Program-made: the position numbers and the translations under genes | Notes under the pieces: generated by a model | The model's input: only the letters and a program-made list of their open reading frames with translations | Databases searched by the model: none | What the model was told of the DNA's origin: nothing | Shown: positions 1 to 64,000 of the stretch, piece after piece | How positions within the stretch are numbered: position 1 is the stretch's first letter | How the letters are laid out: each line of letters opens with the position of its first letter | Source of the DNA: Lutibaculum baratangense AMV1 | GTDB lineage: Bacteria; Pseudomonadota; Alphaproteobacteria; Rhizobiales; Tepidamorphaceae | Assembly (NCBI RefSeq): GCF_000496075.1 | Contig: NZ_AWXZ01000016.1 | Coordinates: 1-64,000 of the forward strand | Direction of reading: 5' to 3' | Length of the DNA stretch: 64,000 nucleotides

Positions 1-8
1 AGTCTGAA

Positions 9-33
9 GGGCCGGCGGTAAAACCGCCGGCCC
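9..33 (-). terminator. Hairpin terminator after the PRC-barrel gene
   Basis: A perfect 11-bp GC-rich stem with an AAA loop lies 23 nt past the stop codon of the leftward PRC-barrel gene. Only a short T-poor tail (TTCAGACT) follows it on the minus strand, so termination strength is uncertain. Confidence 0.6.
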
Positions 34-56
34 CTCGAGTCGCTATCGTCGCAGGC

Positions 57-1520
57 TTACTGCTGCTCGATCGACGTCACCTGGACCTGCTCGTCGCTCG
101 CGAGCTCCTGGTCCGAGTTCCAGTCGTACTCGGGCATCGCCTCGATCTCCTCCTCGGTCATGCCGCGGAGCACGACCTCGTCGCCGCGCATGGAGATGCG
201 GTCGAGCGGGATCGCCACCTGATCGCGGCCGATGCCGAGGAAGCCGCCGTGGCCGATGATCACGTAGCGCTCGGCGCCCTGCGTGACGACCTGCTCGATC
301 TCGCCGAGATCCTCGCCCTGCATGTTGATCACATCGGCGCCGACCAGCGTCTCGACCCGGATCGGCTGCGCCGCACCCGTGGCGACCTCCTCACCGCTCG
401 CGCGGAGCGAGGCGTACGGATCGTCCTGGCGCGTGGCCGCCTGCTGCTGACCCTGGTTCACCTGGGTCTGCTGCGTCGTTGCCTGCTGGTCGCGCGTCCG
501 CTCCGTCTCGGCCGTGGCAGCCTGCTGCTCCGTGCCGGCCTGCCGGGTCTCGGCCTGCTGGCTGCGCTGGCGCGCCTCCTCCTGCTGGCGCTCACCGGCC
601 TGACGCGTCTCGTCCGCGCTCATCTGCTCGTAGCGGACGTTCGGCTCGCCGGACTGGGTGTATTCGAGGTTCGCGCGATCCGGCGCGTCGAACTCGACCT
701 GCGGCTCGCTGCGCTCGTAGCGCACGTTCGCCTGCTGGGCCCGCTCGATGTTCACGTCGGCCTCGCCGTCGCCGTCCTCCTGCATGCGGACGACCGGCTC
801 ACCCTGGCGGAGCTGAACCTGCGCCTGGTCCTGCTCGCCCTCGCGCAGCTGAACCTCCGGCTCCTGCATCTCGACGCGGACCTGCGGACGCGGCTGCTCG
901 ACGCTGATGCGCGGCTGCGCCTGGCTCACCTCGACCTGCGGCTGCGACGTCTCGACGTCCACTTCCGGCGAAGGCATGCGGACGATGATCTCGGGCTGCG
1001 GCTGGTCGATGCGGATCGTCGGCTCCGGCATCGAGAAGCGCACGGTCGGCTGCGCCTGGCGCACGATGATCTCGGGCTGCGGCTGCGTGACGTTCACCCG
1101 GGGATCGGGCTGGCTCACGGTCACCTCGGGCTCCGGCTGGTCGACCGTCACGCGCGGCTCCGGCGTCGTCACGATGATGTTGCCGTCGGCGTCGACCATG
1201 CGGCCCTCATCGTCGCGCTCGAAGTCCGCGGTCGCCTGCTGGAACTCGTTGCGGCACTCCTCGTCGTTGCCGCGCGCCGCGATCTCCTCGGCCTCGTCCG
1301 CGCTCAGGTCGACGCTCTCGCCATGGGTCTCGGCGAAGCGCACGAGGACGCCGCAAGGATCGTTGGCGAGCTGCTGCTCGAGCTGCGCGTTCCCGGCCTG
1401 GCCGGTCTGCGCCTGCGTGGCCTGGTTCTGGCTTTGCCCGGTCTGCGTCTGCGCGATGGCCACCGGGGCGAGCGCCGTGCTGCCGACAAGCGCCGCCGCG
1501 AAGATGGTCTTGTAGGTCAT
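57..1520 (-). CDS. Secreted PRC-barrel domain protein with proline-rich beta repeats
   Basis: The predicted protein has 487 residues and is probably exported. I chose the ATG after AGGAG because it places a clean signal peptide first (MTYKTIFAAALVGSTALA, cleavage after about residue 24); the open frame continues 16 codons upstream. After a Gln/Thr-rich stretch come about ten units of the form QPxPxVxV (residues about 118-226), an acidic Q/R-rich middle part, and a C-terminal PRC-barrel domain (about 384-460, with VGADVINMQGEDLGEI and VAIPLDRISM). PRC barrels often mediate protein or RNA contacts and occur in alphaproteobacterial envelope proteins. The repeat block is unusual, and no function can be assigned. 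It is transcribed alone, with a hairpin terminator just past its stop. Confidence 0.85.
   Translation of the reverse strand: MTYKTIFAAALVGSTALAPVAIAQTQTGQSQNQATQAQTGQAGNAQLEQQLANDPCGVLVRFAETHGESVDLSADEAEEIAARGNDEECRNEFQQATADFERDDEGRMVDADGNIIVTTPEPRVTVDQPEPEVTVSQPDPRVNVTQPQPEIIVRQAQPTVRFSMPEPTIRIDQPQPEIIVRMPSPEVDVETSQPQVEVSQAQPRISVEQPRPQVRVEMQEPEVQLREGEQDQAQVQLRQGEPVVRMQEDGDGEADVNIERAQQANVRYERSEPQVEFDAPDRANLEYTQSGEPNVRYEQMSADETRQAGERQQEEARQRSQQAETRQAGTEQQAATAETERTRDQQATTQQTQVNQGQQQAATRQDDPYASLRASGEEVATGAAQPIRVETLVGADVINMQGEDLGEIEQVVTQGAERYVIIGHGGFLGIGRDQVAIPLDRISMRGDEVVLRGMTEEEIEAMPEYDWNSDQELASDEQVQVTSIEQQ
843..1169 (-). repeat. In-frame degenerate repeats encoding QPxPxVxV units
   Basis: This internal part of the PRC-barrel gene encodes about ten copies of a roughly 10-residue unit such as QPEPEVTVS, QPDPRVNVT and QPQPEIIVR. 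Alternating Pro/Gln turns and short beta strands (IxV, VxV) suggest an extended beta stack or a flexible stalk between the signal peptide and the PRC barrel. The copies differ at nucleotide level, so they are an old, selected protein repeat and not a recent slippage tract. Confidence 0.75.
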
Positions 1521-1816
1521 GTTGCTCTCTCCTGTTGATGTTTCGTCCAGCTTCGAAGGCCCTGTCACCGGGGTGGCGAGCTGGCTTGGGGCAGGAAAGA
1601 GTTACCCCCCGACGCTGTTCCTCACTTATTTCCGATTTCGGCCACAATCCTCTTCCTGACGGCGCAGAATACAGGCTAGGCAAGGGATTTCGCGTCCTTG
1701 GTCGGATTCCTTACATTCCGCCGGCCTTCATCTTCTTGCAGACGAGGATCTTCTTGAGCTACGTGGCGTCCGCCGCCCTCCGCCCCTCGCATCGAGGCGG
1801 AGAGCCCCCGGCGGCC

Positions 1817-2011
1817 TCAGAAGTCGCTGAGGATGCCCTTCTTCTCCCAGTCGCCGTACCGCGTCGGCTCCGGACCGGACCGCCCGTTCACCTCCTTCGG
1901 ACGCTCCTCGGGCCGTTCTCGGGCCCGCCGCTCCTCGGCTTCGGCGAGCGCGCGCCGGGCGGCTTCGGCGCGCCACCGGCGCACGGCTTCGGGCTCTTTC
2001 GATTCGCTCAT
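1817..2011 (-). CDS. DUF1674 / SDHAF4-type succinate dehydrogenase assembly factor
   Basis: This is a small protein of 64 residues. Its C-terminus ends in the family signature GPEPTRYGDWEKKGILSDF, which defines DUF1674, the family of the eukaryotic assembly factor SDHAF4. In that family the protein binds flavinylated SdhA before complex II assembly. The start MSESKEPEAV was chosen because GGGAG lies about 9 nt upstream; a longer open frame gives an unlikely 31-residue extension. The N-terminal half is Arg/Ala/Glu-rich and probably helical. It is divergent from htpX, with about 90 nt between them. No sdh genes lie in the window, so a complex II role rests on family membership. Confidence 0.85.
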   Translation of the reverse strand: MSESKEPEAVRRWRAEAARRALAEAEERRARERPEERPKEVNGRSGPEPTRYGDWEKKGILSDF

Positions 2012-2102
2012 TCCGGCAACTCCCTTCGGATTCTTGTAGATGCGGGGCGCGTGCCCAACATATACGCGCGGACGAGACCGATTGGAGAGGCTCACGGACA
2101 TC

Positions 2103-3053
2103 ATGGCCGGTTACGCGAGAACCGCGATCCTGCTCGCGGGTATGACAGCGCTCTTCATGGGCGTCGGCTACCTCATCGGCGGCACGGGCGGCATGATGAT
2201 CGCCTTCGTCGTGGCGCTCGGCATGAACGCCTTCAGCTACTGGAACTCCGACAAGATCGTGCTGTCGATGCACGGCGCGCGCGAGGTCGATGCGCGCTCG
2301 GCGCCAGAACTGTATGGAATGGTGGCCGAGCTCGCCCGCAACGCGGAGCTGCCGATGCCGAAGGTCTACGTGATCGACAACCCACAGCCGAACGCCTTTG
2401 CGACCGGCCGCAACCCCGAGAACGCCGCCGTCGCGGCGACGACCGGCATCCTGCAGTCGCTGAGCTACGAGGAGCTCGCCGGCGTGATGGCCCACGAGCT
2501 CGCGCACGTGAAGCACCGCGACACGCTGATCATGACGATCACCGCGACGATCGCCGGCGCGATCTCGATGCTCGCGAACTTCGCGCTGTTCTTCGGCGGC
2601 AACCGCAACAACCCCCTCGGCCTCGTCGGCACGATCCTGATCGCGATCCTCGCGCCCATCGCGGCGATGATCGTGCAGATGGCGATCAGCCGCTCGCGCG
2701 AGTACGAGGCCGACCGCATCGGCGCCGAGATCTGCCGCAACCCGATGTGGCTCGCCTCAGCCCTCGCGAAGATCGCCGCCGGCGCCCAGCGCATCCCGAA
2801 CTGGTCGGCCGAGCGCAATCCGGCGACGGCGCACCTGTTCATCATCAATCCCCTCTCCGGCCGCGGCGCCGACAGCCTGTTCTCCACGCACCCGGCGACC
2901 GAGAGCCGCATCGCGAAGCTGCGCGAGATGGCGGCTGGCCAGCCGGGCGGCGGGACGGGCGGCTCGTGGTCGCCCCGTGACGCCGAGCCGGCGCGGCAGG
3001 GGCCCTGGGCCGGCACCGCGCAGGGTGCCACGCGACGGGGGCCCTGGGGCTGA
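2103..3053 (+). CDS. htpX: Membrane zinc metalloprotease HtpX
   Basis: HtpX is an M48-family inner-membrane protease that degrades damaged membrane proteins together with FtsH. The 316-residue product begins [13 protein letters not shown], followed by two transmembrane segments (about residues 5-50). The zinc motif HELAH is at about residues 131-135, with a third-ligand region [12 protein letters not shown] near 202. Two further hydrophobic segments lie between about 145 and 195 ([18 protein letters not shown] and [18 protein letters not shown]). The C-terminal tail is Gly/Pro/Arg-rich and extends past the usual core. The upstream in-frame extension lacks a ribosome site. Its stop codon overlaps the rsmB start (TGATG), so the two are probably co-translated. 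Confidence 0.95.
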
Positions 3054-4393
3054 TGGCTGCACCTGCACCGATGACGAAGGCCGATGCCGGCAACGCCGAG
3101 CGCGGCACGGGCGAAAGCGGCCTCGCCGCGCGCCGCGCCGCGCTCCACCTCGTGCTCCAGGCGCTGAGCGACCGCGCTCCGGAGGATCCGGACGCCGTGG
3201 CGCTTCCGGCCGGCCTCGAGCCGCGCGACCGCGCCTTCGTGAAGAACCTCTCGACCCAGACGGTCCGCCGCCTCGGCCAGATCCGCGCCGCGTTGAAGCG
3301 CTTCATGGACCGCCCCCCGCACCGCGGCAGCCGGCTCGAGGCGCTGCTCGCGATCGGCGCCTGCCAGATCCTGTTCCTCGAGACGCCCGCCCACGCGGCA
3401 GTCGACTCCTCCGTCCGCCTTTCGGCCCTCAGCCGCGACACCGCGCGCTGCAAGGGCCTCATCAACGCCGTGCTGCGGCGTCTTTCGGACAATCGCGAGG
3501 CGCTGCTCTCCGAGATCGGCGAGGCCGTGAACACGCCGTCCTGGCTGCGCGAGCGCTGGGCGCGCGCCTATGGCGAGGAGACCGCCGCCGCCATCACGGC
3601 GGCCCATATGGTCGAGCCGCCGCTCGACCTGACGGTCAAGGCCGATCCCGCGTCCTGGGCGGAACGCCTCGGCGGCGCGGTGACCGCCACCGGCTCCGTG
3701 CGGCTCGCCCGGGCCGGCGACGTGACGGCGCTGCCGGGCTTCGAAGACGGCGCCTGGTGGGTGCAGGACACGGCCGCCGCCCTTCCCGCCCGCCTCCTGG
3801 GCGACGTCCGAGGCAAGCGCGTGGCGGATCTCTGCGCCGCGCCGGGCGGCAAGACGGCGCAGCTCGTGACCGCCGGCGCGCTGTTGACGGCGGTCGACCG
3901 CGAGGAGGATCGCATGGCCCGCCTGCGCGAGAACCTCGCCCGGTTGTCGCTCCAGGCCGAGACCGTCGTCGCCGACATCCTCGACTACCGGCCGGCGGAG
4001 CCCTTCGACGCCGTGCTTCTCGACGCCCCCTGCACCGCCACCGGCACGATCCGCCGCCATCCAGACGTGCCTTGGCAGCGGCGCCCGGCGGACGTGGCGC
4101 AGCTCGCCTCGCTTCAGTCTGCCCTCCTGAAGCACGCCTCCTCCCTCGTCCGTCCCGGCGGCACGATCGTCTTCGCCACCTGCTCGCTCGAGCCCGAGGA
4201 GGGCGAGGAGCAGGTCGCCGGCGCTCTGGCCCGGGGCGACGCCGAGCGGATGCCGCTCGTGCCGGGCGAGTTCGGCATCTCCGCCGACTGCCTGACGCCG
4301 CAGGGCGACCTGCGCACCCTTCCCTGCCGGTCGCCGGGCGTCGAGGGCGGCATGGACGGCTTCTTCGCCACGCGGTTGCGGCGGCTGGCCTGA
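3053..4393 (+). CDS. rsmB: 16S rRNA m5C967 methyltransferase RsmB-like
   Basis: This is a SAM-dependent rRNA (cytosine-5) methyltransferase of 446 residues. An N-terminal NusB-like RNA-binding domain (about residues 20-165) precedes the NOL1/NOP2/Sun catalytic domain. Visible motifs are the SAM loop CAAPGGKTAQL (about 260), the DAPC motif in DAPCTATGTIRRHPD (about 324) and the catalytic FATCSLEPEEGEEQV near 377. Both conserved cysteines of the Sun family are present. The start overlaps the htpX stop by one base (TGATG), which implies translational coupling. The N-terminus has some 30 extra charged residues relative to the core domain. Confidence 0.92.
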   Translation: MAAPAPMTKADAGNAERGTGESGLAARRAALHLVLQALSDRAPEDPDAVALPAGLEPRDRAFVKNLSTQTVRRLGQIRAALKRFMDRPPHRGSRLEALLAIGACQILFLETPAHAAVDSSVRLSALSRDTARCKGLINAVLRRLSDNREALLSEIGEAVNTPSWLRERWARAYGEETAAAITAAHMVEPPLDLTVKADPASWAERLGGAVTATGSVRLARAGDVTALPGFEDGAWWVQDTAAALPARLLGDVRGKRVADLCAAPGGKTAQLVTAGALLTAVDREEDRMARLRENLARLSLQAETVVADILDYRPAEPFDAVLLDAPCTATGTIRRHPDVPWQRRPADVAQLASLQSALLKHASSLVRPGGTIVFATCSLEPEEGEEQVAGALARGDAERMPLVPGEFGISADCLTPQGDLRTLPCRSPGVEGGMDGFFATRLRRLA

Positions 4394-4525
4394 CCTTCGG
4401 GACGACAAGGATCCGTTAACCATCCCGAAAGGCCGGTGGGAGGAGAACGGTGAGCCTTCCGCGTGCCGGCCATGGGCCGGCGGGCGGGGGCAGCTCTCTC
4501 GCAGGCCCGCCGCAGGTGCCAGACC

Positions 4526-5371
4526 ATGGTCATCGTCTACATCGTCTTTCTCGCGATCGTTCAGGGCGTCACCGAGTTCCTGCCGATCAGCTCCTCCGCG
4601 CATCTCATCCTGGGGCGCGACCTGATGAACGCGCTCGGCGTCGCCGAGTGGACGGCGAGCCCCGCCGACGAGCTGGCCTTCGACGTCGCGCTGCACATCG
4701 GCTCGCTCGGCGCCGTCGTCGTCTATTTCTGGCGGGATGTCGTCGACATGGCCCATGGCGCGCTCGACGGCATCCGCGGCCGCTTCGGCGAGCGCTTCCA
4801 CTTCCTGCTTCTCCTCGTCATCGCGACGATCCCGATCATGGTGGTCGGCCTCCTCGCGAAGGACCTCGTCACCGAGCTCCTGCGCTCGACCCAGATCATC
4901 GCCTGGACGACGATCCTCTTCGGCATCCTTCTCTGGGTCGCCGACCGGCAGGTCGTCACGGTGACGAGCGCGCACCGCCTCCTCGTGCGCGACGCCGTCA
5001 TCGTCGGCCTCCTGCAGTGCCTCGCCCTGATCCCCGGCGTCAGCCGCTCCGGCATCTGCATGACGACGGGGCGGGCGCTCGGCATGGACAGGCCGCTCTC
5101 GGCGCGCTTCGCGACGCTTCTCTCGCTGCCGACGATCCTCGGCGCGGGCCTGCTCGCGACGCTCGACCTCTACAGGAGCGGCGACACGAGGCTCACCGTC
5201 GAGGCGATCCTGGGCGGCCTCGTCGCCTTCGTCGCCGCCTATGTCGCGATCAAGCTGATGATGAGCTGGCTGCGCCGCGCGGACTATCTCCCCTTCGTGA
5301 TGTACCGCATCGCGCTCGGCCTCCTGCTCCTCGTCCTCATCTACGGGTTCGGCTGGCAGCCCGCCGCGTGA
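4526..5371 (+). CDS. uppP: Undecaprenyl-diphosphate phosphatase UppP/BacA
   Basis: The enzyme recycles the lipid carrier for peptidoglycan by removing one phosphate from undecaprenyl diphosphate, and it contributes to bacitracin tolerance. The 281-residue polytopic protein starts MVIVYIVFLAIVQGVTEF. It carries both family signatures: FLPISSSAHLIL near residue 20 and PGVSRSGICMTTGRALGM near 170. I chose this ATG because the 21 codons upstream in frame are basic and lack family character. A TTAACCAT element lies about 110 nt upstream in the rsmB-uppP gap, which is where its own promoter may sit. Confidence 0.95.
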   Translation: MVIVYIVFLAIVQGVTEFLPISSSAHLILGRDLMNALGVAEWTASPADELAFDVALHIGSLGAVVVYFWRDVVDMAHGALDGIRGRFGERFHFLLLLVIATIPIMVVGLLAKDLVTELLRSTQIIAWTTILFGILLWVADRQVVTVTSAHRLLVRDAVIVGLLQCLALIPGVSRSGICMTTGRALGMDRPLSARFATLLSLPTILGAGLLATLDLYRSGDTRLTVEAILGGLVAFVAAYVAIKLMMSWLRRADYLPFVMYRIALGLLLLVLIYGFGWQPAA

Positions 5372-5510
5372 GGCGAAGTCCCGGAACGGGAACGGACGAA
5401 AGCCGGGCTTCGTCCAACCGCCTGATCCGTTTACCATTCCTTTGCCCCTGCCCGGTTAAGACTCGGGAAACCAAACCGCGAATCGCGCTTCAGGGAGGGG
5501 CCGGCGGCGC

Positions 5511-7355
5511 TTGGCGATCATGGCAAGATCTGCCCTTCAGGACCGGCTCAGGCTCGGCGCGCTCGTCGCCGGCCAGGAATTTCGTGCCGTGCTCGGCACG
5601 ATCTATGCGAGCCCGTTCTATCGCTGGCGCTTCTCGGGCGGCGCGGCCGAGCGGCTCATCGTCGCGCCGCAGGACCTGCGGACGGCCGACCCCACCGTGG
5701 CCGAGGAGATCTACTCCGGCCGCTTCCCCCTCGCAGGGAGGGTGGGAGAGACGCAGGGCCGCTCCCCCTTCTCCGCCGAGCCGCCGAGCCTCGAATGGGC
5801 GCGGGAGCTGCACGGCTTCGGCTGGCTTCGTCATCTCCGCGCCGCCGACACCGAGCTCGCCCGCAGCCAGGCCCGCGCGCTCGTCTCCGACTGGATCGCC
5901 GAGTTCGGGCGCTACCACCGGATCGCGTGGGAGCCGGAGGTCGTCGCGAGACGGCTGATCGCCTGGTTCAGCCACTCTCCGCTCATCCTTTCGGGCGCCG
6001 ACCGCACGCTCTACCGCCGCTTCATGCGCTCGCTGGCGAGGCAGGCGCGCTACCTCTACCGCGCCGGCTCGGAGACGCGTGCCGGCGCACCGCGGGTCAC
6101 CGCGGCGATCGCCCTCTGCCACGCCGGCCTGTGCATGTCCGGGCGTGGGCGCCTCCTGAAGCGCGCGACGCGCTGGCTGACGGAGGAGCTCGAGGCGCAG
6201 ATCCTGCCGGACGGCGGCCATGTCAGCCGCAACCCGCGCATCCTGATCGAGCTCCTCGTCGACCTCCTGCCGCTGCGCCAGACCTTCTCGGCGCGCGACA
6301 CGCAGCCGCCGCAGGTGCTGATCTCGACGATCGACCGGATGATGCCGATGTTGCGCTTCTTCCGGCACGCCGACGGCGCCCTCGCGCAGTTCAACGGCAT
6401 GGGGGCGACCCCGGCCGACCTCCTGGCGACGCTCCTGGCCTATGACGAGGCGCTCGGCGCGCCGGTCTCCAACGCCGCCTTCTCCGGCTATCAGCGCATC
6501 CAGGCGCGCGGATCCGTCGTGATCGTCGACACGGGCAAGCCGCCCCCGCCCGTCGTCAGCGGCGAGGCGACCGCGAGCTGCCTCGCCTTCGAGTTCTCGA
6601 GCGGAGGCTGCCGGCTCATCGTCAATTGCGGCAGCCCGCTCCACGCCGAGCCCGGCTGGAAGCGTGTCGCGCGCTCCACCGCCGCCCACTCCACCGTCAC
6701 GATCAACGACACCTCGAGCGCCCGCTTCGCCTCCGGCCGCTTCCTCACGCGCCGCCTCGGCCCGCTCGTGCTCGCGGGCCCCCGCGACGTGCCCGTCGAG
6801 CGCACGGAGGACGAGGAGCAGACGGTTCGCGCGAGCCATGACGGCTATCTCGGCACCTTCGGGATCGTCCATGAACGCCGCCTCACGCTCGACGCGATGG
6901 GCTCCTCGATCGACGGCGAGGAGGTCTTCCACCAGGCCGGCCGCCGGCACCGCGGCGAGGATGCCTTCGCCGTCCGCTTCCATCTCCACCCGAACGTGCG
7001 CGCGAGCCAGACGCGCGACGGCGAGAGCATCATACTGATGACGCCGAAGGGCGACGCCTGGGAGTTCACCTCCCCCGACGTCGCACCGCGGCTGGAGGAG
7101 AGCATCTTCCTCGGCGGGTTCGACCTGCCGCGCCGCGCCGAGCAGATCGTGCTCCACGGAAGCTGCGCCGCGATGCCGAAGGTCTCGTGGCGCCTCGAGC
7201 GGGCCCATGCCTCCAAGCGCCCGCCGCGTCCGGCGCCGGCACCGGAGCTGCCGCTCGCCGAGCCCCAGACGGAAGCACCTCCCCCGCCGCCACCGCCCAC
7301 CTTCGATCGCGACGTGCCGGGCGACGTGCCCCTCGACGAGCGGAGCGAGGACTGA
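5511..7355 (+). CDS. Heparinase II/III family protein
   Basis: This 614-residue protein is related to the heparinase II/III-like polysaccharide lyases. The N-terminal half is alpha-helical and toroid-like. The C-terminal half (about residues 320-570) is the Hepar_II_III beta-sandwich region, with GWKRVARSTAAHSTVTINDT and FHLHPNV. No signal peptide is visible, so its substrate may be an intracellular or envelope glycan. The TTG start lies about 12 nt from GGGAGG; an ATG three codons later is possible but too far from that site. The C-terminus has a Pro-rich tail. The gene sits just upstream of purH, an arrangement I recall from other Rhizobiales; true heparin cleavage should not be assumed. 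Confidence 0.82.
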   Translation: MAIMARSALQDRLRLGALVAGQEFRAVLGTIYASPFYRWRFSGGAAERLIVAPQDLRTADPTVAEEIYSGRFPLAGRVGETQGRSPFSAEPPSLEWARELHGFGWLRHLRAADTELARSQARALVSDWIAEFGRYHRIAWEPEVVARRLIAWFSHSPLILSGADRTLYRRFMRSLARQARYLYRAGSETRAGAPRVTAAIALCHAGLCMSGRGRLLKRATRWLTEELEAQILPDGGHVSRNPRILIELLVDLLPLRQTFSARDTQPPQVLISTIDRMMPMLRFFRHADGALAQFNGMGATPADLLATLLAYDEALGAPVSNAAFSGYQRIQARGSVVIVDTGKPPPPVVSGEATASCLAFEFSSGGCRLIVNCGSPLHAEPGWKRVARSTAAHSTVTINDTSSARFASGRFLTRRLGPLVLAGPRDVPVERTEDEEQTVRASHDGYLGTFGIVHERRLTLDAMGSSIDGEEVFHQAGRRHRGEDAFAVRFHLHPNVRASQTRDGESIILMTPKGDAWEFTSPDVAPRLEESIFLGGFDLPRRAEQIVLHGSCAAMPKVSWRLERAHASKRPPRPAPAPELPLAEPQTEAPPPPPPPTFDRDVPGDVPLDERSED

Positions 7356-7438
7356 AGCCGTAGAGAGCCGGCAGCGTGACCGCCGCGGCGCAACATGCTA
7401 AGGCCCGCGGCATCGTCACCACAGCCGGACCGTCCCCG

Positions 7439-9031
7439 ATGACAGACCAGATCCTGCCCGTCAGGCGCGCGCTCGTTTCCGTCTCCGACAAGGCCGGGCT
7501 CGAGGCGCTCGTGGCCGCCCTCGCCGAGCAGGGCGTCGAGATCGTGTCCACCGGGGGCACCGCCAAGGCGATCGCGGCGAGCGGCGCGAAGGTGATCGAC
7601 GTCGCGGAGGTCACCGGCTTCCCGGAGATGCTCGACGGTCGCGTGAAGACGCTGAACCCGCGCATCCATGGCGGGCTCCTCGCCGACCGCTCGAAGCCCG
7701 AGCACATGGCGACGCTGGAAGAGCACGGCATCCAGCCGATCGACCTCCTTGTCTCGAACCTCTACCCCTTCGAGAAGACGATCGCGGCGGGCGCGGACTT
7801 CGCGACCGGTATCGAGAACATCGACATCGGCGGCCCCGCCATGACGCGGGCGGCGGCGAAGAACATGGATTCCGTCGCCGTCGTCGTCGATCCCGAAGAC
7901 TACGGCGAGGTGATCGACGCGCTGCGGGCGAATGGCGGCGGCCTGCCGCTCTCGCTCCGCCGGCGCCTCGGGGCGAAGGCCTTCGCCCGCACCGCCGCCT
8001 ACGACGCCGCGATCGCGGCCTGGCTCGCCCGCCAGACGGGGGAGGACGCCGCCACGACGCGGGTCTTCGTCGGCACGAGCAGCGGCTCCCTGCGCTATGG
8101 CGAGAACCCTCACCAGTTCGCCGGCTTCTACAAGGGCGGCCCCGGGCGCGAGGGTGTCGGCACGGCGCGGCAGCTCCAGGGCAAGGCGCTCTCATACAAC
8201 AACCTCCTCGACACGGATGCGGCCTTCGAGGCCGTCGCCGAGTTCCCGGCCGAGGAGAGTGCGGCGGTCGTCATCGTGAAGCACGCCAACCCTTGCGGCG
8301 TCGCGCTCGGCGACACGCTCGTCGAGGCCTATCGGGGCGCGCTGCGCACCGACCCGGTCTCCGCCTATGGCGGCATCGTCGCGACGAACCGTCCGCTCGA
8401 CGCGGAGGCGGCGCTTGCGATCACCGAGATCTTCACCGAGGTCATCATCGCGCCCGGCGCGAGCGAGGAGGCGGCGGAAATCGTCGCGGCGAAGCCGAGC
8501 CTCCGGCTCCTCGTGACGGGCGGCCTGCCGGATCCGGCGGAGCCCGGCCTCGCCGTCCGCAGCGTCGCCGGCGGGTATCTCGTGCAGTCGCGCGACAACG
8601 GCCGCATCACGGCGCAGGACCTGCAGGTCGTGACGAAGCGCGCGCCGACGGACGAGGAGCTGCGCGACCTCCTCTTCGCCTGGCGCGTCGCCAAGCACGT
8701 GAAGTCGAACGCGATCGTCTACGCGCGGGCCGGCGCCACGGCCGGCATCGGCGCGGGGCAGATGAGCCGGGTCGACTCGGCGCACATCGCCGCCCGGAAG
8801 GCCGCCGACGCCGCCGTTTCGGCCGGGCTCGACGCCGCGCTGACGAAGGGCTCGGTCGTCGCCTCGGACGCCTTCTTCCCCTTCGCCGACGGCCTCCTGA
8901 CCGCGATCGAGGCGGGCGCGACGGCCGTCATCCAGCCCGGCGGCTCGATGCGCGACGATCAGGTGATCGCAGCGGCCGACGAGCACGGCATCGCCATGGT
9001 CTTCACGGGCATGCGCCACTTCCGGCACTGA
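7439..9031 (+). CDS. purH: Bifunctional AICAR formyltransferase / IMP cyclohydrolase
   Basis: PurH catalyses the last two steps of de novo IMP synthesis. The 530-residue product has an N-terminal MGS-like IMP cyclohydrolase domain (about 1-150, with [16 protein letters not shown] and [15 protein letters not shown]). The AICAR transformylase domain follows, with the catalytic KHANPCGVA near residue 280 and the conserved [10 protein letters not shown] and [13 protein letters not shown] near the end. The ATG encoding [18 protein letters not shown] was preferred over an upstream GTG because family members begin close to this point. It follows the heparinase-like gene by about 80 nt and may share its transcript. 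Confidence 0.95.
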
Positions 9032-9051
9032 GCGCCGAGGGGGAGCCTGCC

Positions 9052-9951
9052 TCAGCCGAGCGCCGCCGCCCGGTGCAGCCCCGCGTGGCGGCGCGCGAGC
9101 GCATCGAGATCGGTCGAATAGCCGCCGCCGATGACCCCGGCGAGCGGGATATCGCGCTCCCGGACCAGTCCGACGACGCGCCGGTCCCGCTCCGCGAGCC
9201 CCTCGTCCGTGAGCGACAGCCGGCCGAGCCGGTCCTCGCGGTGGGGATCGACGCCCGCATTGTAGAACACGATGTCGGGCGCCACGCGGTCGAGAAGCTG
9301 CGGCAGGATCTCGGCCAGCGCCTCGAGATAGGCTTCGTCCCCCGTGCCGTCGGGCAGGCCGACGTCGAGATCGCCCGGCACCTTGAGCGCGGGATAGTTC
9401 CGCTCGGCATGGATCGAGAAGGTGAAGACGCTGTCGTCGCCGGAGAAGATCTCGGCCGTGCCGTCCCCCTGGTGGACGTCGCAGTCGATGACGAGCACCT
9501 GCCCGACCGATCCGTCCGAGACGAGGAGCCGGGCGGCCACCGCGACGTCGTTGAAGACGCAGAAGCCGGCGCCGCCGGCCTTTCGGGCATGGTGGCTCCC
9601 GCCGGCGGTCGTGCAGGCGATCCCTTCCTCCAGCGCGATGCGCGCCGCGACGACGGTCGCCCCGACGGAGAGGCGCGAGCGCCGCATGACCGTCGCCTCG
9701 ACGGGAAAGCCGATCTCGCGCTGCCGCTCCCGCGGCACGGCGAGGCCGAGCACGGCGTCGACATAGGCGCGGTCGTGGACGAGGGCGAGCCATTCGGCGG
9801 GTGCCTCGCCCGGCCGCACGAACCCTTCCGGCCCGACCACGCCCTCCTCGACCAGCACCTCCGCCAGCCTGAGATATTTGTGCATCGGGAACCGGTGTCC
9901 GGCCGGGAGCTGGGCGACGATCGCGTCGTGGTGGACGACTTTCGGCTTCAT
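9052..9951 (-). CDS. Histone-deacetylase-like amidohydrolase (HDAC/AcuC family)
   Basis: The product is a zinc-dependent deacetylase-fold protein of about 299 residues. Family motifs are present in order: GGSHHARKAGGAGFCVFNDV (substrate channel and active-site histidines), VLVIDCDVHQGDGTAE (zinc-ligand Asp and His) and DIVFYNAGVDPHREDRLG (third-ligand region). Bacterial relatives act on acetylated small molecules or proteins such as acetyl-CoA synthetase, so the substrate is open. I used MKPKVVHHDAIVAQ as the start; two in-frame ATGs 24-27 nt upstream are alternatives, and none has a strong ribosome site. It is convergent with purH, with about 20 nt between the stops. Confidence 0.88.
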   Translation of the reverse strand: MKPKVVHHDAIVAQLPAGHRFPMHKYLRLAEVLVEEGVVGPEGFVRPGEAPAEWLALVHDRAYVDAVLGLAVPRERQREIGFPVEATVMRRSRLSVGATVVAARIALEEGIACTTAGGSHHARKAGGAGFCVFNDVAVAARLLVSDGSVGQVLVIDCDVHQGDGTAEIFSGDDSVFTFSIHAERNYPALKVPGDLDVGLPDGTGDEAYLEALAEILPQLLDRVAPDIVFYNAGVDPHREDRLGRLSLTDEGLAERDRRVVGLVRERDIPLAGVIGGGYSTDLDALARRHAGLHRAAALG

Positions 9952-10309
9952 GTGAGGAACTTCAGGTAGGGCCATCATGTGGCGGATCGGCCGAAAAGGT
10001 CGGAATGCCGGGCAGATCGACCGCGGAAAGCGGCTCTCGGATTCATGTACCGGCTGCAGGTGGACGCTGCATGTTGCGTCCGGACACAAGTGGTTGATTT
10101 CGCGACCCTGTCGCCGCCGGAGATGGCTTTGGGCTTCATGTTGACCGTTCACCTTGCCGGCCAGCGAGCGCCGCGTGGCCCGTTCCTGTCGTCGCCCGTG
10201 CCGCGACGCCTCGCCCGTTAATCGATAACGCGGGTGTCAGATGTCCCACTGGCCGAATGCCGCCATACTCCCAGATAAGCGTGCAGCAGTCCTGATACGG
10301 AGACCCGCG
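9952..10309. other. Divergent intergenic region, no gene recognised
   Basis: This 358-nt gap separates the leftward HDAC-like gene from the rightward transglycosylase gene. It should hold both promoters. I see a short dyad (CGTTA-ATCGA-TAACG) at about 10216-10230, but no convincing sigma-70 pair, RNA gene or small ORF with a ribosome site. Confidence 0.5.
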
Positions 10310-11128
10310 ATGCGGAAGACCACTTTCGGAGCCTCGATCCTCGCCCTCTGCCTGTTTTTCGGCGTGAGCACGGCTCAAGCCGCGCAGTGCGGCGACGGCC
10401 CTGGCGGATTCTCGACATGGCTCTCGCAGTTCAAGCAGGAGGCTGTGGCTCGCGGCATCAGCCCCCGCGCGGTCTCGGCGGCCCTCGACGGGGTGACCTA
10501 CAATCCGACGGTGATCAAGCTCGACCGTGGCCAGAAGTCGTTCAGGCTGTCCTTCGAGGAGTTCTACGCCAAGCGCGTGTCGAACGCGATGATCAACCAG
10601 GGCCGCAAGCACATCCAGAACCACGGCCAGATGCTGGGCAGGATCGAGCAGCGCACCGGCGTGCCACCCGAGATCATCATGGCGATCTGGGGCCTCGAGA
10701 CCGGTTACGGCCGCGACAGCGGCAACATGTCGATCTTCCGCTCGCTCGCGACACTTGCCTATGACTGCCGCCGCTCCGACTTCTTCACGAACGAGCTGAT
10801 CCACGCCCTGATGATCGTCGATCGTGGCGACATGCAGCCGAGCCGGATGATCGGCGCCTGGGCCGGCGAGATCGGGCAGACGCAGTTCCTGGCCTCGTCC
10901 TACATCAAGTTCGCCGTCGACGGCGACGGCGACGGCCGGCGCGACCTCATCCGCTCGGTGCCGGACGTGCTCTGGTCGACCGCCAGCTATCTCCAGGCCT
11001 ATGGCTGGCAGCCGGGTGCCGGCTGGGAGCCCGGCACGCACAATTACGAGGTCCTGCGCAAGTGGAACAAGGCCTCGGTCTACGTGCAGACGATCTCCGT
11101 GATGGCGCAGAAGATGCGCCAGGGATGA
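10310..11128 (+). CDS. Lytic murein transglycosylase, MltB family
   Basis: The enzyme cleaves the MurNAc-GlcNAc bond of peptidoglycan, forming 1,6-anhydro ends. The 272-residue protein has a signal peptide (MRKTTFGASILALCLFFGVSTAQA, cleavage near residue 25) and no lipobox, so it is periplasmic and not a lipoprotein. The SLT_2/MltB domain covers the remainder. The catalytic Glu is in IWGLETGYGRDSGN, and the fold motif GAWAGEIGQTQFLASSY follows near residue 185. No C-terminal peptidoglycan-binding domain is present. The ATG was selected because it gives the signal peptide; an upstream in-frame ATG adds 23 non-secretory residues. It is convergent with pyrD, 37 nt away. Confidence 0.92.
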   Translation: MRKTTFGASILALCLFFGVSTAQAAQCGDGPGGFSTWLSQFKQEAVARGISPRAVSAALDGVTYNPTVIKLDRGQKSFRLSFEEFYAKRVSNAMINQGRKHIQNHGQMLGRIEQRTGVPPEIIMAIWGLETGYGRDSGNMSIFRSLATLAYDCRRSDFFTNELIHALMIVDRGDMQPSRMIGAWAGEIGQTQFLASSYIKFAVDGDGDGRRDLIRSVPDVLWSTASYLQAYGWQPGAGWEPGTHNYEVLRKWNKASVYVQTISVMAQKMRQG

Positions 11129-11165
11129 GGCCGGAAAGGGCGAGGCCCGCGGGCCCGCCCGCCGC

Positions 11166-12224
11166 TCACGCAGCGGTTCCGACCGCCGCCGCGACGCTCG
11201 AGAAGCCGTCGCGGCGCAGGCAGCGCACGAGGTCGCGGCAGATCCTCCGCGGCAGGTCGTAGCCCTCGTAGACGAGGCCGGTGTAGAGCTGCACGAGGCT
11301 CGCGCCCGCCCGGATCTTCTCGTAGGCCGCCGCGCCCGAGTCGACACCGCCGACGCCGATCAGCGGCAGGTCGGGCAGGCGGCGGTGCATGCGCGCCAGC
11401 ACCTCCGTCGACAGGCGGAACAGCGGCCTTCCGGAAAGCCCGCCGGCCTCCGCGGCATGCGCGCTCGCCAGGTTCTGCCGTTCCAATGTCGTGTTCGACA
11501 CGATCAACCCGTCGATCGCGTGCCTGCTCACCACCTCGGCGATGCCGTCGCATGCCGCCTGGTCGAGGTCGGGGGCGATCTTCAGGAGGAGCGGAACCCG
11601 CCGCTCCACCACCTCCCGCGCCTGATCCCGGGCCGCCACGCAGCGGCCGAGCAGATCATCGAGCGCCGCCTCGTGCTGAAGGTCGCGGAGGCCCGGCGTG
11701 TTCGGCGAGGAGATGTTGATGGTCAGGTACGACGCGACCGGCGCGAAGACGGCGATGCCGGCGGCATAGTCGGCGGCCTTGTCCGCCGTGTCCTTGTTCG
11801 CCCCGATGTTCACGCCGACGATGCCCTTGCGCTGCCGCGTCTCCAACCTTCGGAGCGCGGCCTCGTGGCCCTCGTTGTTGAACCCGAGGCGGTTGATCAC
11901 CGCCCCGTCCTCGACGAGCCGGAACATGCGCGGCCTCGGGTTGCCGGCCTGCGGGCGCGGCGTGAGGGTGCCGACCTCGACGAAGCCGAAGCCGAGATCG
12001 AGAACGGCCCCCGGCACCTCGGCATTCTTGTCGAAGCCGGCCGCCATGCCGATCGGGTTCGGGAAATCGAGGTCCCAGAGCGTCACGCGCAGACGTGGAT
12101 CGGCCGGCTCGGGATGCGTCCTGACGGCGCCCGAGCGCAGCGCCCGGATCGCGAGGCCGTGCGCCTGCTCCGGGTCGAGGCGGAACAGCAATGGTCGCGC
12201 CAGCCCGTAAAGCCCGGAGATCAC
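11166..12224 (-). CDS. pyrD: Dihydroorotate dehydrogenase (quinone), class II
   Basis: This membrane-associated FMN enzyme oxidises dihydroorotate to orotate with quinone, the fourth step of pyrimidine synthesis. The 352-residue product carries the class II N-terminal amphipathic segment (ISGLYGLARPLLFRLDPEQAHGLAI), GNPRPRMFRL, and the catalytic-serine loop NISSPNTPGLRDLQ. Near the end are the FMN phosphate-binding motifs GVGGVDSGAAAYEKIRAGA and LVQLYTGLVYEG. The GTG start follows AGGAGG closely and overlaps the DUF952 stop by four bases (GTGA), so the pair is translationally coupled. The longer ATG frame was rejected because its extra 40 residues are antisense-like and basic. Confidence 0.95.
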   Translation of the reverse strand: MISGLYGLARPLLFRLDPEQAHGLAIRALRSGAVRTHPEPADPRLRVTLWDLDFPNPIGMAAGFDKNAEVPGAVLDLGFGFVEVGTLTPRPQAGNPRPRMFRLVEDGAVINRLGFNNEGHEAALRRLETRQRKGIVGVNIGANKDTADKAADYAAGIAVFAPVASYLTINISSPNTPGLRDLQHEAALDDLLGRCVAARDQAREVVERRVPLLLKIAPDLDQAACDGIAEVVSRHAIDGLIVSNTTLERQNLASAHAAEAGGLSGRPLFRLSTEVLARMHRRLPDLPLIGVGGVDSGAAAYEKIRAGASLVQLYTGLVYEGYDLPRRICRDLVRCLRRDGFSSVAAAVGTAA

Positions 12225-12556
12225 GCCTCCTCCGCCGCTTCGCCGTCGTCCGGAGCGGTGATCGGCTCCACGGAGAAGACGGCAGCCAGCGGAAGCGACC
12301 CGTAGTGGTGCGGGAACATCTCGCCGCGTCGCGACGGTTCCCACCTCAGGCTCGGCAGCGCGTCGGCATCGAACCCGATGAGGACGAGGTCCTTCCGCCC
12401 GGCGAAGTGCTTCTCGAGCGTTCCTTCCACCTGGTCCGCGTTCGACAGGTGCACGAAGCCGTCACGTTCGTCGTCGGGGTTGCCGTCGAACTCGCCCCGC
12501 TCTTCCGCCGTCCGCCATTCGTCGGCACTGCAGATCTTGTAGACGATATATGGCAC
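12221..12556 (-). CDS. DUF952 domain-containing protein
   Basis: This small cytosolic protein of about 111 residues belongs to the DUF952 family, whose function is unknown. Conserved blocks are IVYKICSADEWRTAEERGEF, DGFVHLSNADQV, EKHFAGRKDLVLIGFDADAL and WEPSRRGEMFPHHYGSL, which cover the whole family profile. I used the GTG encoding VPYIVYKIC because this gives the usual family length; an ATG 27 codons upstream would add a basic leader. The stop overlaps the pyrD start (GTGA), so it is the first gene of a two-gene operon. It is divergent from the S24 repressor gene. Confidence 0.85.
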   Translation of the reverse strand: MPYIVYKICSADEWRTAEERGEFDGNPDDERDGFVHLSNADQVEGTLEKHFAGRKDLVLIGFDADALPSLRWEPSRRGEMFPHHYGSLPLAAVFSVEPITAPDDGEAAEEA

Positions 12557-12716
12557 GAGGGATGAGAACTCCGCTGCCTCGGACGCGCCGAAGCTACTGC
12601 GCAGGCGGGCGCGCTTCAAGAAGTTGTCACGCAGCACCGGGTGGACAGTGGCGCGGCGCGGGGATAATTCCTAGATAAAGAAAAAATTCACTCCCCTACC
12701 CCCCAAGGAGCGGCCC

Positions 12717-13352
12717 ATGCTGTCGCACCGGCAGATATGGCAGGCGATCGACGCCCTCGCGCATCGCCATGCCCTCACCCCGTCGGGTCTCGCGAAGCGG
12801 GCCGGGCTCGACCCCACCACCTTCAACAAGTCCAAGCGCCAGACGGCCGACGGCCGGCTGCGCTGGCCGAACACGGAAAGCATCTCGAAGATCCTCGCCG
12901 CGACCGGCACATCGATCGAAGACTTCATGGCCTTCACCCGGGACGTCGCCGGCGATCTGGCGCCGCCTCGACCGGTGCCGCTCATCGGCCTCGCCCAGGC
13001 GGGCCATGGCGGCTTCTTCGACGACGGCGGCTTCCCCGTCGGCTCCGGCTGGGACGAGGTCGAGTTCCCGGCGGTCTCCGACGCGCATGCCTATGCGCTC
13101 GAGGTGAGCGGCGACTCCATGCTTCCTCTCTACCGCGACGGCGACGTGGTGATCGTGTCGCCGGCCGCGAGCGTCCGGCGCGGCGACCGGGTGATCGTCA
13201 AGACGCGGGAGGGCGAGGTGATGGCGAAGATCCTCGCGCGACGGAGTGCCCGCGTGGTGGAACTGCACTCGATCAACCCGGCCCACGAGCACCGCATACT
13301 TCCGCTCTCGGACGTGGAGTGGATCGCGCGTATCATCTGGGCGAGCCAGTAG
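12717..13352 (+). CDS. S24/LexA-like transcriptional repressor with autopeptidase domain
   Basis: The protein has 211 residues. It has an N-terminal helix-turn-helix (about residues 5-70, SGLAKRAGLDPTTFNKSKR) and a C-terminal S24 peptidase domain (about 100-205). The catalytic Ser is in EVSGDSMLPLYRDGDVV and the Lys in GEVMAKILA. No clear Ala-Gly cleavage site lies in the hinge, so the S24 fold may serve dimerisation or ligand response and not SOS self-cleavage. AAGGAG lies 6 nt from the ATG. Although the fold resembles phage CI repressors, there are no phage genes around it. The upstream gap is AT-rich (TAGATAAAGAAAAAATTC), a likely promoter and operator. Confidence 0.88.
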   Translation: MLSHRQIWQAIDALAHRHALTPSGLAKRAGLDPTTFNKSKRQTADGRLRWPNTESISKILAATGTSIEDFMAFTRDVAGDLAPPRPVPLIGLAQAGHGGFFDDGGFPVGSGWDEVEFPAVSDAHAYALEVSGDSMLPLYRDGDVVIVSPAASVRRGDRVIVKTREGEVMAKILARRSARVVELHSINPAHEHRILPLSDVEWIARIIWASQ

Positions 13353-13419
13353 CGGCCCCGGAACGTTCGGGCCGCCAGGGGGTTATGGCGCCGAGGGAGA
13401 GTGGGGAGGTCCGGCGAAC

Positions 13420-14163
13420 GTGCTCCGAACGATGGTGCTAGCGGTGCTTCTGGCGGCGATGTTCCTCGCCGGCTACCGTGTCGCGACCTTCTACGAGGAG
13501 GCGGGAGAGCCCGCGAGGGTCTCGACCACCTCGACGGCGCCTGCCGAGGAGGCCGCAGAACCGGCTGACGGCGCGCCCGAAACGGATGCCGCCCCCGTGA
13601 GGGAGCGCCGGGCGTTCCGTGACGTCACGTCCGGGGCCGTCTTCTCCGGGCCAATCACCGCCCCGCGCGTCGAGATCACGCCGGAGCCCGGCGCGCCGCC
13701 TCGCGCCAAAGCCGATGAGGACGGTGCCGCCACGGGCGAGGATTCGGAAGGCGAGACCGCCGAGCGCTTCTTCCGCGTGATCGTCGAGGACGCCGGCACG
13801 CTGGTCGCGGGCGATCGCACGATCCGCCTCGCGCGCATCGACGCACCCGCCGCGGACGCGACCTGCACCGACGAAACGGGCGCGGAGTGGCCCTGCGGCC
13901 GCGCGGCGAAGGGTGCGCTCGCCTTGTTCCTGCGCGGCCGGGCGGTCGACTGCGAGCGGATCGCGGGCGACGCTGGCGCCTTCACGGCGGACTGCCGCTC
14001 CGGCGACGACGACCTGGCGGAGTGGCTCGTCGCCCGTGGCTGGGCGAAGCCCGCCACGGACGCCTATGGCGGGCTGTCGGAGACGGCCGAACGGGAACGA
14101 CTGGGCCTATATCAGGCCCGCTGGCGGCCGGGAGGAGAGACGGCCGCCGCCGGTCAGGACTGA
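13420..14163 (+). CDS. Membrane-anchored SNase-fold (thermonuclease-like) protein
   Basis: The product has 247 residues. It starts with GTG 10 nt after GGAGG and opens with a transmembrane or signal segment ([20 protein letters not shown]). An Ala/Glu/Pro-rich linker (to about residue 125) is followed by a staphylococcal-nuclease-like OB-fold domain: [32 protein letters not shown], and a C-terminal [13 protein letters not shown]. The canonical catalytic Arg/Glu set is only partly evident, so nuclease activity is uncertain. Several Cys residues suggest disulfides in an extracytoplasmic domain. It follows the S24 repressor by 67 nt. Its last 10 bases overlap the convergent lysS stop. Confidence 0.75.
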
Positions 14164-15821
14164 GTGGCGGCAAGCTCGCCGGCCAGGGCCCGCCTGATCA
14201 GCTCGCGGGTGTTTTCGATCCCGTAGAGGGCGACGAACGAGCCGAAACGCGGCCCCCGGCTCTGGCCCAGGAGCACCTCGTACAGCATGTTGAACCATGC
14301 GCCCGAGACGCCGGGTCCACCGTCCGGGCCCTTCTTCTTCTGGTCCTGATACCGCTCGATCGGCCGGGCCACGTCGAGCATCGCGTCCTGGATATGGGCG
14401 GCGTCCGCCCCCTCCGGCAGGCGCGCGAGCGCCTCGTCGAGCCCGAGCAGCGCCTCGCGCTCGACCTCGTCGGGCGCGCGGTAGGTCTTCGTCGGCGCGA
14501 CGTGATCCTCGTAGTAGCGGATGGCGTAGCCGACCTCGGCGTCGAGATGCGGGTGGCTCTGCGGCGTCACGCCCGGGGCATAGCGGCCGATGAAGCCCCA
14601 GAGCACGTCGCGTGTGTGCGCGTTCGAGGCCGAGACGAGGTTCAGGAGCAGCGCGAACGACACCGGCATCTCGATCTCCGGCGGATTGCCGGAGTGGATG
14701 TGCCAGACGGGGTTCGAGAGGCGCTGCTTCTCGTCCTGCCTGTCATAGCCCGACAGGAGCTGGAAATACTCGTCCACGTGGCGAGGGATGACGTCCCAGT
14801 GCAGCTTCTTCGCCTCGCGCGGCCGCTGGTACATGAAGAGGGCGAGGCTTTCCTGGCTCGCATAGCGCAGCCACTCCTCGATCGTCAGGCCGTTGCCCTT
14901 CGACTTCGAGATCTTCTCGCCGTTCTCGTCGAGAAAGAGCTCGTAGTTGAAGCCGTCGGGCGGCATGCCTCCGAGAACGCGGCAGATCTTCGACGACGTC
15001 TTCATGTTGTCGATGTGGTCCTTGCCGCTCATCTCGTAGTCGACGCCGAGCGCCGCCCAGCGCAGGGCCCAGTCGGGCTTCCACTGCGCCTTCGCGTGGC
15101 CGCCCGTCACCGGCGTCTCGAAGCGGCTGCCGGTGTCGGGATCCGTCCACACGATCGTGCCTGCCCGCGGATGCACCTCCTCGACCGGGACCTGCATGAC
15201 GACGCCCGTCTCGGGGTGGACGGGCAGGAACGGCGAATAGGTCTTCTGCCGCTCCTCCCGCAGCGTCGGCAGCATGATCGCCATCACGTCGTCGTAGCGC
15301 TCGAGCATCACGAGGAGCTTCTCGTCGAGCAGCCCGCGCGCGTAGTACTCGGTGGCCGACGCGAACTCGTAGTCGAAGCCGAATGCGTCGAGGAACGAGC
15401 GCAGCATGGCGTTGTTGTGGTGGCCGAAGCTCTCATGGGTCCCGAAGGGGTCCGGCACCTTCGTCAGCGGCTTGCCGAGATGCCGGGCCAGGAGGTCGCG
15501 GTTCGGCACGTTCTCTGGCACCTTCCGCATGCCGTCCATGTCGTCGGAGAACGACAGGAGGCGCGAGGGATACCTGCCTTCGGTGAGCACGTCGAACGCA
15601 TGGCGCACCATGGTGGTGCGGGCCACTTCGCCGAACGTGCCGATATGGGGAAGGCCGCTCGGCCCGTAGCCCGTCTCGAAGAGCACCGGGTCCGTCTTGC
15701 CCGATTTCTCGATCCTCGCGGCGAGCTTCCTTGCCTCCTCGAAGGGCCAGGCCCGGCAATCCTCTGCGAGTTCGCGAAATCGTGCGCCGGTCTCGGCGGC
15801 GCGGGCGAGCGTCGTGCTCAT
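14154..15821 (-). CDS. lysS: Lysyl-tRNA synthetase, class I
   Basis: This charges tRNA-Lys. It is the class I type found in archaea and most alphaproteobacteria, not the common class II enzyme. The 555-residue product carries the HIGH-type motif [12 protein letters not shown] at about residues 54-65 and the KMSKS-type motif [11 protein letters not shown] at about 300. The alpha-helix cage domain follows. The start [12 protein letters not shown] was chosen over an in-frame ATG 26 codons upstream, which adds a basic non-conserved leader. The name lysK is also used for this form. It ends convergently with the SNase-like gene, overlapping it by 10 bp. Confidence 0.95.
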
Positions 15822-15965
15822 CTGTCTGTCACCACTGGTGGTACGGGGTCTTGCGGGACGTCGACACGTTCCGTGCGCCATCACCTGCGCACGCGGCATC
15901 CTCCCGGAGAGGAACTAAGCGCCTTGGACGTGCATGGCAAGCGCCGCGCCGGCGTGGACCCTCGC

Positions 15966-16847
15966 TCAGTAGAAGCTGATCGGGAAGTGGCGGCGGTAGA
16001 TCTCCTCGTACTCGCCGCTGCGGTGAACGCGCGCGAGAGCGAAATCGAGCGCGCGCAGGAGCGTGCGCCCCTCGGGCGCCACCGCTATTGCGAGCCCCTC
16101 GCCGAAGTAGCGGCTCTCGGTGAAGGGGCCGCCGACGAAGCGGCAGCAATCGCCGGACACCGCGCCGTTGAGCCACAGCGAGAGGTTGATCCCGTCCCCG
16201 AAGACCAGGTCGACCTTTTCGCCACGCAGGGCCTCGCGCGCCTCCTCGGCCGTCTCGAACGGGGCGATGCCGGCCTCCGGGAAGAGGTCGCGGAGATAGG
16301 CCTCATGAGCCGTCCTGGCGACGACGCCGACGCTGCGGCCCGCCAGCGTCTCGGGCGTGGCATCGCGAAGCTCGGTGCCGCGGCGCGCGACGAAGCGGGC
16401 GGGACGGGCCAGAAAGCGGTTCGTGAAGATGAACCGGTCGGCCGGCGCCCGGTCGATCGCCATCGTGGAGATGATCGCGTCGCCGAGCCCCCGCTCGATG
16501 CCCTGAAGAAGCACGTCCCAGCGCATCGGCTGCAAGGTGCACTGCACGGGGATTTCTTCGCAGAGGGCCCGCGTCAGATCAACGAGGAAGCCGGTCGGAT
16601 TTCCATCGGCACCGATGAAGCTGAACGGCGGGTTATCCGCCTCCGTCAGAAAGCGGATACGCCTGATCTCGGACAGGTTCGGCTTCTCGTAACGATGCGA
16701 GCTGTCCCAATAGTTGGGGACGCCGGTTCCTGCGGGCACGTCTTGTGCCATTGCCGGTTGCAGCCACGGCACGAACCCAAGGCTGCAGCCGATACCCAGA
16801 AGTACAAGCGACACAAGAACGACACTACTGAACCGATAGACTCGCAT
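15966..16847 (-). CDS. Periplasmic solute-binding protein, family 3
   Basis: The 293-residue precursor has a signal peptide (MRVYRFSSVVLVSLVLLGIGCSLGFVPWLQPAMAQ) and an SBP_bac_3 domain: IRFLTEADNPPFSFIGADGN, GFLVDLTRALCEEIPVQC, and AGRSVGVVARTAHEAYL. Relatives bind amino acids or similar small polar ligands for ABC uptake. A GCS sequence in the signal region could be taken for a lipobox, but a longer cleavable signal ending AMAQ fits better. No ABC permease or ATPase gene lies beside it, so it is an orphan here. It is divergent from the glycosyltransferase gene, with 59 nt between starts. Confidence 0.87.
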   Translation of the reverse strand: MRVYRFSSVVLVSLVLLGIGCSLGFVPWLQPAMAQDVPAGTGVPNYWDSSHRYEKPNLSEIRRIRFLTEADNPPFSFIGADGNPTGFLVDLTRALCEEIPVQCTLQPMRWDVLLQGIERGLGDAIISTMAIDRAPADRFIFTNRFLARPARFVARRGTELRDATPETLAGRSVGVVARTAHEAYLRDLFPEAGIAPFETAEEAREALRGEKVDLVFGDGINLSLWLNGAVSGDCCRFVGGPFTESRYFGEGLAIAVAPEGRTLLRALDFALARVHRSGEYEEIYRRHFPISFY

Positions 16848-16906
16848 CAAACCAGCTTCCGGGTCATGATCTTCCCGAAGACAACCGACGGGCTGGACGG
16901 GACCGC

Positions 16907-18871
16907 ATGGGGGCGGAGACTGGACGGGGTGTACTCGGACGCGGCTCGGAAGATCTTCCGGCGGAGCTCGCCTTCCTGAGCGGAGACCTTGGTGACACGC
17001 TGCTGCTGGCGGTTGCGCGGCGGGCACGGGCGCGTCGAACCAGTCCCCAGCTCGAGCTGATCGCCTCCGGCCACATCGACGCGAACCGCTATGCCCGCCG
17101 CCTGAGCGACCATCTCAGCGGAACTTTCCAGACTAGACTCCATCCCGACCCGATCGCTCGAAACCTCATGCGGCGGCGGGCACCTCGCGAGGCCGCCGCA
17201 ATCGGCCTCATGCTCCTCCGCTCGGGGCCGGACGGTACAGCTTTCGCCGTGAACGCGGAAAGCGAAAATCTCGCCCGCGTCCTCCATACGCTCGCGACCC
17301 GGCCATTCGTCGGGCGCAGCATCGTCGTCGTCACCGCCCGCACCTATGCAGACGCCATTCTCCGCACGGACGAAGAGCGCATCCTGGCGCAGGCCTGCGA
17401 CGGTCTCGCCCAGAGCCGGCCCGAGCTTTCGGCACGCGGAGGGCTGGCGGGTTGGCAGCGGACGGCGCTCCTGCTGGTGCCGCTGGCGCTGGCCGCCGGA
17501 CTGATCGTCAGCCCGATCGCGACCGCCTCGATCTCACTCGGGCTCGCCGCGCTGTTCTTCTCCTCGCTCGTCCTGTTTCGCCTGACCGCGGGGCTCTCCA
17601 CCTTCGGCCGCGAGGCGCCCGCGCTGCCGGATGCGGCCCTCCCGATATACACCGTGCTCGTGCCCCTCTACCGGGAGGCGCGCGTCGTCGAGCGGCTGAT
17701 CGTCGCCCTGTCCCGCCTCGACTATCCACGCGCGAAGCTCGACATCAAGATCCTCGTCGAGCGCGACGATGCCGAGACGCGCGCCGAGATCGGCCGGCAG
17801 GCCCTGCCGGACCATTTCGAGATCGTCGTGGTGCCGCCGGCCGAGCCGAGGACGAAGCCGAAGGCCCTGAATTTCGGCCTGACCCTGCGGCGCGGGAGCC
17901 TCGTGTGCATCTTCGACGCCGAGGACGCGCCGGATCCCGGCCAGTTGCGGCTCGCAGCCGCGACATTCGCGGCGCATCCGGAGATCACCTGCCTGCAGGC
18001 GCGTCTCACAATGTTCAACTGGCGGGACAACTGGCTCAGCCGGCAGTTCGCGCTCGAATACGCCGTGCTGTTCGAGCTCATTCTGCCCTATCTCGACCGG
18101 CTCGCCCTGCCGCTCCCGCTCGGCGGCACGTCCAACCATTTCCAGGCGGAGATCCTCGAGCGACTCGGGGGCTGGGACGCCTACAACGTCACGGAGGACG
18201 CCGATCTCGGCATCCGGCTCGCCCGTGGCGGCCACCGCTGCGCCACGATCGCCTCGACGACGTGGGAGGAGGCGCCGGTCACGCTCGAGCAGTGGATCCC
18301 GCAGCGCACGCGCTGGCTGAAGGGCTGGATGCAGACCTATGTCGTGCACATGCGCCATCCCGTCCGGCTCCTGCGCGAGCTCGGCCTGAAGCGCTTCCTC
18401 GCGTTCCAGCTCGTGATCGCCGGGCCCGGCCTCTCGGCCGTCGTTCATCCGGCATCGCTGGCGGTGGTCCTGCTCTACACGCTGCGCGGCGATCTCCTGC
18501 TCGGCGGCGAGGACTGGGCGGACGTCGCCTTCCGCTGGATCGCGGGGGGCAATCTCTTCGCGGCGTATATCGCCTCCTTCATCCTGGCGGCGATCGCGCT
18601 GCGCCGCCGGCCGATGGGGGAGATGACGCTCGAGATCGTCACGATGCCGTTCTACTGGCTCCTCGTCTCCGCGGCGGCGCTGCGCGCGCTCGTGCAGTTC
18701 TTCCGCGCCCCGTTCAGGTGGGAGAAGACGGAGCACGGACGCGACCGGAGCGACGGTCGCCTCGCACTTCCAGCCGAGGCTCCGGCGGTCGGTGGGCTAG
18801 GGCACGAGCACGGCGGCACCGGTCAGTTCGCCCCGCCGCAGCCGGTCGAGGGCGAGGTTCGCCTCGGCTAG
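16907..18871 (+). CDS. Membrane glycosyltransferase family 2, BcsA/XagB-like
   Basis: The 654-residue protein resembles processive beta-glycosyltransferases. An N-terminal soluble region (to about residue 175) resembles the GspE/MshE N-terminal module (LIASGHIDANRYARRLSDHL). A transmembrane pair lies at about 184-224, and the GT2 domain at about 247-475. Catalytic motifs are in place: VERDDAET near 285, DAED at 337-340, TED at 429-431 and QRTRW at 466-470. Three or more transmembrane helices close the chain. It likely polymerises an exopolysaccharide, but no partner genes sit nearby. The 3' end overlaps the convergent alcohol dehydrogenase gene by 75 bp, so the last 25 residues share DNA with it. 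Confidence 0.88.
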   Translation: MGAETGRGVLGRGSEDLPAELAFLSGDLGDTLLLAVARRARARRTSPQLELIASGHIDANRYARRLSDHLSGTFQTRLHPDPIARNLMRRRAPREAAAIGLMLLRSGPDGTAFAVNAESENLARVLHTLATRPFVGRSIVVVTARTYADAILRTDEERILAQACDGLAQSRPELSARGGLAGWQRTALLLVPLALAAGLIVSPIATASISLGLAALFFSSLVLFRLTAGLSTFGREAPALPDAALPIYTVLVPLYREARVVERLIVALSRLDYPRAKLDIKILVERDDAETRAEIGRQALPDHFEIVVVPPAEPRTKPKALNFGLTLRRGSLVCIFDAEDAPDPGQLRLAAATFAAHPEITCLQARLTMFNWRDNWLSRQFALEYAVLFELILPYLDRLALPLPLGGTSNHFQAEILERLGGWDAYNVTEDADLGIRLARGGHRCATIASTTWEEAPVTLEQWIPQRTRWLKGWMQTYVVHMRHPVRLLRELGLKRFLAFQLVIAGPGLSAVVHPASLAVVLLYTLRGDLLLGGEDWADVAFRWIAGGNLFAAYIASFILAAIALRRRPMGEMTLEIVTMPFYWLLVSAAALRALVQFFRAPFRWEKTEHGRDRSDGRLALPAEAPAVGGLGHEHGGTGQFAPPQPVEGEVRLG

Positions 18872-19780
18872 CGGGAAGACCTCGGTCGTTACGCGGACCG
18901 GCACCTGGGGCGCCAGCGCGAGGAACGCCTCGGCGTCCGCACGGGTGAGGTTCGCGACGGAGCGCAGGACACGCTCCTCCCAGAGGAGGCGGTATGGGAA
19001 GGCGGGGATGTCGCTCATGTGGATGCCGCCGCAGACGACCGTGCCGCCCTTCCTGACGGCGGCGAGGGCCCGAGGAACGAGCGCACCGACGGGCGCGAAG
19101 ACGAGGGCCGCGTCGAGCGCATCCGGCGGCGGCTCGTCGGATCCCCCGGCCCACTCGGCCCCCAGGTCCCGCGCGAAATCCTGGGCAGCAGTGTCGCCCG
19201 GGCTCGCGAACGCATAGAACCGCCGCCCCTGGTGCCGGACGACCTGCGCCACGAGATGCGCCGCCGCGCCGAAGCCGTAGATGCCGATCCTCTCGCCCTC
19301 GCCCGCCATGCCGAGCGTGCGGTATCCGATGAGACCGGCGCAGAGGAGCGGTGCCGCCTCGACGTCCGAATAGGCGTCCGGCAAGGCGAAGGCGTAGCGC
19401 GCATCGGCCACCGCATGGGTCGCGTATCCGCCGTTCAGCGTGTAGCCGGTGAAGCCCGGCGCGTCGCAGAGATTCTCGCGGCCCGCGCGACAATACGGGC
19501 ATGCACCGCAGGTGTGGCCGAGCCACGGGATGCCGACGCGGTCGCCGGGCCGGAATGCGCCCGCCCGCTCGCCGAGCGCCACGACCCGTCCGACGATCTC
19601 GTGGCCGGGCACGACCGGGTACGGGATGTCGGCCAAGTCGCCGTCGACGACGTGCAGGTCCGTGCGGCACACGCCGCAGGCAAGAACCTCCACAAGGATC
19701 TGATGGGGCTGCGGATCCGGGGTCGGCATCTCCCGTTCGCGTAGAAGCCCGCCCGCACGTTCCAGAACCATCGCCCGCAT
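18797..19780 (-). CDS. Zinc-dependent alcohol dehydrogenase family protein
   Basis: This 327-residue medium-chain dehydrogenase/reductase begins MRAMVLERAGGLLRERE. The catalytic-zinc region CGVCRTDLHVVDGDL and GHEIVGRVV, and the structural-zinc cysteines CGACPYCRAGRENLC, are intact. The cofactor-binding loop is GIYGFGAAAHLVAQV, in place of the usual GxGxxG, as in the AdhP/YogA-like subgroup. Substrates are probably primary alcohols or aldehydes. An upstream ATG would add 25 unlikely residues. It is divergent from the Hsp20 gene and overlaps the glycosyltransferase tail by 75 bp. Confidence 0.9.
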   Translation of the reverse strand: MRAMVLERAGGLLREREMPTPDPQPHQILVEVLACGVCRTDLHVVDGDLADIPYPVVPGHEIVGRVVALGERAGAFRPGDRVGIPWLGHTCGACPYCRAGRENLCDAPGFTGYTLNGGYATHAVADARYAFALPDAYSDVEAAPLLCAGLIGYRTLGMAGEGERIGIYGFGAAAHLVAQVVRHQGRRFYAFASPGDTAAQDFARDLGAEWAGGSDEPPPDALDAALVFAPVGALVPRALAAVRKGGTVVCGGIHMSDIPAFPYRLLWEERVLRSVANLTRADAEAFLALAPQVPVRVTTEVFPLAEANLALDRLRRGELTGAAVLVP

Positions 19781-19974
19781 TCCGGCACTCCAGATGCTGC
19801 TCCTTCGCTGGTGAAGACTAGCCACAAGCGCAACGAACGCCTTGCGATGCCGCAATCGACTGGATCAACCGCAGAGGAATGGGCGCCTGCGATCTTTGCG
19901 GATTCTCAATGTGAGGCTCTCGCGTGCGGTGCATGCTCGCGCCGGTCAATCGGTTCGAAGCCAGGGAGGCAGAC

Positions 19975-20502
19975 ATGACCGAGCCCGCCATCTCCACCCC
20001 CTCTACCGGAACCTCCGAAAAAGCGCCGGCCGAAAGCCGCGCCGCCGATCCCTTCGCCGCGCTGCGGCGTCGCATGGAGCGTCTCGTCGACGACTTCCAG
20101 ACCGGGTTCCCCGCCCTCGGCCGCGACATCTGGGCGAGCGACCTCGCGGCGCCCGTGCGCGAGTGGGTCGGCGGAAACTGGGGCGCGATGGACGTCACCG
20201 AGACGGACCAGGCCTACCGCGTCGCCGTCGAGCTGCCGGGATGCGAGGAGAAGGACATCGATGTCTCCGCCGCGAACGGCATGGTGAGCATCAAGGCCGA
20301 GAAGAAGCAGGAGAAGGCCGACGAGAAGGCGCATGTGACCGAGCGCCACTACGGCTCCTACCAGCGCAGCTTCCGTCTGCCCGAGGGTGTCGACCGGGAG
20401 AAGATCGAGGCGAGCTACAGGAACGGCGTCCTCGAGATCACCCTTCCGAAGACCGAGCAGGCGAAACAGGACGCCCGCAAGATCGAGATCAGGTCGTCCT
20501 GA
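19975..20502 (+). CDS. Hsp20/alpha-crystallin small heat-shock protein
   Basis: This is an ATP-independent holdase chaperone of 175 residues. The alpha-crystallin domain occupies about residues 72-172: MDVTETDQAYRVAVELPG, EEKDIDVSAANGMVSIKAEK, SFRLPEGVDREKIEASYRNG and VLEITLPKTEQ. The N-terminal arm contains FAALRRRMERLVDDF. The start codon follows AGGGAGG. I looked for a CIRCE or ROSE element in the leader and saw none that was convincing. The 3' end overlaps the convergent molybdenum-hydroxylase gene by 14 bp. Confidence 0.93.
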   Translation: MTEPAISTPSTGTSEKAPAESRAADPFAALRRRMERLVDDFQTGFPALGRDIWASDLAAPVREWVGGNWGAMDVTETDQAYRVAVELPGCEEKDIDVSAANGMVSIKAEKKQEKADEKAHVTERHYGSYQRSFRLPEGVDREKIEASYRNGVLEITLPKTEQAKQDARKIEIRSS

Positions 20503-22843
20503 AGGACCCGCGACGGTGCGGCGGGCCGAGACCCTCCGCTCCCTCAGACGTCGCCGCGCGAGCCTCGATCGCCCGCCACACGCGCTCGGGCGTGGCGGGC
20601 ATGTCGAGATGGCGGACGCCGAACTCGGCGAGGGCGTTGCAGACGGCGTTGATGACGGCTGGCAGCGCACCCACCACGCCGGCCTCGCCCACCCCTTTCA
20701 CGCCGAGAGGGTTGTTCGCCGTCGGAACCGGGTGCGACCCGACCGAGAACGAGGGAAAGTCCGCGGCCCTCGGCATGGCGTAGTCCTGGAAGGACGCCGT
20801 CACGAGCTGGCCCGTGCGCGGCTCGTAGACGACGTGCTCCATGAGCGCCTGCCCCGCCCCTTGCGCGATCCCGCCATGGATCTGGCCGTCGACGAGCGTG
20901 TGGTTGAGCACCGTGCCGACATCGTCGACGACGGTGTAGCGGACGATCTCCGTCTCGCCCGTCTCGGGGTCGATCTCCACCTCGCAGACGTGGCAGCCGT
21001 TCGGGAAGGCCGCCCCACTGGCAGAGGAGAAATCCTCCGCCCGAAGGTCGGCGCCGGTCGCCGCCAGCTCCGCGAAACCGACCGCACGATCGGTGCCGGT
21101 GATCTTCGCACGCCCGTCGAGGATCTCGATGTCGTGTGGTCCCGCTTCGAGCATGTCGGCCGCCGTCAGCCGCAGCTTCTCCGCGAAGGCATCCGCCGCA
21201 CGCGACAGGGCGGTGCCGGCCGCAGCGGTCGTGCGCGAACCGAACGTGCCCGTCCCGCGTGACACCTCGGCGGTGTCCCCGCGCACAAAGCGGATCGCGG
21301 CGGGCGCAATGCCCAGACGCTCCGAGAGCAGCCCGCCGAAGGTCGTGGCGTGGCCCTGGCCCGTGTCGCCCGATCCGAGTTCGACGACGAGCGCCCCGTC
21401 GGGGGCGAGGCCGACCGCCGCGAACTCCGGGTTCGGGTTCGCCGCCGGCCCGCCCGCGATCTCTATCGGGTTCGAGAGGCCGATGCCTCGGAGCCTTCCC
21501 CGCTCGGCCGATGCCGCCCGCCGCGCCGCGAAGCCCGCCCAGTCGGCCGCTTGGAGCGCCTCCTCCATGACGGCTGGAAAGTCGCCGCAGTCATAGGTGA
21601 AGACGAGCGGCGTGCGGTAGGGCATCTGCTCCGGCCGCACCAGGTTCCGGCGCCGGATCTCGGCCGCGTCGATGCCCATCTCGAGCGCGGCCAGATCGGC
21701 CATCCGCTCGACCACGTAGGTCGCCTCCGGCCGGCCCGCGCCGCGATAGGGCGCCATGCCCTGCGTGTTCGTGAAGACGCCGTCGACCGTCACCGAGATC
21801 GCGCGGAAGTCGTAGACGCCCGCCACGCCGCCTATGTTGGCGGTCATCGGGTGGGTGCCCATCGTGCCGAGATAGGCGCCGAGATTGGCCTTCGACCGCA
21901 CGTCGAGCGCGGAGAAGCGACCATCGGGATCGAGCGCCAGCGCCGCCTCGACGACCTGCTCGCGCGAGTGGCTGTCTGCCATGAAGGACTCGTTGCGCTG
22001 CTCGCTCCAGCGGACCGGGCGCCCCGTCAGCCGGGCCGCCAGCAGCACGAGCGCATATTCGGGGTACGGGCCGTTCTTCATGCCGAAGGAGCCGCCGGTA
22101 TCCTCCGCCACCACGCGCAGCCGATCCGGTGCGACCCCCAGCACAGGTGCGAGCCCCTCGCCCAGGCGATGCGGCGACTGGGTGCCGAGCCGCAGCGTGT
22201 AGCGCTCGCCATCCGGATCGTAGAGGCCGATGGCGCTGCGAGGCTCGATCGGCGCCGCCGTCACGCGCGTCACGACCAAGCGCTGCCGAACCACGTGGGC
22301 AGCTTCGGCGAAGAGCCGCTCGACCTCCGCCCGGTCCCCCTTCTCCAGGCGGAAGGCCACGTTCCCCGGACAATCCGGCCACACCGGCGGCGCCGCCTCC
22401 TCGGTCGCGGCCTCGGGATCGACCAGCGCGTCCTCCTCCTCGACGTCGAGAAGAACGAGCTCGGCCGCGGCCTCGGCCTGCGTAAGGGTTTCCGCGACGA
22501 CCGCGGCGACCGGGTCGCCGACATAGCGCACACGATCGCGCGTGAGGACGGGATACGGCGGCACGTACATCTCGCCGCCGCCGGGGGCCGGATAGCGGAT
22601 GCGCGGCGCGAAATGGCCGAACGCCTCGGGCAGGTCGTCCGGCGTGAGCACCGCCAGCACGCCGCGCGCCTGCCGGGCCTCCGCGACGTCGAGGCCGACG
22701 ATCCTCCCGCATGCCCAGGCCGACCGCACCACCACGAGAGCGAGTTCGTCGTCGAGCCGCCGATCGCCGGTGTAGCGCCCCATGCCGCGCAAGAGCGGCT
22801 CGTCCTCGAGACGTGTCTCCGGGCGTGCGGCGGGGAGCGACAT
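20489..22843 (-). CDS. Molybdenum hydroxylase large subunit (xanthine dehydrogenase/CoxL family), orphan copy
   Basis: The 784-residue protein has an N-terminal aldehyde oxidase/xanthine dehydrogenase a/b hammerhead domain (about 15-125) and Mo-pterin-binding domains. It carries the motif PYRGAGRPEATYVVERM, the GAGR form of non-CO CoxL-like enzymes, and the conserved active-site Glu in GVKGVGEAGVVGAL. The family hydroxylates aldehydes, purines or N-heterocycles using Mo-MCD cofactor. The start MSLPAARPETR was chosen because AGGAG lies 9 nt upstream; the ATG three codons earlier sits directly on that site. No FeS or FAD subunit adjoins it. It may use the subunits encoded at 36.3-37.6 kb. Confidence 0.88.
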   Translation of the reverse strand: MSLPAARPETRLEDEPLLRGMGRYTGDRRLDDELALVVVRSAWACGRIVGLDVAEARQARGVLAVLTPDDLPEAFGHFAPRIRYPAPGGGEMYVPPYPVLTRDRVRYVGDPVAAVVAETLTQAEAAAELVLLDVEEEDALVDPEAATEEAAPPVWPDCPGNVAFRLEKGDRAEVERLFAEAAHVVRQRLVVTRVTAAPIEPRSAIGLYDPDGERYTLRLGTQSPHRLGEGLAPVLGVAPDRLRVVAEDTGGSFGMKNGPYPEYALVLLAARLTGRPVRWSEQRNESFMADSHSREQVVEAALALDPDGRFSALDVRSKANLGAYLGTMGTHPMTANIGGVAGVYDFRAISVTVDGVFTNTQGMAPYRGAGRPEATYVVERMADLAALEMGIDAAEIRRRNLVRPEQMPYRTPLVFTYDCGDFPAVMEEALQAADWAGFAARRAASAERGRLRGIGLSNPIEIAGGPAANPNPEFAAVGLAPDGALVVELGSGDTGQGHATTFGGLLSERLGIAPAAIRFVRGDTAEVSRGTGTFGSRTTAAAGTALSRAADAFAEKLRLTAADMLEAGPHDIEILDGRAKITGTDRAVGFAELAATGADLRAEDFSSASGAAFPNGCHVCEVEIDPETGETEIVRYTVVDDVGTVLNHTLVDGQIHGGIAQGAGQALMEHVVYEPRTGQLVTASFQDYAMPRAADFPSFSVGSHPVPTANNPLGVKGVGEAGVVGALPAVINAVCNALAEFGVRHLDMPATPERVWRAIEARAATSEGAEGLGPPHRRGSFRTT

Positions 22844-22937
22844 GCAATTCATCTCCTGAAGCTGCGGCGGGCCGACGATCCGTCTACCGCGGGCGCCCGG
22901 CTGGCAAACTCTGTGGGGAAGGAGGAGAACAAACGAA

Positions 22938-22964
22938 GGATGCACCGGCAGGGCCGGTGCATCC
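22938..22964 (-). terminator. Hairpin between the TctC-like and molybdenum-subunit genes
   Basis: A perfect 12-bp stem with an AGG loop is followed on the minus strand by TTCGTTTGTTC. It lies 32 nt past the stop of the solute-binding-protein gene and about 95 nt before the molybdenum subunit gene, so it could terminate or attenuate read-through between them. Confidence 0.7.
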
Positions 22965-22995
22965 ACATTCTAGATGAAACGCCCGACAGCCGCGA

Positions 22996-24075
22996 TCAGT
23001 CGCCGCTGCCCTCGCCGGGATTCTGCGTCTCCTCGGCGTCGGAGGCGTCCATGGCGCTGCGCGTCGCCTCGATCAGCTCCGGCGAGGCAGACACGATCTC
23101 CTCGTTGATCGTCTCGACCTCCTCGCCGGTGGCAGGGATGATGATGGCGCCGCGCCGCTCGGCGTCTTCCAGGAAGGCCGGATCCGTCACCATCTCCTGG
23201 AACGCTTCGCGCAGTGCCGCGATGACGTTCTCCGGCGTGCCGGGAACGGCCATCATCGGGCGGCCGATCGGCGCGGCCGACGAGGCGAAGCGAAGGATCC
23301 TCTGCGCCTCCTCGTCGTCCGTCAGCTCCTGAAGCAGGGGAACCTCGGGGATGTCGGGATCGCGCTCGAGGCCCGCCTGCATGATGATGCGCAGGTCGCC
23401 GGAATCCATATCCGCCTGATCATTGGCCGCGAAGGAGGCCCAGTTCTGCGAGAACATGTCGACTTCGCCGCGGATCGTGGCGAGCTTGGAGGCGGCGGAG
23501 CCCTTGTAGCCGCAGATCAGGCGCAGATCGTAGCCCAGCAGGTTCTTCAGAAGAGCCGGCATCTGGGCGCTGCGCGCGGCCTTGCCGGTGCACGCCACGA
23601 CGACCTGAGTGTCCTTCATCTCCTCGGCGGAGTCGATGGGGGCGGTCGGGCCGATCGCGAAGGCCGAGTTGGCCGGGGCGAAACGGCCGATATAGCGGAA
23701 CTTCGCCGCGTCCCAGTCCGCCTGCTCCGGCGTGAGAAGCTGGATGTGGGCGAGCGTGTCGGGAAGGATCGCGACGGTGAGACCGTCCGGCTCCGTGTTG
23801 TTGTGGAAGTACGCGGCCGCCCGCCGCCCTCCACCACCCGGCATGTGCTGCACGATCACGTTCGGCTCGCCCGGCAGGAACTGGCCGAAATGCGCCGCGG
23901 CGAGCTGGGCGTACAGGTCGTATGAACCGCCCGGCGGATGGCCGATCAGAATGGTCAGCGTGTTGCCGGAATAGAGGTCTTCGACGCTCTGATCCTGCGC
24001 CACGCCCGGCGACGCGGCTGTCAGCGCCGCCGCCGTCATCGCGGCGCCGGCGAGAATGGACTTCCAGGCCCTCAT
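22996..24075 (-). CDS. Tripartite tricarboxylate transporter substrate-binding protein (TctC/Bug family)
   Basis: The 359-residue precursor has a signal peptide (MRAWKSILAGAAMTAAALTAASPGVAQ). The TctC/Bug fold follows, with the ligand-loop motif LIGHPPGGSYDLYAQLAAAH and the second-lobe segment ICGYKGSAASKLATIRGEVD. The C-terminal tail is unusually acidic and Glu-rich. Bug proteins deliver carboxylates to TctAB membrane components; here those are the fusion protein encoded divergently about 180 nt away. The intergenic region holds a promoter and motif shared with two other sites in the island. The likely ligand is an organic acid that the island degrades. Confidence 0.9.
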   Translation of the reverse strand: MRAWKSILAGAAMTAAALTAASPGVAQDQSVEDLYSGNTLTILIGHPPGGSYDLYAQLAAAHFGQFLPGEPNVIVQHMPGGGGRRAAAYFHNNTEPDGLTVAILPDTLAHIQLLTPEQADWDAAKFRYIGRFAPANSAFAIGPTAPIDSAEEMKDTQVVVACTGKAARSAQMPALLKNLLGYDLRLICGYKGSAASKLATIRGEVDMFSQNWASFAANDQADMDSGDLRIIMQAGLERDPDIPEVPLLQELTDDEEAQRILRFASSAAPIGRPMMAVPGTPENVIAALREAFQEMVTDPAFLEDAERRGAIIIPATGEEVETINEEIVSASPELIEATRSAMDASDAEETQNPGEGSGD

Positions 24076-24155
24076 GTCATTCTTCCCCTTGTGGTGCTTC
24101 GCGGCTCTGTTGCGGCCGCTGTCTCCCACGCGCGCCGGCGACCTCGCGGCCCACG

Positions 24156-24184
24156 TTGTCAAACATACTGTCATACATTAATAC
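24156..24184 (+). promoter_or_regulatory. Promoter with embedded GntR-type operator, upstream of tctAB fusion
   Basis: On the plus strand TTGTCA (24156-24161), 17 nt, then TAATAC (24179-24184) form a good sigma-70 promoter. The spacer holds CATACTGTCATAC (24164-24176), the reverse complement of GTATGACAGTATG. The element is nearly identical to the one at 32790 and similar to that at 28985. Its position between the -35 and -10 boxes suits repression. The likely binder is the FCD-type GntR regulator encoded in the same island; this is inference. Confidence 0.72.
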
Positions 24185-24256
24185 ATTATTCAAACGACGA
24201 CGACGCAGCGACAACAAGCACGCGCCGCACCGACGGCTCGCTCCAGGGGAAACGGA

Positions 24257-26251
24257 ATGCTCGCAGAGGCGGCCGTTCAGGCTCTCGGCATCATCATGGA
24301 GCCCTCGCGGCTCGTCTTCGTGATGCTGGGGACGGTGCTCGGGCTGATGATCGGGGTCATCCCCGGCATCGGGGGACTCGTCGGCCTCGCCCTTCTCCTG
24401 CCCTTCACCTTCGCGATGGACCCTTACACGGCCCTCGCCTTCCTCGTGGGGGTGCAGTCGGTCACCACGACGTCCGACACGATTCCCGCAGTCCTCTTCG
24501 GCGTGCCCGGCACGGTGGGCTCGGCGGCGACCGTGCTCGACGGACATCCGATGGCGAAGCGCGGCGAGGCGGGGCGGGCTTACGGGGCGGCCTTCACGGC
24601 GTCGGTCCTGGGCGGGCTCTTCGGCGCCCTGCTGCTCGCTTTGTCCGTGCCGATCCTGCGGCCGTTCGTGCTCGCCGTCGGCACGCCGGAGCTGCTAGCC
24701 GTGTGCCTCCTCGGCCTCACGCTCATCGTCTCGCTCAGCCAGGGCGCCCTGTTCAAGGGTCTCGCGGCGGCAGCCGTCGGCCTTCTCCTGTCGACGGTCG
24801 GTGACGAGCCGCAGACCGGCATCCAGCGCTGGACCTTCGACACGTTCTACCTGTGGGACGGCATCTCGCTCGTGCCTCTCGCCCTCGGCCTGTTCGCCGT
24901 GCCGGAGATCATCGACCTCGCGGCCTCGAAGCGGTCGATCTCGCAGACCGACACGCGCACCGACCGCTGGCAACAGCTCGAAGGCGCGAAAGACGTCCTG
25001 CGAAACTGGTGGCTCGTCATCCGCTGCTCCTCGATCGGCAGCATCCTCGGCTCGATCCCCGGCCTCGGCTCCTCCATCATCGACTGGGTGGCCTACGGCT
25101 ACGCGGCGCGGAGCGTGAAGGGGGCATCGGAGACGTTCGGGAAAGGCGACGTGCGCGGCGTCATCGCCTCGGAGAGCGCCAACAACGCCAAGGAGGGCGG
25201 GGCGCTCGTCCCGACGCTCGCCTTCGGCGTCCCGGGCTCGGCCTCGATGGCGCTCCTCCTCGGCGCCTTCCTCATTCACGGCATCGCACCTGGGCCGAAC
25301 ATGCTCGGCAAGGATCTCGACGTCACCTTCACGCTGATCTGGACGGTCGCCCTCGCGAACATCCTCGGGGCCGGGATCTGCTTCGCCTTCGCGGGCCAGT
25401 TCGCGAAGATCGCGTCGATCAGGGCCGGCCTGCTCGTACCGCTCATCTTCGGCCTCATGCTGATCGGCGCCTATCAGGGGGCGCAGTCCTTCCCCGACCT
25501 CCTGGTGCTCGGGCTCTTCGGCTCCATCGGCTGGGCCATGAAGCGCCTGAGCTGGCCCCGCCCGCCACTGATCCTCGCCTTCGTCCTCGGCGGGCTGATC
25601 GAGAACTACCTGTTCATCTCGCAGCTCCGCTACGGATACGCCTGGATGCTTCAGCCCGTTCCGTTCGTGATCCTGTGCCTGATCGCGATCGCGCTCGGCA
25701 AGCCGCTCTACGACCGCTTCCGCCGGCCGAGGCTCGCCGAGGGCACGGTGGATCCGCTGCGCCCCCACGCGACCGGCGGGCTCCTTGCGGCCGACATCGT
25801 CATGTGGGCGTGTGCCGCGTTCGTGTTCCTCTATGCGCTCGTCTCCTCGAACAGGTGGGACATCGAAGCGCGGATGATGCCGCAGGCCGTGGCGGTGGCG
25901 GGCCTGATCGCGGTCGGGCTCTTCGCCCTCTTCCGCTACCTCAGGCGGATCCCGCCGATTGCCGACGACCCGGCGGCGCCCGGCGCGCAGCTGATCAAGG
26001 AAGGGCTGTGGCTCGCCGGGCTGATCGCCGGCGTCGCGCTCGTCGGGATGATCCCGGCCATCGTGATCTACGCGTTCGCCTACATGGTCGTGGCCGGCAG
26101 GACGGCGCTCTGGCGCGCGCTTCTCATCACCGTCCTGTTCGGGGCCGGCCTCTACTTCCTGTTCCACATGACGCTGCACATTCCCTGGCCGCACTCGGTC
26201 CTGGGCGATCTCGTGCCGCAGCTGCGCCGAATGACCGGCCGTCTCATCTGA
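24257..26251 (+). CDS. Tripartite tricarboxylate transporter permease, TctA-TctB fusion
   Basis: This 664-residue inner-membrane protein joins the large and small permease components of the TTT family. Residues 1 to about 495 are TctA: GVIPGIGGLVGLALLLPFTF with the GIPG-type loop, and the second repeat SIPGLGSSIIDWVAYG with AKEGGALVPTLAFGVPGS. From about 510 to 655 the chain matches TctB, a four-helix domain starting LLAADIVMWACAAFVFLYAL. Separate genes are the norm, so fusion at this order and length is notable. It works with the TctC-like protein encoded divergently. The leader from the predicted promoter is about 66 nt. The ThDP enzyme gene follows after 41 nt, probably in one operon. Confidence 0.9.
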   Translation: MLAEAAVQALGIIMEPSRLVFVMLGTVLGLMIGVIPGIGGLVGLALLLPFTFAMDPYTALAFLVGVQSVTTTSDTIPAVLFGVPGTVGSAATVLDGHPMAKRGEAGRAYGAAFTASVLGGLFGALLLALSVPILRPFVLAVGTPELLAVCLLGLTLIVSLSQGALFKGLAAAAVGLLLSTVGDEPQTGIQRWTFDTFYLWDGISLVPLALGLFAVPEIIDLAASKRSISQTDTRTDRWQQLEGAKDVLRNWWLVIRCSSIGSILGSIPGLGSSIIDWVAYGYAARSVKGASETFGKGDVRGVIASESANNAKEGGALVPTLAFGVPGSASMALLLGAFLIHGIAPGPNMLGKDLDVTFTLIWTVALANILGAGICFAFAGQFAKIASIRAGLLVPLIFGLMLIGAYQGAQSFPDLLVLGLFGSIGWAMKRLSWPRPPLILAFVLGGLIENYLFISQLRYGYAWMLQPVPFVILCLIAIALGKPLYDRFRRPRLAEGTVDPLRPHATGGLLAADIVMWACAAFVFLYALVSSNRWDIEARMMPQAVAVAGLIAVGLFALFRYLRRIPPIADDPAAPGAQLIKEGLWLAGLIAGVALVGMIPAIVIYAFAYMVVAGRTALWRALLITVLFGAGLYFLFHMTLHIPWPHSVLGDLVPQLRRMTGRLI

Positions 26252-26292
26252 GACGCGCCGCAAGACACGACACGTCGAGAGGGAGCACCACC

Positions 26293-28065
26293 ATGGCCGA
26301 CGTCGAAACCGCGCCTCCTCCGGGGCACAACCAGAAGGACCGGCCCCTCTACGGGAGCGATCTCGTCGCGGAGGCACTGCGCGAGCAGGGCTTCCCCTAT
26401 ATCTGCCTCAACCCCGGGGCGAGCTTCCGCGGCCTGCACGACTCGATCGTGAACCATCTCGGCAACGAGAAGCCGGAGATGATCGTGTGCATGCACGAGG
26501 AGCACGCGGTCGGAATCGCACAGGGCTATGCCAAGGTCACGGATCGCGCGCTCGCCGTCGCGGTCCACTCCAATGTCGGCCTGATGCACGCGACGATGGG
26601 CATCTTCAACGCCTGGTGCGACCGGGCGCCGATGCTCGTCATCGGTGCCACGGGACCGGTCGACGCGGCGAGGCGCCGGCCATGGATCGAGTGGATCCAC
26701 ACGACGAACGACCAGGGCGGGCTGGTGCGCGGCTACACGAAATGGGACGACCAGCCGGGCTCGCCCGAGGCCGCGGTCGAGGCGATCCGGCGCGGCGTGT
26801 TCCTCGCGAACACGCGGCCGAGCGGGCCCGTCTACGTCAATCTCGACGTGTCCGTGCAGGAGGCCGAGCTCGCGGAGCGGCCGCGCTTCGACGACGTGTC
26901 GCTGACGGCGGCGGCGGAGGATCCCGAGCCGCCGGCGGCGGCGCTCGACCGGGCGGTCGAGATCCTGAAGGCGGCACGGAAGCCCTTCGTCTTCTGTGGC
27001 CGCTCGACGCGCAGCGAGGCGGCCTGGAACGACCGCGTGAAGCTCGTCGAAATGCTGGGCGCGAGGGCGACGGCCCACATGAAGCTGCCGGCCGCCTTCC
27101 CGACCACTCACGAGGCCTTCGTCGGCGAGACCGGCTGGCGGCTGAAGGGCGCGGTCCTCAAGGCCATCCGTGAGGCCGATGCGATCGTGATGCTCGACTG
27201 GCTCGACGCCGGCAATACGCTGAAGCTCGCCTTCCCGGCCGGACAGCCCCGGCCGCCGGTGATCCACGTCTCGAACGACTTCCACATCCACCGCGGCTGG
27301 AACATGGACTATGGCGGCCTGCCGCATGTCGACGTGAACATCCCGACGACGCCCGAACCGACGGTCCGCCGGCTGATCGAGCGGCTGGCGGAGGCCCGGC
27401 CTGAGCCCAAGCCGTCCCGGCTCTCCTTCCCGCATGTGGACGCCCCGGCCGGCAGCGGCGAGATCGGCCTCATGGATCTCGCGCGCGCCTTCGCCATCGC
27501 GAGCGAGGGCCGCAAGCTCACGATCACCGGCCGCCCCCTCGGATGGCCGACGAACGCGAACCGCATCGAGCACCCGCACGATTTCCTCGGCCACACCGGC
27601 GGCGGGGGTCTCGGGGCCGGCACCTCGATCGCGGTCGGCGCGGCGCTGGGGCTGCGCGAGATCGGCTCGGAGCGGAAGACGGTCGCGATCCTCGGTGACG
27701 GCGACTACACGATGGGCGTGACGGCGCTTTGGAACGCCGTGACGCTCAACCTGCCGGTCCTGTTCCTCGTCGCGAACAACCACTCCTACTACAACGACGA
27801 GAACCACCAGAAGCACGTCGCCGAGAAGCGGGGCCGGCCGGTGGAGAACGCGCCGATAGGCCAGCGTATGGAGAGTCCCGCCCCCGATCTCTCGGCTTTT
27901 GCGCGGGCCCAGGGGCTCGAGGCCAGCGGTCCCGTGACAGACCTCGCGGACCTGCCGGCAGCGCTCGAGACGGCGCTGGAGCGGCTCGAGGCGGGAGCCG
28001 CCTACGTCCTCGACGTCCATGTGCGCCCCGAATATGTCGGCGAGGCCATGGTCGAACTCGGCTGA
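26293..28065 (+). CDS. Thiamine-diphosphate-dependent decarboxylase-like enzyme
   Basis: The 590-residue protein has the three-domain layout of acetolactate synthase, benzoylformate decarboxylase and related enzymes. The N-terminal PYR domain contains the cofactor-activating Glu in HEEHAVGIAQGYAKV. A central domain follows, and the C-terminal PP domain has GDGDYTMGVTALWNAV ending in VANN, the GDG-to-NN ThDP/Mg signature. It is not a clear acetolactate synthase, since no regulatory subunit is nearby and the region around LNPGASFRGLHDS diverges. Its context of carboxylate importer, hydrolase, UbiD and Mo hydroxylase suggests decarboxylation of a 2-oxo acid intermediate. GAGGGAG precedes the ATG by about 7 nt. 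Confidence 0.85.
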   Translation: MADVETAPPPGHNQKDRPLYGSDLVAEALREQGFPYICLNPGASFRGLHDSIVNHLGNEKPEMIVCMHEEHAVGIAQGYAKVTDRALAVAVHSNVGLMHATMGIFNAWCDRAPMLVIGATGPVDAARRRPWIEWIHTTNDQGGLVRGYTKWDDQPGSPEAAVEAIRRGVFLANTRPSGPVYVNLDVSVQEAELAERPRFDDVSLTAAAEDPEPPAAALDRAVEILKAARKPFVFCGRSTRSEAAWNDRVKLVEMLGARATAHMKLPAAFPTTHEAFVGETGWRLKGAVLKAIREADAIVMLDWLDAGNTLKLAFPAGQPRPPVIHVSNDFHIHRGWNMDYGGLPHVDVNIPTTPEPTVRRLIERLAEARPEPKPSRLSFPHVDAPAGSGEIGLMDLARAFAIASEGRKLTITGRPLGWPTNANRIEHPHDFLGHTGGGGLGAGTSIAVGAALGLREIGSERKTVAILGDGDYTMGVTALWNAVTLNLPVLFLVANNHSYYNDENHQKHVAEKRGRPVENAPIGQRMESPAPDLSAFARAQGLEASGPVTDLADLPAALETALERLEAGAAYVLDVHVRPEYVGEAMVELG

Positions 28066-28080
28066 GCCGGTCACACCCCT

Positions 28081-28110
28081 CGCACCGCTGGAGTGGGCTC
28101 CAGCGGTGCG
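28081..28110. terminator. Bidirectional hairpin terminator
   Basis: A perfect 13-bp stem with a TGGG loop sits in the 54-nt gap between convergent stop codons of the ThDP enzyme and the alpha/beta hydrolase. Symmetry and position suggest termination in both directions, though neither side has a long T run. Confidence 0.75.
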
Positions 28111-28119
28111 GGGGGCATC

Positions 28120-28935
28120 TCAGTGGGCGGAAAGGAGCGCCTCTATCTCCGAGGCGATCTCCTGCGGCACCTCGAGCGGCGTGAAATGCCGCGCCCGTTC
28201 GATCACCCGCATCCGGGCGTTCGGGATCGCATCCTTCAGCGCCTGCGACATCGCCACCGGCGTCGCGTAATCCTCCTCGCCCACGACGATGCGGCAGGGA
28301 AAACCGAACGCCGGAAGCGCGGAGCGCTTGTCCACCGCGCCGAGCATCCGGCAGGTCTCGGCATAGGGCTGCAGGTCGTTCTTCACGAAGACCCCGATCG
28401 CCGCCTCCACGATCTCGGGATTGGCCTCACGGAACGAGTCGCTGAACCAGCGGGTCTTCTGGAAGCCGACGAGGGCGCTCATGCCCCCGTCCAGCGCCTT
28501 CTGCGCCCGTTCCTCCCAGGCACCTCGTGCATCCTCACCGTACCAGGCGGTCGTGTCGAAGAGCCCGAGACCCGCGACCCGTGCCGAATGGCGCTCGGCG
28601 AAGGCGAGCGCGACGCAGCCTCCCATCGAGGCCCCGCAAACGACCGCCGTCTCCCAGCCGACATGGTCGAGGAGATCGGCCAGATCGTCGGCGAAGAGAT
28701 CGATCGTGTACGGACCGGCGGGCTTGTCCGACGCGCCGTGGCCGCGGCAATCATAGACGAGGACGTCCGCATGACCGGCGAGCAAGGGCGTCACCCGATC
28801 CCAGAACGCGCCGTTCATCGCCAGGGAGTGAACAAGAGCGACGCGGCCGCTTCCCGTGCCCTTCACCACCCGATAGGCCAGCCGCGCACGGTCGCGCGCG
28901 GTGACCAAGCCGGACTGCGTCTGCTCGTTCGCCAT
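28120..28935 (-). CDS. Alpha/beta hydrolase, 3-oxoadipate enol-lactonase-like
   Basis: This 271-residue cytosolic hydrolase has a complete triad. The nucleophile elbow is VVCGASMGGCVALAF, the acid is in IVVGEEDYATPV, and the His is in RARHFTPLEVPQEI. The oxyanion region VALVHSLAMNGAFWD is PcaD-like. PcaD-family proteins open lactone rings in aromatic catabolism, but relatives include other esterases, C-C hydrolases and amidases, so the exact reaction is unknown. AAGGAAGAG precedes the ATG. It is divergent from the AbrB-type gene across the third operator-like region, which ties it to the island regulon. Confidence 0.85.
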   Translation of the reverse strand: MANEQTQSGLVTARDRARLAYRVVKGTGSGRVALVHSLAMNGAFWDRVTPLLAGHADVLVYDCRGHGASDKPAGPYTIDLFADDLADLLDHVGWETAVVCGASMGGCVALAFAERHSARVAGLGLFDTTAWYGEDARGAWEERAQKALDGGMSALVGFQKTRWFSDSFREANPEIVEAAIGVFVKNDLQPYAETCRMLGAVDKRSALPAFGFPCRIVVGEEDYATPVAMSQALKDAIPNARMRVIERARHFTPLEVPQEIASEIEALLSAH

Positions 28936-28984
28936 CTTCTCTTCCTTTGCTGGCAGCGGGAGTGACCATTCCCACCGGCTCCCG

Positions 28985-29020
28985 TTGTCATCGACCCCGA
29001 TATGATCGTATTACAGTACG
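28985..29020 (+). promoter_or_regulatory. Promoter with GntR-type operator, upstream of AbrB-type gene
   Basis: TTGTCA (28985-28990) and TATTAC (29009-29014) are 18 nt apart on the plus strand. GTATTACAGTACG (29008-29020) overlaps the -10 box and matches GTATGACAGTATG of the other two island sites at 11 of 13 positions. It is inverted relative to them. This is the weakest of the three matches, but it lies in the same kind of divergent gap. Confidence 0.6.
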
Positions 29021-29110
29021 ACATTCCCGAGGGCCAGTGCCTCTCCCGCCGCGGCGACGAATGCGGTAAGGCGGGTGGAACGCAGAACGGGAGAGGGATT
29101 CGCCGGAGTG

Positions 29111-30208
29111 ATGAAGGCTGTGCGAAAACGGCTCCTGCGCGCCTACGAGCCATTTCGCCCCGACGCGTTCCCCTACCCGAACTTCTTCCTCGCCATCGCG
29201 ATCGGCCTCGTCGGCGCGATCGTCTTCGTCTACTTCTCGCTGCCCCTGCCCTGGATGCTCGGGCCTCTCGCGGCATGTCTCCTCGCTTCGCTCGCCGGGG
29301 TGCCCGTGAAGGCTCCGTCGCGGGTGCGGCCGCCGATGACGATGTTGGTGGGCGTGCTGCTCGGCGCGGGATTCACGCCACAGATGGTGTCGGACGTCCC
29401 GCACTGGCTGCCGAGCATCCTCGGGCTCGTGCTGTTCCTCGCCGTCGCGGCCGGGCTGTGCGTCGTCTACCTCCACAAGGTGGCGGGCTTCGACCTGCCG
29501 ACCTCCTACTTCGCGGGGATGCCGGGCGGACTCGTGGAGATGGTGACACTCGGCCAGGCCAAGGGCGGGGACACGCGGGTGATCGCGCTCATCCACTCCA
29601 GCCGCATCATGATGATCGTGTTCACCCTGCCCTTCATCCTCCAGCTGGTGACGGGGCAGACGATGACGGCGCGGCCGCAGAGCGGCCAGTCGGTCTTCGA
29701 CGCGCCGTGGACCGTCGAGCTCTGGCTCGTCGCGACGGGCATCGCGGGCCTCTATCTCGGGCGCCTCCTGCGCCTGCCCGCCCCCGCGCTCATGGGCCCC
29801 ATGCTCGCGAGCGCGGTCGTGCATCTCACGGGCCTGACCGAGTTCACGCCGCCATACGAGCTCGTCGCGCTGGCGCAGCTCGTGCTGGGCACCGTCCTCG
29901 GCTGCCGCTTCGCCGGGGCGGATGCCCGCTACGTCATGCGGATCCTGTCGATCTCGGTCGGCTCCGCGGTGATCCTCATCGTCGTCGGGCTCGTCTTCGC
30001 CCTCGGCCTCAGCCGGCTGATCGGCATCCCCGTGCTGGACCTTCTGCTCGCCTATTCGCCCGGCGGCCTGACGGAGACGAGCCTCATCGCGCTCGCCCTG
30101 CACGTGGAGGTCGCCTTCGTCGCGACCCACCACGTCTTCCGGGTCTTCCTCGTGATGTCGACGGCGGGTCTGGTTTTCAGGCTCGTCGAACGGCTTCGCG
30201 GCAGCTGA
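29111..30208 (+). CDS. AbrB family polytopic membrane protein
   Basis: This 365-residue hydrophobic protein has the two-repeat AbrB membrane domain often annotated as an ammonia-monooxygenase-like or AbrB-type regulator. Repeat signatures are PLPWMLGPLAACLLASLAGV with YFAGMPGGLVEMVTLGQAKG, and LPAPALMGPMLASAVVHLTG with LLAYSPGGLTETSLIALALH. About ten transmembrane segments are likely. It is a membrane protein unrelated to DNA-binding AbrB, and a transport role is plausible but untested. I preferred the ATG at MKAVRKRLLRAYEP; an upstream GTG adds 12 residues. Its genomic setting suggests export or import of a pathway compound. Confidence 0.82.
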   Translation: MKAVRKRLLRAYEPFRPDAFPYPNFFLAIAIGLVGAIVFVYFSLPLPWMLGPLAACLLASLAGVPVKAPSRVRPPMTMLVGVLLGAGFTPQMVSDVPHWLPSILGLVLFLAVAAGLCVVYLHKVAGFDLPTSYFAGMPGGLVEMVTLGQAKGGDTRVIALIHSSRIMMIVFTLPFILQLVTGQTMTARPQSGQSVFDAPWTVELWLVATGIAGLYLGRLLRLPAPALMGPMLASAVVHLTGLTEFTPPYELVALAQLVLGTVLGCRFAGADARYVMRILSISVGSAVILIVVGLVFALGLSRLIGIPVLDLLLAYSPGGLTETSLIALALHVEVAFVATHHVFRVFLVMSTAGLVFRLVERLRGS

Positions 30209-30218
30209 GACGCCGATA

Positions 30219-30899
30219 TCAGGTGCCGTCGAGCGCCGACCGCGCGGCATTGGCGACATGGGTCTCCGCCGCCGCATGAGCCGCCTTCTTGTCGCCGGCG
30301 AGAATCGCCGCCACGAGGGCCTCCACCTCCTTGATGCTCTGCTTCTGCCGGGCGGGCCGTTCGACCGAGCGCCGCCGCAGGCCCGAGGTGAGGAGGGTGA
30401 GCTTGTTCAGGAGGTCGAATCCGATCTGGTTGTCGGCGCCGGTGCAGATGCGGTCGTAGAACTCGCGCTTGATGGTGACGATCTCGTCGGCCCGGCCGGA
30501 CTGGTAGGCGGCTTTCAGCCGGCCCGCGTCGGCCTTGAGCGCGTCCTTCTCCTCCGCCGAGGCGTTATCGATGAACTGCTCGACGACGAGCCCCTCGATC
30601 AGGCCGCGTATCCGATAGACGTTCTCGGCGTCGTTCCGGGATATCTCCACCACGGCGAGGCCGCGATTGTTCACGTCGACGAGGAGACCCTCGGCCTGGA
30701 GCTGCCGCAGGGCCTCGCGCAGAGAGGTCCGACTCACGTTGAGCTGCTGGCACAGATCCTTCTCGACGAGCCGCGTGCCCGGCCGCAGCGCACCGGTCTC
30801 GATCGCGTGCCGCAGAGACTTGATGATCTTGTTGCGCAGCGGCGCCGGCTCGTGCTTGACGGGCCCGAAGGCGCTCGGGCTCAAGCTGCTCGTCGTCAT
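30219..30899 (-). CDS. GntR-family transcriptional regulator, FCD (FadR-type) domain
   Basis: The 226-residue regulator has an N-terminal winged helix-turn-helix (about residues 20-85: PLRNKIIKSLRHAIETGAL, LVEKDLCQQLNVSRTSLREAL). A C-terminal helical FCD ligand domain (about 90-215) begins near NDAENVYRIRGLIEGL, with metal or ligand-binding candidates in REFYDRI and ETHVANA. FCD members bind small carboxylates and usually repress neighbouring catabolic operons. The ATG encoding MTTSSLSP has GGAAG about 11 nt upstream; two ATGs further up are alternatives. It is convergent with the AbrB-type gene. It is the best candidate to bind the three shared operator-like motifs in the island. Confidence 0.9.
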   Translation of the reverse strand: MTTSSLSPSAFGPVKHEPAPLRNKIIKSLRHAIETGALRPGTRLVEKDLCQQLNVSRTSLREALRQLQAEGLLVDVNNRGLAVVEISRNDAENVYRIRGLIEGLVVEQFIDNASAEEKDALKADAGRLKAAYQSGRADEIVTIKREFYDRICTGADNQIGFDLLNKLTLLTSGLRRRSVERPARQKQSIKEVEALVAAILAGDKKAAHAAAETHVANAARSALDGT

Positions 30900-31067
30900 G
30901 TCGCCATCCATCTTCCGCAGAGCCGGTGCCAACCGCCGCCAGGCGCCGATCCGGCAGATTCCGGGGCGGAATCGCCGCCCGTCCCCGCCATCAGCCTATC
31001 CCATGCCGATAGCGCGGGGCAAAGACGGGGCCATTGATCGACATCATGATAGCCGCTCCCGCCCGCC

Positions 31068-32699
31068 TCACCCCTTCTCAACCGCGCGGACCGGCGTCTC
31101 CGGCTTCATGCCACCCTTGCGCCTGGCATAAGTGTCGCTGCCGTTGTCACGCCAGTCCCCCCTGACCGCAGCCTCGGCGAAGCGCGTCCAGGTCTCGCTC
31201 CAGTCGCCGAGCGAGTAGCCGTGCCAGGGCGCCTGGGGCGAGAGATCCGGCAAGCCGATCTCCTCCCACAACTCCTTCGCGCGCGTCATGTAGGGCTCGG
31301 CCGGCAGGGCGAGCGGCGGCATCGGGGCCTTCAGCGTCGCGTCGATCATGAGCGTGCCTTCGGCGGCGCCACCCCCGGACTTCGGGCCGTGGCCGCCGGA
31401 CCGGTAGGGCGTGACGTGCACGTCCGTCATCATGTTGGCGCGGTAGGCGAGCGACCAGAAGACCGCGTCGGCATTCCGCGCGTCGATGTCGTCGGAGACG
31501 GCCACGACGATCTTGCCGCACTGCGCCTGCAGCGTCGCGGCTCCCTGCAGGCCCCGCCAGACCTCCGTCGGCGGCGTTCCCTTCTCGAACTGCAGGAAGA
31601 TGACCTTGCGGATGTTCGTCAGCGGCTCGTGCATCACGACGTTCCTGATGCCCTTGATGGCGAGCACGCTCTTCAGATGCGTGAGGAACAGGGGCTCGTA
31701 GGCCACGCGCTTGAGGACGCTCGATTCCGACGGCGTCACCTGGCTGATGATCGAGACGAAGACGGGCGTCGACTTGCGGGTGATCGCGGTCACCTGCATC
31801 GACATGTTGAAGTCCTCGAGCGCGACGTGCCCGTGGCTCTCGCCGAAGGGACCTTCCGGCTCGAGGAGCTCCGTGTCGATCAGCCCCTCGATCACGATCT
31901 CGGCGTCGGCGGGCACCTCGAGATCGATGGTCCTGCACTTCACGATGCGCACGGGCTGCCCCATGAGGCCGCCGGCGACCGACAGCTCGTCCTGGTCGAT
32001 CGGCAGCTTCTGCGGCCCTGTGAAGAGCACGGCCGGCGCGCAGCCGATGACGATGGCGCAGGGCATCTTCTCGCCTCGCTCCTTGTACTTGAGCCAGTGG
32101 AGATAGCCGCCGGCGCCGCTGAGCCGGCTCGCCATCCGCACGCCCAGCCGGTCCTGCGCCTTCAGGGCTCCGCGATAGGTGCCCATGTTGCGGATGCGGC
32201 TGTCGGGATCCCGGGTGACGCAGAGCGTGGCGGTGAGATAGGGGGCGCTGTCGAAGCCGGGCGTCGATATCGGCACCGGCAGCGTGGCGAGGCCCCCTCC
32301 CGGACGCGTGAGGTCGTCGCCGGTCAGCACGACCTCCTGGCAAGGCGCCGCGTCGACCATCTCCGGCTCCACGGGCGTCTCCATCGCCCGCACCCACACG
32401 TCCCCGATCTCGGCCACCTCGACCCCCAGGCCGGCGGCGTAGATCTCGGCCGATGCCGCGAGAACCCCGGTGGCGACGGGGATCTCGTAGCTCTCGCCCT
32501 TCGCACCGCGCACGTCCGTGAAGAGGAAGCCCCGGCGCTGCTCCTCGCGCAGGCCGCCCTGGAACTGCCAGCGCGACAGGGGGTGCAACTCGCTGTCCTT
32601 GTCGATCGGCCGATCGATCCGCGTCAGCAGCCCCCTCGCCTCGAGCCGCTCCAGATGCTCCTGCAGATCCGTCGGGGCCAGCGTCTGCCGCACGTCCAT
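31068..32699 (-). CDS. UbiD family decarboxylase
   Basis: The 543-residue protein belongs to the prenylated-FMN-dependent UbiD (de)carboxylases. Family landmarks are NMGTYRGALKAQDRLGVRM, CAIVIGCAPAVLFTGPQKLP, the active-site EPEGPFGESHGHVALED with catalytic Glu residues, and SSVLKRVAYEPLFLTHLK. Members act on aromatic, heteroaromatic or alpha,beta-unsaturated acids. No UbiX flavin prenyltransferase gene lies in the window, so the cofactor must come from elsewhere. GAGGAGG lies about 6 nt before the ATG. It is divergent from the molybdenum large subunit gene across an operator-bearing gap. It is not ubiquinone-pathway UbiD by context. Confidence 0.9.
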   Translation of the reverse strand: MDVRQTLAPTDLQEHLERLEARGLLTRIDRPIDKDSELHPLSRWQFQGGLREEQRRGFLFTDVRGAKGESYEIPVATGVLAASAEIYAAGLGVEVAEIGDVWVRAMETPVEPEMVDAAPCQEVVLTGDDLTRPGGGLATLPVPISTPGFDSAPYLTATLCVTRDPDSRIRNMGTYRGALKAQDRLGVRMASRLSGAGGYLHWLKYKERGEKMPCAIVIGCAPAVLFTGPQKLPIDQDELSVAGGLMGQPVRIVKCRTIDLEVPADAEIVIEGLIDTELLEPEGPFGESHGHVALEDFNMSMQVTAITRKSTPVFVSIISQVTPSESSVLKRVAYEPLFLTHLKSVLAIKGIRNVVMHEPLTNIRKVIFLQFEKGTPPTEVWRGLQGAATLQAQCGKIVVAVSDDIDARNADAVFWSLAYRANMMTDVHVTPYRSGGHGPKSGGGAAEGTLMIDATLKAPMPPLALPAEPYMTRAKELWEEIGLPDLSPQAPWHGYSLGDWSETWTRFAEAAVRGDWRDNGSDTYARRKGGMKPETPVRAVEKG

Positions 32700-32789
32700 C
32701 ACTCTCCTCCTCGAATGCAGGAGCGCAGGGCGCCTTAACGCCTGGCGCCCTTTTCTTCTCGGCCGCCATTTCGAGGGCCGGCCGTAGCC

Positions 32790-32819
32790 TTGTCAAAGCA
32801 TACTGTCATACATTAATAC
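32790..32819 (+). promoter_or_regulatory. Promoter with embedded GntR-type operator, upstream of the Mo hydroxylase operon
   Basis: TTGTCA (32790-32795), 18 nt and TAATAC (32814-32819) form a plus-strand promoter with CATACTGTCATAC at 32799-32811 in the spacer. Over 32 positions it matches the element at 24156 except for one inserted G. Its predicted transcription start near 32826 rules out the TTG at 32821 as a start codon for the downstream gene. Confidence 0.75.
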
Positions 32820-32880
32820 ATTGGACAACGTGACAGGACACTCCGTCGGCACCGGCGGAGCAGGATGGTGCATTGACCCG

Positions 32881-35328
32881 ATGAAGACGTCTCCGGCAGC
32901 CGCGCCGGCAGCCTCCTCGCCCGCCTCGCGGCCGGCAGCCGAGGGGGCCGCGCCGGCGGACCTGAAGATCATGACGGAGAAGCTCTTCCGCCACATCGGC
33001 AAGCCGGTCGAGCGCAAGGAGGATGCCCGCCTCGTCACCGGCAAGGGCCGCTTCAGCGACGACTTCCGCCTCGCCGGACAAGCCCATGCAGCGATCGTGC
33101 GCTCGCCGCACCCGCATGCGCGCATTCGCGGCATCGAGACGGCCGAGGCCCTCTCGAGCCCGGGCGTTCTGCTGGTCCTGACCGGTCGCGACTGCCTCGA
33201 CGACGGACTGGAGCCCATCCCCCACAACCCGGTCCCATCGACGAAGTACGACATGAAGCTGACCGCGCCCGGCGGCGGCGTGCCGTTCATCGGCCCGCAC
33301 CACCTGCTGCCGGACGACAAGGTGCGCCATGTCGGCGAGGCGGTGGCGATCGTGGTCGCCGAAACCCAGGCTCAGGCCCTCGACGGCGCCGAGCGCGTCC
33401 TCGTCGACTACGAGATCCTGCCGCACGTGATTCACTCGGAGGATGCGATCGCGGCGGGGGCGCCCGCCGTCTGGGACGAGGTGCCGGAGAACGCCTTCGT
33501 CGACACACGCTTCGGCGACTGGAAGGGCACGGAGCGTGCCTTCGAGCAGGCGACGCACGTCGTCTCGGCGAAGTTTCACGTCAACCGCGTGACGGCGGTG
33601 CCGCTCGAGCCGCGTTCGGCGCTGGCGAGCTTCGACGTCGAGACCGGCCGCTACGTGCTCTATGCCGGCAGCGGCGGTGCGGTGCGCCAGAAGCGCGAGC
33701 TTTCGAGCGTGCTGGGGATCGACCCGAGCCGGCTGAGGGTGCTGTCCTACGATGTCGGCGGAAATTTCGGCGCGAGAAACAGGGTCTATGTCGAGTTCGG
33801 CCTCGTGCTCTGGGCGTCCCAGAAGCTCGGCCGGCCGGTGAAGTACACCGCCACAAGGTCCGAGGCCTTCCTGACGGACTACCAGGGCCGCGACCTCGTC
33901 ACGACGGTGGAGCTGGCATTGGACGAGGACGGGCGGTTCCTCGCCCTGCGCGCCGACAACATTTCGAATGTCGGGGCGCGCTGCGTGTCGCTGTCGCCGC
34001 TGAGCAAGGGCTCCGGGCTGATCACCGGCTCCTACGACATTCCGGTCGCGGCGCTGAGGGCGCGCGCGGTCTTCACGAACACGATGTGCACGCAGGCCTA
34101 TCGCAGCTCTGGACGCCCGGAAGTGACCTACGCGATCGAGCGCCTGATCGAGATCGCGGCGCGCCGGCTGGGCTTCGATCCGCTCGAATTGAGGCTCCGC
34201 AACCTCGTGCCGCCGGAGGCAATGCCCTACCGCAACGCGGTCGGCTCGATCTACGATAGCGGCGAGTACGAGAAGAACATGGACCGCGCGCTCGTGATCG
34301 CCGACTGGGCCGGTTTCGAGGCGCGGCGGCAGGCGGCGGCGGAGCGTGGCAAGCTCCTCGGGCGCGGCTTCGCGAACTACGTGGAGTCCTCGATCGGCAC
34401 GCCGAAGGAACGGGCGGAGATCACGGTGAAGCCGGATGGCACGATCGAGGTCGTGATCGGCACGCAGCCGAGCGGCCAGGGCCACGAGACGAGCTTCGCG
34501 CAGGTGGTCGCCGAGATGCTCGACGCGCCGGTGGAGAACGTGACGATCGTGCTCGGCGACACGGATGTCGTCAGCGTCGGCGGCGGCTCGCATTCCGGAC
34601 GCTCGATGCGGCACGCGGGAACGGTCATGGCGATGGCCTCCGCCGACCTCGTCGCCGAGGCGCGACGCCGGGCGGCCGAGCTCTTCGATGCGCCGGAGGA
34701 GGATGTTTCGTTCGAGGGCGGCCGTCTCGTCTTGCCCGGCACGAACCACGCCGTCGACCTGTTCGAGCTCGCGCGCCTGACCGAGCGGGACCACGGACCC
34801 CTTTTCGCCGCGCGCACGAACGAGATGCACACGCCGGTCTTCCCGAACGGCGCGGCCGCCTGCGAGGTCGAGATCGACCCGAAGACGGGCCTCGTCGAGA
34901 TCACCCGCTACGCGAGCGTCGACGACGTCGGGCGCTGCATCAACCCGCTCATCGTCCACGGCCAGACCCATGGCGGCATCGCGCAAGGGGTCGGCCAGGC
35001 GATGTGGGAGGAGTGCCATGTCGAGCCGTCGAGCGGCCAGCCCGTCTCCGGCTCCTTCATGGATTACGGCATGCCGCGCTCGGACAACATGCCCTCCTTC
35101 ATCTGCGAGATCGCCGAGGTGATCTCGCCGACAAACCCGCTCGGCATCAAGGCGGGCGGCGAAGGGGGCACGACGCCCGCGCTGGCCGTCGTCACGAACG
35201 CCGTGATCGACGCGCTGCGCGACACGGGCGTCGAGGACCTGCCGATGCCGCTCACCCCGCTCACCGTGTGGAAGGCGATCCGCCACGGCGCCGGCCACAC
35301 AGACGAAGACACGAGGACGACTTCATGA
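32881..35328 (+). CDS. Molybdenum hydroxylase large subunit (CoxL/xanthine dehydrogenase family)
   Basis: The 815-residue catalytic subunit has an a/b hammerhead domain from about residue 35 ([20 protein letters not shown]) and Mo-pterin-binding domains after it. The expected active-site loop reads [17 protein letters not shown], where relatives have GAGR. The conserved Glu is in [17 protein letters not shown]. No CoxL AYxCSFR motif is present, so it is not a CO dehydrogenase. Start choice: ATG at MKTSPAAAP, or MTEKLFRH 30 codons later; an earlier TTG lies upstream of the predicted transcript start. Its stop overlaps the next start (ATGA). The full operon order is large subunit, binding-protein-like, FeS, FAD. 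Confidence 0.9.
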
Positions 35329-36271
35329 CCACCCCGTCCACCCTCACGGACGTACGCGTCATCGCCTTTCCCGGTGCGCCGAACCTGCCGACCTTCGCGG
35401 CGATCGAGGAGGGCTACTTCGCGGCCGAAGGCCTGAACGTCACGGTCGAGACGACCCCGAGCTCCGTCTACCAGGCCGAGAAGTTCGCCGCCGGCGAGTT
35501 CGACGTCGCCTTCACCGCCTTCGACAACGTGGTCGCCTACACCGAGGGTCAGGGTGCGGTGAAGCTCGCGGAGGATCCGGGCTTCAAGGTCATCATGGGC
35601 GCGACGCAGCTCGAGCTCGCCTTCGTCGTCGCGCCGGACGTGAAGAGCTACACGGACCTGAAGGGTCGCTCGATCGCACTCGACGCGCTGGCGACGGGGT
35701 TCGCCTTCGTGCTCTACGACATGCTGGAGAGGGGCGGCCTGCAGGAGGGCGACTACGAGTTCGCCGCCGTCGGCGCGACGCCGCAGCGCTGGCAGTCGGT
35801 GAAGGAGGGCGAGCACGCCGGCACGCTGACGATCGAGCCCTTCACGAGCATCGCGCAGAAGAACGGCTTCCACGTTCTCGACACCTCGACGAAGCTCTAC
35901 GATTCCTACCAGGGCGGCATCGTCGCGGCGCGTCAGGCATGGGCGAAGGCGAACCCGGAGACGGTGAAGGCCTTCATCCGCGGCTATCTCAGGGGTCTCG
36001 ACTGGACCTTCGAGCCCGGCAACCGGCAGGCAGCCGAGGCGCTGCTCGTCGAGAGGATGCCGCAGATCCAGCCAACCGCCGTGAAGCCCGTGATGGAGAG
36101 CCTGCTCTCGCCCCGCTCGGGCCTGACCCCCCACGCGGACGTCCTGCGCGACGGCATGGCGAGGGTGCTCGAGCTGCGCTCCCGCTACGGCTCCGACCGT
36201 CGGCTCGAGGACGTCGAGAAGTACCTCGACCTGTCGTTCCACCGGAAGGTCCTCGGCCGGGAGGCGCCGGC

Positions 36272-36275
<4 letters not shown>
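35325..36275 (+). CDS. NMT1/THI5-like solute-binding-fold protein lacking a signal peptide
   Basis: The 316-residue protein has the SsuA/NMT1/THI5-type periplasmic-binding fold: [59 protein letters not shown] and [19 protein letters not shown]. It starts directly at [12 protein letters not shown] with no hydrophobic leader, and no ABC permease or ATPase lies near it. It overlaps its neighbours by 4 nt on each side (ATGA), so it is made with the Mo hydroxylase subunits. Cytosolic members of this fold include enzymes (yeast THI5, dihydroxyphthalate decarboxylase-like proteins), so a catalytic, chaperone or ligand-sensing role is more likely than transport. Confidence 0.8.
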
Positions 36276-36757
<482 letters not shown>

Positions 36758-36768
36758 GGGGCAAGGCG

Positions 36769-37584
36769 ATGTACGAACTCAGATATCGCCGCCCCGCCGA
36801 TCTCGCGGAAGCCGCAAGCCTCTTCGAGGCCGCCGAGGACCCGGCTTATATCTCGGGCGGCCACACATTGCTGCCGACGCTGAAGGGTCGCCTCGCCGCC
36901 CCCGATGCGCTGATCGACCTCAGGCGCCTGCCGGAGCTGAAGGGGATCCGCCGCGAAGGCGATCGCCTCGTCGTCGGCGCAGGCGAGGTCCACCGCGATG
37001 TCGCAGCCTCGCCCGACGTGCGCGAGGCGCTGCCGGCACTCGCCGGGCTCGCCGGCTCGATCGGCGACGTCCACGTGCGCAATCACGGCACGATCGGCGG
37101 CTCGGTCGCGAACAATGATCCCGCCGCCGACTACCCCGCCGCGGTCCTCGGGCTCGGCGCGGTCGTGCGCACGAACCGGCGCGAAATCGCCGCCGACGAC
37201 TACTTCCAGGGCCTGTTCACCACCGCCCTCGAGGAGGGCGAGATCGTCGTCGCGCTTTCGTTCCCCACCGGGGCCGAGTGCGGCTATGCGAAGTTCCGCA
37301 ATCCCGCCTCCCGATACGCCATGGCGGCCGTGTTCGTGGCGCGCTTTGCCGACGCGGTTCGGGTCGCAGTGACGGGGGCGGGCAATGACGGCGTGTTCCG
37401 CTGGACGGCGGCCGAAAAGGCGCTCGCCACGAGCTTCAGCCCCGAGGCGCTCGCGGACCTCTCCGTCGCCGAGGCCGACATGATCGACGACCTTCACGGC
37501 TCCGCAGAATACCGGAGGCACCTCGTTTCGGTGATCGCCGAGCGGGCGGTGGCGAACATGGGCCGCGCGGTCGTCACGCCGTGA
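36769..37584 (+). CDS. Molybdenum hydroxylase FAD-binding medium subunit (CoxM-like)
   Basis: The 271-residue subunit begins MYELRYRRPADLAEAASLF. It carries FAD-binding motifs GGHTLLPTLKGRLAAPDALI and TIGGSVANNDPAADYP. A CO_deh_flav_C domain follows from about residue 165. It accepts electrons from the FeS subunit and passes them to an external acceptor. It completes the large/FeS/FAD trio. It is the last gene of the operon, and I see no obvious terminator before the GNAT/C39 gene 135 nt downstream. Confidence 0.93.
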   Translation: MYELRYRRPADLAEAASLFEAAEDPAYISGGHTLLPTLKGRLAAPDALIDLRRLPELKGIRREGDRLVVGAGEVHRDVAASPDVREALPALAGLAGSIGDVHVRNHGTIGGSVANNDPAADYPAAVLGLGAVVRTNRREIAADDYFQGLFTTALEEGEIVVALSFPTGAECGYAKFRNPASRYAMAAVFVARFADAVRVAVTGAGNDGVFRWTAAEKALATSFSPEALADLSVAEADMIDDLHGSAEYRRHLVSVIAERAVANMGRAVVTP

Positions 37585-37719
37585 TCAGGAAGGATCGCCG
37601 GCCCTCGCAATAGCGGTCGAAACCCGCCCGCGCTTCGTGTAATGTCCTCGTCATGCGGCGCCGGAATTGGCCGTGACGTCCGTGGTGCATCGGGACGCGC
37701 CCGCGACCACCCTCTCCAG

Positions 37720-38889
37720 ATGACTGCGACCCAGACGAAGCTCGACGCTTCCCCTCAGGCACCGCGCGCCCCGGCGGCGAAGCTGCGGCCGGCGACGCCC
37801 GCCGACCTCGAGGCGCTTCTCGCGCTCGAGAACGAGGTGTTCGAGACCGACCGCATCTCGCGGCGGAGCTTCCGCCGCCTGCTCGAGAGTCCCACGGCCT
37901 CCTTCGTCCTGGCGGAGACCGACGACGGCGGGCTCGCGGGCTACGCGCTCGTCCTGACGCGCGCTTCGACGGCACTGGCGAGGCTCTATTCCCTCGCCGT
38001 CTCCCCCCGCCTCCGCGGCCAGGGCCTCGCCCGGCTCCTGCTCGACGCGGCGGAGGACGAGGCCTATGAGCGGGGCGCGATCGCCCTCAGGCTCGAGGTG
38101 CGCGCCGACAACGCGCGCGCCATCGGGCTCTACAGGCAGCGCGGCTACCGTCAGTTCGGCGCCTATGACGACTATTACGAGGACCAGACCGACGCGCTGC
38201 GCTTCGAGAAGCTCCTCGAGCCCCCGGCCGAGGGGATGCTGCCCGACGTGCCGTTCTACGAGCAGCAGACGGAATTCACCTGCGGCGCGGCCTGCGTGAT
38301 GATGGCGCTCGCCTGGGGCCACGCCGACTGGAAGAAGCGCTTCGACCTCGAGCTCGAGACGCAGATCTGGCGGGAGGCGACGACGATCTTCATGACCTCC
38401 GGCCACGGCGGCTGCGGGCCGGTGGGTCTCGCGCTGGCGTTGATGCGCCGGGGCCTGTTCCCCGAGGTCTGGGCCTCCCACACCGGATACTATTTCCTCG
38501 ACTCCGTGCGCGACGAGGAGAAGCGGAAGGTCATGGTCGCCGCGCAGAAGGGCTTCCGCCGCGAGGCGAAGGCGGCGGGGATCCCCGTGCGGCAGCGCCG
38601 CGTTTCTTCCGCAGACATCCTGAAGGCGCTCGACGAGGGGGCGCTCGTGATGCTCCTGATCTCGGGCTTCCGGATGTTCGGCAAGAAGGTGCCGCACTGG
38701 GTTCTGGCCCTGGGGCACGACGCGAGCCACGTCTTCATCCACGACCCTTGGGTCGAGGACGAGCACCTGGAGACCCGCAGCGCGGCTGCGAAGCTACCCA
38801 TTCCCGTCGCAGAGCTCGACCGCATGGCCCGCTACGGCCGCGAGGGACTGCGCCTGGCGATCATCATCAGAAAGGCACCGCCGAAATGA
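37720..38889 (+). CDS. GNAT acetyltransferase-C39 peptidase fusion protein
   Basis: The 389-residue two-domain protein has a GNAT domain at about residues 20-165. Its acetyl-CoA loop is LAVSPRLRGQGLARLLLDAA, and RLEVRADNARAIGLYRQRGY completes the fold. A papain-like C39 peptidase domain follows at about 175-385, with the Cys in EFTCGAACVMMAL and the His region HWVLALGHDASHVFIHDPWV. C39 domains usually trim leader peptides at a double-Gly site, but this one is not fused to an ABC transporter. The stop overlaps the RimK-like start (ATGA), so the two act together. Such pairings are described in comparative genomics of ATP-grasp amidoligases; the substrate is unknown. Confidence 0.88.
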   Translation: MTATQTKLDASPQAPRAPAAKLRPATPADLEALLALENEVFETDRISRRSFRRLLESPTASFVLAETDDGGLAGYALVLTRASTALARLYSLAVSPRLRGQGLARLLLDAAEDEAYERGAIALRLEVRADNARAIGLYRQRGYRQFGAYDDYYEDQTDALRFEKLLEPPAEGMLPDVPFYEQQTEFTCGAACVMMALAWGHADWKKRFDLELETQIWREATTIFMTSGHGGCGPVGLALALMRRGLFPEVWASHTGYYFLDSVRDEEKRKVMVAAQKGFRREAKAAGIPVRQRRVSSADILKALDEGALVMLLISGFRMFGKKVPHWVLALGHDASHVFIHDPWVEDEHLETRSAAAKLPIPVAELDRMARYGREGLRLAIIIRKAPPK

Positions 38890-40346
38890 CCGGATGGGTC
38901 GTCCTCGTCGACCAGCTCAAGGACTTTCCGAACGCCGAGACGCCGCACAAGGTCATCACGACGCGGGAGTACCTGGCCCGGCCGCAGCTCTTCTCAGGCG
39001 CGCGCCCGAAGGTCATCAACCTCTCCCGCTCCTATGCCTATCAGAGCCGCGGCTATTTCTCCTCGCTGCTCGCCGAGGCACGCGGTCACCGCGTGCTGCC
39101 GACGGTGGAGGCGATGCTCGATCTCGGCGGCAAGGAGCTCTATGCGCACGCGGTTCCCGAGCTCGAGCAGGAGCTCAACCGCTGCGCGAAGGCCGCCAAG
39201 CACCGCTTCGAGGGCGAGACGCGGCTCGTCTCCTGCCTCGGCCTGATGGAGATCAAGGGCTTCGAGCGGTTCGGCCGGCTCCTGTTCGACTGGTTCCGCT
39301 GCCCGATCGTCGAGATCGTCGTGGCGCCCGGCGACTGGCTGTCGATCAAGCGCCTCCGCCCCGTCGCCGTCACGAAGCTCGAACCGGCGCACCGGATATT
39401 CTTCCGGGAGGCCCTGCACCGGCACACGATGCGCGAATGGCGCTCTCCGCGTGTGAAGCAGACGCCGAAATACACCCTCGCCGTGCTGCACGACCCGAAG
39501 GACAAGCTGCCTCCCTCCTCCACGGGCACGCTGAAGCACTTCGCCCGGATCGCCGAGCGCCACGACATCGAGGTCGAGCCGATCCTCGCGAAGCAGTTCC
39601 ACCAGCTCGCCGAGCACGACGCGCTCCTGATCCGCGAGACGACCTCGATCGACAACCACACCTATCGCTTCGCCCGCCGCGCGGTGCAGGAGCAGATGCC
39701 GGTCATCGACGACCCGATCTCGATGATCCGCTGCACGAACAAGGTCTACCTGACCGAGCTCCTGACCTCGAACAGGCTGCCCGTGCCGCCGACGGTGATC
39801 CTGGCGAGCATCGAAGATCTCGGCACGGCGGAGGATCGGCTGGGCTTCCCGATGGTCGTGAAGATTCCCGACGGCTCGTTCAGCCTCGGCGTCCACAAGG
39901 TCGACGACGCAGGCGCGCTCAAGGCGCTCGTCACGAAGCTCTTCAAGGAGACCGACCTCCTGATCGCGCAGAAATTCATGCCGACCGAGTTCGACTGGCG
40001 CGTCGGGGTGCTGGGTGGCGAGCCCCTCTTCATCTGCCAGTACCTGATGGCGAAGAAGCACTGGCAGATCGTGAAGCACCACGCCGACGGCAGCGCGACG
40101 GAAGGCGGCTTCCGCGCCTTCTCCTTCGAGAACGCGCCGCAGGACGTGCTCGACATCGGCGTGCGCTCCGCCCGGCTGATCGGCGACGGGCTCTACGGCG
40201 TCGACATCAAGCAGAACGCGGACGGCGTCTTCGTCATCGAGGTGAACGACAACCCGAACATGGAGCACGGCGTCGAGGACGCGGTCGAGAAGGACCGCGT
40301 CTGGAGCCGGCTCGCGAAGTGGTTCCACGACCGGCTCGACGTCTGA
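38886..40346 (+). CDS. RimK-like ATP-grasp ligase with RLAN-type N-terminal domain
   Basis: The 486-residue protein has an N-terminal RimK-like ATP-grasp-associated domain (to about residue 250, VVLVDQLKDFPNAETPHKVI and KVINLSRSYAYQSRGYFSSL). The ATP-grasp domain follows at about 270-475: GFPMVVKIPDGSFSLGVHKV binds ATP, and DGVFVIEVNDNPNMEHG holds Mg ligands. RimK relatives add amino acids to a carboxylate by acyl-phosphate chemistry, so a peptide-like product is expected. Its ATG overlaps the GNAT/C39 stop. The N-terminal half distinguishes it from ribosomal-S6-modifying RimK, and no S6 gene is near. It is convergent with the histidine phosphatase gene. Confidence 0.88.
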   Translation: MTGWVVLVDQLKDFPNAETPHKVITTREYLARPQLFSGARPKVINLSRSYAYQSRGYFSSLLAEARGHRVLPTVEAMLDLGGKELYAHAVPELEQELNRCAKAAKHRFEGETRLVSCLGLMEIKGFERFGRLLFDWFRCPIVEIVVAPGDWLSIKRLRPVAVTKLEPAHRIFFREALHRHTMREWRSPRVKQTPKYTLAVLHDPKDKLPPSSTGTLKHFARIAERHDIEVEPILAKQFHQLAEHDALLIRETTSIDNHTYRFARRAVQEQMPVIDDPISMIRCTNKVYLTELLTSNRLPVPPTVILASIEDLGTAEDRLGFPMVVKIPDGSFSLGVHKVDDAGALKALVTKLFKETDLLIAQKFMPTEFDWRVGVLGGEPLFICQYLMAKKHWQIVKHHADGSATEGGFRAFSFENAPQDVLDIGVRSARLIGDGLYGVDIKQNADGVFVIEVNDNPNMEHGVEDAVEKDRVWSRLAKWFHDRLDV

Positions 40347-40367
40347 TCCGGCGGACCTCGCGAGCCT

Positions 40368-40943
40368 TCAGCGCCGGAACGGGCCCATCCGGCCGAGCAC
40401 CTCGATACCACCCCGCCCGTCGGACGCGACGACGATGAGCTCTCCCGAGCGCGGGAAGATGTCGGTCAGCGCGGTGATGTTCACCTGGTGCGTGACGTAG
40501 ATCTCGGTCTCTCCCTCCGACAGCCCCGCGATCCGCTGGCGCATCGCCGCCGTCTGCGCGGCTTGGTCGCCGCGGCCCGCGAAGAACGAATCGAGCGGCG
40601 GGTGCGGCTCCACCGGCCGGAGATCCATGAGCTCGGCCGTCTCGCTCGACCGGCACCAGCGGCTCGACAGCACCGCGATGTCCGTGACTCCGTTGCGGCG
40701 GAAGGCGTCTCCCGTGGCCCGGGCCTCGGCCCGGCCTGCCTCGTTCAGGTTGCGCTGGGTCGAGCAGTCGCCGAGCGTGAACGACGCGGGGTCGCCCGTG
40801 CCGGGCGCCGTCGCATGACGCATGAGGACGCCCACGCCGCCCTCGCGCAGCCTCTGCCAAAGCCCCTCGTCGGCGGCAGCCGACGTCGCGGCGAGAGAAA
40901 GCGCCGCAAGAAGCACACCGAAGACGCGTATCGGCACAGGCAT
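40368..40943 (-). CDS. Secreted histidine phosphatase family protein
   Basis: This 191-residue protein has a signal peptide (MPVPIRVFGVLLAALSLAATSAAA). A compact histidine phosphatase domain follows, with phosphohistidine in VLMRHATAPG (RHA in place of RHG), the conserved Arg in LSSRWCRSSETAEL, and the second His in IYVTHQVNITAL. It probably dephosphorylates a small periplasmic phospho-compound. The ATG lies just after GGAGGAG and yields the signal peptide; an ATG eight codons upstream is less likely. It is a single gene, tail-to-tail with the RimK-like gene, 21 nt apart. Confidence 0.88.
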   Translation of the reverse strand: MPVPIRVFGVLLAALSLAATSAAADEGLWQRLREGGVGVLMRHATAPGTGDPASFTLGDCSTQRNLNEAGRAEARATGDAFRRNGVTDIAVLSSRWCRSSETAELMDLRPVEPHPPLDSFFAGRGDQAAQTAAMRQRIAGLSEGETEIYVTHQVNITALTDIFPRSGELIVVASDGRGGIEVLGRMGPFRR

Positions 40944-41014
40944 GGGCTCCTCCGTCGGCTGTCGCATCGACGGCTTACGCAGGAGGTTGCGCCCCGGTTC
41001 AGGGGATCAACGCC

Positions 41015-41800
41015 TCATGTCGCCACGCCTGTGATCTCCCGCGCCTGCAGCCCCCGCGCGGTCAGGGCCTCCCAGGCCTCCTCCGCCGTGTCGGCATAGG
41101 CGAAGAGATCGAGGTCGGAGGCGCTGATCGTGCCGTACTCGACGAGAAGATCGAAATTGATCAGGGACTTCCAGTAGGCGCGGTCGAAGAGAACGATGGG
41201 CGCGCCCGGCGCCTTGCCGGTCTGCACGAGTGTCAGGATCTCGAACAGTTCGTCCAGCGTGCCGAAGCCGCCGGGGAAGACGACGAGGGCGTTCGCCCGC
41301 ATCGCGAGGTGCATCTTGCGCATCGCGAAATAGTGGAAGCGGAAGGTGAGGTCCGGCGTCGTGTAAGGGTTCGGCATCTGCTCGTGCGGCAGGGTGATGT
41401 TGAAGCCGATCGTGATGGCACCGGCATCCCGGGCGCCACGATTGGCCGCCTCCATCACGCCCGGGCCGCCACCGGTCGCGATCACGTTGTGGCGCTCGCC
41501 ATCGGGCGCATGCAGCGCCCCGCCGCGCTCCGAGGCGATCCGGCCGAAACGGCGCGCCTCCTCGTAGAACCGCCCCATGAGGGACGCATCGCCCTCGATC
41601 GCCCGCGCCGAGCCGTAGACGATGATCGTGGAGCGGATGCGGAAGCGCTCGAGAGCGAGCTCGGCCTTCGCATATTCCAGCATGAAGCGCGCGCCGCGCA
41701 TCTCCTTGGACAGGAGGAAATCCGGATCGAGCGAGGCGAGGCGGTAGGCCGGGTTCTCGAGCTGGGCGGCGGTGTCGGGATGGATCGGAGTGTCGTTCAC
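41015..41800 (-). CDS. LOG family (lysine-decarboxylase-motif) nucleotide phosphoribohydrolase
   Basis: The 261-residue protein carries the LOG motifs GGGPGVMEAANRGARDAG and PGGFGTLDELFEIL, which form the nucleotide pocket and catalytic Arg/Glu of cytokinin riboside-monophosphate phosphoribohydrolases. Despite a common label as lysine decarboxylase, the family removes the ribose phosphate from a nucleotide base. It has an N-terminal extension of about 50 residues (to RFMLEYAKAELALERF), typical of the longer TIGR00730-type bacterial subgroup. The start codon is GTG, with no strong ribosome site. It lies downstream of serA but beyond a hairpin terminator. Confidence 0.9.
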   Translation of the reverse strand: MNDTPIHPDTAAQLENPAYRLASLDPDFLLSKEMRGARFMLEYAKAELALERFRIRSTIIVYGSARAIEGDASLMGRFYEEARRFGRIASERGGALHAPDGERHNVIATGGGPGVMEAANRGARDAGAITIGFNITLPHEQMPNPYTTPDLTFRFHYFAMRKMHLAMRANALVVFPGGFGTLDELFEILTLVQTGKAPGAPIVLFDRAYWKSLINFDLLVEYGTISASDLDLFAYADTAEEAWEALTARGLQAREITGVAT

Positions 41801-41842
41801 GAAGTCGGCTCGCTGACAGGTTCGAGTGGGCCAGAAAGAGAC

Positions 41843-41870
41843 GGGGCGGCGACCGCTCGGCCGCCGCCCC
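41843..41870 (-). terminator. Terminator after serA
   Basis: GGGGCGGC and GCCGCCCC arms form an 8-bp stem, with a further imperfect inner helix. The minus-strand sequence after it is GTCTCTTTCT, a moderate T tract. It lies 28 nt past the serA stop. Confidence 0.75.
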
Positions 41871-41897
41871 CATAGACATAGTGCGCTTCGCCCGCTC

Positions 41898-43484
41898 TTA
41901 GAACTCCAGGGCCTTCACCTGGCGCACGTTCGGCAGGGCCTCGATCTCCTTCAACATGCCCTCGGAGAGCTCGGTGTCGACCTCGATCAGCGCGATCGCG
42001 TCGCCGCCCCGCTCCAGACGCCCGAGCGCGAAGGTCGCGATGTTGACGTCCGTCTGCCCGAGCAGGGTGCCGAGCCGCCCGATGAAGCCCGGCTTGTCCT
42101 CGTTCGTGACGTAGAGCATGTGGGGGCCGAGCTCGGCCTCCATGTTGATGCCCTTCACCTGGATGATGCGCGGCCGCCCATCGGAGAACACGGTGCCGGC
42201 GACGGAACGCTCCTGCCGCTCGGTGATGACGGTCAGGCGGATGTAGTTCTCGTAGGCGCCCTGCTGCTCGCGGCGGACCTCCTCGACATGGATCCCGCGC
42301 TCGCGCGCCATGACGGGAGCCGAGATCATGTTCACGTCCTGCAGCATGGGCCGCAGGAGACCAGTCACCGCCGCGGAGGTGAGCGGCTTCACGTTCATCT
42401 CCGCGACGTCGCCCTCGTACTCAATCCTGAGGCCCCTGATCGAGGTCTCCGTCAGTTGTCCGGCGAAGGAGCCGAGCTGCTCGGCGAGCTTCACGAAGGG
42501 CGTCAGGCGCGGCGCCTCCTCGGCCGTGATCGAGGGCATGTTGAGGGCGTTCGTCACCGCGCCGTTCAGCAGGTAGTCCGCCATCTGCTCGGCGACCTGC
42601 AGGGCGACGTTCTCCTGCGCCTCCTTCGTCGAGGCGCCGAGATGGGGCGTGCAGACGACGTTCGGGTGCCCGAAGAGCACGTTCTCCTTCGCCGGCTCCT
42701 CGACGAACACGTCGAAGGCCGCGCCCCCGACATGGCCCGAATCCAGCGCCTCGCGCAGCGCCGTCTCGTCGACGAGGCCGCCGCGCGCGCAGTTGATGAT
42801 GCGCACGCCCTTCTTCGTCTTCGCCAGCGCCTCGCGGCTCAGTATGTTGCGGGTCTTGTCGGTCAGCGGCGTGTGCAGCGTGATGAAGTCGGCGCGGGCG
42901 AGAAGCGCGTCGAGATCGACCTTCTCCACGCCGAGCTCGAGCGCACGCTCGTCGGAGAGGAACGGGTCGAAGGCGATGACCTTCATCCTGAGGCCGATCG
43001 CGCGGCTCGCCGCGATCGAGCCGATATTGCCGCAGCCGACGACGCCGAGGGTCTTGCCGGTGATCTCGGTGCCGACGAAGCGGTTCTTCTCCCACTTGCC
43101 GGCCTGGGTCGAGGCATCGGCCTGCGGGATCTGGCGGGCGAGCGCGAACATGAGCGCGATCGCGTGCTCGGCGGTGGTGATCGAGTTCCCGAAGGGCGTG
43201 TTCATCACGATGATGCCCTTCTTCGTCGCCTCCGGGATGTCGACATTGTCGACGCCGATGCCGGCGCGACCGATCACCTTCAGCCGGTCGGCGCGGGCGA
43301 TGATCTTCTCCGTCACCTTCGTCGCGGAGCGGATCGCGAGACCGTCATAGTCGCCGATGCGCTCGGCGAGCTTCTCCTTGTCGGGCCCGAGCTCGGGCTC
43401 GAAATCGACCTCGATGCCGCGATCCCTGAAGATCTGGACGGCGGCGTCCGACAGCTTGTCGGAAATCAAAACACGGGGAGCCAT
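41898..43484 (-). CDS. serA: D-3-phosphoglycerate dehydrogenase
   Basis: This is the first enzyme of serine synthesis, oxidising 3-phosphoglycerate to phosphohydroxypyruvate with NAD. The 528-residue long form starts MAPRVLISDKLSDAAV. It contains the NAD loop LGVVGCGNIGSIAASRAIGL, catalytic Arg in INCARGGLVDETAL, and the Glu and His of the charge relay near FVEEPAKE and VCTPHLGAST. An allosteric substrate-binding domain follows, then a C-terminal ACT domain (LYVTNEDKPGFIGRLGTLLG), which in relatives confers serine feedback. It lies about 110 nt downstream of serC in the same direction and is probably co-transcribed. Confidence 0.97.
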   Translation of the reverse strand: MAPRVLISDKLSDAAVQIFRDRGIEVDFEPELGPDKEKLAERIGDYDGLAIRSATKVTEKIIARADRLKVIGRAGIGVDNVDIPEATKKGIIVMNTPFGNSITTAEHAIALMFALARQIPQADASTQAGKWEKNRFVGTEITGKTLGVVGCGNIGSIAASRAIGLRMKVIAFDPFLSDERALELGVEKVDLDALLARADFITLHTPLTDKTRNILSREALAKTKKGVRIINCARGGLVDETALREALDSGHVGGAAFDVFVEEPAKENVLFGHPNVVCTPHLGASTKEAQENVALQVAEQMADYLLNGAVTNALNMPSITAEEAPRLTPFVKLAEQLGSFAGQLTETSIRGLRIEYEGDVAEMNVKPLTSAAVTGLLRPMLQDVNMISAPVMARERGIHVEEVRREQQGAYENYIRLTVITERQERSVAGTVFSDGRPRIIQVKGINMEAELGPHMLYVTNEDKPGFIGRLGTLLGQTDVNIATFALGRLERGGDAIALIEVDTELSEGMLKEIEALPNVRQVKALEF

Positions 43485-43595
43485 GGCTTCAACCTCATGA
43501 ACGTGTGCGGGCGCCCAAAGGGCGGTCCTTCGCGCGGTGTTTCGGGAGTGGGAGGATTCCGGGGCCGCGATCCGGCCCCGGCTGTCCGGCCGCCG

Positions 43596-44768
43596 TCAGG
43601 CCGCCTTCGTGAGCTCTGCCTTGGCGGCGGCGAAGGCCCAGTCGAGCCACGGCGTCAGCGCCTCGACGTCGGCCGTCTCGATCGTCGAGCCGCACCAGAT
43701 CCTGAGGCCCGCCGGCGCGTCGCGGTAGTGGCCGATGTCGAGCGCCACGCCCTCCTCCTCGAGGAGCGACACGATGCGCTTGGCGACCTTCGTCTCGGCC
43801 TCCTCGCCCTTCGCCGCGACGTCCGCGTCGGCGATCTTCAAACACACGGAGGTGTTGGAGCGGGTCTTCGGTTCGACGGCGAGGAAGTCGACCCAGGCCG
43901 TGCGTTCCACCCAGGCCGCGATCGCGGCCGTGTTGGCGTCGGCGCGGCCGACGAGGGCGTCGAGCCCGCCGATGCCCTTGCCCCACTGAAGCGCATCGAC
44001 ATAGTCCTCGACACAGAGCATCGAGGGCGTGTTGATCGTCTCGCCCTTGAAGATGCCCTCGATCAGCTTGCCGCCCTTCGTCATGCGGAAGATCTTCGGC
44101 AGCGGCCAGGCCGGCGTGTAGCTCTCGAGGCGCTCGACCGCGCGGGGCGACAGGATCAGCATGCCGTGCGCGGCCTCGCCGCCCATCACCTTCTGCCAGG
44201 AGAAGGTGACGACGTCGAGCTTGTCCCACGGCAGGTCTTGCGCGAAGGCGGCGGACGTCGCGTCGCAGATCGTCAGGCCTTGGCGGTCGGCCTTGATCCA
44301 CTCGCCGTCCGGCACGCGCACGCCCGAGGTCGTGCCGTTCCAGGTGAAGACGACGTCGCGGTCCGTGTCGACCTGCGAGAGACCGGGCAACTCGCCGTAG
44401 GGCGCCTCGATCTTGCGCACGTCGGAAAGCTTCAGCTGCTTGACGATATCGGTGACCCAGCCCGAGCCGAAGCTCTCCCAGGCGAGCACGTCGACGCCGC
44501 GCGCTCCGAGGAGCGACCACAGGGCCATTTCGACGGCGCCGGTGTCGGAGGCCGGCACGATGCCGATGCGGTGGTCGGCCGGAACCCGAAGCACCTCGCG
44601 CGTCAGGTCGATGGCCTGCTGCAGGCGGGTCTTGCCGATCTTGGAGCGATGGGAGCGGCCGAGGACTGCGTCCTGGAGCGCCTCGAGCGACCAGCCGGGT
44701 CGCTTGGCGCAGGGGCCGGAGGAGAAACGCGGATTGCCCGGCCGCGTGGCCGGTTTGGTCGTAATCAT
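43596..44768 (-). CDS. serC: Phosphoserine aminotransferase
   Basis: This PLP enzyme is the second step of serine synthesis. The 390-residue product begins [20 protein letters not shown]; the upstream ATG was rejected because its 28-residue leader is not conserved. The PLP-lysine motif is [19 protein letters not shown], with [11 protein letters not shown] at the N-terminus and [12 protein letters not shown] in the cofactor region. The length and the Arg-rich N-terminus place it in the alphaproteobacterial-type subgroup, distinct from the E. coli enzyme. It probably forms an operon with serA downstream. A hairpin behind the porin gene upstream separates their transcripts. Confidence 0.95.
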
Positions 44769-44890
44769 GAAGGCTACCCTCTCAGATAGTCGCGCCTCGT
44801 TGGGGAGGCGTGTCCCACGCATGGGGCTACTCCCACTCCCGACGACTGTCAACGCGCATCTCGAGGGTGTGCGATGCGACCAAAGGAGAA

Positions 44891-44920
44891 GGGGCGGCGG
44901 ACCTTTCGGCCCGCCGCCCC
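44891..44920 (-). terminator. Terminator after the first porin-like gene
   Basis: A perfect 10-bp stem GGGGCGGCGG/CCGCCGCCCC with a 10-nt loop is extended by two A-T pairs. The minus strand continues TTCTCCTTTGG. It follows the stop of the porin-like gene by 32 nt. Confidence 0.8.
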
Positions 44921-44952
44921 TTTCTCGGACGGACTGGCAGGAGCGCGGGGGC

Positions 44953-45681
44953 TCACTGCATCATGTAGCGCACGCCGACCCGCACCTCATGCGCCGCCAG
45001 ATCCTTGATCTCGAGCTCGAAGTCCTGATCGAAGTTGACTTCCTCGATGTTGAGATAGCGATAGCCGACGTCGGCGAGCAAGTTCGGCGTCAGGGACACG
45101 CTGGCGCCTGCCATCAAGGCCCAAGTCAGGCCCCAGGCGTGGTCAGAGCCCTGCAGGGTGGCCTGGACACCGGTGGGGGTGTGCTCGATCCCCGGATCGC
45201 TCACGCCGACCCGTGAGGCGCCGACGCCAGCGCCAACGTAGGGCGTGATTCGGTTCCATGTCCCAAGGTCGACATATGCGTTGGCGAGCACCGTCCAGAT
45301 GTTTGTGTCGCCCTTTAGCACGAACTCCCGTGCGAACGGGATCCGCCCTCTCAGCTCTTGTTCCGGCGCAAAGTCCACCGTCACGTCGGCTCGGAGCCAC
45401 GGGTTGAACTGGTACCCGGCACCCGCCCCGACCGTCCACATGTCCTCGGAGTCGTCGTCGAGGTCGATGGCCGTCGAGCCGACCTGCAGTTTCCAGTCCT
45501 CCATATGCGCGCGATACCCGACATCGCCGCGCAGGTACCAGTTGGAGCCGAACTCCACCGGCACGGGCTCGACGACCGAGCCCTTCATCGGCGGCACCCA
45601 GAGGTCGGCCGCGCCCGCTGCGCCTGCCGTCGCGCCCATCGCCACGGCTGCGGCGAGCGCCAGTTTCATCGTCTTGATCAT
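44953..45681 (-). CDS. Outer-membrane beta-barrel protein (Omp25/31-like), copy 1
   Basis: The 242-residue precursor has a signal peptide ([24 protein letters not shown]) and an eight-strand OmpA-like or opacity-type barrel. Alternating aromatic and hydrophobic strands include [51 protein letters not shown] and [14 protein letters not shown]. It ends in VGVRYMMQ, close to the aromatic-terminated signal for barrel assembly. It is paralogous to the next gene upstream, about 55 nt away. The start codon with MIKTMK gives the best signal peptide. Confidence 0.9.
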
Positions 45682-45736
45682 GGCGAGTTCCATAGGTTCA
45701 CGAGCGAGCCGGCAGGCGGCATCGGGCGCGTCCGGG

Positions 45737-46519
45737 TCACATCAGGTAGCGGATGCCGAAGAAGACGTCGTGCGAGGTGACGTCCTTGAACTCGAGGGGG
45801 TTGTAGACCGTGTTCGTCCCGTCGAGCGCGAGGATGTCGCCGGACCGCGCGTCGCCCATGTCGACGTAGCGGTAGCCGACCTCGAAGGCGAGGTTCGGGC
45901 TGACGTCGTAGGCGACGCCCGCATGCAGCGCCCAGGCGAAGTTCCAGGTGGAATAGTCGCCGTCGGTCCGGTAGACGTTGCCCGCCTCATCGGTGTCGGT
46001 GAAATCGTTCATCGAGATCCGCGCGCCACCGATACCGGCGCCGACATAGGGCGTGATGCTGTGCCAGGTGCCGAGGTCGACATAGGCGTTCGCGAGGAAC
46101 AGCCACTCGGTCTTGTTGCCGTCGAAGCGGTTGGTGCCGCTGATCGTGCCGTCGACGTCCGTGAAGGTCCAGCTGTCGCGCCCGACGAAGTCGGACTTGC
46201 CGCGATACTCGCCCGTCACGTCGAAGCGGAACCAGTCGTTCATCTTGTAGCCGACGCCGCCGCCGACGAAGTAGGATTCGTCGAAGTCCTTCTCCTCGAC
46301 CGTATAGGAGGTCGCGGTCGCGTAGAGGGCGTTGTCGATCTTGTCGACCTTCTGGTTCGAGATGCCGACATAGCCGCGCAGATACCAGGCCGAGGCGAAG
46401 GTCGGCTCGATCGGCAGTGGCTCGATGATCGGCGGCTCGTAGAGATCGGCTGCGTGCGCACCCGTCGCGGCGGCGATCGCCACCACACTCACCAGAAGCG
46501 TGTTCCTGAGGTTCCTCAT
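45737..46519 (-). CDS. Outer-membrane beta-barrel protein (Omp25/31-like), copy 2
   Basis: The 260-residue precursor starts MRNLRNTLLVSVVAIAAATGAHA, followed by a barrel parallel to copy 1: [55 protein letters not shown] and EVGYRYVDMGDARS. It shares the [18 protein letters not shown] block with copy 1, which marks a tandem duplication. It ends FGIRYLM. AAGGA lies about 9 nt before the ATG. Its upstream gap contains the array of TTAA elements described separately, so it may be cell-cycle controlled. Confidence 0.9.
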   Translation of the reverse strand: MRNLRNTLLVSVVAIAAATGAHAADLYEPPIIEPLPIEPTFASAWYLRGYVGISNQKVDKIDNALYATATSYTVEEKDFDESYFVGGGVGYKMNDWFRFDVTGEYRGKSDFVGRDSWTFTDVDGTISGTNRFDGNKTEWLFLANAYVDLGTWHSITPYVGAGIGGARISMNDFTDTDEAGNVYRTDGDYSTWNFAWALHAGVAYDVSPNLAFEVGYRYVDMGDARSGDILALDGTNTVYNPLEFKDVTSHDVFFGIRYLM

Positions 46520-46612
46520 CGCCTTAGTCCTTCCCCGTGGCTGCGGCCCGTCCTGCTTTCCGCAGCGCAGCTTCGGGCCCCTTCGATGGAGTTGGATATT
46601 CGGCGGGATTGG

Positions 46613-46666
46613 TTAAGCAGCCTTTAACCGCGTTTCTTAACCAATCCTGTTAAGCAAGAGCTTTAA
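46613..46666. promoter_or_regulatory. Array of five TTAA elements, possible CtrA-type control region
   Basis: TTAA begins at 46613, 46624, 46637, 46650 and 46663, giving spacings of 11, 13, 13 and 13 nt. The first two form an exact TTAA-N7-TTAA, the consensus for the alphaproteobacterial cell-cycle regulator CtrA; the others are TTAA-N9-TTAA. It lies between the divergent porin-like and aminotransferase genes. Binding by CtrA is inference. Confidence 0.55.
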
Positions 46667-46703
46667 CCTTTCCGACCAATCTAGACACGATGGATCCACT
46701 GGT

Positions 46704-47869
46704 GTGACTTCGCTGCAACTGACCTTTCCCGCCCCGCTGCCAGTCCAGCGCCACCTCTTCGACCTGCCGCGCGAGATCGCCTGGCTGAACTGCGCCTACA
46801 TGTCGCCGCTGCCGCGCGCCTCGCGGGAGGCGGGCGAGAAAGGGATCCGGCGCAAGTCGGAGCCGTGGTCGATCGCGCCTTCCGATTTCTTCTCGGAGAC
46901 GGAGGAAGCGCGCTCGCTGTTCGCCCGCCTGATCGGTGCCGAGGACGGCGACATCGCGGTCGTTCCCTCCACCTCCTACGGCATAGCCACGGCCGCGAGG
47001 AACATCGGGGTCGGCAAGGGCCAGACGATCGTCGTCCTGAAGGACCAGTTCCCGTCGAACGTCCTCACCTGGCAGCGCAAGGCGGCAGCCTGCGGTGCGC
47101 GTCTCCTCACCGTCGAGCGTAGGGAGGACGGCGACTGGGCGACCGCCATCCTCGATGCCATCGACGATACGACGGCAGTCGTGGCCCTGCCCAACTGCCA
47201 TTGGTCGGACGGCTCGGTGGTGGACCTCCAGGCAGTGGCCGACGCGACCCACCGGGTGGGCGCCGCCCTCGTCCTCGACCTCGCCCAGTCGATCGGTGCG
47301 ATGCCGATCGATGTGCTGAGGCTCAAGCCCGACTACGTCGTGGCCGTCTGCTACAAGTGGATGCTGGGTCCCTATGCTCTCGGGTTCCTCTACGTCGCGC
47401 CGCACAGGCAGGAGGGGGAGCCGCTCGAGGAGAACTGGATCGCCCGGACGCGGTCGGAGGATTTCGCGAGCCTCGCCGACTACAGCCCCGACTATCAGCC
47501 CGGTGCCCGCCGGTTCGACATGGGCGAGCGCTCGAGTTTCCACCTGATGCCGGTCGCATCGCGTCCCTCCGCCAGATCCTCGACTGGGAGGTGCCGCGGA
47601 TCGCCGCCGCGCTCGCCGTCCGTACGCGCGAGATCGCCGAGCGCGCGGAGGCACTCGGCTTCCGCTCCCCTCCCGCGGCCGGCCGCGCGCCGCATTTCCT
47701 GGGCCTGCGGCGGCCGGGGGGCGTTCCGGCGGACCTGCTCGACAGGCTGCGGGCGGCCGGCGTCTTCGTGAGCGTTCGCGGCGATTCGGTGCGGGTGACG
47801 CCCCATCTCTACAATGATGAGGAGGACGTCGACCGCTTCTTCACCGCCTTAGAGAGCGCCACCGGCTGA
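46704..47869 (+). pseudogene. Class V aminotransferase-fold enzyme disrupted by a frameshift
   Basis: The reading frame gives a good PLP-dependent class V (cysteine-desulfurase/kynureninase-like) enzyme for about 285 residues: LNCAYMSPLPRASREAG, AVVPSTSYGIATAARN, VALPNCHWSDGSVVDLQ, and the PLP lysine in VAVCYKWMLGPYALGFLYV. After FHLMPVA the match stops and continues in another frame as IASLRQILDWEVPRIAAALA to the true C-terminus FTALESATG. One base appears to be missing near 47556-47558. This is either a real pseudogene or an assembly error. The GTG start has only a weak ribosome site. It is convergent with glmM. Confidence 0.85.
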
Positions 47870-47871
47870 CA

Positions 47872-49218
47872 TCAGGCCGTCTCGCGCTCGAGCGCCTCGA
47901 TGATGTCGCCGACGACGGAGTTGACGAGGCGCGTATCCTCGCCCTCCGCCATGACGCGGATGACCGGCTCGGTCCCGGAGGGGCGGATCACGAGGCGACC
48001 GCTTTGTCCCAGCCGCTCGCGCCCCCCCTCGATCGCCCGCTGCACGAGGGAGGATTCGAGCGGCCTGCCCTCGCGAAAGCGGACGTTCCTCAGGATCTGC
48101 GGCAGAGGCTCGAAGCGGTGGCAGGCCTCGCTGACAGGCCTGCCCGAGCGGGCCACGACGGCGAGGAGCTGCAGCGCCGCGACCAGCCCGTCGCCGGTCG
48201 TCGCATAGTCCGACAGGATGATGTGCCCGGACTGTTCGCCGCCGAGATTGTAGCCCCGATCCCGCATCGTCTCGAGAACGTGCCGATCGCCGACCGCGGT
48301 CCGGACGAGGCCGAGGCCGAGGCTGTCGAGAAAGCGTTCCAGACCGAGATTCGACATGACGGTCGCCACGATGCCGGGGGCCGCGAGCCTTCCATCCTCG
48401 TGCCACGACTGGGCCACCACGGCCATGAGCTGATCGCCATCGACGATCTCGCCCTTCTCGTCGACCACGATGACCCGGTCCGCATCGCCGTCGAGGGCGA
48501 TGCCGATATCCGCCCTCACCTCGCGCACCTTGTTGCAGAGCGCATCGGTCGACGTCGAGCCGCATTCCTTGTTGATGTTGAGGCCGTTCGGCTCGACCCC
48601 CAGGGGGACGACCTCCGCGCCCAGTTCCCAGAGCGCGTCCGGCGCCACCTTGTAGGCGGCGCCGTTGGCGCAATCGATCACGATGCGGAGGCCCTCGAGC
48701 TTCATCTCGCGAGGCAGGGTGCGCTTGGCGAACTCGATGTACCGGGCATGCACGCCCTCGATGCGCTTGGCCCGACCGAGCGCCGGGGATTCGGCGAGGA
48801 ACTCCGTCAGGTCCGCCTCGATGAGCTGCTCGATCTGGGCCTCGGTCTCGTTCGACAGCTTGTAGCCGTCCGCGTCGAAGAGCTTGATGCCGTTGTCCTC
48901 GAAGGGATTGTGCGACGCGGAGATCATCACGCCGAGATCGGCGCGCAGCGACCGGGTCAGCATGGCGACCGCCGGCGTCGGCATCGGCCCGAGCTGGAAC
49001 ACGTCCATGCCGACCGAGGTGAAGCCCGCAACCATGGCGGATTCGAGCATGTAGCCGGACAGGCGCGTGTCCTTGCCGATGACGACCCGGTGGCGATGGC
49101 TGCCGCGACGCAACGCTATACCGGCCGCCATGCCGGCCTTCATCGCGATCTCGGGCGTCATCGGGTGCCGGTTCGCCTGCCCCCGTATGCCGTCCGTCCC
49201 GAAGTAACCCTTCGCCAT
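47872..49218 (-). CDS. glmM: Phosphoglucosamine mutase
   Basis: This converts glucosamine-6-phosphate to glucosamine-1-phosphate for UDP-GlcNAc synthesis. The 448-residue product starts [20 protein letters not shown]. It has the phosphoserine loop [17 protein letters not shown] (about residue 100), the metal-binding loop [15 protein letters not shown], the sugar-binding GGEQSGHI, and the phosphate-binding [15 protein letters not shown]. All four domains are complete. It lies about 280 nt downstream of ftsH in the same direction, an order widely conserved in proteobacteria, but a terminator lies between them. Confidence 0.97.
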
Positions 49219-49437
49219 CGCCCGATGTCTCCTTTTGGTGCGGCTACGGTGTAGTGCGGATCAGCCGCGGGATACTAGATCCGGTTTCTTCAACAAAGAT
49301 GTGCGCATCTTACGAAAGCGGGACTTCGGGTGCCAACGAAGCCTTCCGGGCAAGTGCTGCGGCGGCGGGTAGCCGTCGTCCGGCGCCGTGCCTTGCACTC
49401 CTCCCGCAATTCTCCGAGCGCACGCCGCCTTCAAGGA

Positions 49438-49466
49438 AAAGGGCCGCCTGCGGGAGGCGGCCCTTT
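49438..49466 (-). terminator. Terminator after ftsH
   Basis: A stem AGGGCCGCCT/AGGCGGCCCT with a GCGGG loop is flanked by AAA and TTT. The minus strand runs on as TTTTCCTTGAAGG. It sits 36 nt past the ftsH stop and should separate ftsH from glmM. Confidence 0.85.
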
Positions 49467-49501
49467 CTGTTTCTGCACAGGCCCGTGTCACATCGGGCGC
49501 A

Positions 49502-51430
<1,929 letters not shown>

Positions 51431-51570
51431 GCGCGTCCTTCTCGTCCCGGTGCCGGTGGGCGCGAGCCTGCCGCCGGCGCCGAGCTCCGTGATCCCCATT
51501 GGGACCTAAGATAGGTGGAGGCTTTCACCTTGCCAAGAAGAGCTAGGGTTCGCCGTAAATGCGAACCTGC

Positions 51571-52869
51571 TCACCACACGGAAACCCGCCTCCGCAGATC
51601 CAGTTCGACGAAGCGCAGCTCTACCAGCTCGCCGTACGGTTCGACACCGTTCCAGCGAGGAATGGGTGCGGCAACGGGTCGCCCGCCGAGGCATGCGGCC
51701 GGCAGCGCCGCCAGCACGCCCGGCGGCAAGTTCTCTCCCGACGCGTCCGGCGGCAACTGCCGCCCCAGCGGTGCGATCTCGAGATCCTCACCCGACCCGT
51801 TGGCGATGCGGAAGCGGTTGTCCCACATCGCGACCGTGTTTGCCGGCACGGCCATCCTCGGCAGGCCCTCCCTGCCCCACTCGCGATGGACCAGGAGCCC
51901 GTCCGTCGATGGTCTGAGCGCGCAGCCTGCGAGGGTGGCGCCCGAGAAGGAGGCGCTGCCGAGCTCGGCCCACAGCCGTTCGAGCCGATCGAGCCGTGGC
52001 GGAAGCGTCCCGCCACCGACAGCCATCAGGACGCGCGCGAGGACGCGCAGCCCGATCTCCTCCTCGGCCCGCACCAGCTCCCGCAGATCGACCGTCGCGA
52101 AGCCGGCATTGTCTATCGCGCACACGTCCCGTTCGAGATGCCGTGCCGAGGCTTCGAGCGCCGCTCGCGCGCGCGACAGACGGCGGGCCGTCGCGGCGAG
52201 ACGCCGGGCATCGAGCCCCTCCTTCGCGAGCGCAGGCATGAGGCGGCGCAGGCGGGCCCGCGCGAAGGCGTCGGAGCCGTTGCTCGGGTCCTCGATCCAG
52301 GTCCGCCCGTGTTCCCGCAGCGTCGCGACCAGACGGTCCTTCGGAACGTCGAGCAGCGGGCGCATGTGCACGATCTCGCCGCGCATGACCGAACCGGACA
52401 TGGCCGACAGGCCGTCGACGCCGGACCCTCGCGCGAGCCGCAGCAGCAGTGTCTCCGCCTGGTCGTCCAGATGGTGAGCCGTCACGAGATGGCTCAGCCC
52501 GTGGCGTGCGCAGGCCTCGCAGAGAAGCCGGTAGCGCGCGGTCCGCGCGGCGGCCTGCAGGTTCGAGAAGGGTTTGGGTCCCGTCCAGCGCAGCGTCTCG
52601 TGCGCCAGGGCAAGCTCCGCGGCCCATGCCGCGACCCGCTTCGCCTCGGCCGCGCTCCCCTCGCGCAACCCGTGATCGACCGTCAGGACCCGCATCGGCA
52701 GGTGCGACGCGGCCCGCCGACGCCAGTCGGCCAGGAGGTGCATCAGCGCGACGCTGTCGGCGCCCCCCGAGACGGCGACCGCGATGCCGGTGGCCGGCAG
52801 GAGCGGCGCGAAGAGCTCGTCGGCCTCCCCGGCCGTCAGGCCCGAAGCGATGCCTGCCTCAGCAGCCAC
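51571..52869 (-). CDS. tilS: tRNA(Ile) lysidine synthetase
   Basis: TilS converts the wobble cytidine of tRNA-Ile(CAU) to lysidine. The 432-residue protein starts with GTG, which overlaps the cpoB stop by 11 nt. The PP-loop ATPase motif VSGGADSVALMHLLADW lies near residue 34. VDHGLREGSAAEAKRVA, TAHHLDDQAETLLLRLARG and WIEDPSNGSDAFARARLRR follow, all family signatures. The C-terminal region is the less conserved TilS helical domain. A longer ATG frame would reach well into cpoB and was rejected. It sits between cpoB and ftsH, as in many alphaproteobacteria. Confidence 0.93.
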   Translation of the reverse strand: MAAEAGIASGLTAGEADELFAPLLPATGIAVAVSGGADSVALMHLLADWRRRAASHLPMRVLTVDHGLREGSAAEAKRVAAWAAELALAHETLRWTGPKPFSNLQAAARTARYRLLCEACARHGLSHLVTAHHLDDQAETLLLRLARGSGVDGLSAMSGSVMRGEIVHMRPLLDVPKDRLVATLREHGRTWIEDPSNGSDAFARARLRRLMPALAKEGLDARRLAATARRLSRARAALEASARHLERDVCAIDNAGFATVDLRELVRAEEEIGLRVLARVLMAVGGGTLPPRLDRLERLWAELGSASFSGATLAGCALRPSTDGLLVHREWGREGLPRMAVPANTVAMWDNRFRIANGSGEDLEIAPLGRQLPPDASGENLPPGVLAALPAACLGGRPVAAPIPRWNGVEPYGELVELRFVELDLRRRVSVW

Positions 52870-53710
52870 TTCTTTCCATCTCGCTCCGCGTCCGCTCGAG
52901 GACGGCCTGCGGGGCATTCGGGAAGGTACGGGAGATCTCCGAGAAGGTGGCGCAGGCCGCGTCCGCCTGGCCGAGCTCCTTCAGCGACATGCCGAGCTTG
53001 TAGAGGCTGTCGGGGGCCTTCGCGCTCCTGGGATACTCGGTATATCCCGCGAGGAAGGCGTCGGCGGCCTCCCGGTAGCGCCCGGTCGCGAACAGGGCCT
53101 CGCCGAGCCAGTACTGGGCGTTGCCCGCCAGCTCGTCGTCGGGATGCCGCTGGAGGAAGGCACCGAATGCCTGCTGAGCCGGCGCGAATTCGCCCCTCAG
53201 GATGTAGCCGTAGGCGGTGTCGTAATCGTCCTGAGGCGTGCCGCCGGGCGGGAGGAAGGCCTGCTGCCCGCCCGCGTCGGCGCCGCCATATCGGCCGCCG
53301 CCCTCCTGGATGGAGACGCTGCCGTCAGCGCCCTGCTGGACCGGCGAGGGTCCCTCGAAAGCACCGGAGAGATCGAGGTTCGGACCGGTCGCCGGGACCT
53401 GCCCGAGAATGGCGGGCGGCGCGCCGGGGCCGGCGATGTTGTTCCCGCCGACACCGTACTCCCCGCTCATGTCCATCGGCGGGGCGCCGCGGTCGGACCC
53501 GGAATTGTAGGTGGCGGAGCTGCCGCCACCGGCCGAAAGCTGCTGCTCGAGCTGACGGACCCTGTGATTCAGGGTCTCGACCTGCCCGTTCAGCTGACGG
53601 ATCTGTTCCTCCAGCGTCGACAGCCGGTAGGAGAGATCGGCAGCGCTCTGGGCCGACGCGGGAAGCGCGGCACCGCACAGGAATGCCGCCGCCAGCGTCG
53701 AGCGAAGCAT
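52859..53710 (-). CDS. cpoB: Tol-Pal system coordinator CpoB/YbgF
   Basis: This periplasmic TPR protein couples Tol-Pal action to peptidoglycan synthesis at the septum. The 283-residue precursor starts MLRSTLAAAFLCGAALPASAQ, a standard signal peptide. A coiled coil follows (about 25-65, LEEQIRQLNGQVETLNHRVR), then a Gly/Ser/Gln-rich linker, and three TPR-like repeats (about 155-275), with AYGYILRGEFAPAQQAFGAF and AQYWLGEALFATGRYREAAD. An ATG seven codons upstream is possible, but GAAGG precedes the chosen one. The stop overlaps the tilS start. Confidence 0.9.
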   Translation of the reverse strand: MLRSTLAAAFLCGAALPASAQSAADLSYRLSTLEEQIRQLNGQVETLNHRVRQLEQQLSAGGGSSATYNSGSDRGAPPMDMSGEYGVGGNNIAGPGAPPAILGQVPATGPNLDLSGAFEGPSPVQQGADGSVSIQEGGGRYGGADAGGQQAFLPPGGTPQDDYDTAYGYILRGEFAPAQQAFGAFLQRHPDDELAGNAQYWLGEALFATGRYREAADAFLAGYTEYPRSAKAPDSLYKLGMSLKELGQADAACATFSEISRTFPNAPQAVLERTRSEMERSGC

Positions 53711-53809
53711 GGCCTTCGCAGGGATTGGCATGGTTCTAAACCGCGTTGGTGTCCGGTTGCCTTGGATATGCCCGGTCACATGGCGGTCGAGTTCGACCAA
53801 AGTGAGGCC

Positions 53810-53832
53810 GGGCGGCGCCATCGGCGCCGCCC
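53810..53832 (-). terminator. Hairpin between pal and cpoB
   Basis: A perfect 10-bp stem GGGCGGCGCC/GGCGCCGCCC with an ATC loop lies 9 nt past the pal stop. The minus strand after it is not T-rich, so this may give only partial termination or 3'-end protection within the tol operon. Confidence 0.6.
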
Positions 53833-53841
53833 GTTTCCTTA

Positions 53842-54342
53842 TCAGTTCAGCACCGTCACCGCACGCCGGTTCTGCGACCAGCAGGAGATGTTGTCGCAGA
53901 CCGCGACCGGACGCTCCTTGCCGTAGGAGACGGTGCGGATGCGGGAGGCGTCCACGCCCTGCGAGGCGAGGTAGTCGCGCACGACCTGGGCGCGGCGGGC
54001 GCCCAGCGCCAGGTTGTACTCGCGCGTCCCGCGCTCGTCCGCGTGGCCCTCGACGAGGATCGAGTATCGCGAGTAGCTGCGCAGCCACTGGCCCTGGCGG
54101 TTCAGCGTCTCGCGCGCCTGCGGCGTGAGCGAGGTCGAGTCGGTTTCGAAGAACACGCGGTCACCGACATTGACGGTGAAGTCCTGCGCGCTGCCCGGTG
54201 CGGCGCTGCCGGGACCGCCGGGGCCGCCGAGGCCGGCCTGACCGTCGACGCCCTGCTGCTTCTGCGCGCAGGCCGCCGCCAGCGATGCCATCGCCACGAT
54301 AGCGACGATGCGCAGCGCGCGGGGAAGCATTGAACGAGACAT
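53842..54342 (-). CDS. pal: Peptidoglycan-associated lipoprotein Pal
   Basis: Pal is an outer-membrane lipoprotein that binds peptidoglycan and TolB. The 166-residue precursor has a lipobox LAAAC with the acylated Cys at residue 25. A Gly/Pro-rich linker follows, then an OmpA-like domain (about 60-166): VFFETDSTSLTPQARETLNR, ILVEGHADERGTREYNLALG and RRAQVVRDYLASQGVDASRI. It is the usual neighbour of tolB. It is separated by about 110 nt from tolB, with TTAA elements in between (near 54401 and 54427). Confidence 0.96.
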   Translation of the reverse strand: MSRSMLPRALRIVAIVAMASLAAACAQKQQGVDGQAGLGGPGGPGSAAPGSAQDFTVNVGDRVFFETDSTSLTPQARETLNRQGQWLRSYSRYSILVEGHADERGTREYNLALGARRAQVVRDYLASQGVDASRIRTVSYGKERPVAVCDNISCWSQNRRAVTVLN

Positions 54343-54454
54343 CCCGGTAAACTCCTTGGGAAACGACCGGATCTTACTGATCCCGTGAATAGGTTATTTT
54401 CCTTAACCGCGGGTTCGCGAACAGGGTTAACGGTTCGCTTCGCGACGCTCCAGC

Positions 54455-55771
54455 TCACTCGAGCGGGGGCGACCAGGCCGGGTCGGCGGCGAAGTTCGGC
54501 GTCGGCACGCGCTGCTCGTTGAAGCCCGTGATGTCGACGGTCCACAGGGTGGGGCCGCCGCCGCTGCCCGACGTCTCCCGGGTGAACAGCAGAAGGCGGC
54601 CATTGGGGGCCCAGGTGGGGCTCTCCATGACGCTGCCGCTCGTGGACACGATGCGCTCGCCCGAGCCGTCGGGCCGCATGACGCCGATCATGAACTGGCC
54701 GCCAGCGAGCTTCGTGAAGGCGATCAGGTCGCCGCGCGGCGACCAGGCCGGCTGACCGTACCGCCCGTCGCCGAAGCTGATGCGCTGCGGCTGGCCGCCG
54801 CCGGCGCTCATGACGTAGAGCTGCTGGGTGCCGCCCCGGTCGGATTCGAAGACCACCTGGCCGCCGTCCGGCGAGTAGGACGGGCTCGTGTCGATCGAGG
54901 CGCCGTCGGTCACGCGCCGGGTCGCCCGGCTGCGCAGGTCCATCTCCACGATGTTCGCGTTGCCGCCCTGCTGGAGGCTCAGGATCACGCGCTGGCCGTC
55001 CGGCGAGAAACGCGGCGCGAAGCTCATGCCGGGAAAGTTGCCGAGCACCTCCCGCTGACCCGTCTCGATGTTCAGGAGATAGACCCGCGGCGTTTCCCCG
55101 ATCGGCTGCGAAACGTAGGTGATCTCCTGCCGCGTCGGCGAGTAGCGCGGGCTGCGCACGATCTCGTTCTGCGAGCCCGTGAGGTAGCGGACATTGGCGC
55201 CGTCCTGATCCATGATCGCGAGGCGGCGCAGCCGGTTGTCCTTCGGCCCGGACTCCTCGACGAAGGCGATCCGGGTGTCGAAGTAGCCCTGTTCGCCGGT
55301 GAGGCGCTCGTAGACCGCGTCGGCGATGATGTGACCGATGCGGCGGAGATTGTCGCCCGCCGCGAAGTACTGCTGTCCGACGAGCTGCTGGCCGGAGGCG
55401 ACGTCCCACAGGCGGAACTCCGCCTTCAGCCGCCCATCGGGCTGCGGCGTGACGCGACCGGTGACGAGCGCCTGGGCGTTGATCGCCCGCCAGCTGCCGA
55501 AGTTCGGCACGGCGTCGACGCCGAGACCGGCTTCGATGAAGGCTGATTGATCGATGGGCCGAAAGAGCCCCGAGCGCCGCAAGTCGTTGGTCAGGACCTC
55601 CGAGACCTGCTGTCCGAGCTGCGGGTTGCCAGACGCGTCGCCGAAGCGGGTGATCGCGATCGGCATCGGCTCGACGCGCCCCTGCGTGATGTCGAGCTCG
55701 AGCACGGCCTCCGCCCTCGGGGCGACGAAGAGGCTGGCGAGCAGGAGCGCGGCGGTGAGAAAGGACTTCAT
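54455..55771 (-). CDS. tolB: Periplasmic translocation protein TolB
   Basis: TolB is a beta-propeller protein that links Pal to the inner-membrane TolQRA. The 438-residue precursor has a signal peptide ([22 protein letters not shown]). The N-terminal D1 domain follows ([20 protein letters not shown]), then six WD40-like PD40 repeats (for example [60 protein letters not shown]). The ATG was chosen for its signal peptide; the open frame is much longer. It follows tolA by 32 nt. Confidence 0.97.
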
Positions 55772-55803
55772 GGCATCGCCTGGTTGAAGGGATCGGGACG
55801 GCG

Positions 55804-56877
55804 TCAGCCGCCCAGCATGTCCCGTGGATCGAAGTTGACGTTGACCTCCCGCCAGAGATCGTACTTCTCGGCCGGCAGGTGGTACGGCTGGCAGGAGATC
55901 ACCGCTCGTCTGGCGGCCTCCGCCGCGATCATGAAGATCTGCTGCCCGTTCGGGTTCAGGAGCTGCGGGTCGCGGGTCAGCGTCCCGTCCGGGTTGAAGG
56001 CCAGGTTCAGGCGGACGTTCATCTGCCCGGCGTCGAGCACGCCGATCGGCGGGCTCCAGCACTGCGAGATCTGCCGGCGCAGCGCGTCGATCTCGGACAT
56101 CGTCAGCGTCATGTCGGTGCCGCTCGGCATGCCCTGCCCGGGATCCTGCGTGCCGGAGCCGCTGACGCCGCCCCCCGACTGCGGCACCTTGTTGAGGAGC
56201 GCCGCGATCCTGTCCGCGTCGAAGCCGCCCGTCTCTCTCGGGGGCTCCTGCGGGGCGGGCTTGGGATCGGGCTTCTGCACGGTCTCCCGCGGCGCCGGGG
56301 CGGGCGGCGTCGGCTTCTGCTCCACGGGCTTCGGCGGCTCGGGCTTCGGCTCGACGGGCTTGGGCGCCTCGGTGATCTTCGGGCGCGCCGGCGGAAGCGG
56401 CACGTTCGTCGGCTGCGGCGCCGGCTCGGCCTCCGCCGCCGGAGCGGGCCCGGGCTCGGCCTCCGCGGCCGGCGCGGGCTCGGGTGCCTTCGGAGCCGGC
56501 GCAGGCTCGATCTGGCGCACGGGCTCCGGCTTCGGCTCCGGAGCCGGAGGCAGGGCCGCGACCTCGCGCGGCTTCGGCTCGGGCTTCGGCACGTCGGCGA
56601 TCTCGGGGGCCGTGCTCTGCGCCTTCGGCGCCTGGGGCTTCTCGGTCTGCCGATCGGCCTCCGTGACCTCCGGCCGTTCCATCGGCGGAGCGGGCACCGG
56701 CTTCGGCTCGGCCTTCTCCTCGCCGGCGGTGATCTGCGTGAACTCGTCGATCGACACGAGATCGACCGGCAGGGGCTTCTCCGCCGAGGTGAAGGCGCTC
56801 GTGGAGGGAAGCGAGACGAGACCCCAGCCTATGATCAGCGCATGGCCAAGAGCCGAGGCAGTGACGGCACTGCGCAT
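55804..56877 (-). CDS. tolA: TolA-like/TonB-family periplasm-spanning protein
   Basis: This 357-residue protein is anchored by one N-terminal membrane helix ([17 protein letters not shown]). A long extended region (about 60-230) dominated by Pro/Glu/Lys/Ala ([25 protein letters not shown]) is followed by a C-terminal globular TolA/TonB-C domain (about 260-350). It transmits proton-motive energy from TolQR to TolB/Pal. The Pro-rich spacer replaces the alpha-helical KAEA spacer of E. coli TolA, as in other alphaproteobacteria. Position between tolR and tolB fixes the assignment more than sequence does. Confidence 0.88.
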
Positions 56878-56890
56878 GGTGATGGCACCC

Positions 56891-57334
56891 CTACTGCTCG
56901 ATATCCGTCACGAGGCCGATGCGCGAGAAGCCGGCGCGGTTCAGCCGCCCCATCACCCGCATCACCTCTCCGTAGCCGACACCCCGGTCGGCACGCACGA
57001 AGATGCGCTCCTGCATGCCCTCCGCGGCGACGGCGGCGAGCCTGTCGGCGAGCTCCTCGAGAGGGATCTCCGTGTCCTGCAGGAAGACCTGGCCTTCGGC
57101 ATTCACGCTCACGGTCAGCGGCTCCTTGTCGGAATCGAGGGGATTGGCCTGGGTCCGCGGCAACTCGATCGGGACACCGACGGTCAAGAGGGGCGCGGAC
57201 ACCATGAAGATGATCAGCAGGACGAGCATGACGTCGACGAACGGCGTCACGTTGATCTCGCTCATCGGGCGATGACGCCTGCGACCACGGCGCCGACCGC
57301 CGCCACTGCCCGAGCTGACGACTCCCGCTCCCAT
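56891..57334 (-). CDS. tolR: TolR/ExbD-family biopolymer transport protein
   Basis: The 147-residue protein has a basic Gly/Arg-rich leader (GGGRRRGRRRHRP). One membrane helix follows (MSEINVTPFVDVMLVLLIIF), with the Asp that channels protons in FVDVMLVLL, and then a periplasmic domain. It forms the ion-driven motor with TolQ. The leader is longer than in most TolR proteins. It follows tolQ by 5 nt and precedes tolA by 13 nt. Confidence 0.93.
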   Translation of the reverse strand: MGAGVVSSGSGGGRRRGRRRHRPMSEINVTPFVDVMLVLLIIFMVSAPLLTVGVPIELPRTQANPLDSDKEPLTVSVNAEGQVFLQDTEIPLEELADRLAAVAAEGMQERIFVRADRGVGYGEVMRVMGRLNRAGFSRIGLVTDIEQ

Positions 57335-57339
57335 TGCGC

Positions 57340-58038
57340 CTAACTCCGCTCATCCAATTGACGCGAAAGTATGGCTGTGAACTCGTCGGCGAAGCCCTCC
57401 AGTCGCTCCACGATCCGCGCCACGTCGTTGGACAGCTTGTTGTAGGCGATCACCGCGGGGATGGCGGCCAGAAGGCCGAGCGCCGTCGCGAACAGGGCCT
57501 CGGCGATACCGGGCGCGACCACCGCCAGGTTCGTGCTCTCGGAAGCGGCGATCGCGGTGAAGCTCGTCATGATGCCCCACACCGTGCCGAACAGGCCGAT
57601 GAAGGGTGCGGCCGATCCGACTGTCGCGAGGAACAGGAGCCGGTCCTCGAGCCGGGACTGCTCGCGCCCGATCGTCACGTCCATCACCTTCTCGATGCGA
57701 GACTGCACGCCCGCCCGCGAGAGGGCGCCCGCCTCGTGGCTGCGCTTCCACTCGCGCATCGCGGCGACGAAGAGCGCGGCCATGCCCGTCGTCGAGCGGC
57801 CGGAGAGGTTGTGGTAAAGCTCCTCAAGCGACTGTCCCGACCAGAAATTGCCTTCGAACCGGTCGAGCGAAGCCCGCGCCCGCCTGTAGACGAACACCTT
57901 CTCCAGAATGATCGCCCAGCACCAGACCGATGCGGCGAGGAGGCCGATCATCACGAGCTTGACGACGATGTGGGCGTGCCAGAACAGTCCGAGCATCGAG
58001 ATCTCGGCGGCGGGGGCGGCGAGCGTTGTGGCGTCCAT
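57340..58038 (-). CDS. tolQ: TolQ/ExbB-family motor protein
   Basis: This 232-residue inner-membrane protein has three transmembrane helices (about 15-38, 140-165 and 175-198). Conserved segments are LATVGSAAPFIGLFGTVWGI, AVVAPGIAEALFATALGLLA and IPAVIAYNKLSNDVARI, which line the proton channel with TolR. The start MDATTLAAPAAEISM is preferred over an upstream ATG that adds 25 basic residues. It heads the tolQRAB-pal-cpoB run. The 198-nt gap to ybgC holds an 11-bp inverted repeat. Confidence 0.95.
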   Translation of the reverse strand: MDATTLAAPAAEISMLGLFWHAHIVVKLVMIGLLAASVWCWAIILEKVFVYRRARASLDRFEGNFWSGQSLEELYHNLSGRSTTGMAALFVAAMREWKRSHEAGALSRAGVQSRIEKVMDVTIGREQSRLEDRLLFLATVGSAAPFIGLFGTVWGIMTSFTAIAASESTNLAVVAPGIAEALFATALGLLAAIPAVIAYNKLSNDVARIVERLEGFADEFTAILSRQLDERS

Positions 58039-58168
58039 GCGCGAGGCTCGAAGGAGCTCCCTTGGTGTCGAGGCCGGTCGATGGGGCGCGCTCTCGCGGC
58101 GCCCGCTTCGCAACGGCTTGTTAGGATGAGATCACGCGCAAAACTGCGCGGGATTGTGTCGAATTAAG

Positions 58169-58207
58169 GGCTTTTCATCCAGGCGACGTCGGCCACGATG
58201 AAAAGCC
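58169..58207. repeat. Inverted repeat between ybgC and tolQ
   Basis: Perfect 11-nt arms GGCTTTTCATC and GATGAAAAGCC are separated by 17 nt. No T tract follows on the minus strand beyond TTAATTC, so it is not a standard terminator. It could be an operator for tolQ or an RNA hairpin in the leader. Confidence 0.6.
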
Positions 58208-58236
58208 GATCGTGGTTAAAGCCGCGTTACTGGCTG

Positions 58237-58686
58237 TCAGCCTTCGGCAGCGGCACCCAGCACCTGCCGCAGCGCGAGGGGGATGCGCCTGGCCCGCCCG
58301 GTCGCCGTGACGAGCGCGACCTGCACCTCGGCGCTCACGAGAAGCTGATCGCCGCGACGGACCTCCTGGGCGAGCAGCATCGAGGCACCGCGCATCTCGC
58401 GCACGCCCGTCACCACCTCCAGCACGTCGTCGATCCGGGCCGGGCGCTCGAACTCGATCGACATGCGCCGGACCGCGAAGGCGATGCTCTCCTCGCCCGC
58501 GAAGAGCTCGGCATGGTCGGCGCCGGCAAGGCGCATGAAGTCGGATCGCCCCCGTTCCATGAAGCGCACATAGCTCGCGTGATAGACGACGCCGGAGAAG
58601 TCCGTGTCCTCGAAGTACACGCGCACCGGAAGGACATGGCGTCCGTCGACCAGGCGACCCGCCAGATCGGGCCAGCGCTCACTCAT
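58237..58686 (-). CDS. ybgC: Tol-Pal associated acyl-CoA thioesterase YbgC
   Basis: This 149-residue hotdog-fold thioesterase has the family active-site motif [20 protein letters not shown], with the catalytic Asp, and [14 protein letters not shown]. Relatives hydrolyse short-chain or acyl-ACP-linked thioesters at the membrane and are encoded beside tolQ. Its first 8 bases overlap the ruvB 3' end, so it continues the ruvCAB transcript. Confidence 0.93.
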
Positions 58687-59716
58687 CGGGATCGGCCCAG
58701 AGACCCATCTGCGGGGCCGCCTCGTTCGGCACGGGCAGGCCCATGTGGCGGTAGGCGTGCGGCGTCAGCAGCCGGCCGCGCGGCGTGCGCTGAACGAAGC
58801 CCTTCTGGATGAGATAGGGCTCGATGATCTCCTCGATCGCGTCGCGCGGCTCCGACAGGGCGGCGGCGATCGTCTCGACGCCGACGGGGCCGCCGGAGAA
58901 CTTCTCGGCGATGCAGGACAGGTAGCGCCGGTCGAGCCCGTCGAGGCCGACGCTGTCCACGTCGAGTGCCAGTAGCGCACGGTCCGCGGTCGTGCGGTCG
59001 ATTCCGTCCGCCCCGGCGACGGCCGCGAAATCGCGCACGCGCCGGAGAAGCCGCCCGGCGATCCGCGGGGTCCCGCGCGAGCGCCGCGCGATCTCGGCCG
59101 CGCCGTCGTCGCTGATCGCCATGCCGAGGAGGCGCGCGCCGCGCCGGACGATCAGCTCGAGCTCGTCCTGGGTGTAGAAGTCGAGGCGGACGGGGATGCC
59201 GAAGCGGTCGCGCAACGGCGTCGTGAGGAGCCCGGACCTGGTCGTCGCGCCGACGAGCGTGAACTTCGCCAGGTCGATCCGCACGGAACGTGCGGCCGGG
59301 CCCTCGCCGATGATGAGGTCGAGCTGGAAGTCCTCCATCGCGGGATAGAGCACCTCCTCGACCGCCGGGTTCAGCCGGTGGATCTCGTCGATGAACAGGA
59401 CGTCGCGCTCCTCCAGATTGGTGAGGAGCGCGGCGAGATCGCCGGCCTTGGCGATCACCGGACCCGACGTCGCCTTGAAGTTCACGCCGAGCTCGCGCGC
59501 CATGATCTGCGCGAGCGTCGTCTTGCCGAGCCCGGGAGGGCCCGCGAACAGCACGTGGTCGAGCGCCTCGCCGCGGGCCCGCGCCGCTTCGATGAAGATC
59601 TTGAGGTTCTCGCGCGGCTTCTTCTGCCCGACGAACTCGTCGAGCGTCTGCGGCCTCAGGCTGACCGTCAGCTCGTCCTCGGGTCGCGGCTCGGCGTCGA
59701 TCATCCGGTCGCTCAT
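58679..59716 (-). CDS. ruvB: Holliday junction branch-migration helicase RuvB
   Basis: This 345-residue AAA+ motor drives branch migration with RuvA. Motifs are [15 protein letters not shown], Walker [16 protein letters not shown] (about 60), [20 protein letters not shown], the sensor region [20 protein letters not shown], and a C-terminal winged helix with [16 protein letters not shown]. Its ATG overlaps the ruvA stop by 4 nt, and its 3' end overlaps ybgC by 8 nt, so expression of the run is tightly coupled. Confidence 0.97.
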
Positions 59717-60330
59717 CGCGCGAGCTCCTTGAGCGCGAGGCGGATCAGGCGCTCCGTCGTGGCGTCGTCGCCGGCCTCAGCGATCGCCGTCGCGACGGCG
59801 GTTCCCGCCTGGCTCTGACCGTAGCCGAGGTTGACGAGGGCGGACACCGCGTCGCTGCCCGCGCTCGGCTTCCCGCCACCGCCGAGCTCGCCCGAGAGCC
59901 TCGCGAGGGCGGGGTCGGCGACAGCAAGACCGGCCGCCTTGTCCTTCAGCTCCGCGACGATGCGGGCGGCGACCTTGGCGCCGACCCCGGGCGCGCGCGA
60001 CACCATCGCCTTGTCCTGCAGCGAGATCGCGCTCTGCAGCTCGGCCACCGACAGGGTGCTGAGCACGGCCAGCGCGACACGGCTGCCCACCCCCTGCACC
60101 GTCTGCAGGAGGCGGAACCACTCCCGCTCGGCGTCGCTCGCGAACCCGTAGAGCCTTATGTGGTCTTCCCGGATGAAGGTGTCGACGAAGAGCGTCGCCG
60201 CCTCCCCGATCCTCGGCAGCGCCTGCAGCGTGCGCGACGAGCAGACGACGTGATAACCGACCCCTCCCACGTCGATCACCGCCCAGTCGAGCCCCGTGGA
60301 ATCGACGATGCCCTTGAGCTTTGAGATCAT
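59713..60330 (-). CDS. ruvA: Holliday junction DNA helicase subunit RuvA
   Basis: This 205-residue protein binds four-way junctions as a tetramer. Domain I is an OB-fold ([20 protein letters not shown]). Domain II has helix-hairpin-helix motifs ([20 protein letters not shown] and [20 protein letters not shown]). Domain III is the RuvB-binding tail ([20 protein letters not shown]). The start is fixed by homology and by the ATGA overlap with the ruvC stop. Confidence 0.97.
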
Positions 60331-60839
60331 AGGCCAGCCACCGCCTTCAGCCGCCTCGCCGTGCGGTGATGGGCATGCGTCACGGCGATTGCGAGGGCGT
60401 CGGCGGCGTCGTCCGTGTCGAAGGTCGCGCGCGGCATCAGGATCTTCACCATCATGCGGATCTGCGCTTTCTCGGCGTGGCCGGTGCCGACGACCGTCTT
60501 CTTCACGAGGTTCGGCGCGTACTCGGCGACCGGCAGCCGCAGGGTCGCGGGCACGAGCAGCGCCACGCCGCGCGCCTGCCCGAGCTTCAGCGTGGCGCGC
60601 GCGTCCTTGTTCACGAACACGTCCTCGATCGCCGCCTCCTGCGGCTCGTGCCGGTCGAAGATGCCCCGCAATCCGCGGTGCAGGTCGTGCAGGCGGTCGC
60701 ACAGCTCGTCGTCGGCCTCGGAGGTCACCGTGCCGGCCGCGACGAAGCTCAGCCGGCTGCCCCGCGCCTCGATCACGCCCCAGCCGGTGCGCCTGAGGCC
60801 CGGGTCGATGCCGATGATTCGAATCGAATGTTCGTTCAT
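60327..60839 (-). CDS. ruvC: Holliday junction endonuclease RuvC
   Basis: This 170-residue resolvase has the RNase-H-like fold with catalytic acids in [17 protein letters not shown] (first Asp), [12 protein letters not shown] (Glu) and the C-terminal [16 protein letters not shown] (two Asp). It cuts junctions processed by RuvAB. It is the first gene of the ruvC-ruvA-ruvB-ybgC run. A TTAG-N7-TTAA element lies about 50 nt upstream at 60892-60906. Confidence 0.97.
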
Positions 60840-60924
60840 CGTTCTCGTGTAGCGGGAACTGGCCGGACGTGGCTAGTGCAGCCGCAACAGGGTTAGCGAA
60901 GCCTTAACGCCGCGCCGGCCGCGG

Positions 60925-61905
60925 TCAGAGCCAACCCTTCTTCTTGAAGAAGAGAAACGGCGCGATGCCGAGAACGGCCATTGTCAGAAGCACGAGCGGA
61001 TAGGCCCACGGCTCGTCGAGTTCCGGCATGAAGTGGAAGTTCATGCCGTAGATCGACGCGATCAGCGTCGGCGGCATGAGCGCGACGGCGACGACGGAGA
61101 AGATCTTGATGATGTTGTTCTGCTCGATGTTGATGAGCCCGACGGTCGCGTCGAGCAGGAACTCCATCTTCGCGTTCAGGTAGGTCGCGTGGTCGGCGAG
61201 CTGGGTGGCGTCGCGCTGTGCGGTCTTCAGGTACTGCTTCACCTCCTTCGGCCTTTCTCCGCCACCGGCCCCGGCCTGCAGGTAGGTCACGAGCCGCGAG
61301 AAGGTGACGAGGCTGTCGCGGGCCTTCGAGGTCAGGTCCGCGGCCCTGCCGATGCGGCCGAGGGAATCCCGGAAGTCCTCGGTCTTCATCGGCTTCTTCG
61401 ACCGCGTCTCGAACACCCTCTGGCTCACCGCCTCGGCTTCCGTGCCGGCCCGTTCGAGGATGTCGGCGACCCGGTCGAGGAAGGCGTCGATCAGCGCCGC
61501 CAGCACGAAGTCGGCGTAACGGCAGGCGGGCCCGACCTTCGGCGCCCGCTGCAGGAAGACCGCGATCGGCTGCGGCGTCTCGTAGCGCACCGTCACGAGA
61601 TGGTTCCGGACGAGAATGAAGCTGATGTCGCAGGTGCGCGGCCTGTTGGTGTCGGAATCGATGAGGGCGAGCGCCGTCATGAAGACCGCGCCGTCCTCCT
61701 CGTAGAGGCGGCTCGAGATCTCGATCTCGCGCATCTCCTCCCGCGACGGGATCTCGAGACCGAACCACGTCTCGACCAGCCTCTCCTCCTCGAGGGTCGG
61801 CGCCAGCAGGTCGATCCATACCCCCGCCGGCGGCAGATCCGTCGCCCCCTCATCCAAGGACGATTTGCGCAGGCCCCGCTCCGTCTTCTCGTAGATCGTC
61901 AGCAC
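60925..61905 (-). CDS. corA: CorA-family magnesium/cobalt channel
   Basis: The 326-residue protein has a long cytosolic helical domain and two C-terminal membrane helices. The signature YGMNF in IASIYGMNFHFMPELDE marks the pore entrance. Its tail PFLFFKKKGWL is basic. It mediates Mg2+ influx with cytosolic Mg2+ gating in well-studied relatives. The start is a GTG after GAGGGGGG; no upstream ATG fits better. It lies about 85 nt before ruvC in the same direction but is probably a separate unit. Confidence 0.95.
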   Translation of the reverse strand: MLTIYEKTERGLRKSSLDEGATDLPPAGVWIDLLAPTLEEERLVETWFGLEIPSREEMREIEISSRLYEEDGAVFMTALALIDSDTNRPRTCDISFILVRNHLVTVRYETPQPIAVFLQRAPKVGPACRYADFVLAALIDAFLDRVADILERAGTEAEAVSQRVFETRSKKPMKTEDFRDSLGRIGRAADLTSKARDSLVTFSRLVTYLQAGAGGGERPKEVKQYLKTAQRDATQLADHATYLNAKMEFLLDATVGLINIEQNNIIKIFSVVAVALMPPTLIASIYGMNFHFMPELDEPWAYPLVLLTMAVLGIAPFLFFKKKGWL

Positions 61906-61948
61906 AGCGATACCCCCCCTCGCACCTCATGGTCCTGCAGCAAAACGA

Positions 61949-61975
61949 AAGGCGGGACCGCGCGGGTCCCGCCTT
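61949..61975 (-). terminator. Terminator after the superoxide dismutase gene
   Basis: An 11-bp perfect stem AAGGCGGGACC/GGTCCCGCCTT with a GCGCG loop is followed on the minus strand by TTCGTTTTG. It is 26 nt past the stop codon and is the clearest intrinsic terminator in the window. Confidence 0.88.
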
Positions 61976-62001
61976 GGGTGTCATGCATTGGCCGTGCCGG
62001 A

Positions 62002-62601
62002 TCAGACGGCCTTGGAGTAGAGCTCCTCGACATACTCCCAGTTGATCAGGTGATCGACCCAGGCGTTGAGGTAGTCCGGACGGCGGTTGCGGTAGTCGAT
62101 GTAGTAGGAGTGCTCCCACACGTCGCAGCCGAGGATCGGCGTGGCGCCGTGCACGAGCGGGTTCTCGCCGTTCGGCGTCTTCATGATCTCGAGCTTGCCG
62201 TTCTTCACGGCGACCCAGGCCCAGCCCGAGCCGAACTGGCCGACGCCCGCGTTCACGAAGTCCTCGCGGAACTTGTCGTAGCCGCCGAGATCGCTGTCGA
62301 CAGCCTTCTGCAGGCGCTCGGGCAGCTTCTTGCCGCCGCCGTTCGGCTTCATCCAGTTCCAGAAGTGGAGATGGTTGAAGTGCTGGCCGGCATTGTTGAA
62401 CAGGCCCTGGTTCGAGCCGTAGGAGCCCTTCACGATCTCCTCGAGGCTCTTGCCCTCGAGGCCGGACCCCTGAAGCAGCTCATTGCCCTTCGTCACGTAG
62501 GCGTTGTGGTGCTTGTCGTGGTGGAACTCCAGCGTCTCCGCCGACATGTACGGCTCGAGAGCGTCGTACGCGTAGGGAAGATCAGGCAATTCGAAGGCCA
62601 T
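62002..62601 (-). CDS. sodB: Superoxide dismutase, Fe/Mn family
   Basis: This 199-residue enzyme converts superoxide to peroxide and oxygen. Metal ligands are in LEFHHDKHHNAYV (first His), FNHLHFWNW (second His) and DVWEHSYYIDYRN (Asp and His). A Gln sits where Fe-SODs usually have it (NNAGQHFNH), which favours iron, but cambialistic use cannot be excluded. AGGAAGAGG precedes the start codon, and an excellent terminator follows the gene. It is monocistronic. Confidence 0.95.
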   Translation of the reverse strand: MAFELPDLPYAYDALEPYMSAETLEFHHDKHHNAYVTKGNELLQGSGLEGKSLEEIVKGSYGSNQGLFNNAGQHFNHLHFWNWMKPNGGGKKLPERLQKAVDSDLGGYDKFREDFVNAGVGQFGSGWAWVAVKNGKLEIMKTPNGENPLVHGATPILGCDVWEHSYYIDYRNRRPDYLNAWVDHLINWEYVEELYSKAV

Positions 62602-62782
62602 CGGGTCATCCTCTTCCTGAGCACTTGTTGGGCCTCTGTCGGGCGACCGTCGGATGGTGCATCGTCTTCCGCCGGCACATGAGCCCTTGCGGCGCCCATA
62701 GATAGGCCGCAAGCCTTGGCTCGGCAACACGGGGGCCCGTGACCGCCGACCGGAAATCGCGGATGAAGGGGCTATGGCTTTC

Positions 62783-64000
62783 ATGTTCACGAGAGAATTC
62801 GGGCGCCCGTCGCGCCGCAGCCTCCTTCTCCTGGCGGGAACGGCACCCTTTGCCGTTGCGTCCGCCGGCTCGACGGGCCGTGCCGCCACCGGGGCTCTGG
62901 ATGCCGCCGAACTCGGCGTCCTGCCCGGGGCCGGTGGCGACCAGACGTCCGAGATCGCGGCGGCTCTGCGCGAGACTGTGGCCCGGCAGCGCCCGCTCTT
63001 CCTGGGGCCCGGGCGCTACGTGGTCTCGGGCCTCGACCTGCCGGACCGCGCGCGCCTCGTCGGCGTGCCCGGCGCGACGCGCCTCACGGCGGGCGGAACC
63101 GGCCCCGTGGTGACGGCCAGCGGCTCCGCCGGCCTTTCCCTGCAGGACGTGGCCATCGAGGGCCTGCGGCTCGCCGGCGAGGAGGGCCTCGTCCTTTTCA
63201 CGGCATGCGAGGACGTGGCGATCGAAGGGCTCGAGCTGACCGACAGCGACGGCAACGGCATCAAGCTCGTCGGCTGCTCCGGCCGCGTCACGGGCTGCAG
63301 CGTGGTCGGCGCGGCCGATGCCGGCATCTTCGCTCTCGACGGGAGCGACCTCGCCATCGCGGACAACCGCGTCAGCGACTGCGGCAACAACGGCATCCTG
63401 GTCTGGCAGTCCGAGGCGCGCGAGGACGGTGCGACGGTCGCGCGCAACCGCATCTCCGGGATCCGTGCCGACGGCGGCGGGACGGGCCAGAACGGCAACG
63501 CCATCAACGTCTTCCGCGCTGGAGGGGTGGGCGTCGTCGACAACGTGATCTCCGGGTGCGCCTTCTCGGCCGTGCGCCACAATGCCGGCGCCGACATCGT
63601 GGTCGCCCGCAATCGCTGCCGCGACCTCGGCGAGGTCGCCCTCTATGTCGAATTCGGCTTCGAGGGCGCGATCGTCTCCGACAACCTGGTGCATGGGGCG
63701 GCGCACGGCATCTCCGCCACGAATTTCGCCGACGGCGGCCGGATGGCCGTCATCTCCGGCAACCTCATCCGCGACATCGTCATCGGCGGGTTTCCGGAGG
63801 ACAGGGGCGTCGGCATCGGCGTCGAGGCGGACGCCGCGGTGACGGGCAACGTCGTCGACGGGGCAGCCTTCGCAGGTCTCAGCCTCGGCTGGGGACCCCA
63901 CCTGCGCAACGTGGCGGCGACCGGGAACGTGATCCGCCGGGCGCGGTACGGCATCGCCGTCAGCGTCGCCGACGGCGCGGGCGCGGCCGCGATCACCGGC
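62783..64000 (+). CDS. TIGR03808-type Tat-exported right-handed beta-helix protein, partial
   Basis: The reading frame is open to the end of the window, so the 3' part is missing (at least 406 residues). It begins MFTREFGRPSRRSLLLLAGT, a twin-arginine-like signal, then AALRETVARQRPLFLGPGRY. A long run of PbH1-type repeats follows, each with a hydrophobic strand and Asn ladder (GNGIKLVGCSGRVTGCSVVG, NNGILVWQSEARE, NGNAINVFRAGGVGVVDNVI, AVTGNVVDGAAFAG). Such repeats form a parallel beta-helix like pectate lyases. Relatives in Rhizobiales are uncharacterised. The ATG 9 nt upstream is an alternative start. Confidence 0.88.
   Translation, partial: MFTREFGRPSRRSLLLLAGTAPFAVASAGSTGRAATGALDAAELGVLPGAGGDQTSEIAAALRETVARQRPLFLGPGRYVVSGLDLPDRARLVGVPGATRLTAGGTGPVVTASGSAGLSLQDVAIEGLRLAGEEGLVLFTACEDVAIEGLELTDSDGNGIKLVGCSGRVTGCSVVGAADAGIFALDGSDLAIADNRVSDCGNNGILVWQSEAREDGATVARNRISGIRADGGGTGQNGNAINVFRAGGVGVVDNVISGCAFSAVRHNAGADIVVARNRCRDLGEVALYVEFGFEGAIVSDNLVHGAAHGISATNFADGGRMAVISGNLIRDIVIGGFPEDRGVGIGVEADAAVTGNVVDGAAFAGLSLGWGPHLRNVAATGNVIRRARYGIAVSVADGAGAAAITG

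What the first reader, a model, noticed from the sequence alone, without database searches (positions are those of the whole stretch)
20489..37584. Candidate new catabolic island combining TTT uptake, UbiD, molybdenum hydroxylase, ThDP enzyme and lactonase
Seen: 12 genes in this stretch fit uptake and degradation of an organic acid, including a TctC/TctAB transporter, a three-subunit Mo hydroxylase with an extra large subunit, a UbiD-family decarboxylase, a ThDP-dependent enzyme, a PcaD-like hydrolase, an AbrB-type membrane protein and a GntR regulator. Known: UbiD enzymes act on aromatic or unsaturated acids, Mo hydroxylases hydroxylate aldehydes or N-heterocycles, and TTT systems import carboxylates. 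The set matches no pathway I can name; there is no CoA ligase or ring-cleavage dioxygenase. Inference: a (hetero)aromatic carboxylate route with hydroxylation, decarboxylation and hydrolytic opening.
Basis: partly seen in the sequence, partly recalled or inferred. Interest (0 to 1): 0.78.

Follow-up and report, generated by a model that had tools for sequence, protein, structure and literature searches.

The report
Modular decarboxylase–hydroxylase catabolic regulon
Twelve neighbouring bacterial genes look like one jointly controlled pathway that probably imports a ring-shaped organic acid, strips its carboxyl group, adds oxygen with a molybdenum enzyme and opens the ring by hydrolysis, by a route I could not match to a described one; the actual food molecule is still unknown.

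Summary
The twelve genes are real and conserved. Comparison resolves them into a core (UbiD decarboxylase, Mo-hydroxylase large subunit MoL2, FeS and FAD subunits, a solute-binding-protein-like protein without signal peptide, an alpha/beta hydrolase, GntR regulator) plus swappable modules. The hydrolase occurs in 17 of 17 cluster genomes, and in a family sample in exactly the 3 of 198 genomes that have the SBP-like gene. A second Mo subunit (MoL1) and a ThDP enzyme are all-or-none: ThDP occurs in 10 of 10 genomes with MoL1, 0 of 6 without. An ABC importer with an isochorismatase-fold amidase is found in other clusters instead, or in addition. An identical 24-bp motif lies in two divergent promoters (UbiD|MoL2, TctC|TctAB) and, at up to 3 mismatches, nowhere else in the 4.3-Mb genome; it recurs in relatives (30 further sites at up to 6 mismatches; reversed control 0). 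One regulon is likely.

UbiD is nearest HmfF among solved structures but lacks its furandicarboxylate residues; none of the twelve is a CoA ligase or ring-cleavage dioxygenase. Best reading: a CoA-independent decarboxylate–hydroxylate–hydrolyse route for a (hetero)aromatic carboxylate, substrate unknown. Most unusual: the apparently cytoplasmic SBP-like protein inside the Mo-hydroxylase operon.

The parts
20489..22843 (-). MoL1: second Mo-hydroxylase large subunit (PYRGAGRP, KGVGEAG motifs)
   Evidence: Pfam MoCoBD_1/2, Ald_Xan_dh_C; motif; co-varies with ThDP
22938..22964 (-). 12-bp-stem terminator-like hairpin between TctC and MoL1
   Evidence: z -3.9; 4 terminator-like sites found in the region against 4.8 expected, so the scan alone means little
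22996..24075 (-). TctC solute receptor of TTT transporter
   Evidence: PF03401
24164..24187 (+). conserved operator-like motif, copy 1 (TctC|TctAB divergent promoter)
   Evidence: 0 mismatches; only 2 in genome at up to 3 mismatches; recurs in relatives
24257..26251 (+). TctA-TctB fusion (TTT membrane subunits)
   Evidence: PF01970, PF07331
26293..28065 (+). ThDP-dependent enzyme, benzoylformate-decarboxylase-like
   Evidence: TPP_enzyme N/M/C; PDB best hits BFD
28076..28115 (.). strong hairpin between the convergent ThDP and hydrolase genes
   Evidence: z -5.3
28120..28935 (-). alpha/beta hydrolase, PcaD-like (ABH)
   Evidence: TIGR02427 196 bits, cut-off 256; 2xua; in 17 of 17 cluster genomes
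28997..29020 (-). degenerate candidate operator, ABH|AbrB promoter (9 mismatches)
   Evidence: the closest relative has a 6-mismatch site between the same two genes
29111..30208 (+). AbrB-family membrane protein
   Evidence: PF05145, TIGR03082
30219..30911 (-). GntR/FCD regulator
   Evidence: PF00392, PF07729
31068..32699 (-). UbiD-family decarboxylase
   Evidence: PF01977/20695/20696; nearest solved HmfF
32799..32822 (+). conserved operator-like motif, copy 2 (UbiD|MoL2 divergent promoter)
32881..35328 (+). MoL2: Mo-hydroxylase large subunit ([17 protein letters not shown] motifs); start could be 32821 or 32971
35325..36275 (+). NMT1/SsuA-fold solute-binding-like protein without signal peptide, overlapping MoL2 by 4 nt
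36272..36757 (+). 2Fe-2S subunit of the Mo hydroxylase
36769..37584 (+). FAD subunit of the Mo hydroxylase

Best explanation
The stretch is one catabolic regulon for a (hetero)aromatic carboxylate, controlled by the GntR/FCD protein through a conserved operator (binding inferred). The TTT transporter imports the acid. The core works in the order UbiD (prFMN-dependent decarboxylation, R-COOH to R-H), MoL2 with the FeS and FAD subunits (water-derived hydroxylation of the freed ring carbon), alpha/beta hydrolase (hydrolysis of the lactone- or lactam-like tautomer, opening the ring), without CoA activation or a dioxygenase. The prFMN cofactor must come from the only UbiX found in the genome, in a second, parallel UbiD cluster. 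The embedded solute-binding-like protein most likely binds or hands over a pathway compound in the cytoplasm next to MoL2. MoL1 and ThDP are a separable pair: ThDP decarboxylates a 2-oxo acid to an aldehyde and MoL1, borrowing the FeS/FAD subunits, oxidises it to the acid. Shown here on sequence: gene families, synteny, the module pattern, the motif, absence of a signal peptide. Inferred: reaction order, substrate class, the role of each protein.
For: Core conserved: of 24 genome loci with UbiD at >=70% identity, 18 hold MoL2 and the same 18 the SBP-like gene; GntR in 17, ABH in 14 within the stretch, but ABH in 17 of 17 whole genomes searched, one each, 54-71% identical. Base rate: in 198 genomes of one family ABH (E<=1e-50) and the SBP-like gene (E<=1e-80) occur in the same 3 and in no other (one is the seed; nominal chance 5e-5 without it, ignoring kinship). 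The two non-seed hits lie in the full cluster (L141, L142). Module pair: ThDP in 10/10 genomes with MoL1, 0/6 without (1.2e-4 if independent), both states among rhizobial and roseobacter-type loci; MoL1-type genes sit next to or one gene from ThDP relatives, with no UbiD, FeS or FAD hit, in three more genomes (L148-L150). Regulon: identical 24-mer in two promoters, 2 in the genome, 0 control; 32 sites in 0.70 Mb of window and relatives, 0 for the reversed pattern, at UbiD|MoL2, MoL1|MoL2, TctAB|TctC, AbrB|ABH and an ABC-receptor promoter. A CSHase-like amidase in related clusters hints at a ring nitrogen. One UbiX in the genome.
Against: No substrate, product or expression data. L046, L050 and L068 have UbiD, MoL2 and SBP-like genes but no FeS/FAD hit in the locus. 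6 of 24 close UbiD loci lack MoL2; L035, L038 and L058 are cut by a contig end but L044, L045 and L047 are not. The ABH is not always near: none in the stretch of L029, L030, L032 and the plasmids L106, L110, L111; in L032's genome it lies over 100 kb from ThDP. Reaction order could be reversed (hydroxylate first), and the two Mo subunits could be successive hydroxylases. BFD Ser26 is Ala in the ThDP enzyme. Loci share ancestry, so counts are not independent. The motif was derived from the window and then sought in relatives; L036, L043, L046, L050, L057, L068 lack it; GntR binding is not shown.
Confidence: 0.57

Rival explanations
1. Hydroxylation first: a pyridine carboxylate (nicotinate- or isonicotinate-like) is hydroxylated twice beside the ring nitrogen by MoL2 and MoL1, then UbiD decarboxylates the activated dihydroxy acid, and ABH plus an amidase open the cyclic imide tautomer to an amic acid and a diacid.
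For: Two distinct Mo large subunits with one FeS/FAD set among the twelve; Mo hydroxylases of N-heterocycles are among the nearest solved relatives (6-hydroxypseudooxynicotine dehydrogenase, quinoline 2-oxidoreductase, beside CO dehydrogenases); amidase of the CSHase group in sister clusters.
Against: Clusters without MoL1 keep the core (L026-L028, L031, L036, L040); MoL1-type genes pair with ThDP relatives even without UbiD nearby; no Mo-hydroxylase reference was placed in a tree; the window's genome has no amidase of this type.
Confidence: 0.2
2. A variant furoate/furandicarboxylate (Hmf) pathway.
For: UbiD nearest to HmfF among solved structures; Hmf uses UbiD, a Mo trio and hydrolases (PMC12064950, passages).
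Against: His296/Arg304 of HmfF (6h6v) are Ser/Tyr here; Ser in 86 of 86 and Tyr in 81 of 86 aligned rows (the window protein is in twice); none of the twelve is a CoA synthetase (the rest of the genome was not searched for one).
Confidence: 0.07
3. Two or more independent catabolic units that happen to adjoin (TTT+ThDP+MoL1; UbiD+MoL2) and do not act on one compound.
For: MoL1+ThDP-type pairs occur without the UbiD core nearby; the UbiD core occurs without MoL1+ThDP.
Against: The same rare motif in both promoter regions here and in relatives; repeated co-localisation in different gene orders.
Confidence: 0.14

Closest known systems
Hmf furan-2-carboxylate / FDCA degradation cluster
   Same: UbiD + UbiX, three-subunit Mo hydroxylase, hydrolase, transporter (passages of PMC12064950)
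   Different: Hmf activates furoate as CoA thioester; here no CoA synthetase among the twelve, FDCA-recognition residues absent in UbiD, second Mo subunit, ThDP enzyme and SBP-like protein added
Nicotinate (Nic) and nicotine lower pathways (recalled)
   Same: Mo hydroxylase; alpha/beta hydrolase; in sister clusters an isochorismatase-fold amidase
   Different: no ring-cleavage dioxygenase or monooxygenase among the twelve genes; UbiD added
Pyrrole-2-carboxylate decarboxylase PA0254/HudA
   Same: UbiD family on 5-ring heteroaromatic acids; Ser at the substrate-contact position was tolerated there (N318S; passages of PMC7976604)
   Different: apparently another UbiD branch: 62 bits against 156 for HmfF; no tree built
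Cytoplasmic enzymes with solute-binding-protein fold (Thi5, DszB)
   Same: fold (Thi5 from rank 9, DszB rank 41); no signal peptide
   Different: no Cys at all in the window protein, so no DszB-type Cys; sequence closer to transport receptors
Second UbiD cluster of the same genome (C13, L143)
   Same: Mo trio, CoxG, alpha/beta hydrolase, UbiX, UbiD, TctC/TctB/TctA
   Different: UbiD 57%, MoL 31% identity; no ThDP or SBP-like hit in the stretch; NIPSNAP and Amidohydro_2 genes added

Membership tests
UbiD decarboxylase family | UbiD domain above gathering score | tested here: met
   PF01977 173.8 bits, cut-off 23.3
UbiD decarboxylase family | Arg and Glu of the catalytic Glu-Arg-Glu network present (positions recalled) | tested here: met
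   GTYR and EGPFGE motifs aligned with HmfF
HmfF FDCA decarboxylase | His296 and Arg304 (6h6v numbering, recalled; PMC7976604 passages name H297 as key to furan specificity) | tested here: not met
   Ser and Tyr in the window
PcaD 3-oxoadipate enol-lactonase | score above NCBIfam equivalog cut-off | tested here: not met
   196.4 against 255.85 bits
Benzoylformate decarboxylase | Ser26, Glu47, His70, His281 (recalled) | tested here: inconclusive
   Glu47 and His70 kept, Ser26 is Ala, His281 outside the aligned parts
Xanthine-oxidase-family Mo hydroxylase | MoCo-binding domains, FeS and FAD subunits, active-site Glu motif | tested here: met
Aerobic CO dehydrogenase form I | AYxCSFR motif with active-site Cys (recalled) | tested here: not met
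   AYRSSGRP in MoL2, PYRGAGRP in MoL1; scores below NCBIfam cut-offs
Tripartite tricarboxylate transporter | TctA, TctB and TctC | tested here: met
   PF01970, PF07331, PF03401 above gathering
DszB desulfinase | catalytic Cys (recalled) | tested here: not met
   window protein has no Cys
Thi5 HMP-P synthase | active-site His and Cys-rich motif (recalled) | tested here: inconclusive
   no Cys in the window protein; His not compared by alignment
FCD/FadR-type GntR regulator | GntR wHTH + FCD domains | tested here: met
FCD/FadR-type GntR regulator | binds the 24-bp motif | not testable with these tools
   motif holds GT-N3-AC, the recalled FadR-type core; no binding data

The most novel reading that the evidence does not exclude
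A new CoA-independent route: a 5-membered heteroaromatic acid (pyrrole-2-carboxylate-like or furoate-like) is decarboxylated to the free heteroarene, hydroxylated at the vacated carbon to the pyrrolone/butenolide, and hydrolysed, with a periplasmic binding protein that lost its signal peptide recruited as a cytoplasmic substrate-holding partner of a Mo hydroxylase, keeping the volatile intermediate in hand.
Probability: 0.2. Interest if true: 0.82.

Novelty: new variant of a known kind. Interest (0 to 1): 0.6.

Why it matters
It gives an uncharacterised group of UbiD enzymes, which in this sample all carry Ser at the position that helps fix furan specificity in HmfF (86 of 86 rows), a defined partner set, a regulator with a predicted operator (hence a reporter for finding the inducer), and named isolates with related clusters (Sinorhizobium fredii NGR234, Shinella fusca, Rhodobacteraceae). 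It also raises a testable question: why a solute-binding protein without signal peptide should be locked into a Mo-hydroxylase operon.

Tried and rejected
Considered and rejected: FDCA/furoate-CoA route (signature residues missing, no CoA ligase among the twelve); plain PcaD lactonase (below cut-off); the SBP-like protein as an ordinary ABC receptor (no signal peptide in the clade: N-terminal hydrophobicity index 0.37-1.63 in 22 proteins against 2.15 and 2.33 in the secreted relatives L105, L107; but the same crude index gives low values for some TctC and ABC receptors as called, e.g. 1.04 for the window's TctC, so the point rests mainly on reading the N-terminal sequences), or as DszB-like (no Cys). 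I thought of 4,5-dihydroxyphthalate decarboxylase as an SBP-fold enzyme from memory; nothing here tested it.

Led nowhere: paper searches 29 (0 hits), 30, 31, 32, 46, 71, 72, 84, 85: judged by listings and starts of abstracts, plus passages of PMC7976604 and PMC12064950, none describes this cluster (open-access PMC only). tRNA scan (none); sigma-70 scan (1 site, expected 1.1). Plasmid records without annotation: L106, L108 and L111 were read by tblastn, L109 was not used.

Dropped or limited: one search kept 80 of 138 relatives. L043's genome was not held, so it is not in the 10/10 versus 0/6 count. Of 22 SBP-like homologues L034 was left out of the structure alignment (21 used); L042 and L068 were called from an internal codon, and L034 has a longer N-terminus without a clear hydrophobic stretch. 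Only 9 MoL1 rows (over 650 residues, L041 and L042 missing) were in the motif check. Of the ThDP relatives L004-L024 (21 loci), 3 showed a Mo subunit in the short flanks; these three and five others were then fetched with wide flanks, so '3 of 8' is not a random sample. Checked late: against my crude gene caller 25 of the 32 motif sites are free, 5 touch the end of a called gene, and 2 (L031, L041) lie inside over-long called frames although upstream of the MoL2 match.
Full report
What is there. Twelve genes fill 20489-37584. From left: MoL1, TctC (both -), TctA-TctB fusion, ThDP enzyme (both +), alpha/beta hydrolase ABH (-), AbrB membrane protein (+), GntR regulator and UbiD (both -), then MoL2, SBP-like protein, 2Fe-2S and FAD subunits (+). 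Families are assigned by Pfam and NCBIfam; in the rows shown no island protein reaches an NCBIfam equivalog cut-off, so precise names would be wrong. None of the twelve is a CoA ligase or ring-cleavage dioxygenase. The neighbours on either side look unrelated (alcohol dehydrogenase, Hsp20; GNAT-like protein).

A conserved cluster. One scan with UbiD returned the best 80 of 138 relatives in genome contigs. Of 24 loci with UbiD at 70% or more, 18 carry MoL2 (>=59%) and the same 18 the SBP-like gene (>=50%); 17 carry the GntR, 14 the ABH, 10 MoL1, 10 ThDP, 8 TctAB. Of the six without MoL2, three are cut by a contig end (L035, L038, L058) and three are not (L044, L045, L047). Of the 56 loci with UbiD below 70%, 10 carry MoL2, 3 the SBP-like gene, 3 ABH, 4 TctAB, none MoL1, ThDP or the GntR at these thresholds. 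The SBP-like gene occurs in none of the 80 loci without MoL2. Gene order is shuffled between lineages while the set stays. Plasmids of Neorhizobium petrolearium, S. fredii NGR234 and S. meliloti LMB1 hold the set with TTT, ThDP and MoL1, without ABH in the stretch; R. jaguaris holds it with ABC importer, amidase and ABH.

Whole-genome tests. ABH was sought in 17 cluster genomes, the window's included: one match in each, 54-71% identical to the window's apart from itself. In most it lies beside the cluster; in L029's and L030's genomes on the same contig within about 15 kb of ThDP, in L032's over 100 kb away. Base rate: 198 genomes of one family gave ABH at E<=1e-50 in 3, and these are the same 3 that have the SBP-like gene. 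One of them is the seed; for the other two the nominal chance of agreement is 1 in 19,306, ignoring kinship. Both non-seed genomes hold the cluster (L141, L142: UbiX, MoL1, MoL2, SBP-like, FeS, FAD, GntR, AbrB, UbiD). In a second family only the seed of 297 has the SBP-like gene. At most about a dozen first-look candidates were scored per genome. The cluster is rare and scattered.

Modules. ThDP was sought in the whole genomes behind 17 loci, of which 16 were held. It is present in all 10 with MoL1 (L025, L029, L030, L032-L034, L037, L039, L041, L042) and in none of the 6 without (L026-L028, L031, L036, L040; E<=1e-100); MoL1 was checked genome-wide at E<=1e-190. If independent, the chance is 1.2e-4; both states occur among rhizobial and among roseobacter-type loci. 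L040 has TctC/TctAB without MoL1 or ThDP, so the pair does not simply follow the transporter. Away from the UbiD cluster, MoL1-type genes (46-52% to MoL1, 42-43% to MoL2) sit next to a ThDP relative (L148, L150) or one gene away (L149), with no UbiD, FeS or FAD hit in the 14-19 kb fetched; L150 also has the amidase (57%). These three were noticed among 21 ThDP relatives. An isochorismatase-fold amidase with a NitT/TauT-like ABC importer accompanies the core in L026, L027, L028 and L031. The amidase (E<=1e-20) is in 6 of 17 genomes: those four and L025's at 69-100%, L039's at 38%; the window's genome has none. L025's contig, the closest relative found, holds both modules. The amidase is nearest to N-carbamoylsarcosine amidohydrolase and related entries; I recall, without having checked, that 4l07 and 3uao are maleamate amidases. 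Some isochorismatase-fold enzymes have gamma-lactamase activity (start of abstract of PMC5353710).

One regulon. The 24-mer CATACTGTCATACATTAATACATT stands without a mismatch at 24164 and 32799, in two of the island's three divergent promoter regions, TctC|TctAB and UbiD|MoL2. With up to 3 mismatches there are 2 in the window (0 in 100 shuffles) and the same 2 in the 4.3-Mb genome (0 for the reversed pattern). In 29 sequences, window included (695,577 bases), there are 32 sites at up to 6 mismatches against 0 for the reversed pattern. None lies inside a match to a cluster gene; they fall at UbiD|MoL2, MoL1|MoL2, TctAB|TctC, AbrB|ABH, and beside an ABC receptor gene. Against a crude gene caller 25 are free, 5 touch a gene end and 2 lie in over-long frames. 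Two pairs of sites overlap (L106, L110). Twenty-three of the 29 sequences have a site; L036, L043, L046, L050, L057 and L068 have none. The window's ABH|AbrB gap holds only a degenerate candidate, 9 mismatches. GntR as the binder is inferred from its usual presence and from the GT-N3-AC core (recalled for FadR-type regulators).

The SBP-like protein. It overlaps MoL2 by 4 nt and begins almost directly with the mature domain; the homologues look alike (22 proteins, two called from an internal codon, L034 with a longer N-terminus). Relatives at 38-40% in pA81 and Rhizobium AB2/73 carry a signal peptide and lie near ring-degradation genes. The model is confident (pLDDT 93.9, 21 of 22 homologues); its best solved matches are transport receptors, with Thi5 from rank 9 and DszB at rank 41. 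It has no Cys; some homologues have 1-3. In the printed sequences most invariant polar residues (Ser47, Gln50, Asp67-Asn68, Asp120, Gln196) recur in the secreted relatives, which argues for retained ligand binding; this was read by eye.

Mechanism. UbiD keeps the Arg and Glu motifs but has Ser and Tyr where HmfF has His296 and Arg304; Ser in 86 of 86 and Tyr in 81 of 86 rows (all are relatives of the window's UbiD by selection, and the window's own is in twice). The PA0254 paper says that the HmfF His is key to furan specificity, that the matching PA0254 residue is Asn318, and that N318S kept considerable activity on pyrrole-2-carboxylate with more conversion of furan- and thiophene-2-carboxylate (passages); so Ser there is compatible with heteroaromatic acids. 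MoL2 carries AYRSSGRP in 25 of 26 rows and K[AS]GGEG[GP]TT in 25 of 26; MoL1 PYRGAGRP in 9 of 9. ThDP keeps BFD Glu47 and His70 but not Ser26. I therefore favour decarboxylate, hydroxylate, hydrolyse, with ThDP+MoL1 as a 2-oxo-acid to aldehyde to acid module and the amidase as an amide-to-acid step. Whether these modules feed the core or follow it is not decided; the amidase's nearest relatives suggest a linear amide, hence perhaps a step after ring opening.

Cofactor supply. One UbiX was found in the genome, in a second cluster at C13 with its own Mo trio, CoxG, hydrolase, UbiD (57%) and TTT. Two parallel clusters with one logic in one genome support a general UbiD-Mo-hydrolase type of pathway.

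Novelty. Searches of open-access papers, judged by listings and two papers' passages, gave no description of the cluster; subscription papers were not searchable. The kind (catabolic operon) is known; this combination, the motif and the embedded SBP-like protein appear new. Change on checking: confidence in the best reading went from 0.55 to 0.57 and the rival of unrelated units from 0.15 to 0.14, because searches show the hydrolase to follow the core genome by genome.

Noticed in passing
L143 (G000 contig C13:160000-179900), 5009-17384: Second, parallel cluster: NIPSNAP, FAD, FeS, MoL, Amidohydro_2, CoxG, alpha/beta hydrolase, UbiX, UbiD, TctC, TctB, TctA, TIGR02444-like gene; it holds the only UbiX found in the genome.
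   Followed up: partly
L108 8093-10974: In Rhizobium jaguaris the UbiD gene matches in two pieces about 2.5 kb apart, as if interrupted by an insert.
   Followed up: no
L143 16833-17384, L110 7288-7785, cluster c12: A gene annotated TIGR02444 family in L110 recurs near UbiX/UbiD clusters (c12: 19 loci), also in the parallel cluster (44%); function unknown.
   Followed up: no
window 22938-22964 and 28076-28115: Two strong hairpins between genes; the first may cut MoL1 off from TctC transcription.
   Followed up: partly
MoL1 matches in G301, G303, G304, G308, G310 and one in G000 C18: The tool counts in-frame stops in several MoL1 matches although the open frames span about the whole gene; unexplained, perhaps end effects.
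   Followed up: no
L089, L104: MAGs titled Klebsiella pneumoniae and Bordetella parapertussis carry loci like those of environmental betaproteobacteria; the species labels look doubtful.
   Followed up: no
L046 1960-6007 (and the like in L050): UbiD-MoL2-SBP beside a ring-hydroxylating Rieske oxygenase pair and a cupin protein (for L046), without FeS/FAD hits.
   Followed up: partly
L144 (G000 C18:72193-74499): Another MoL1-type large subunit (46-47%) elsewhere in the window's genome; a weak FAD-subunit-like hit lies about 7 kb away.
   Followed up: no
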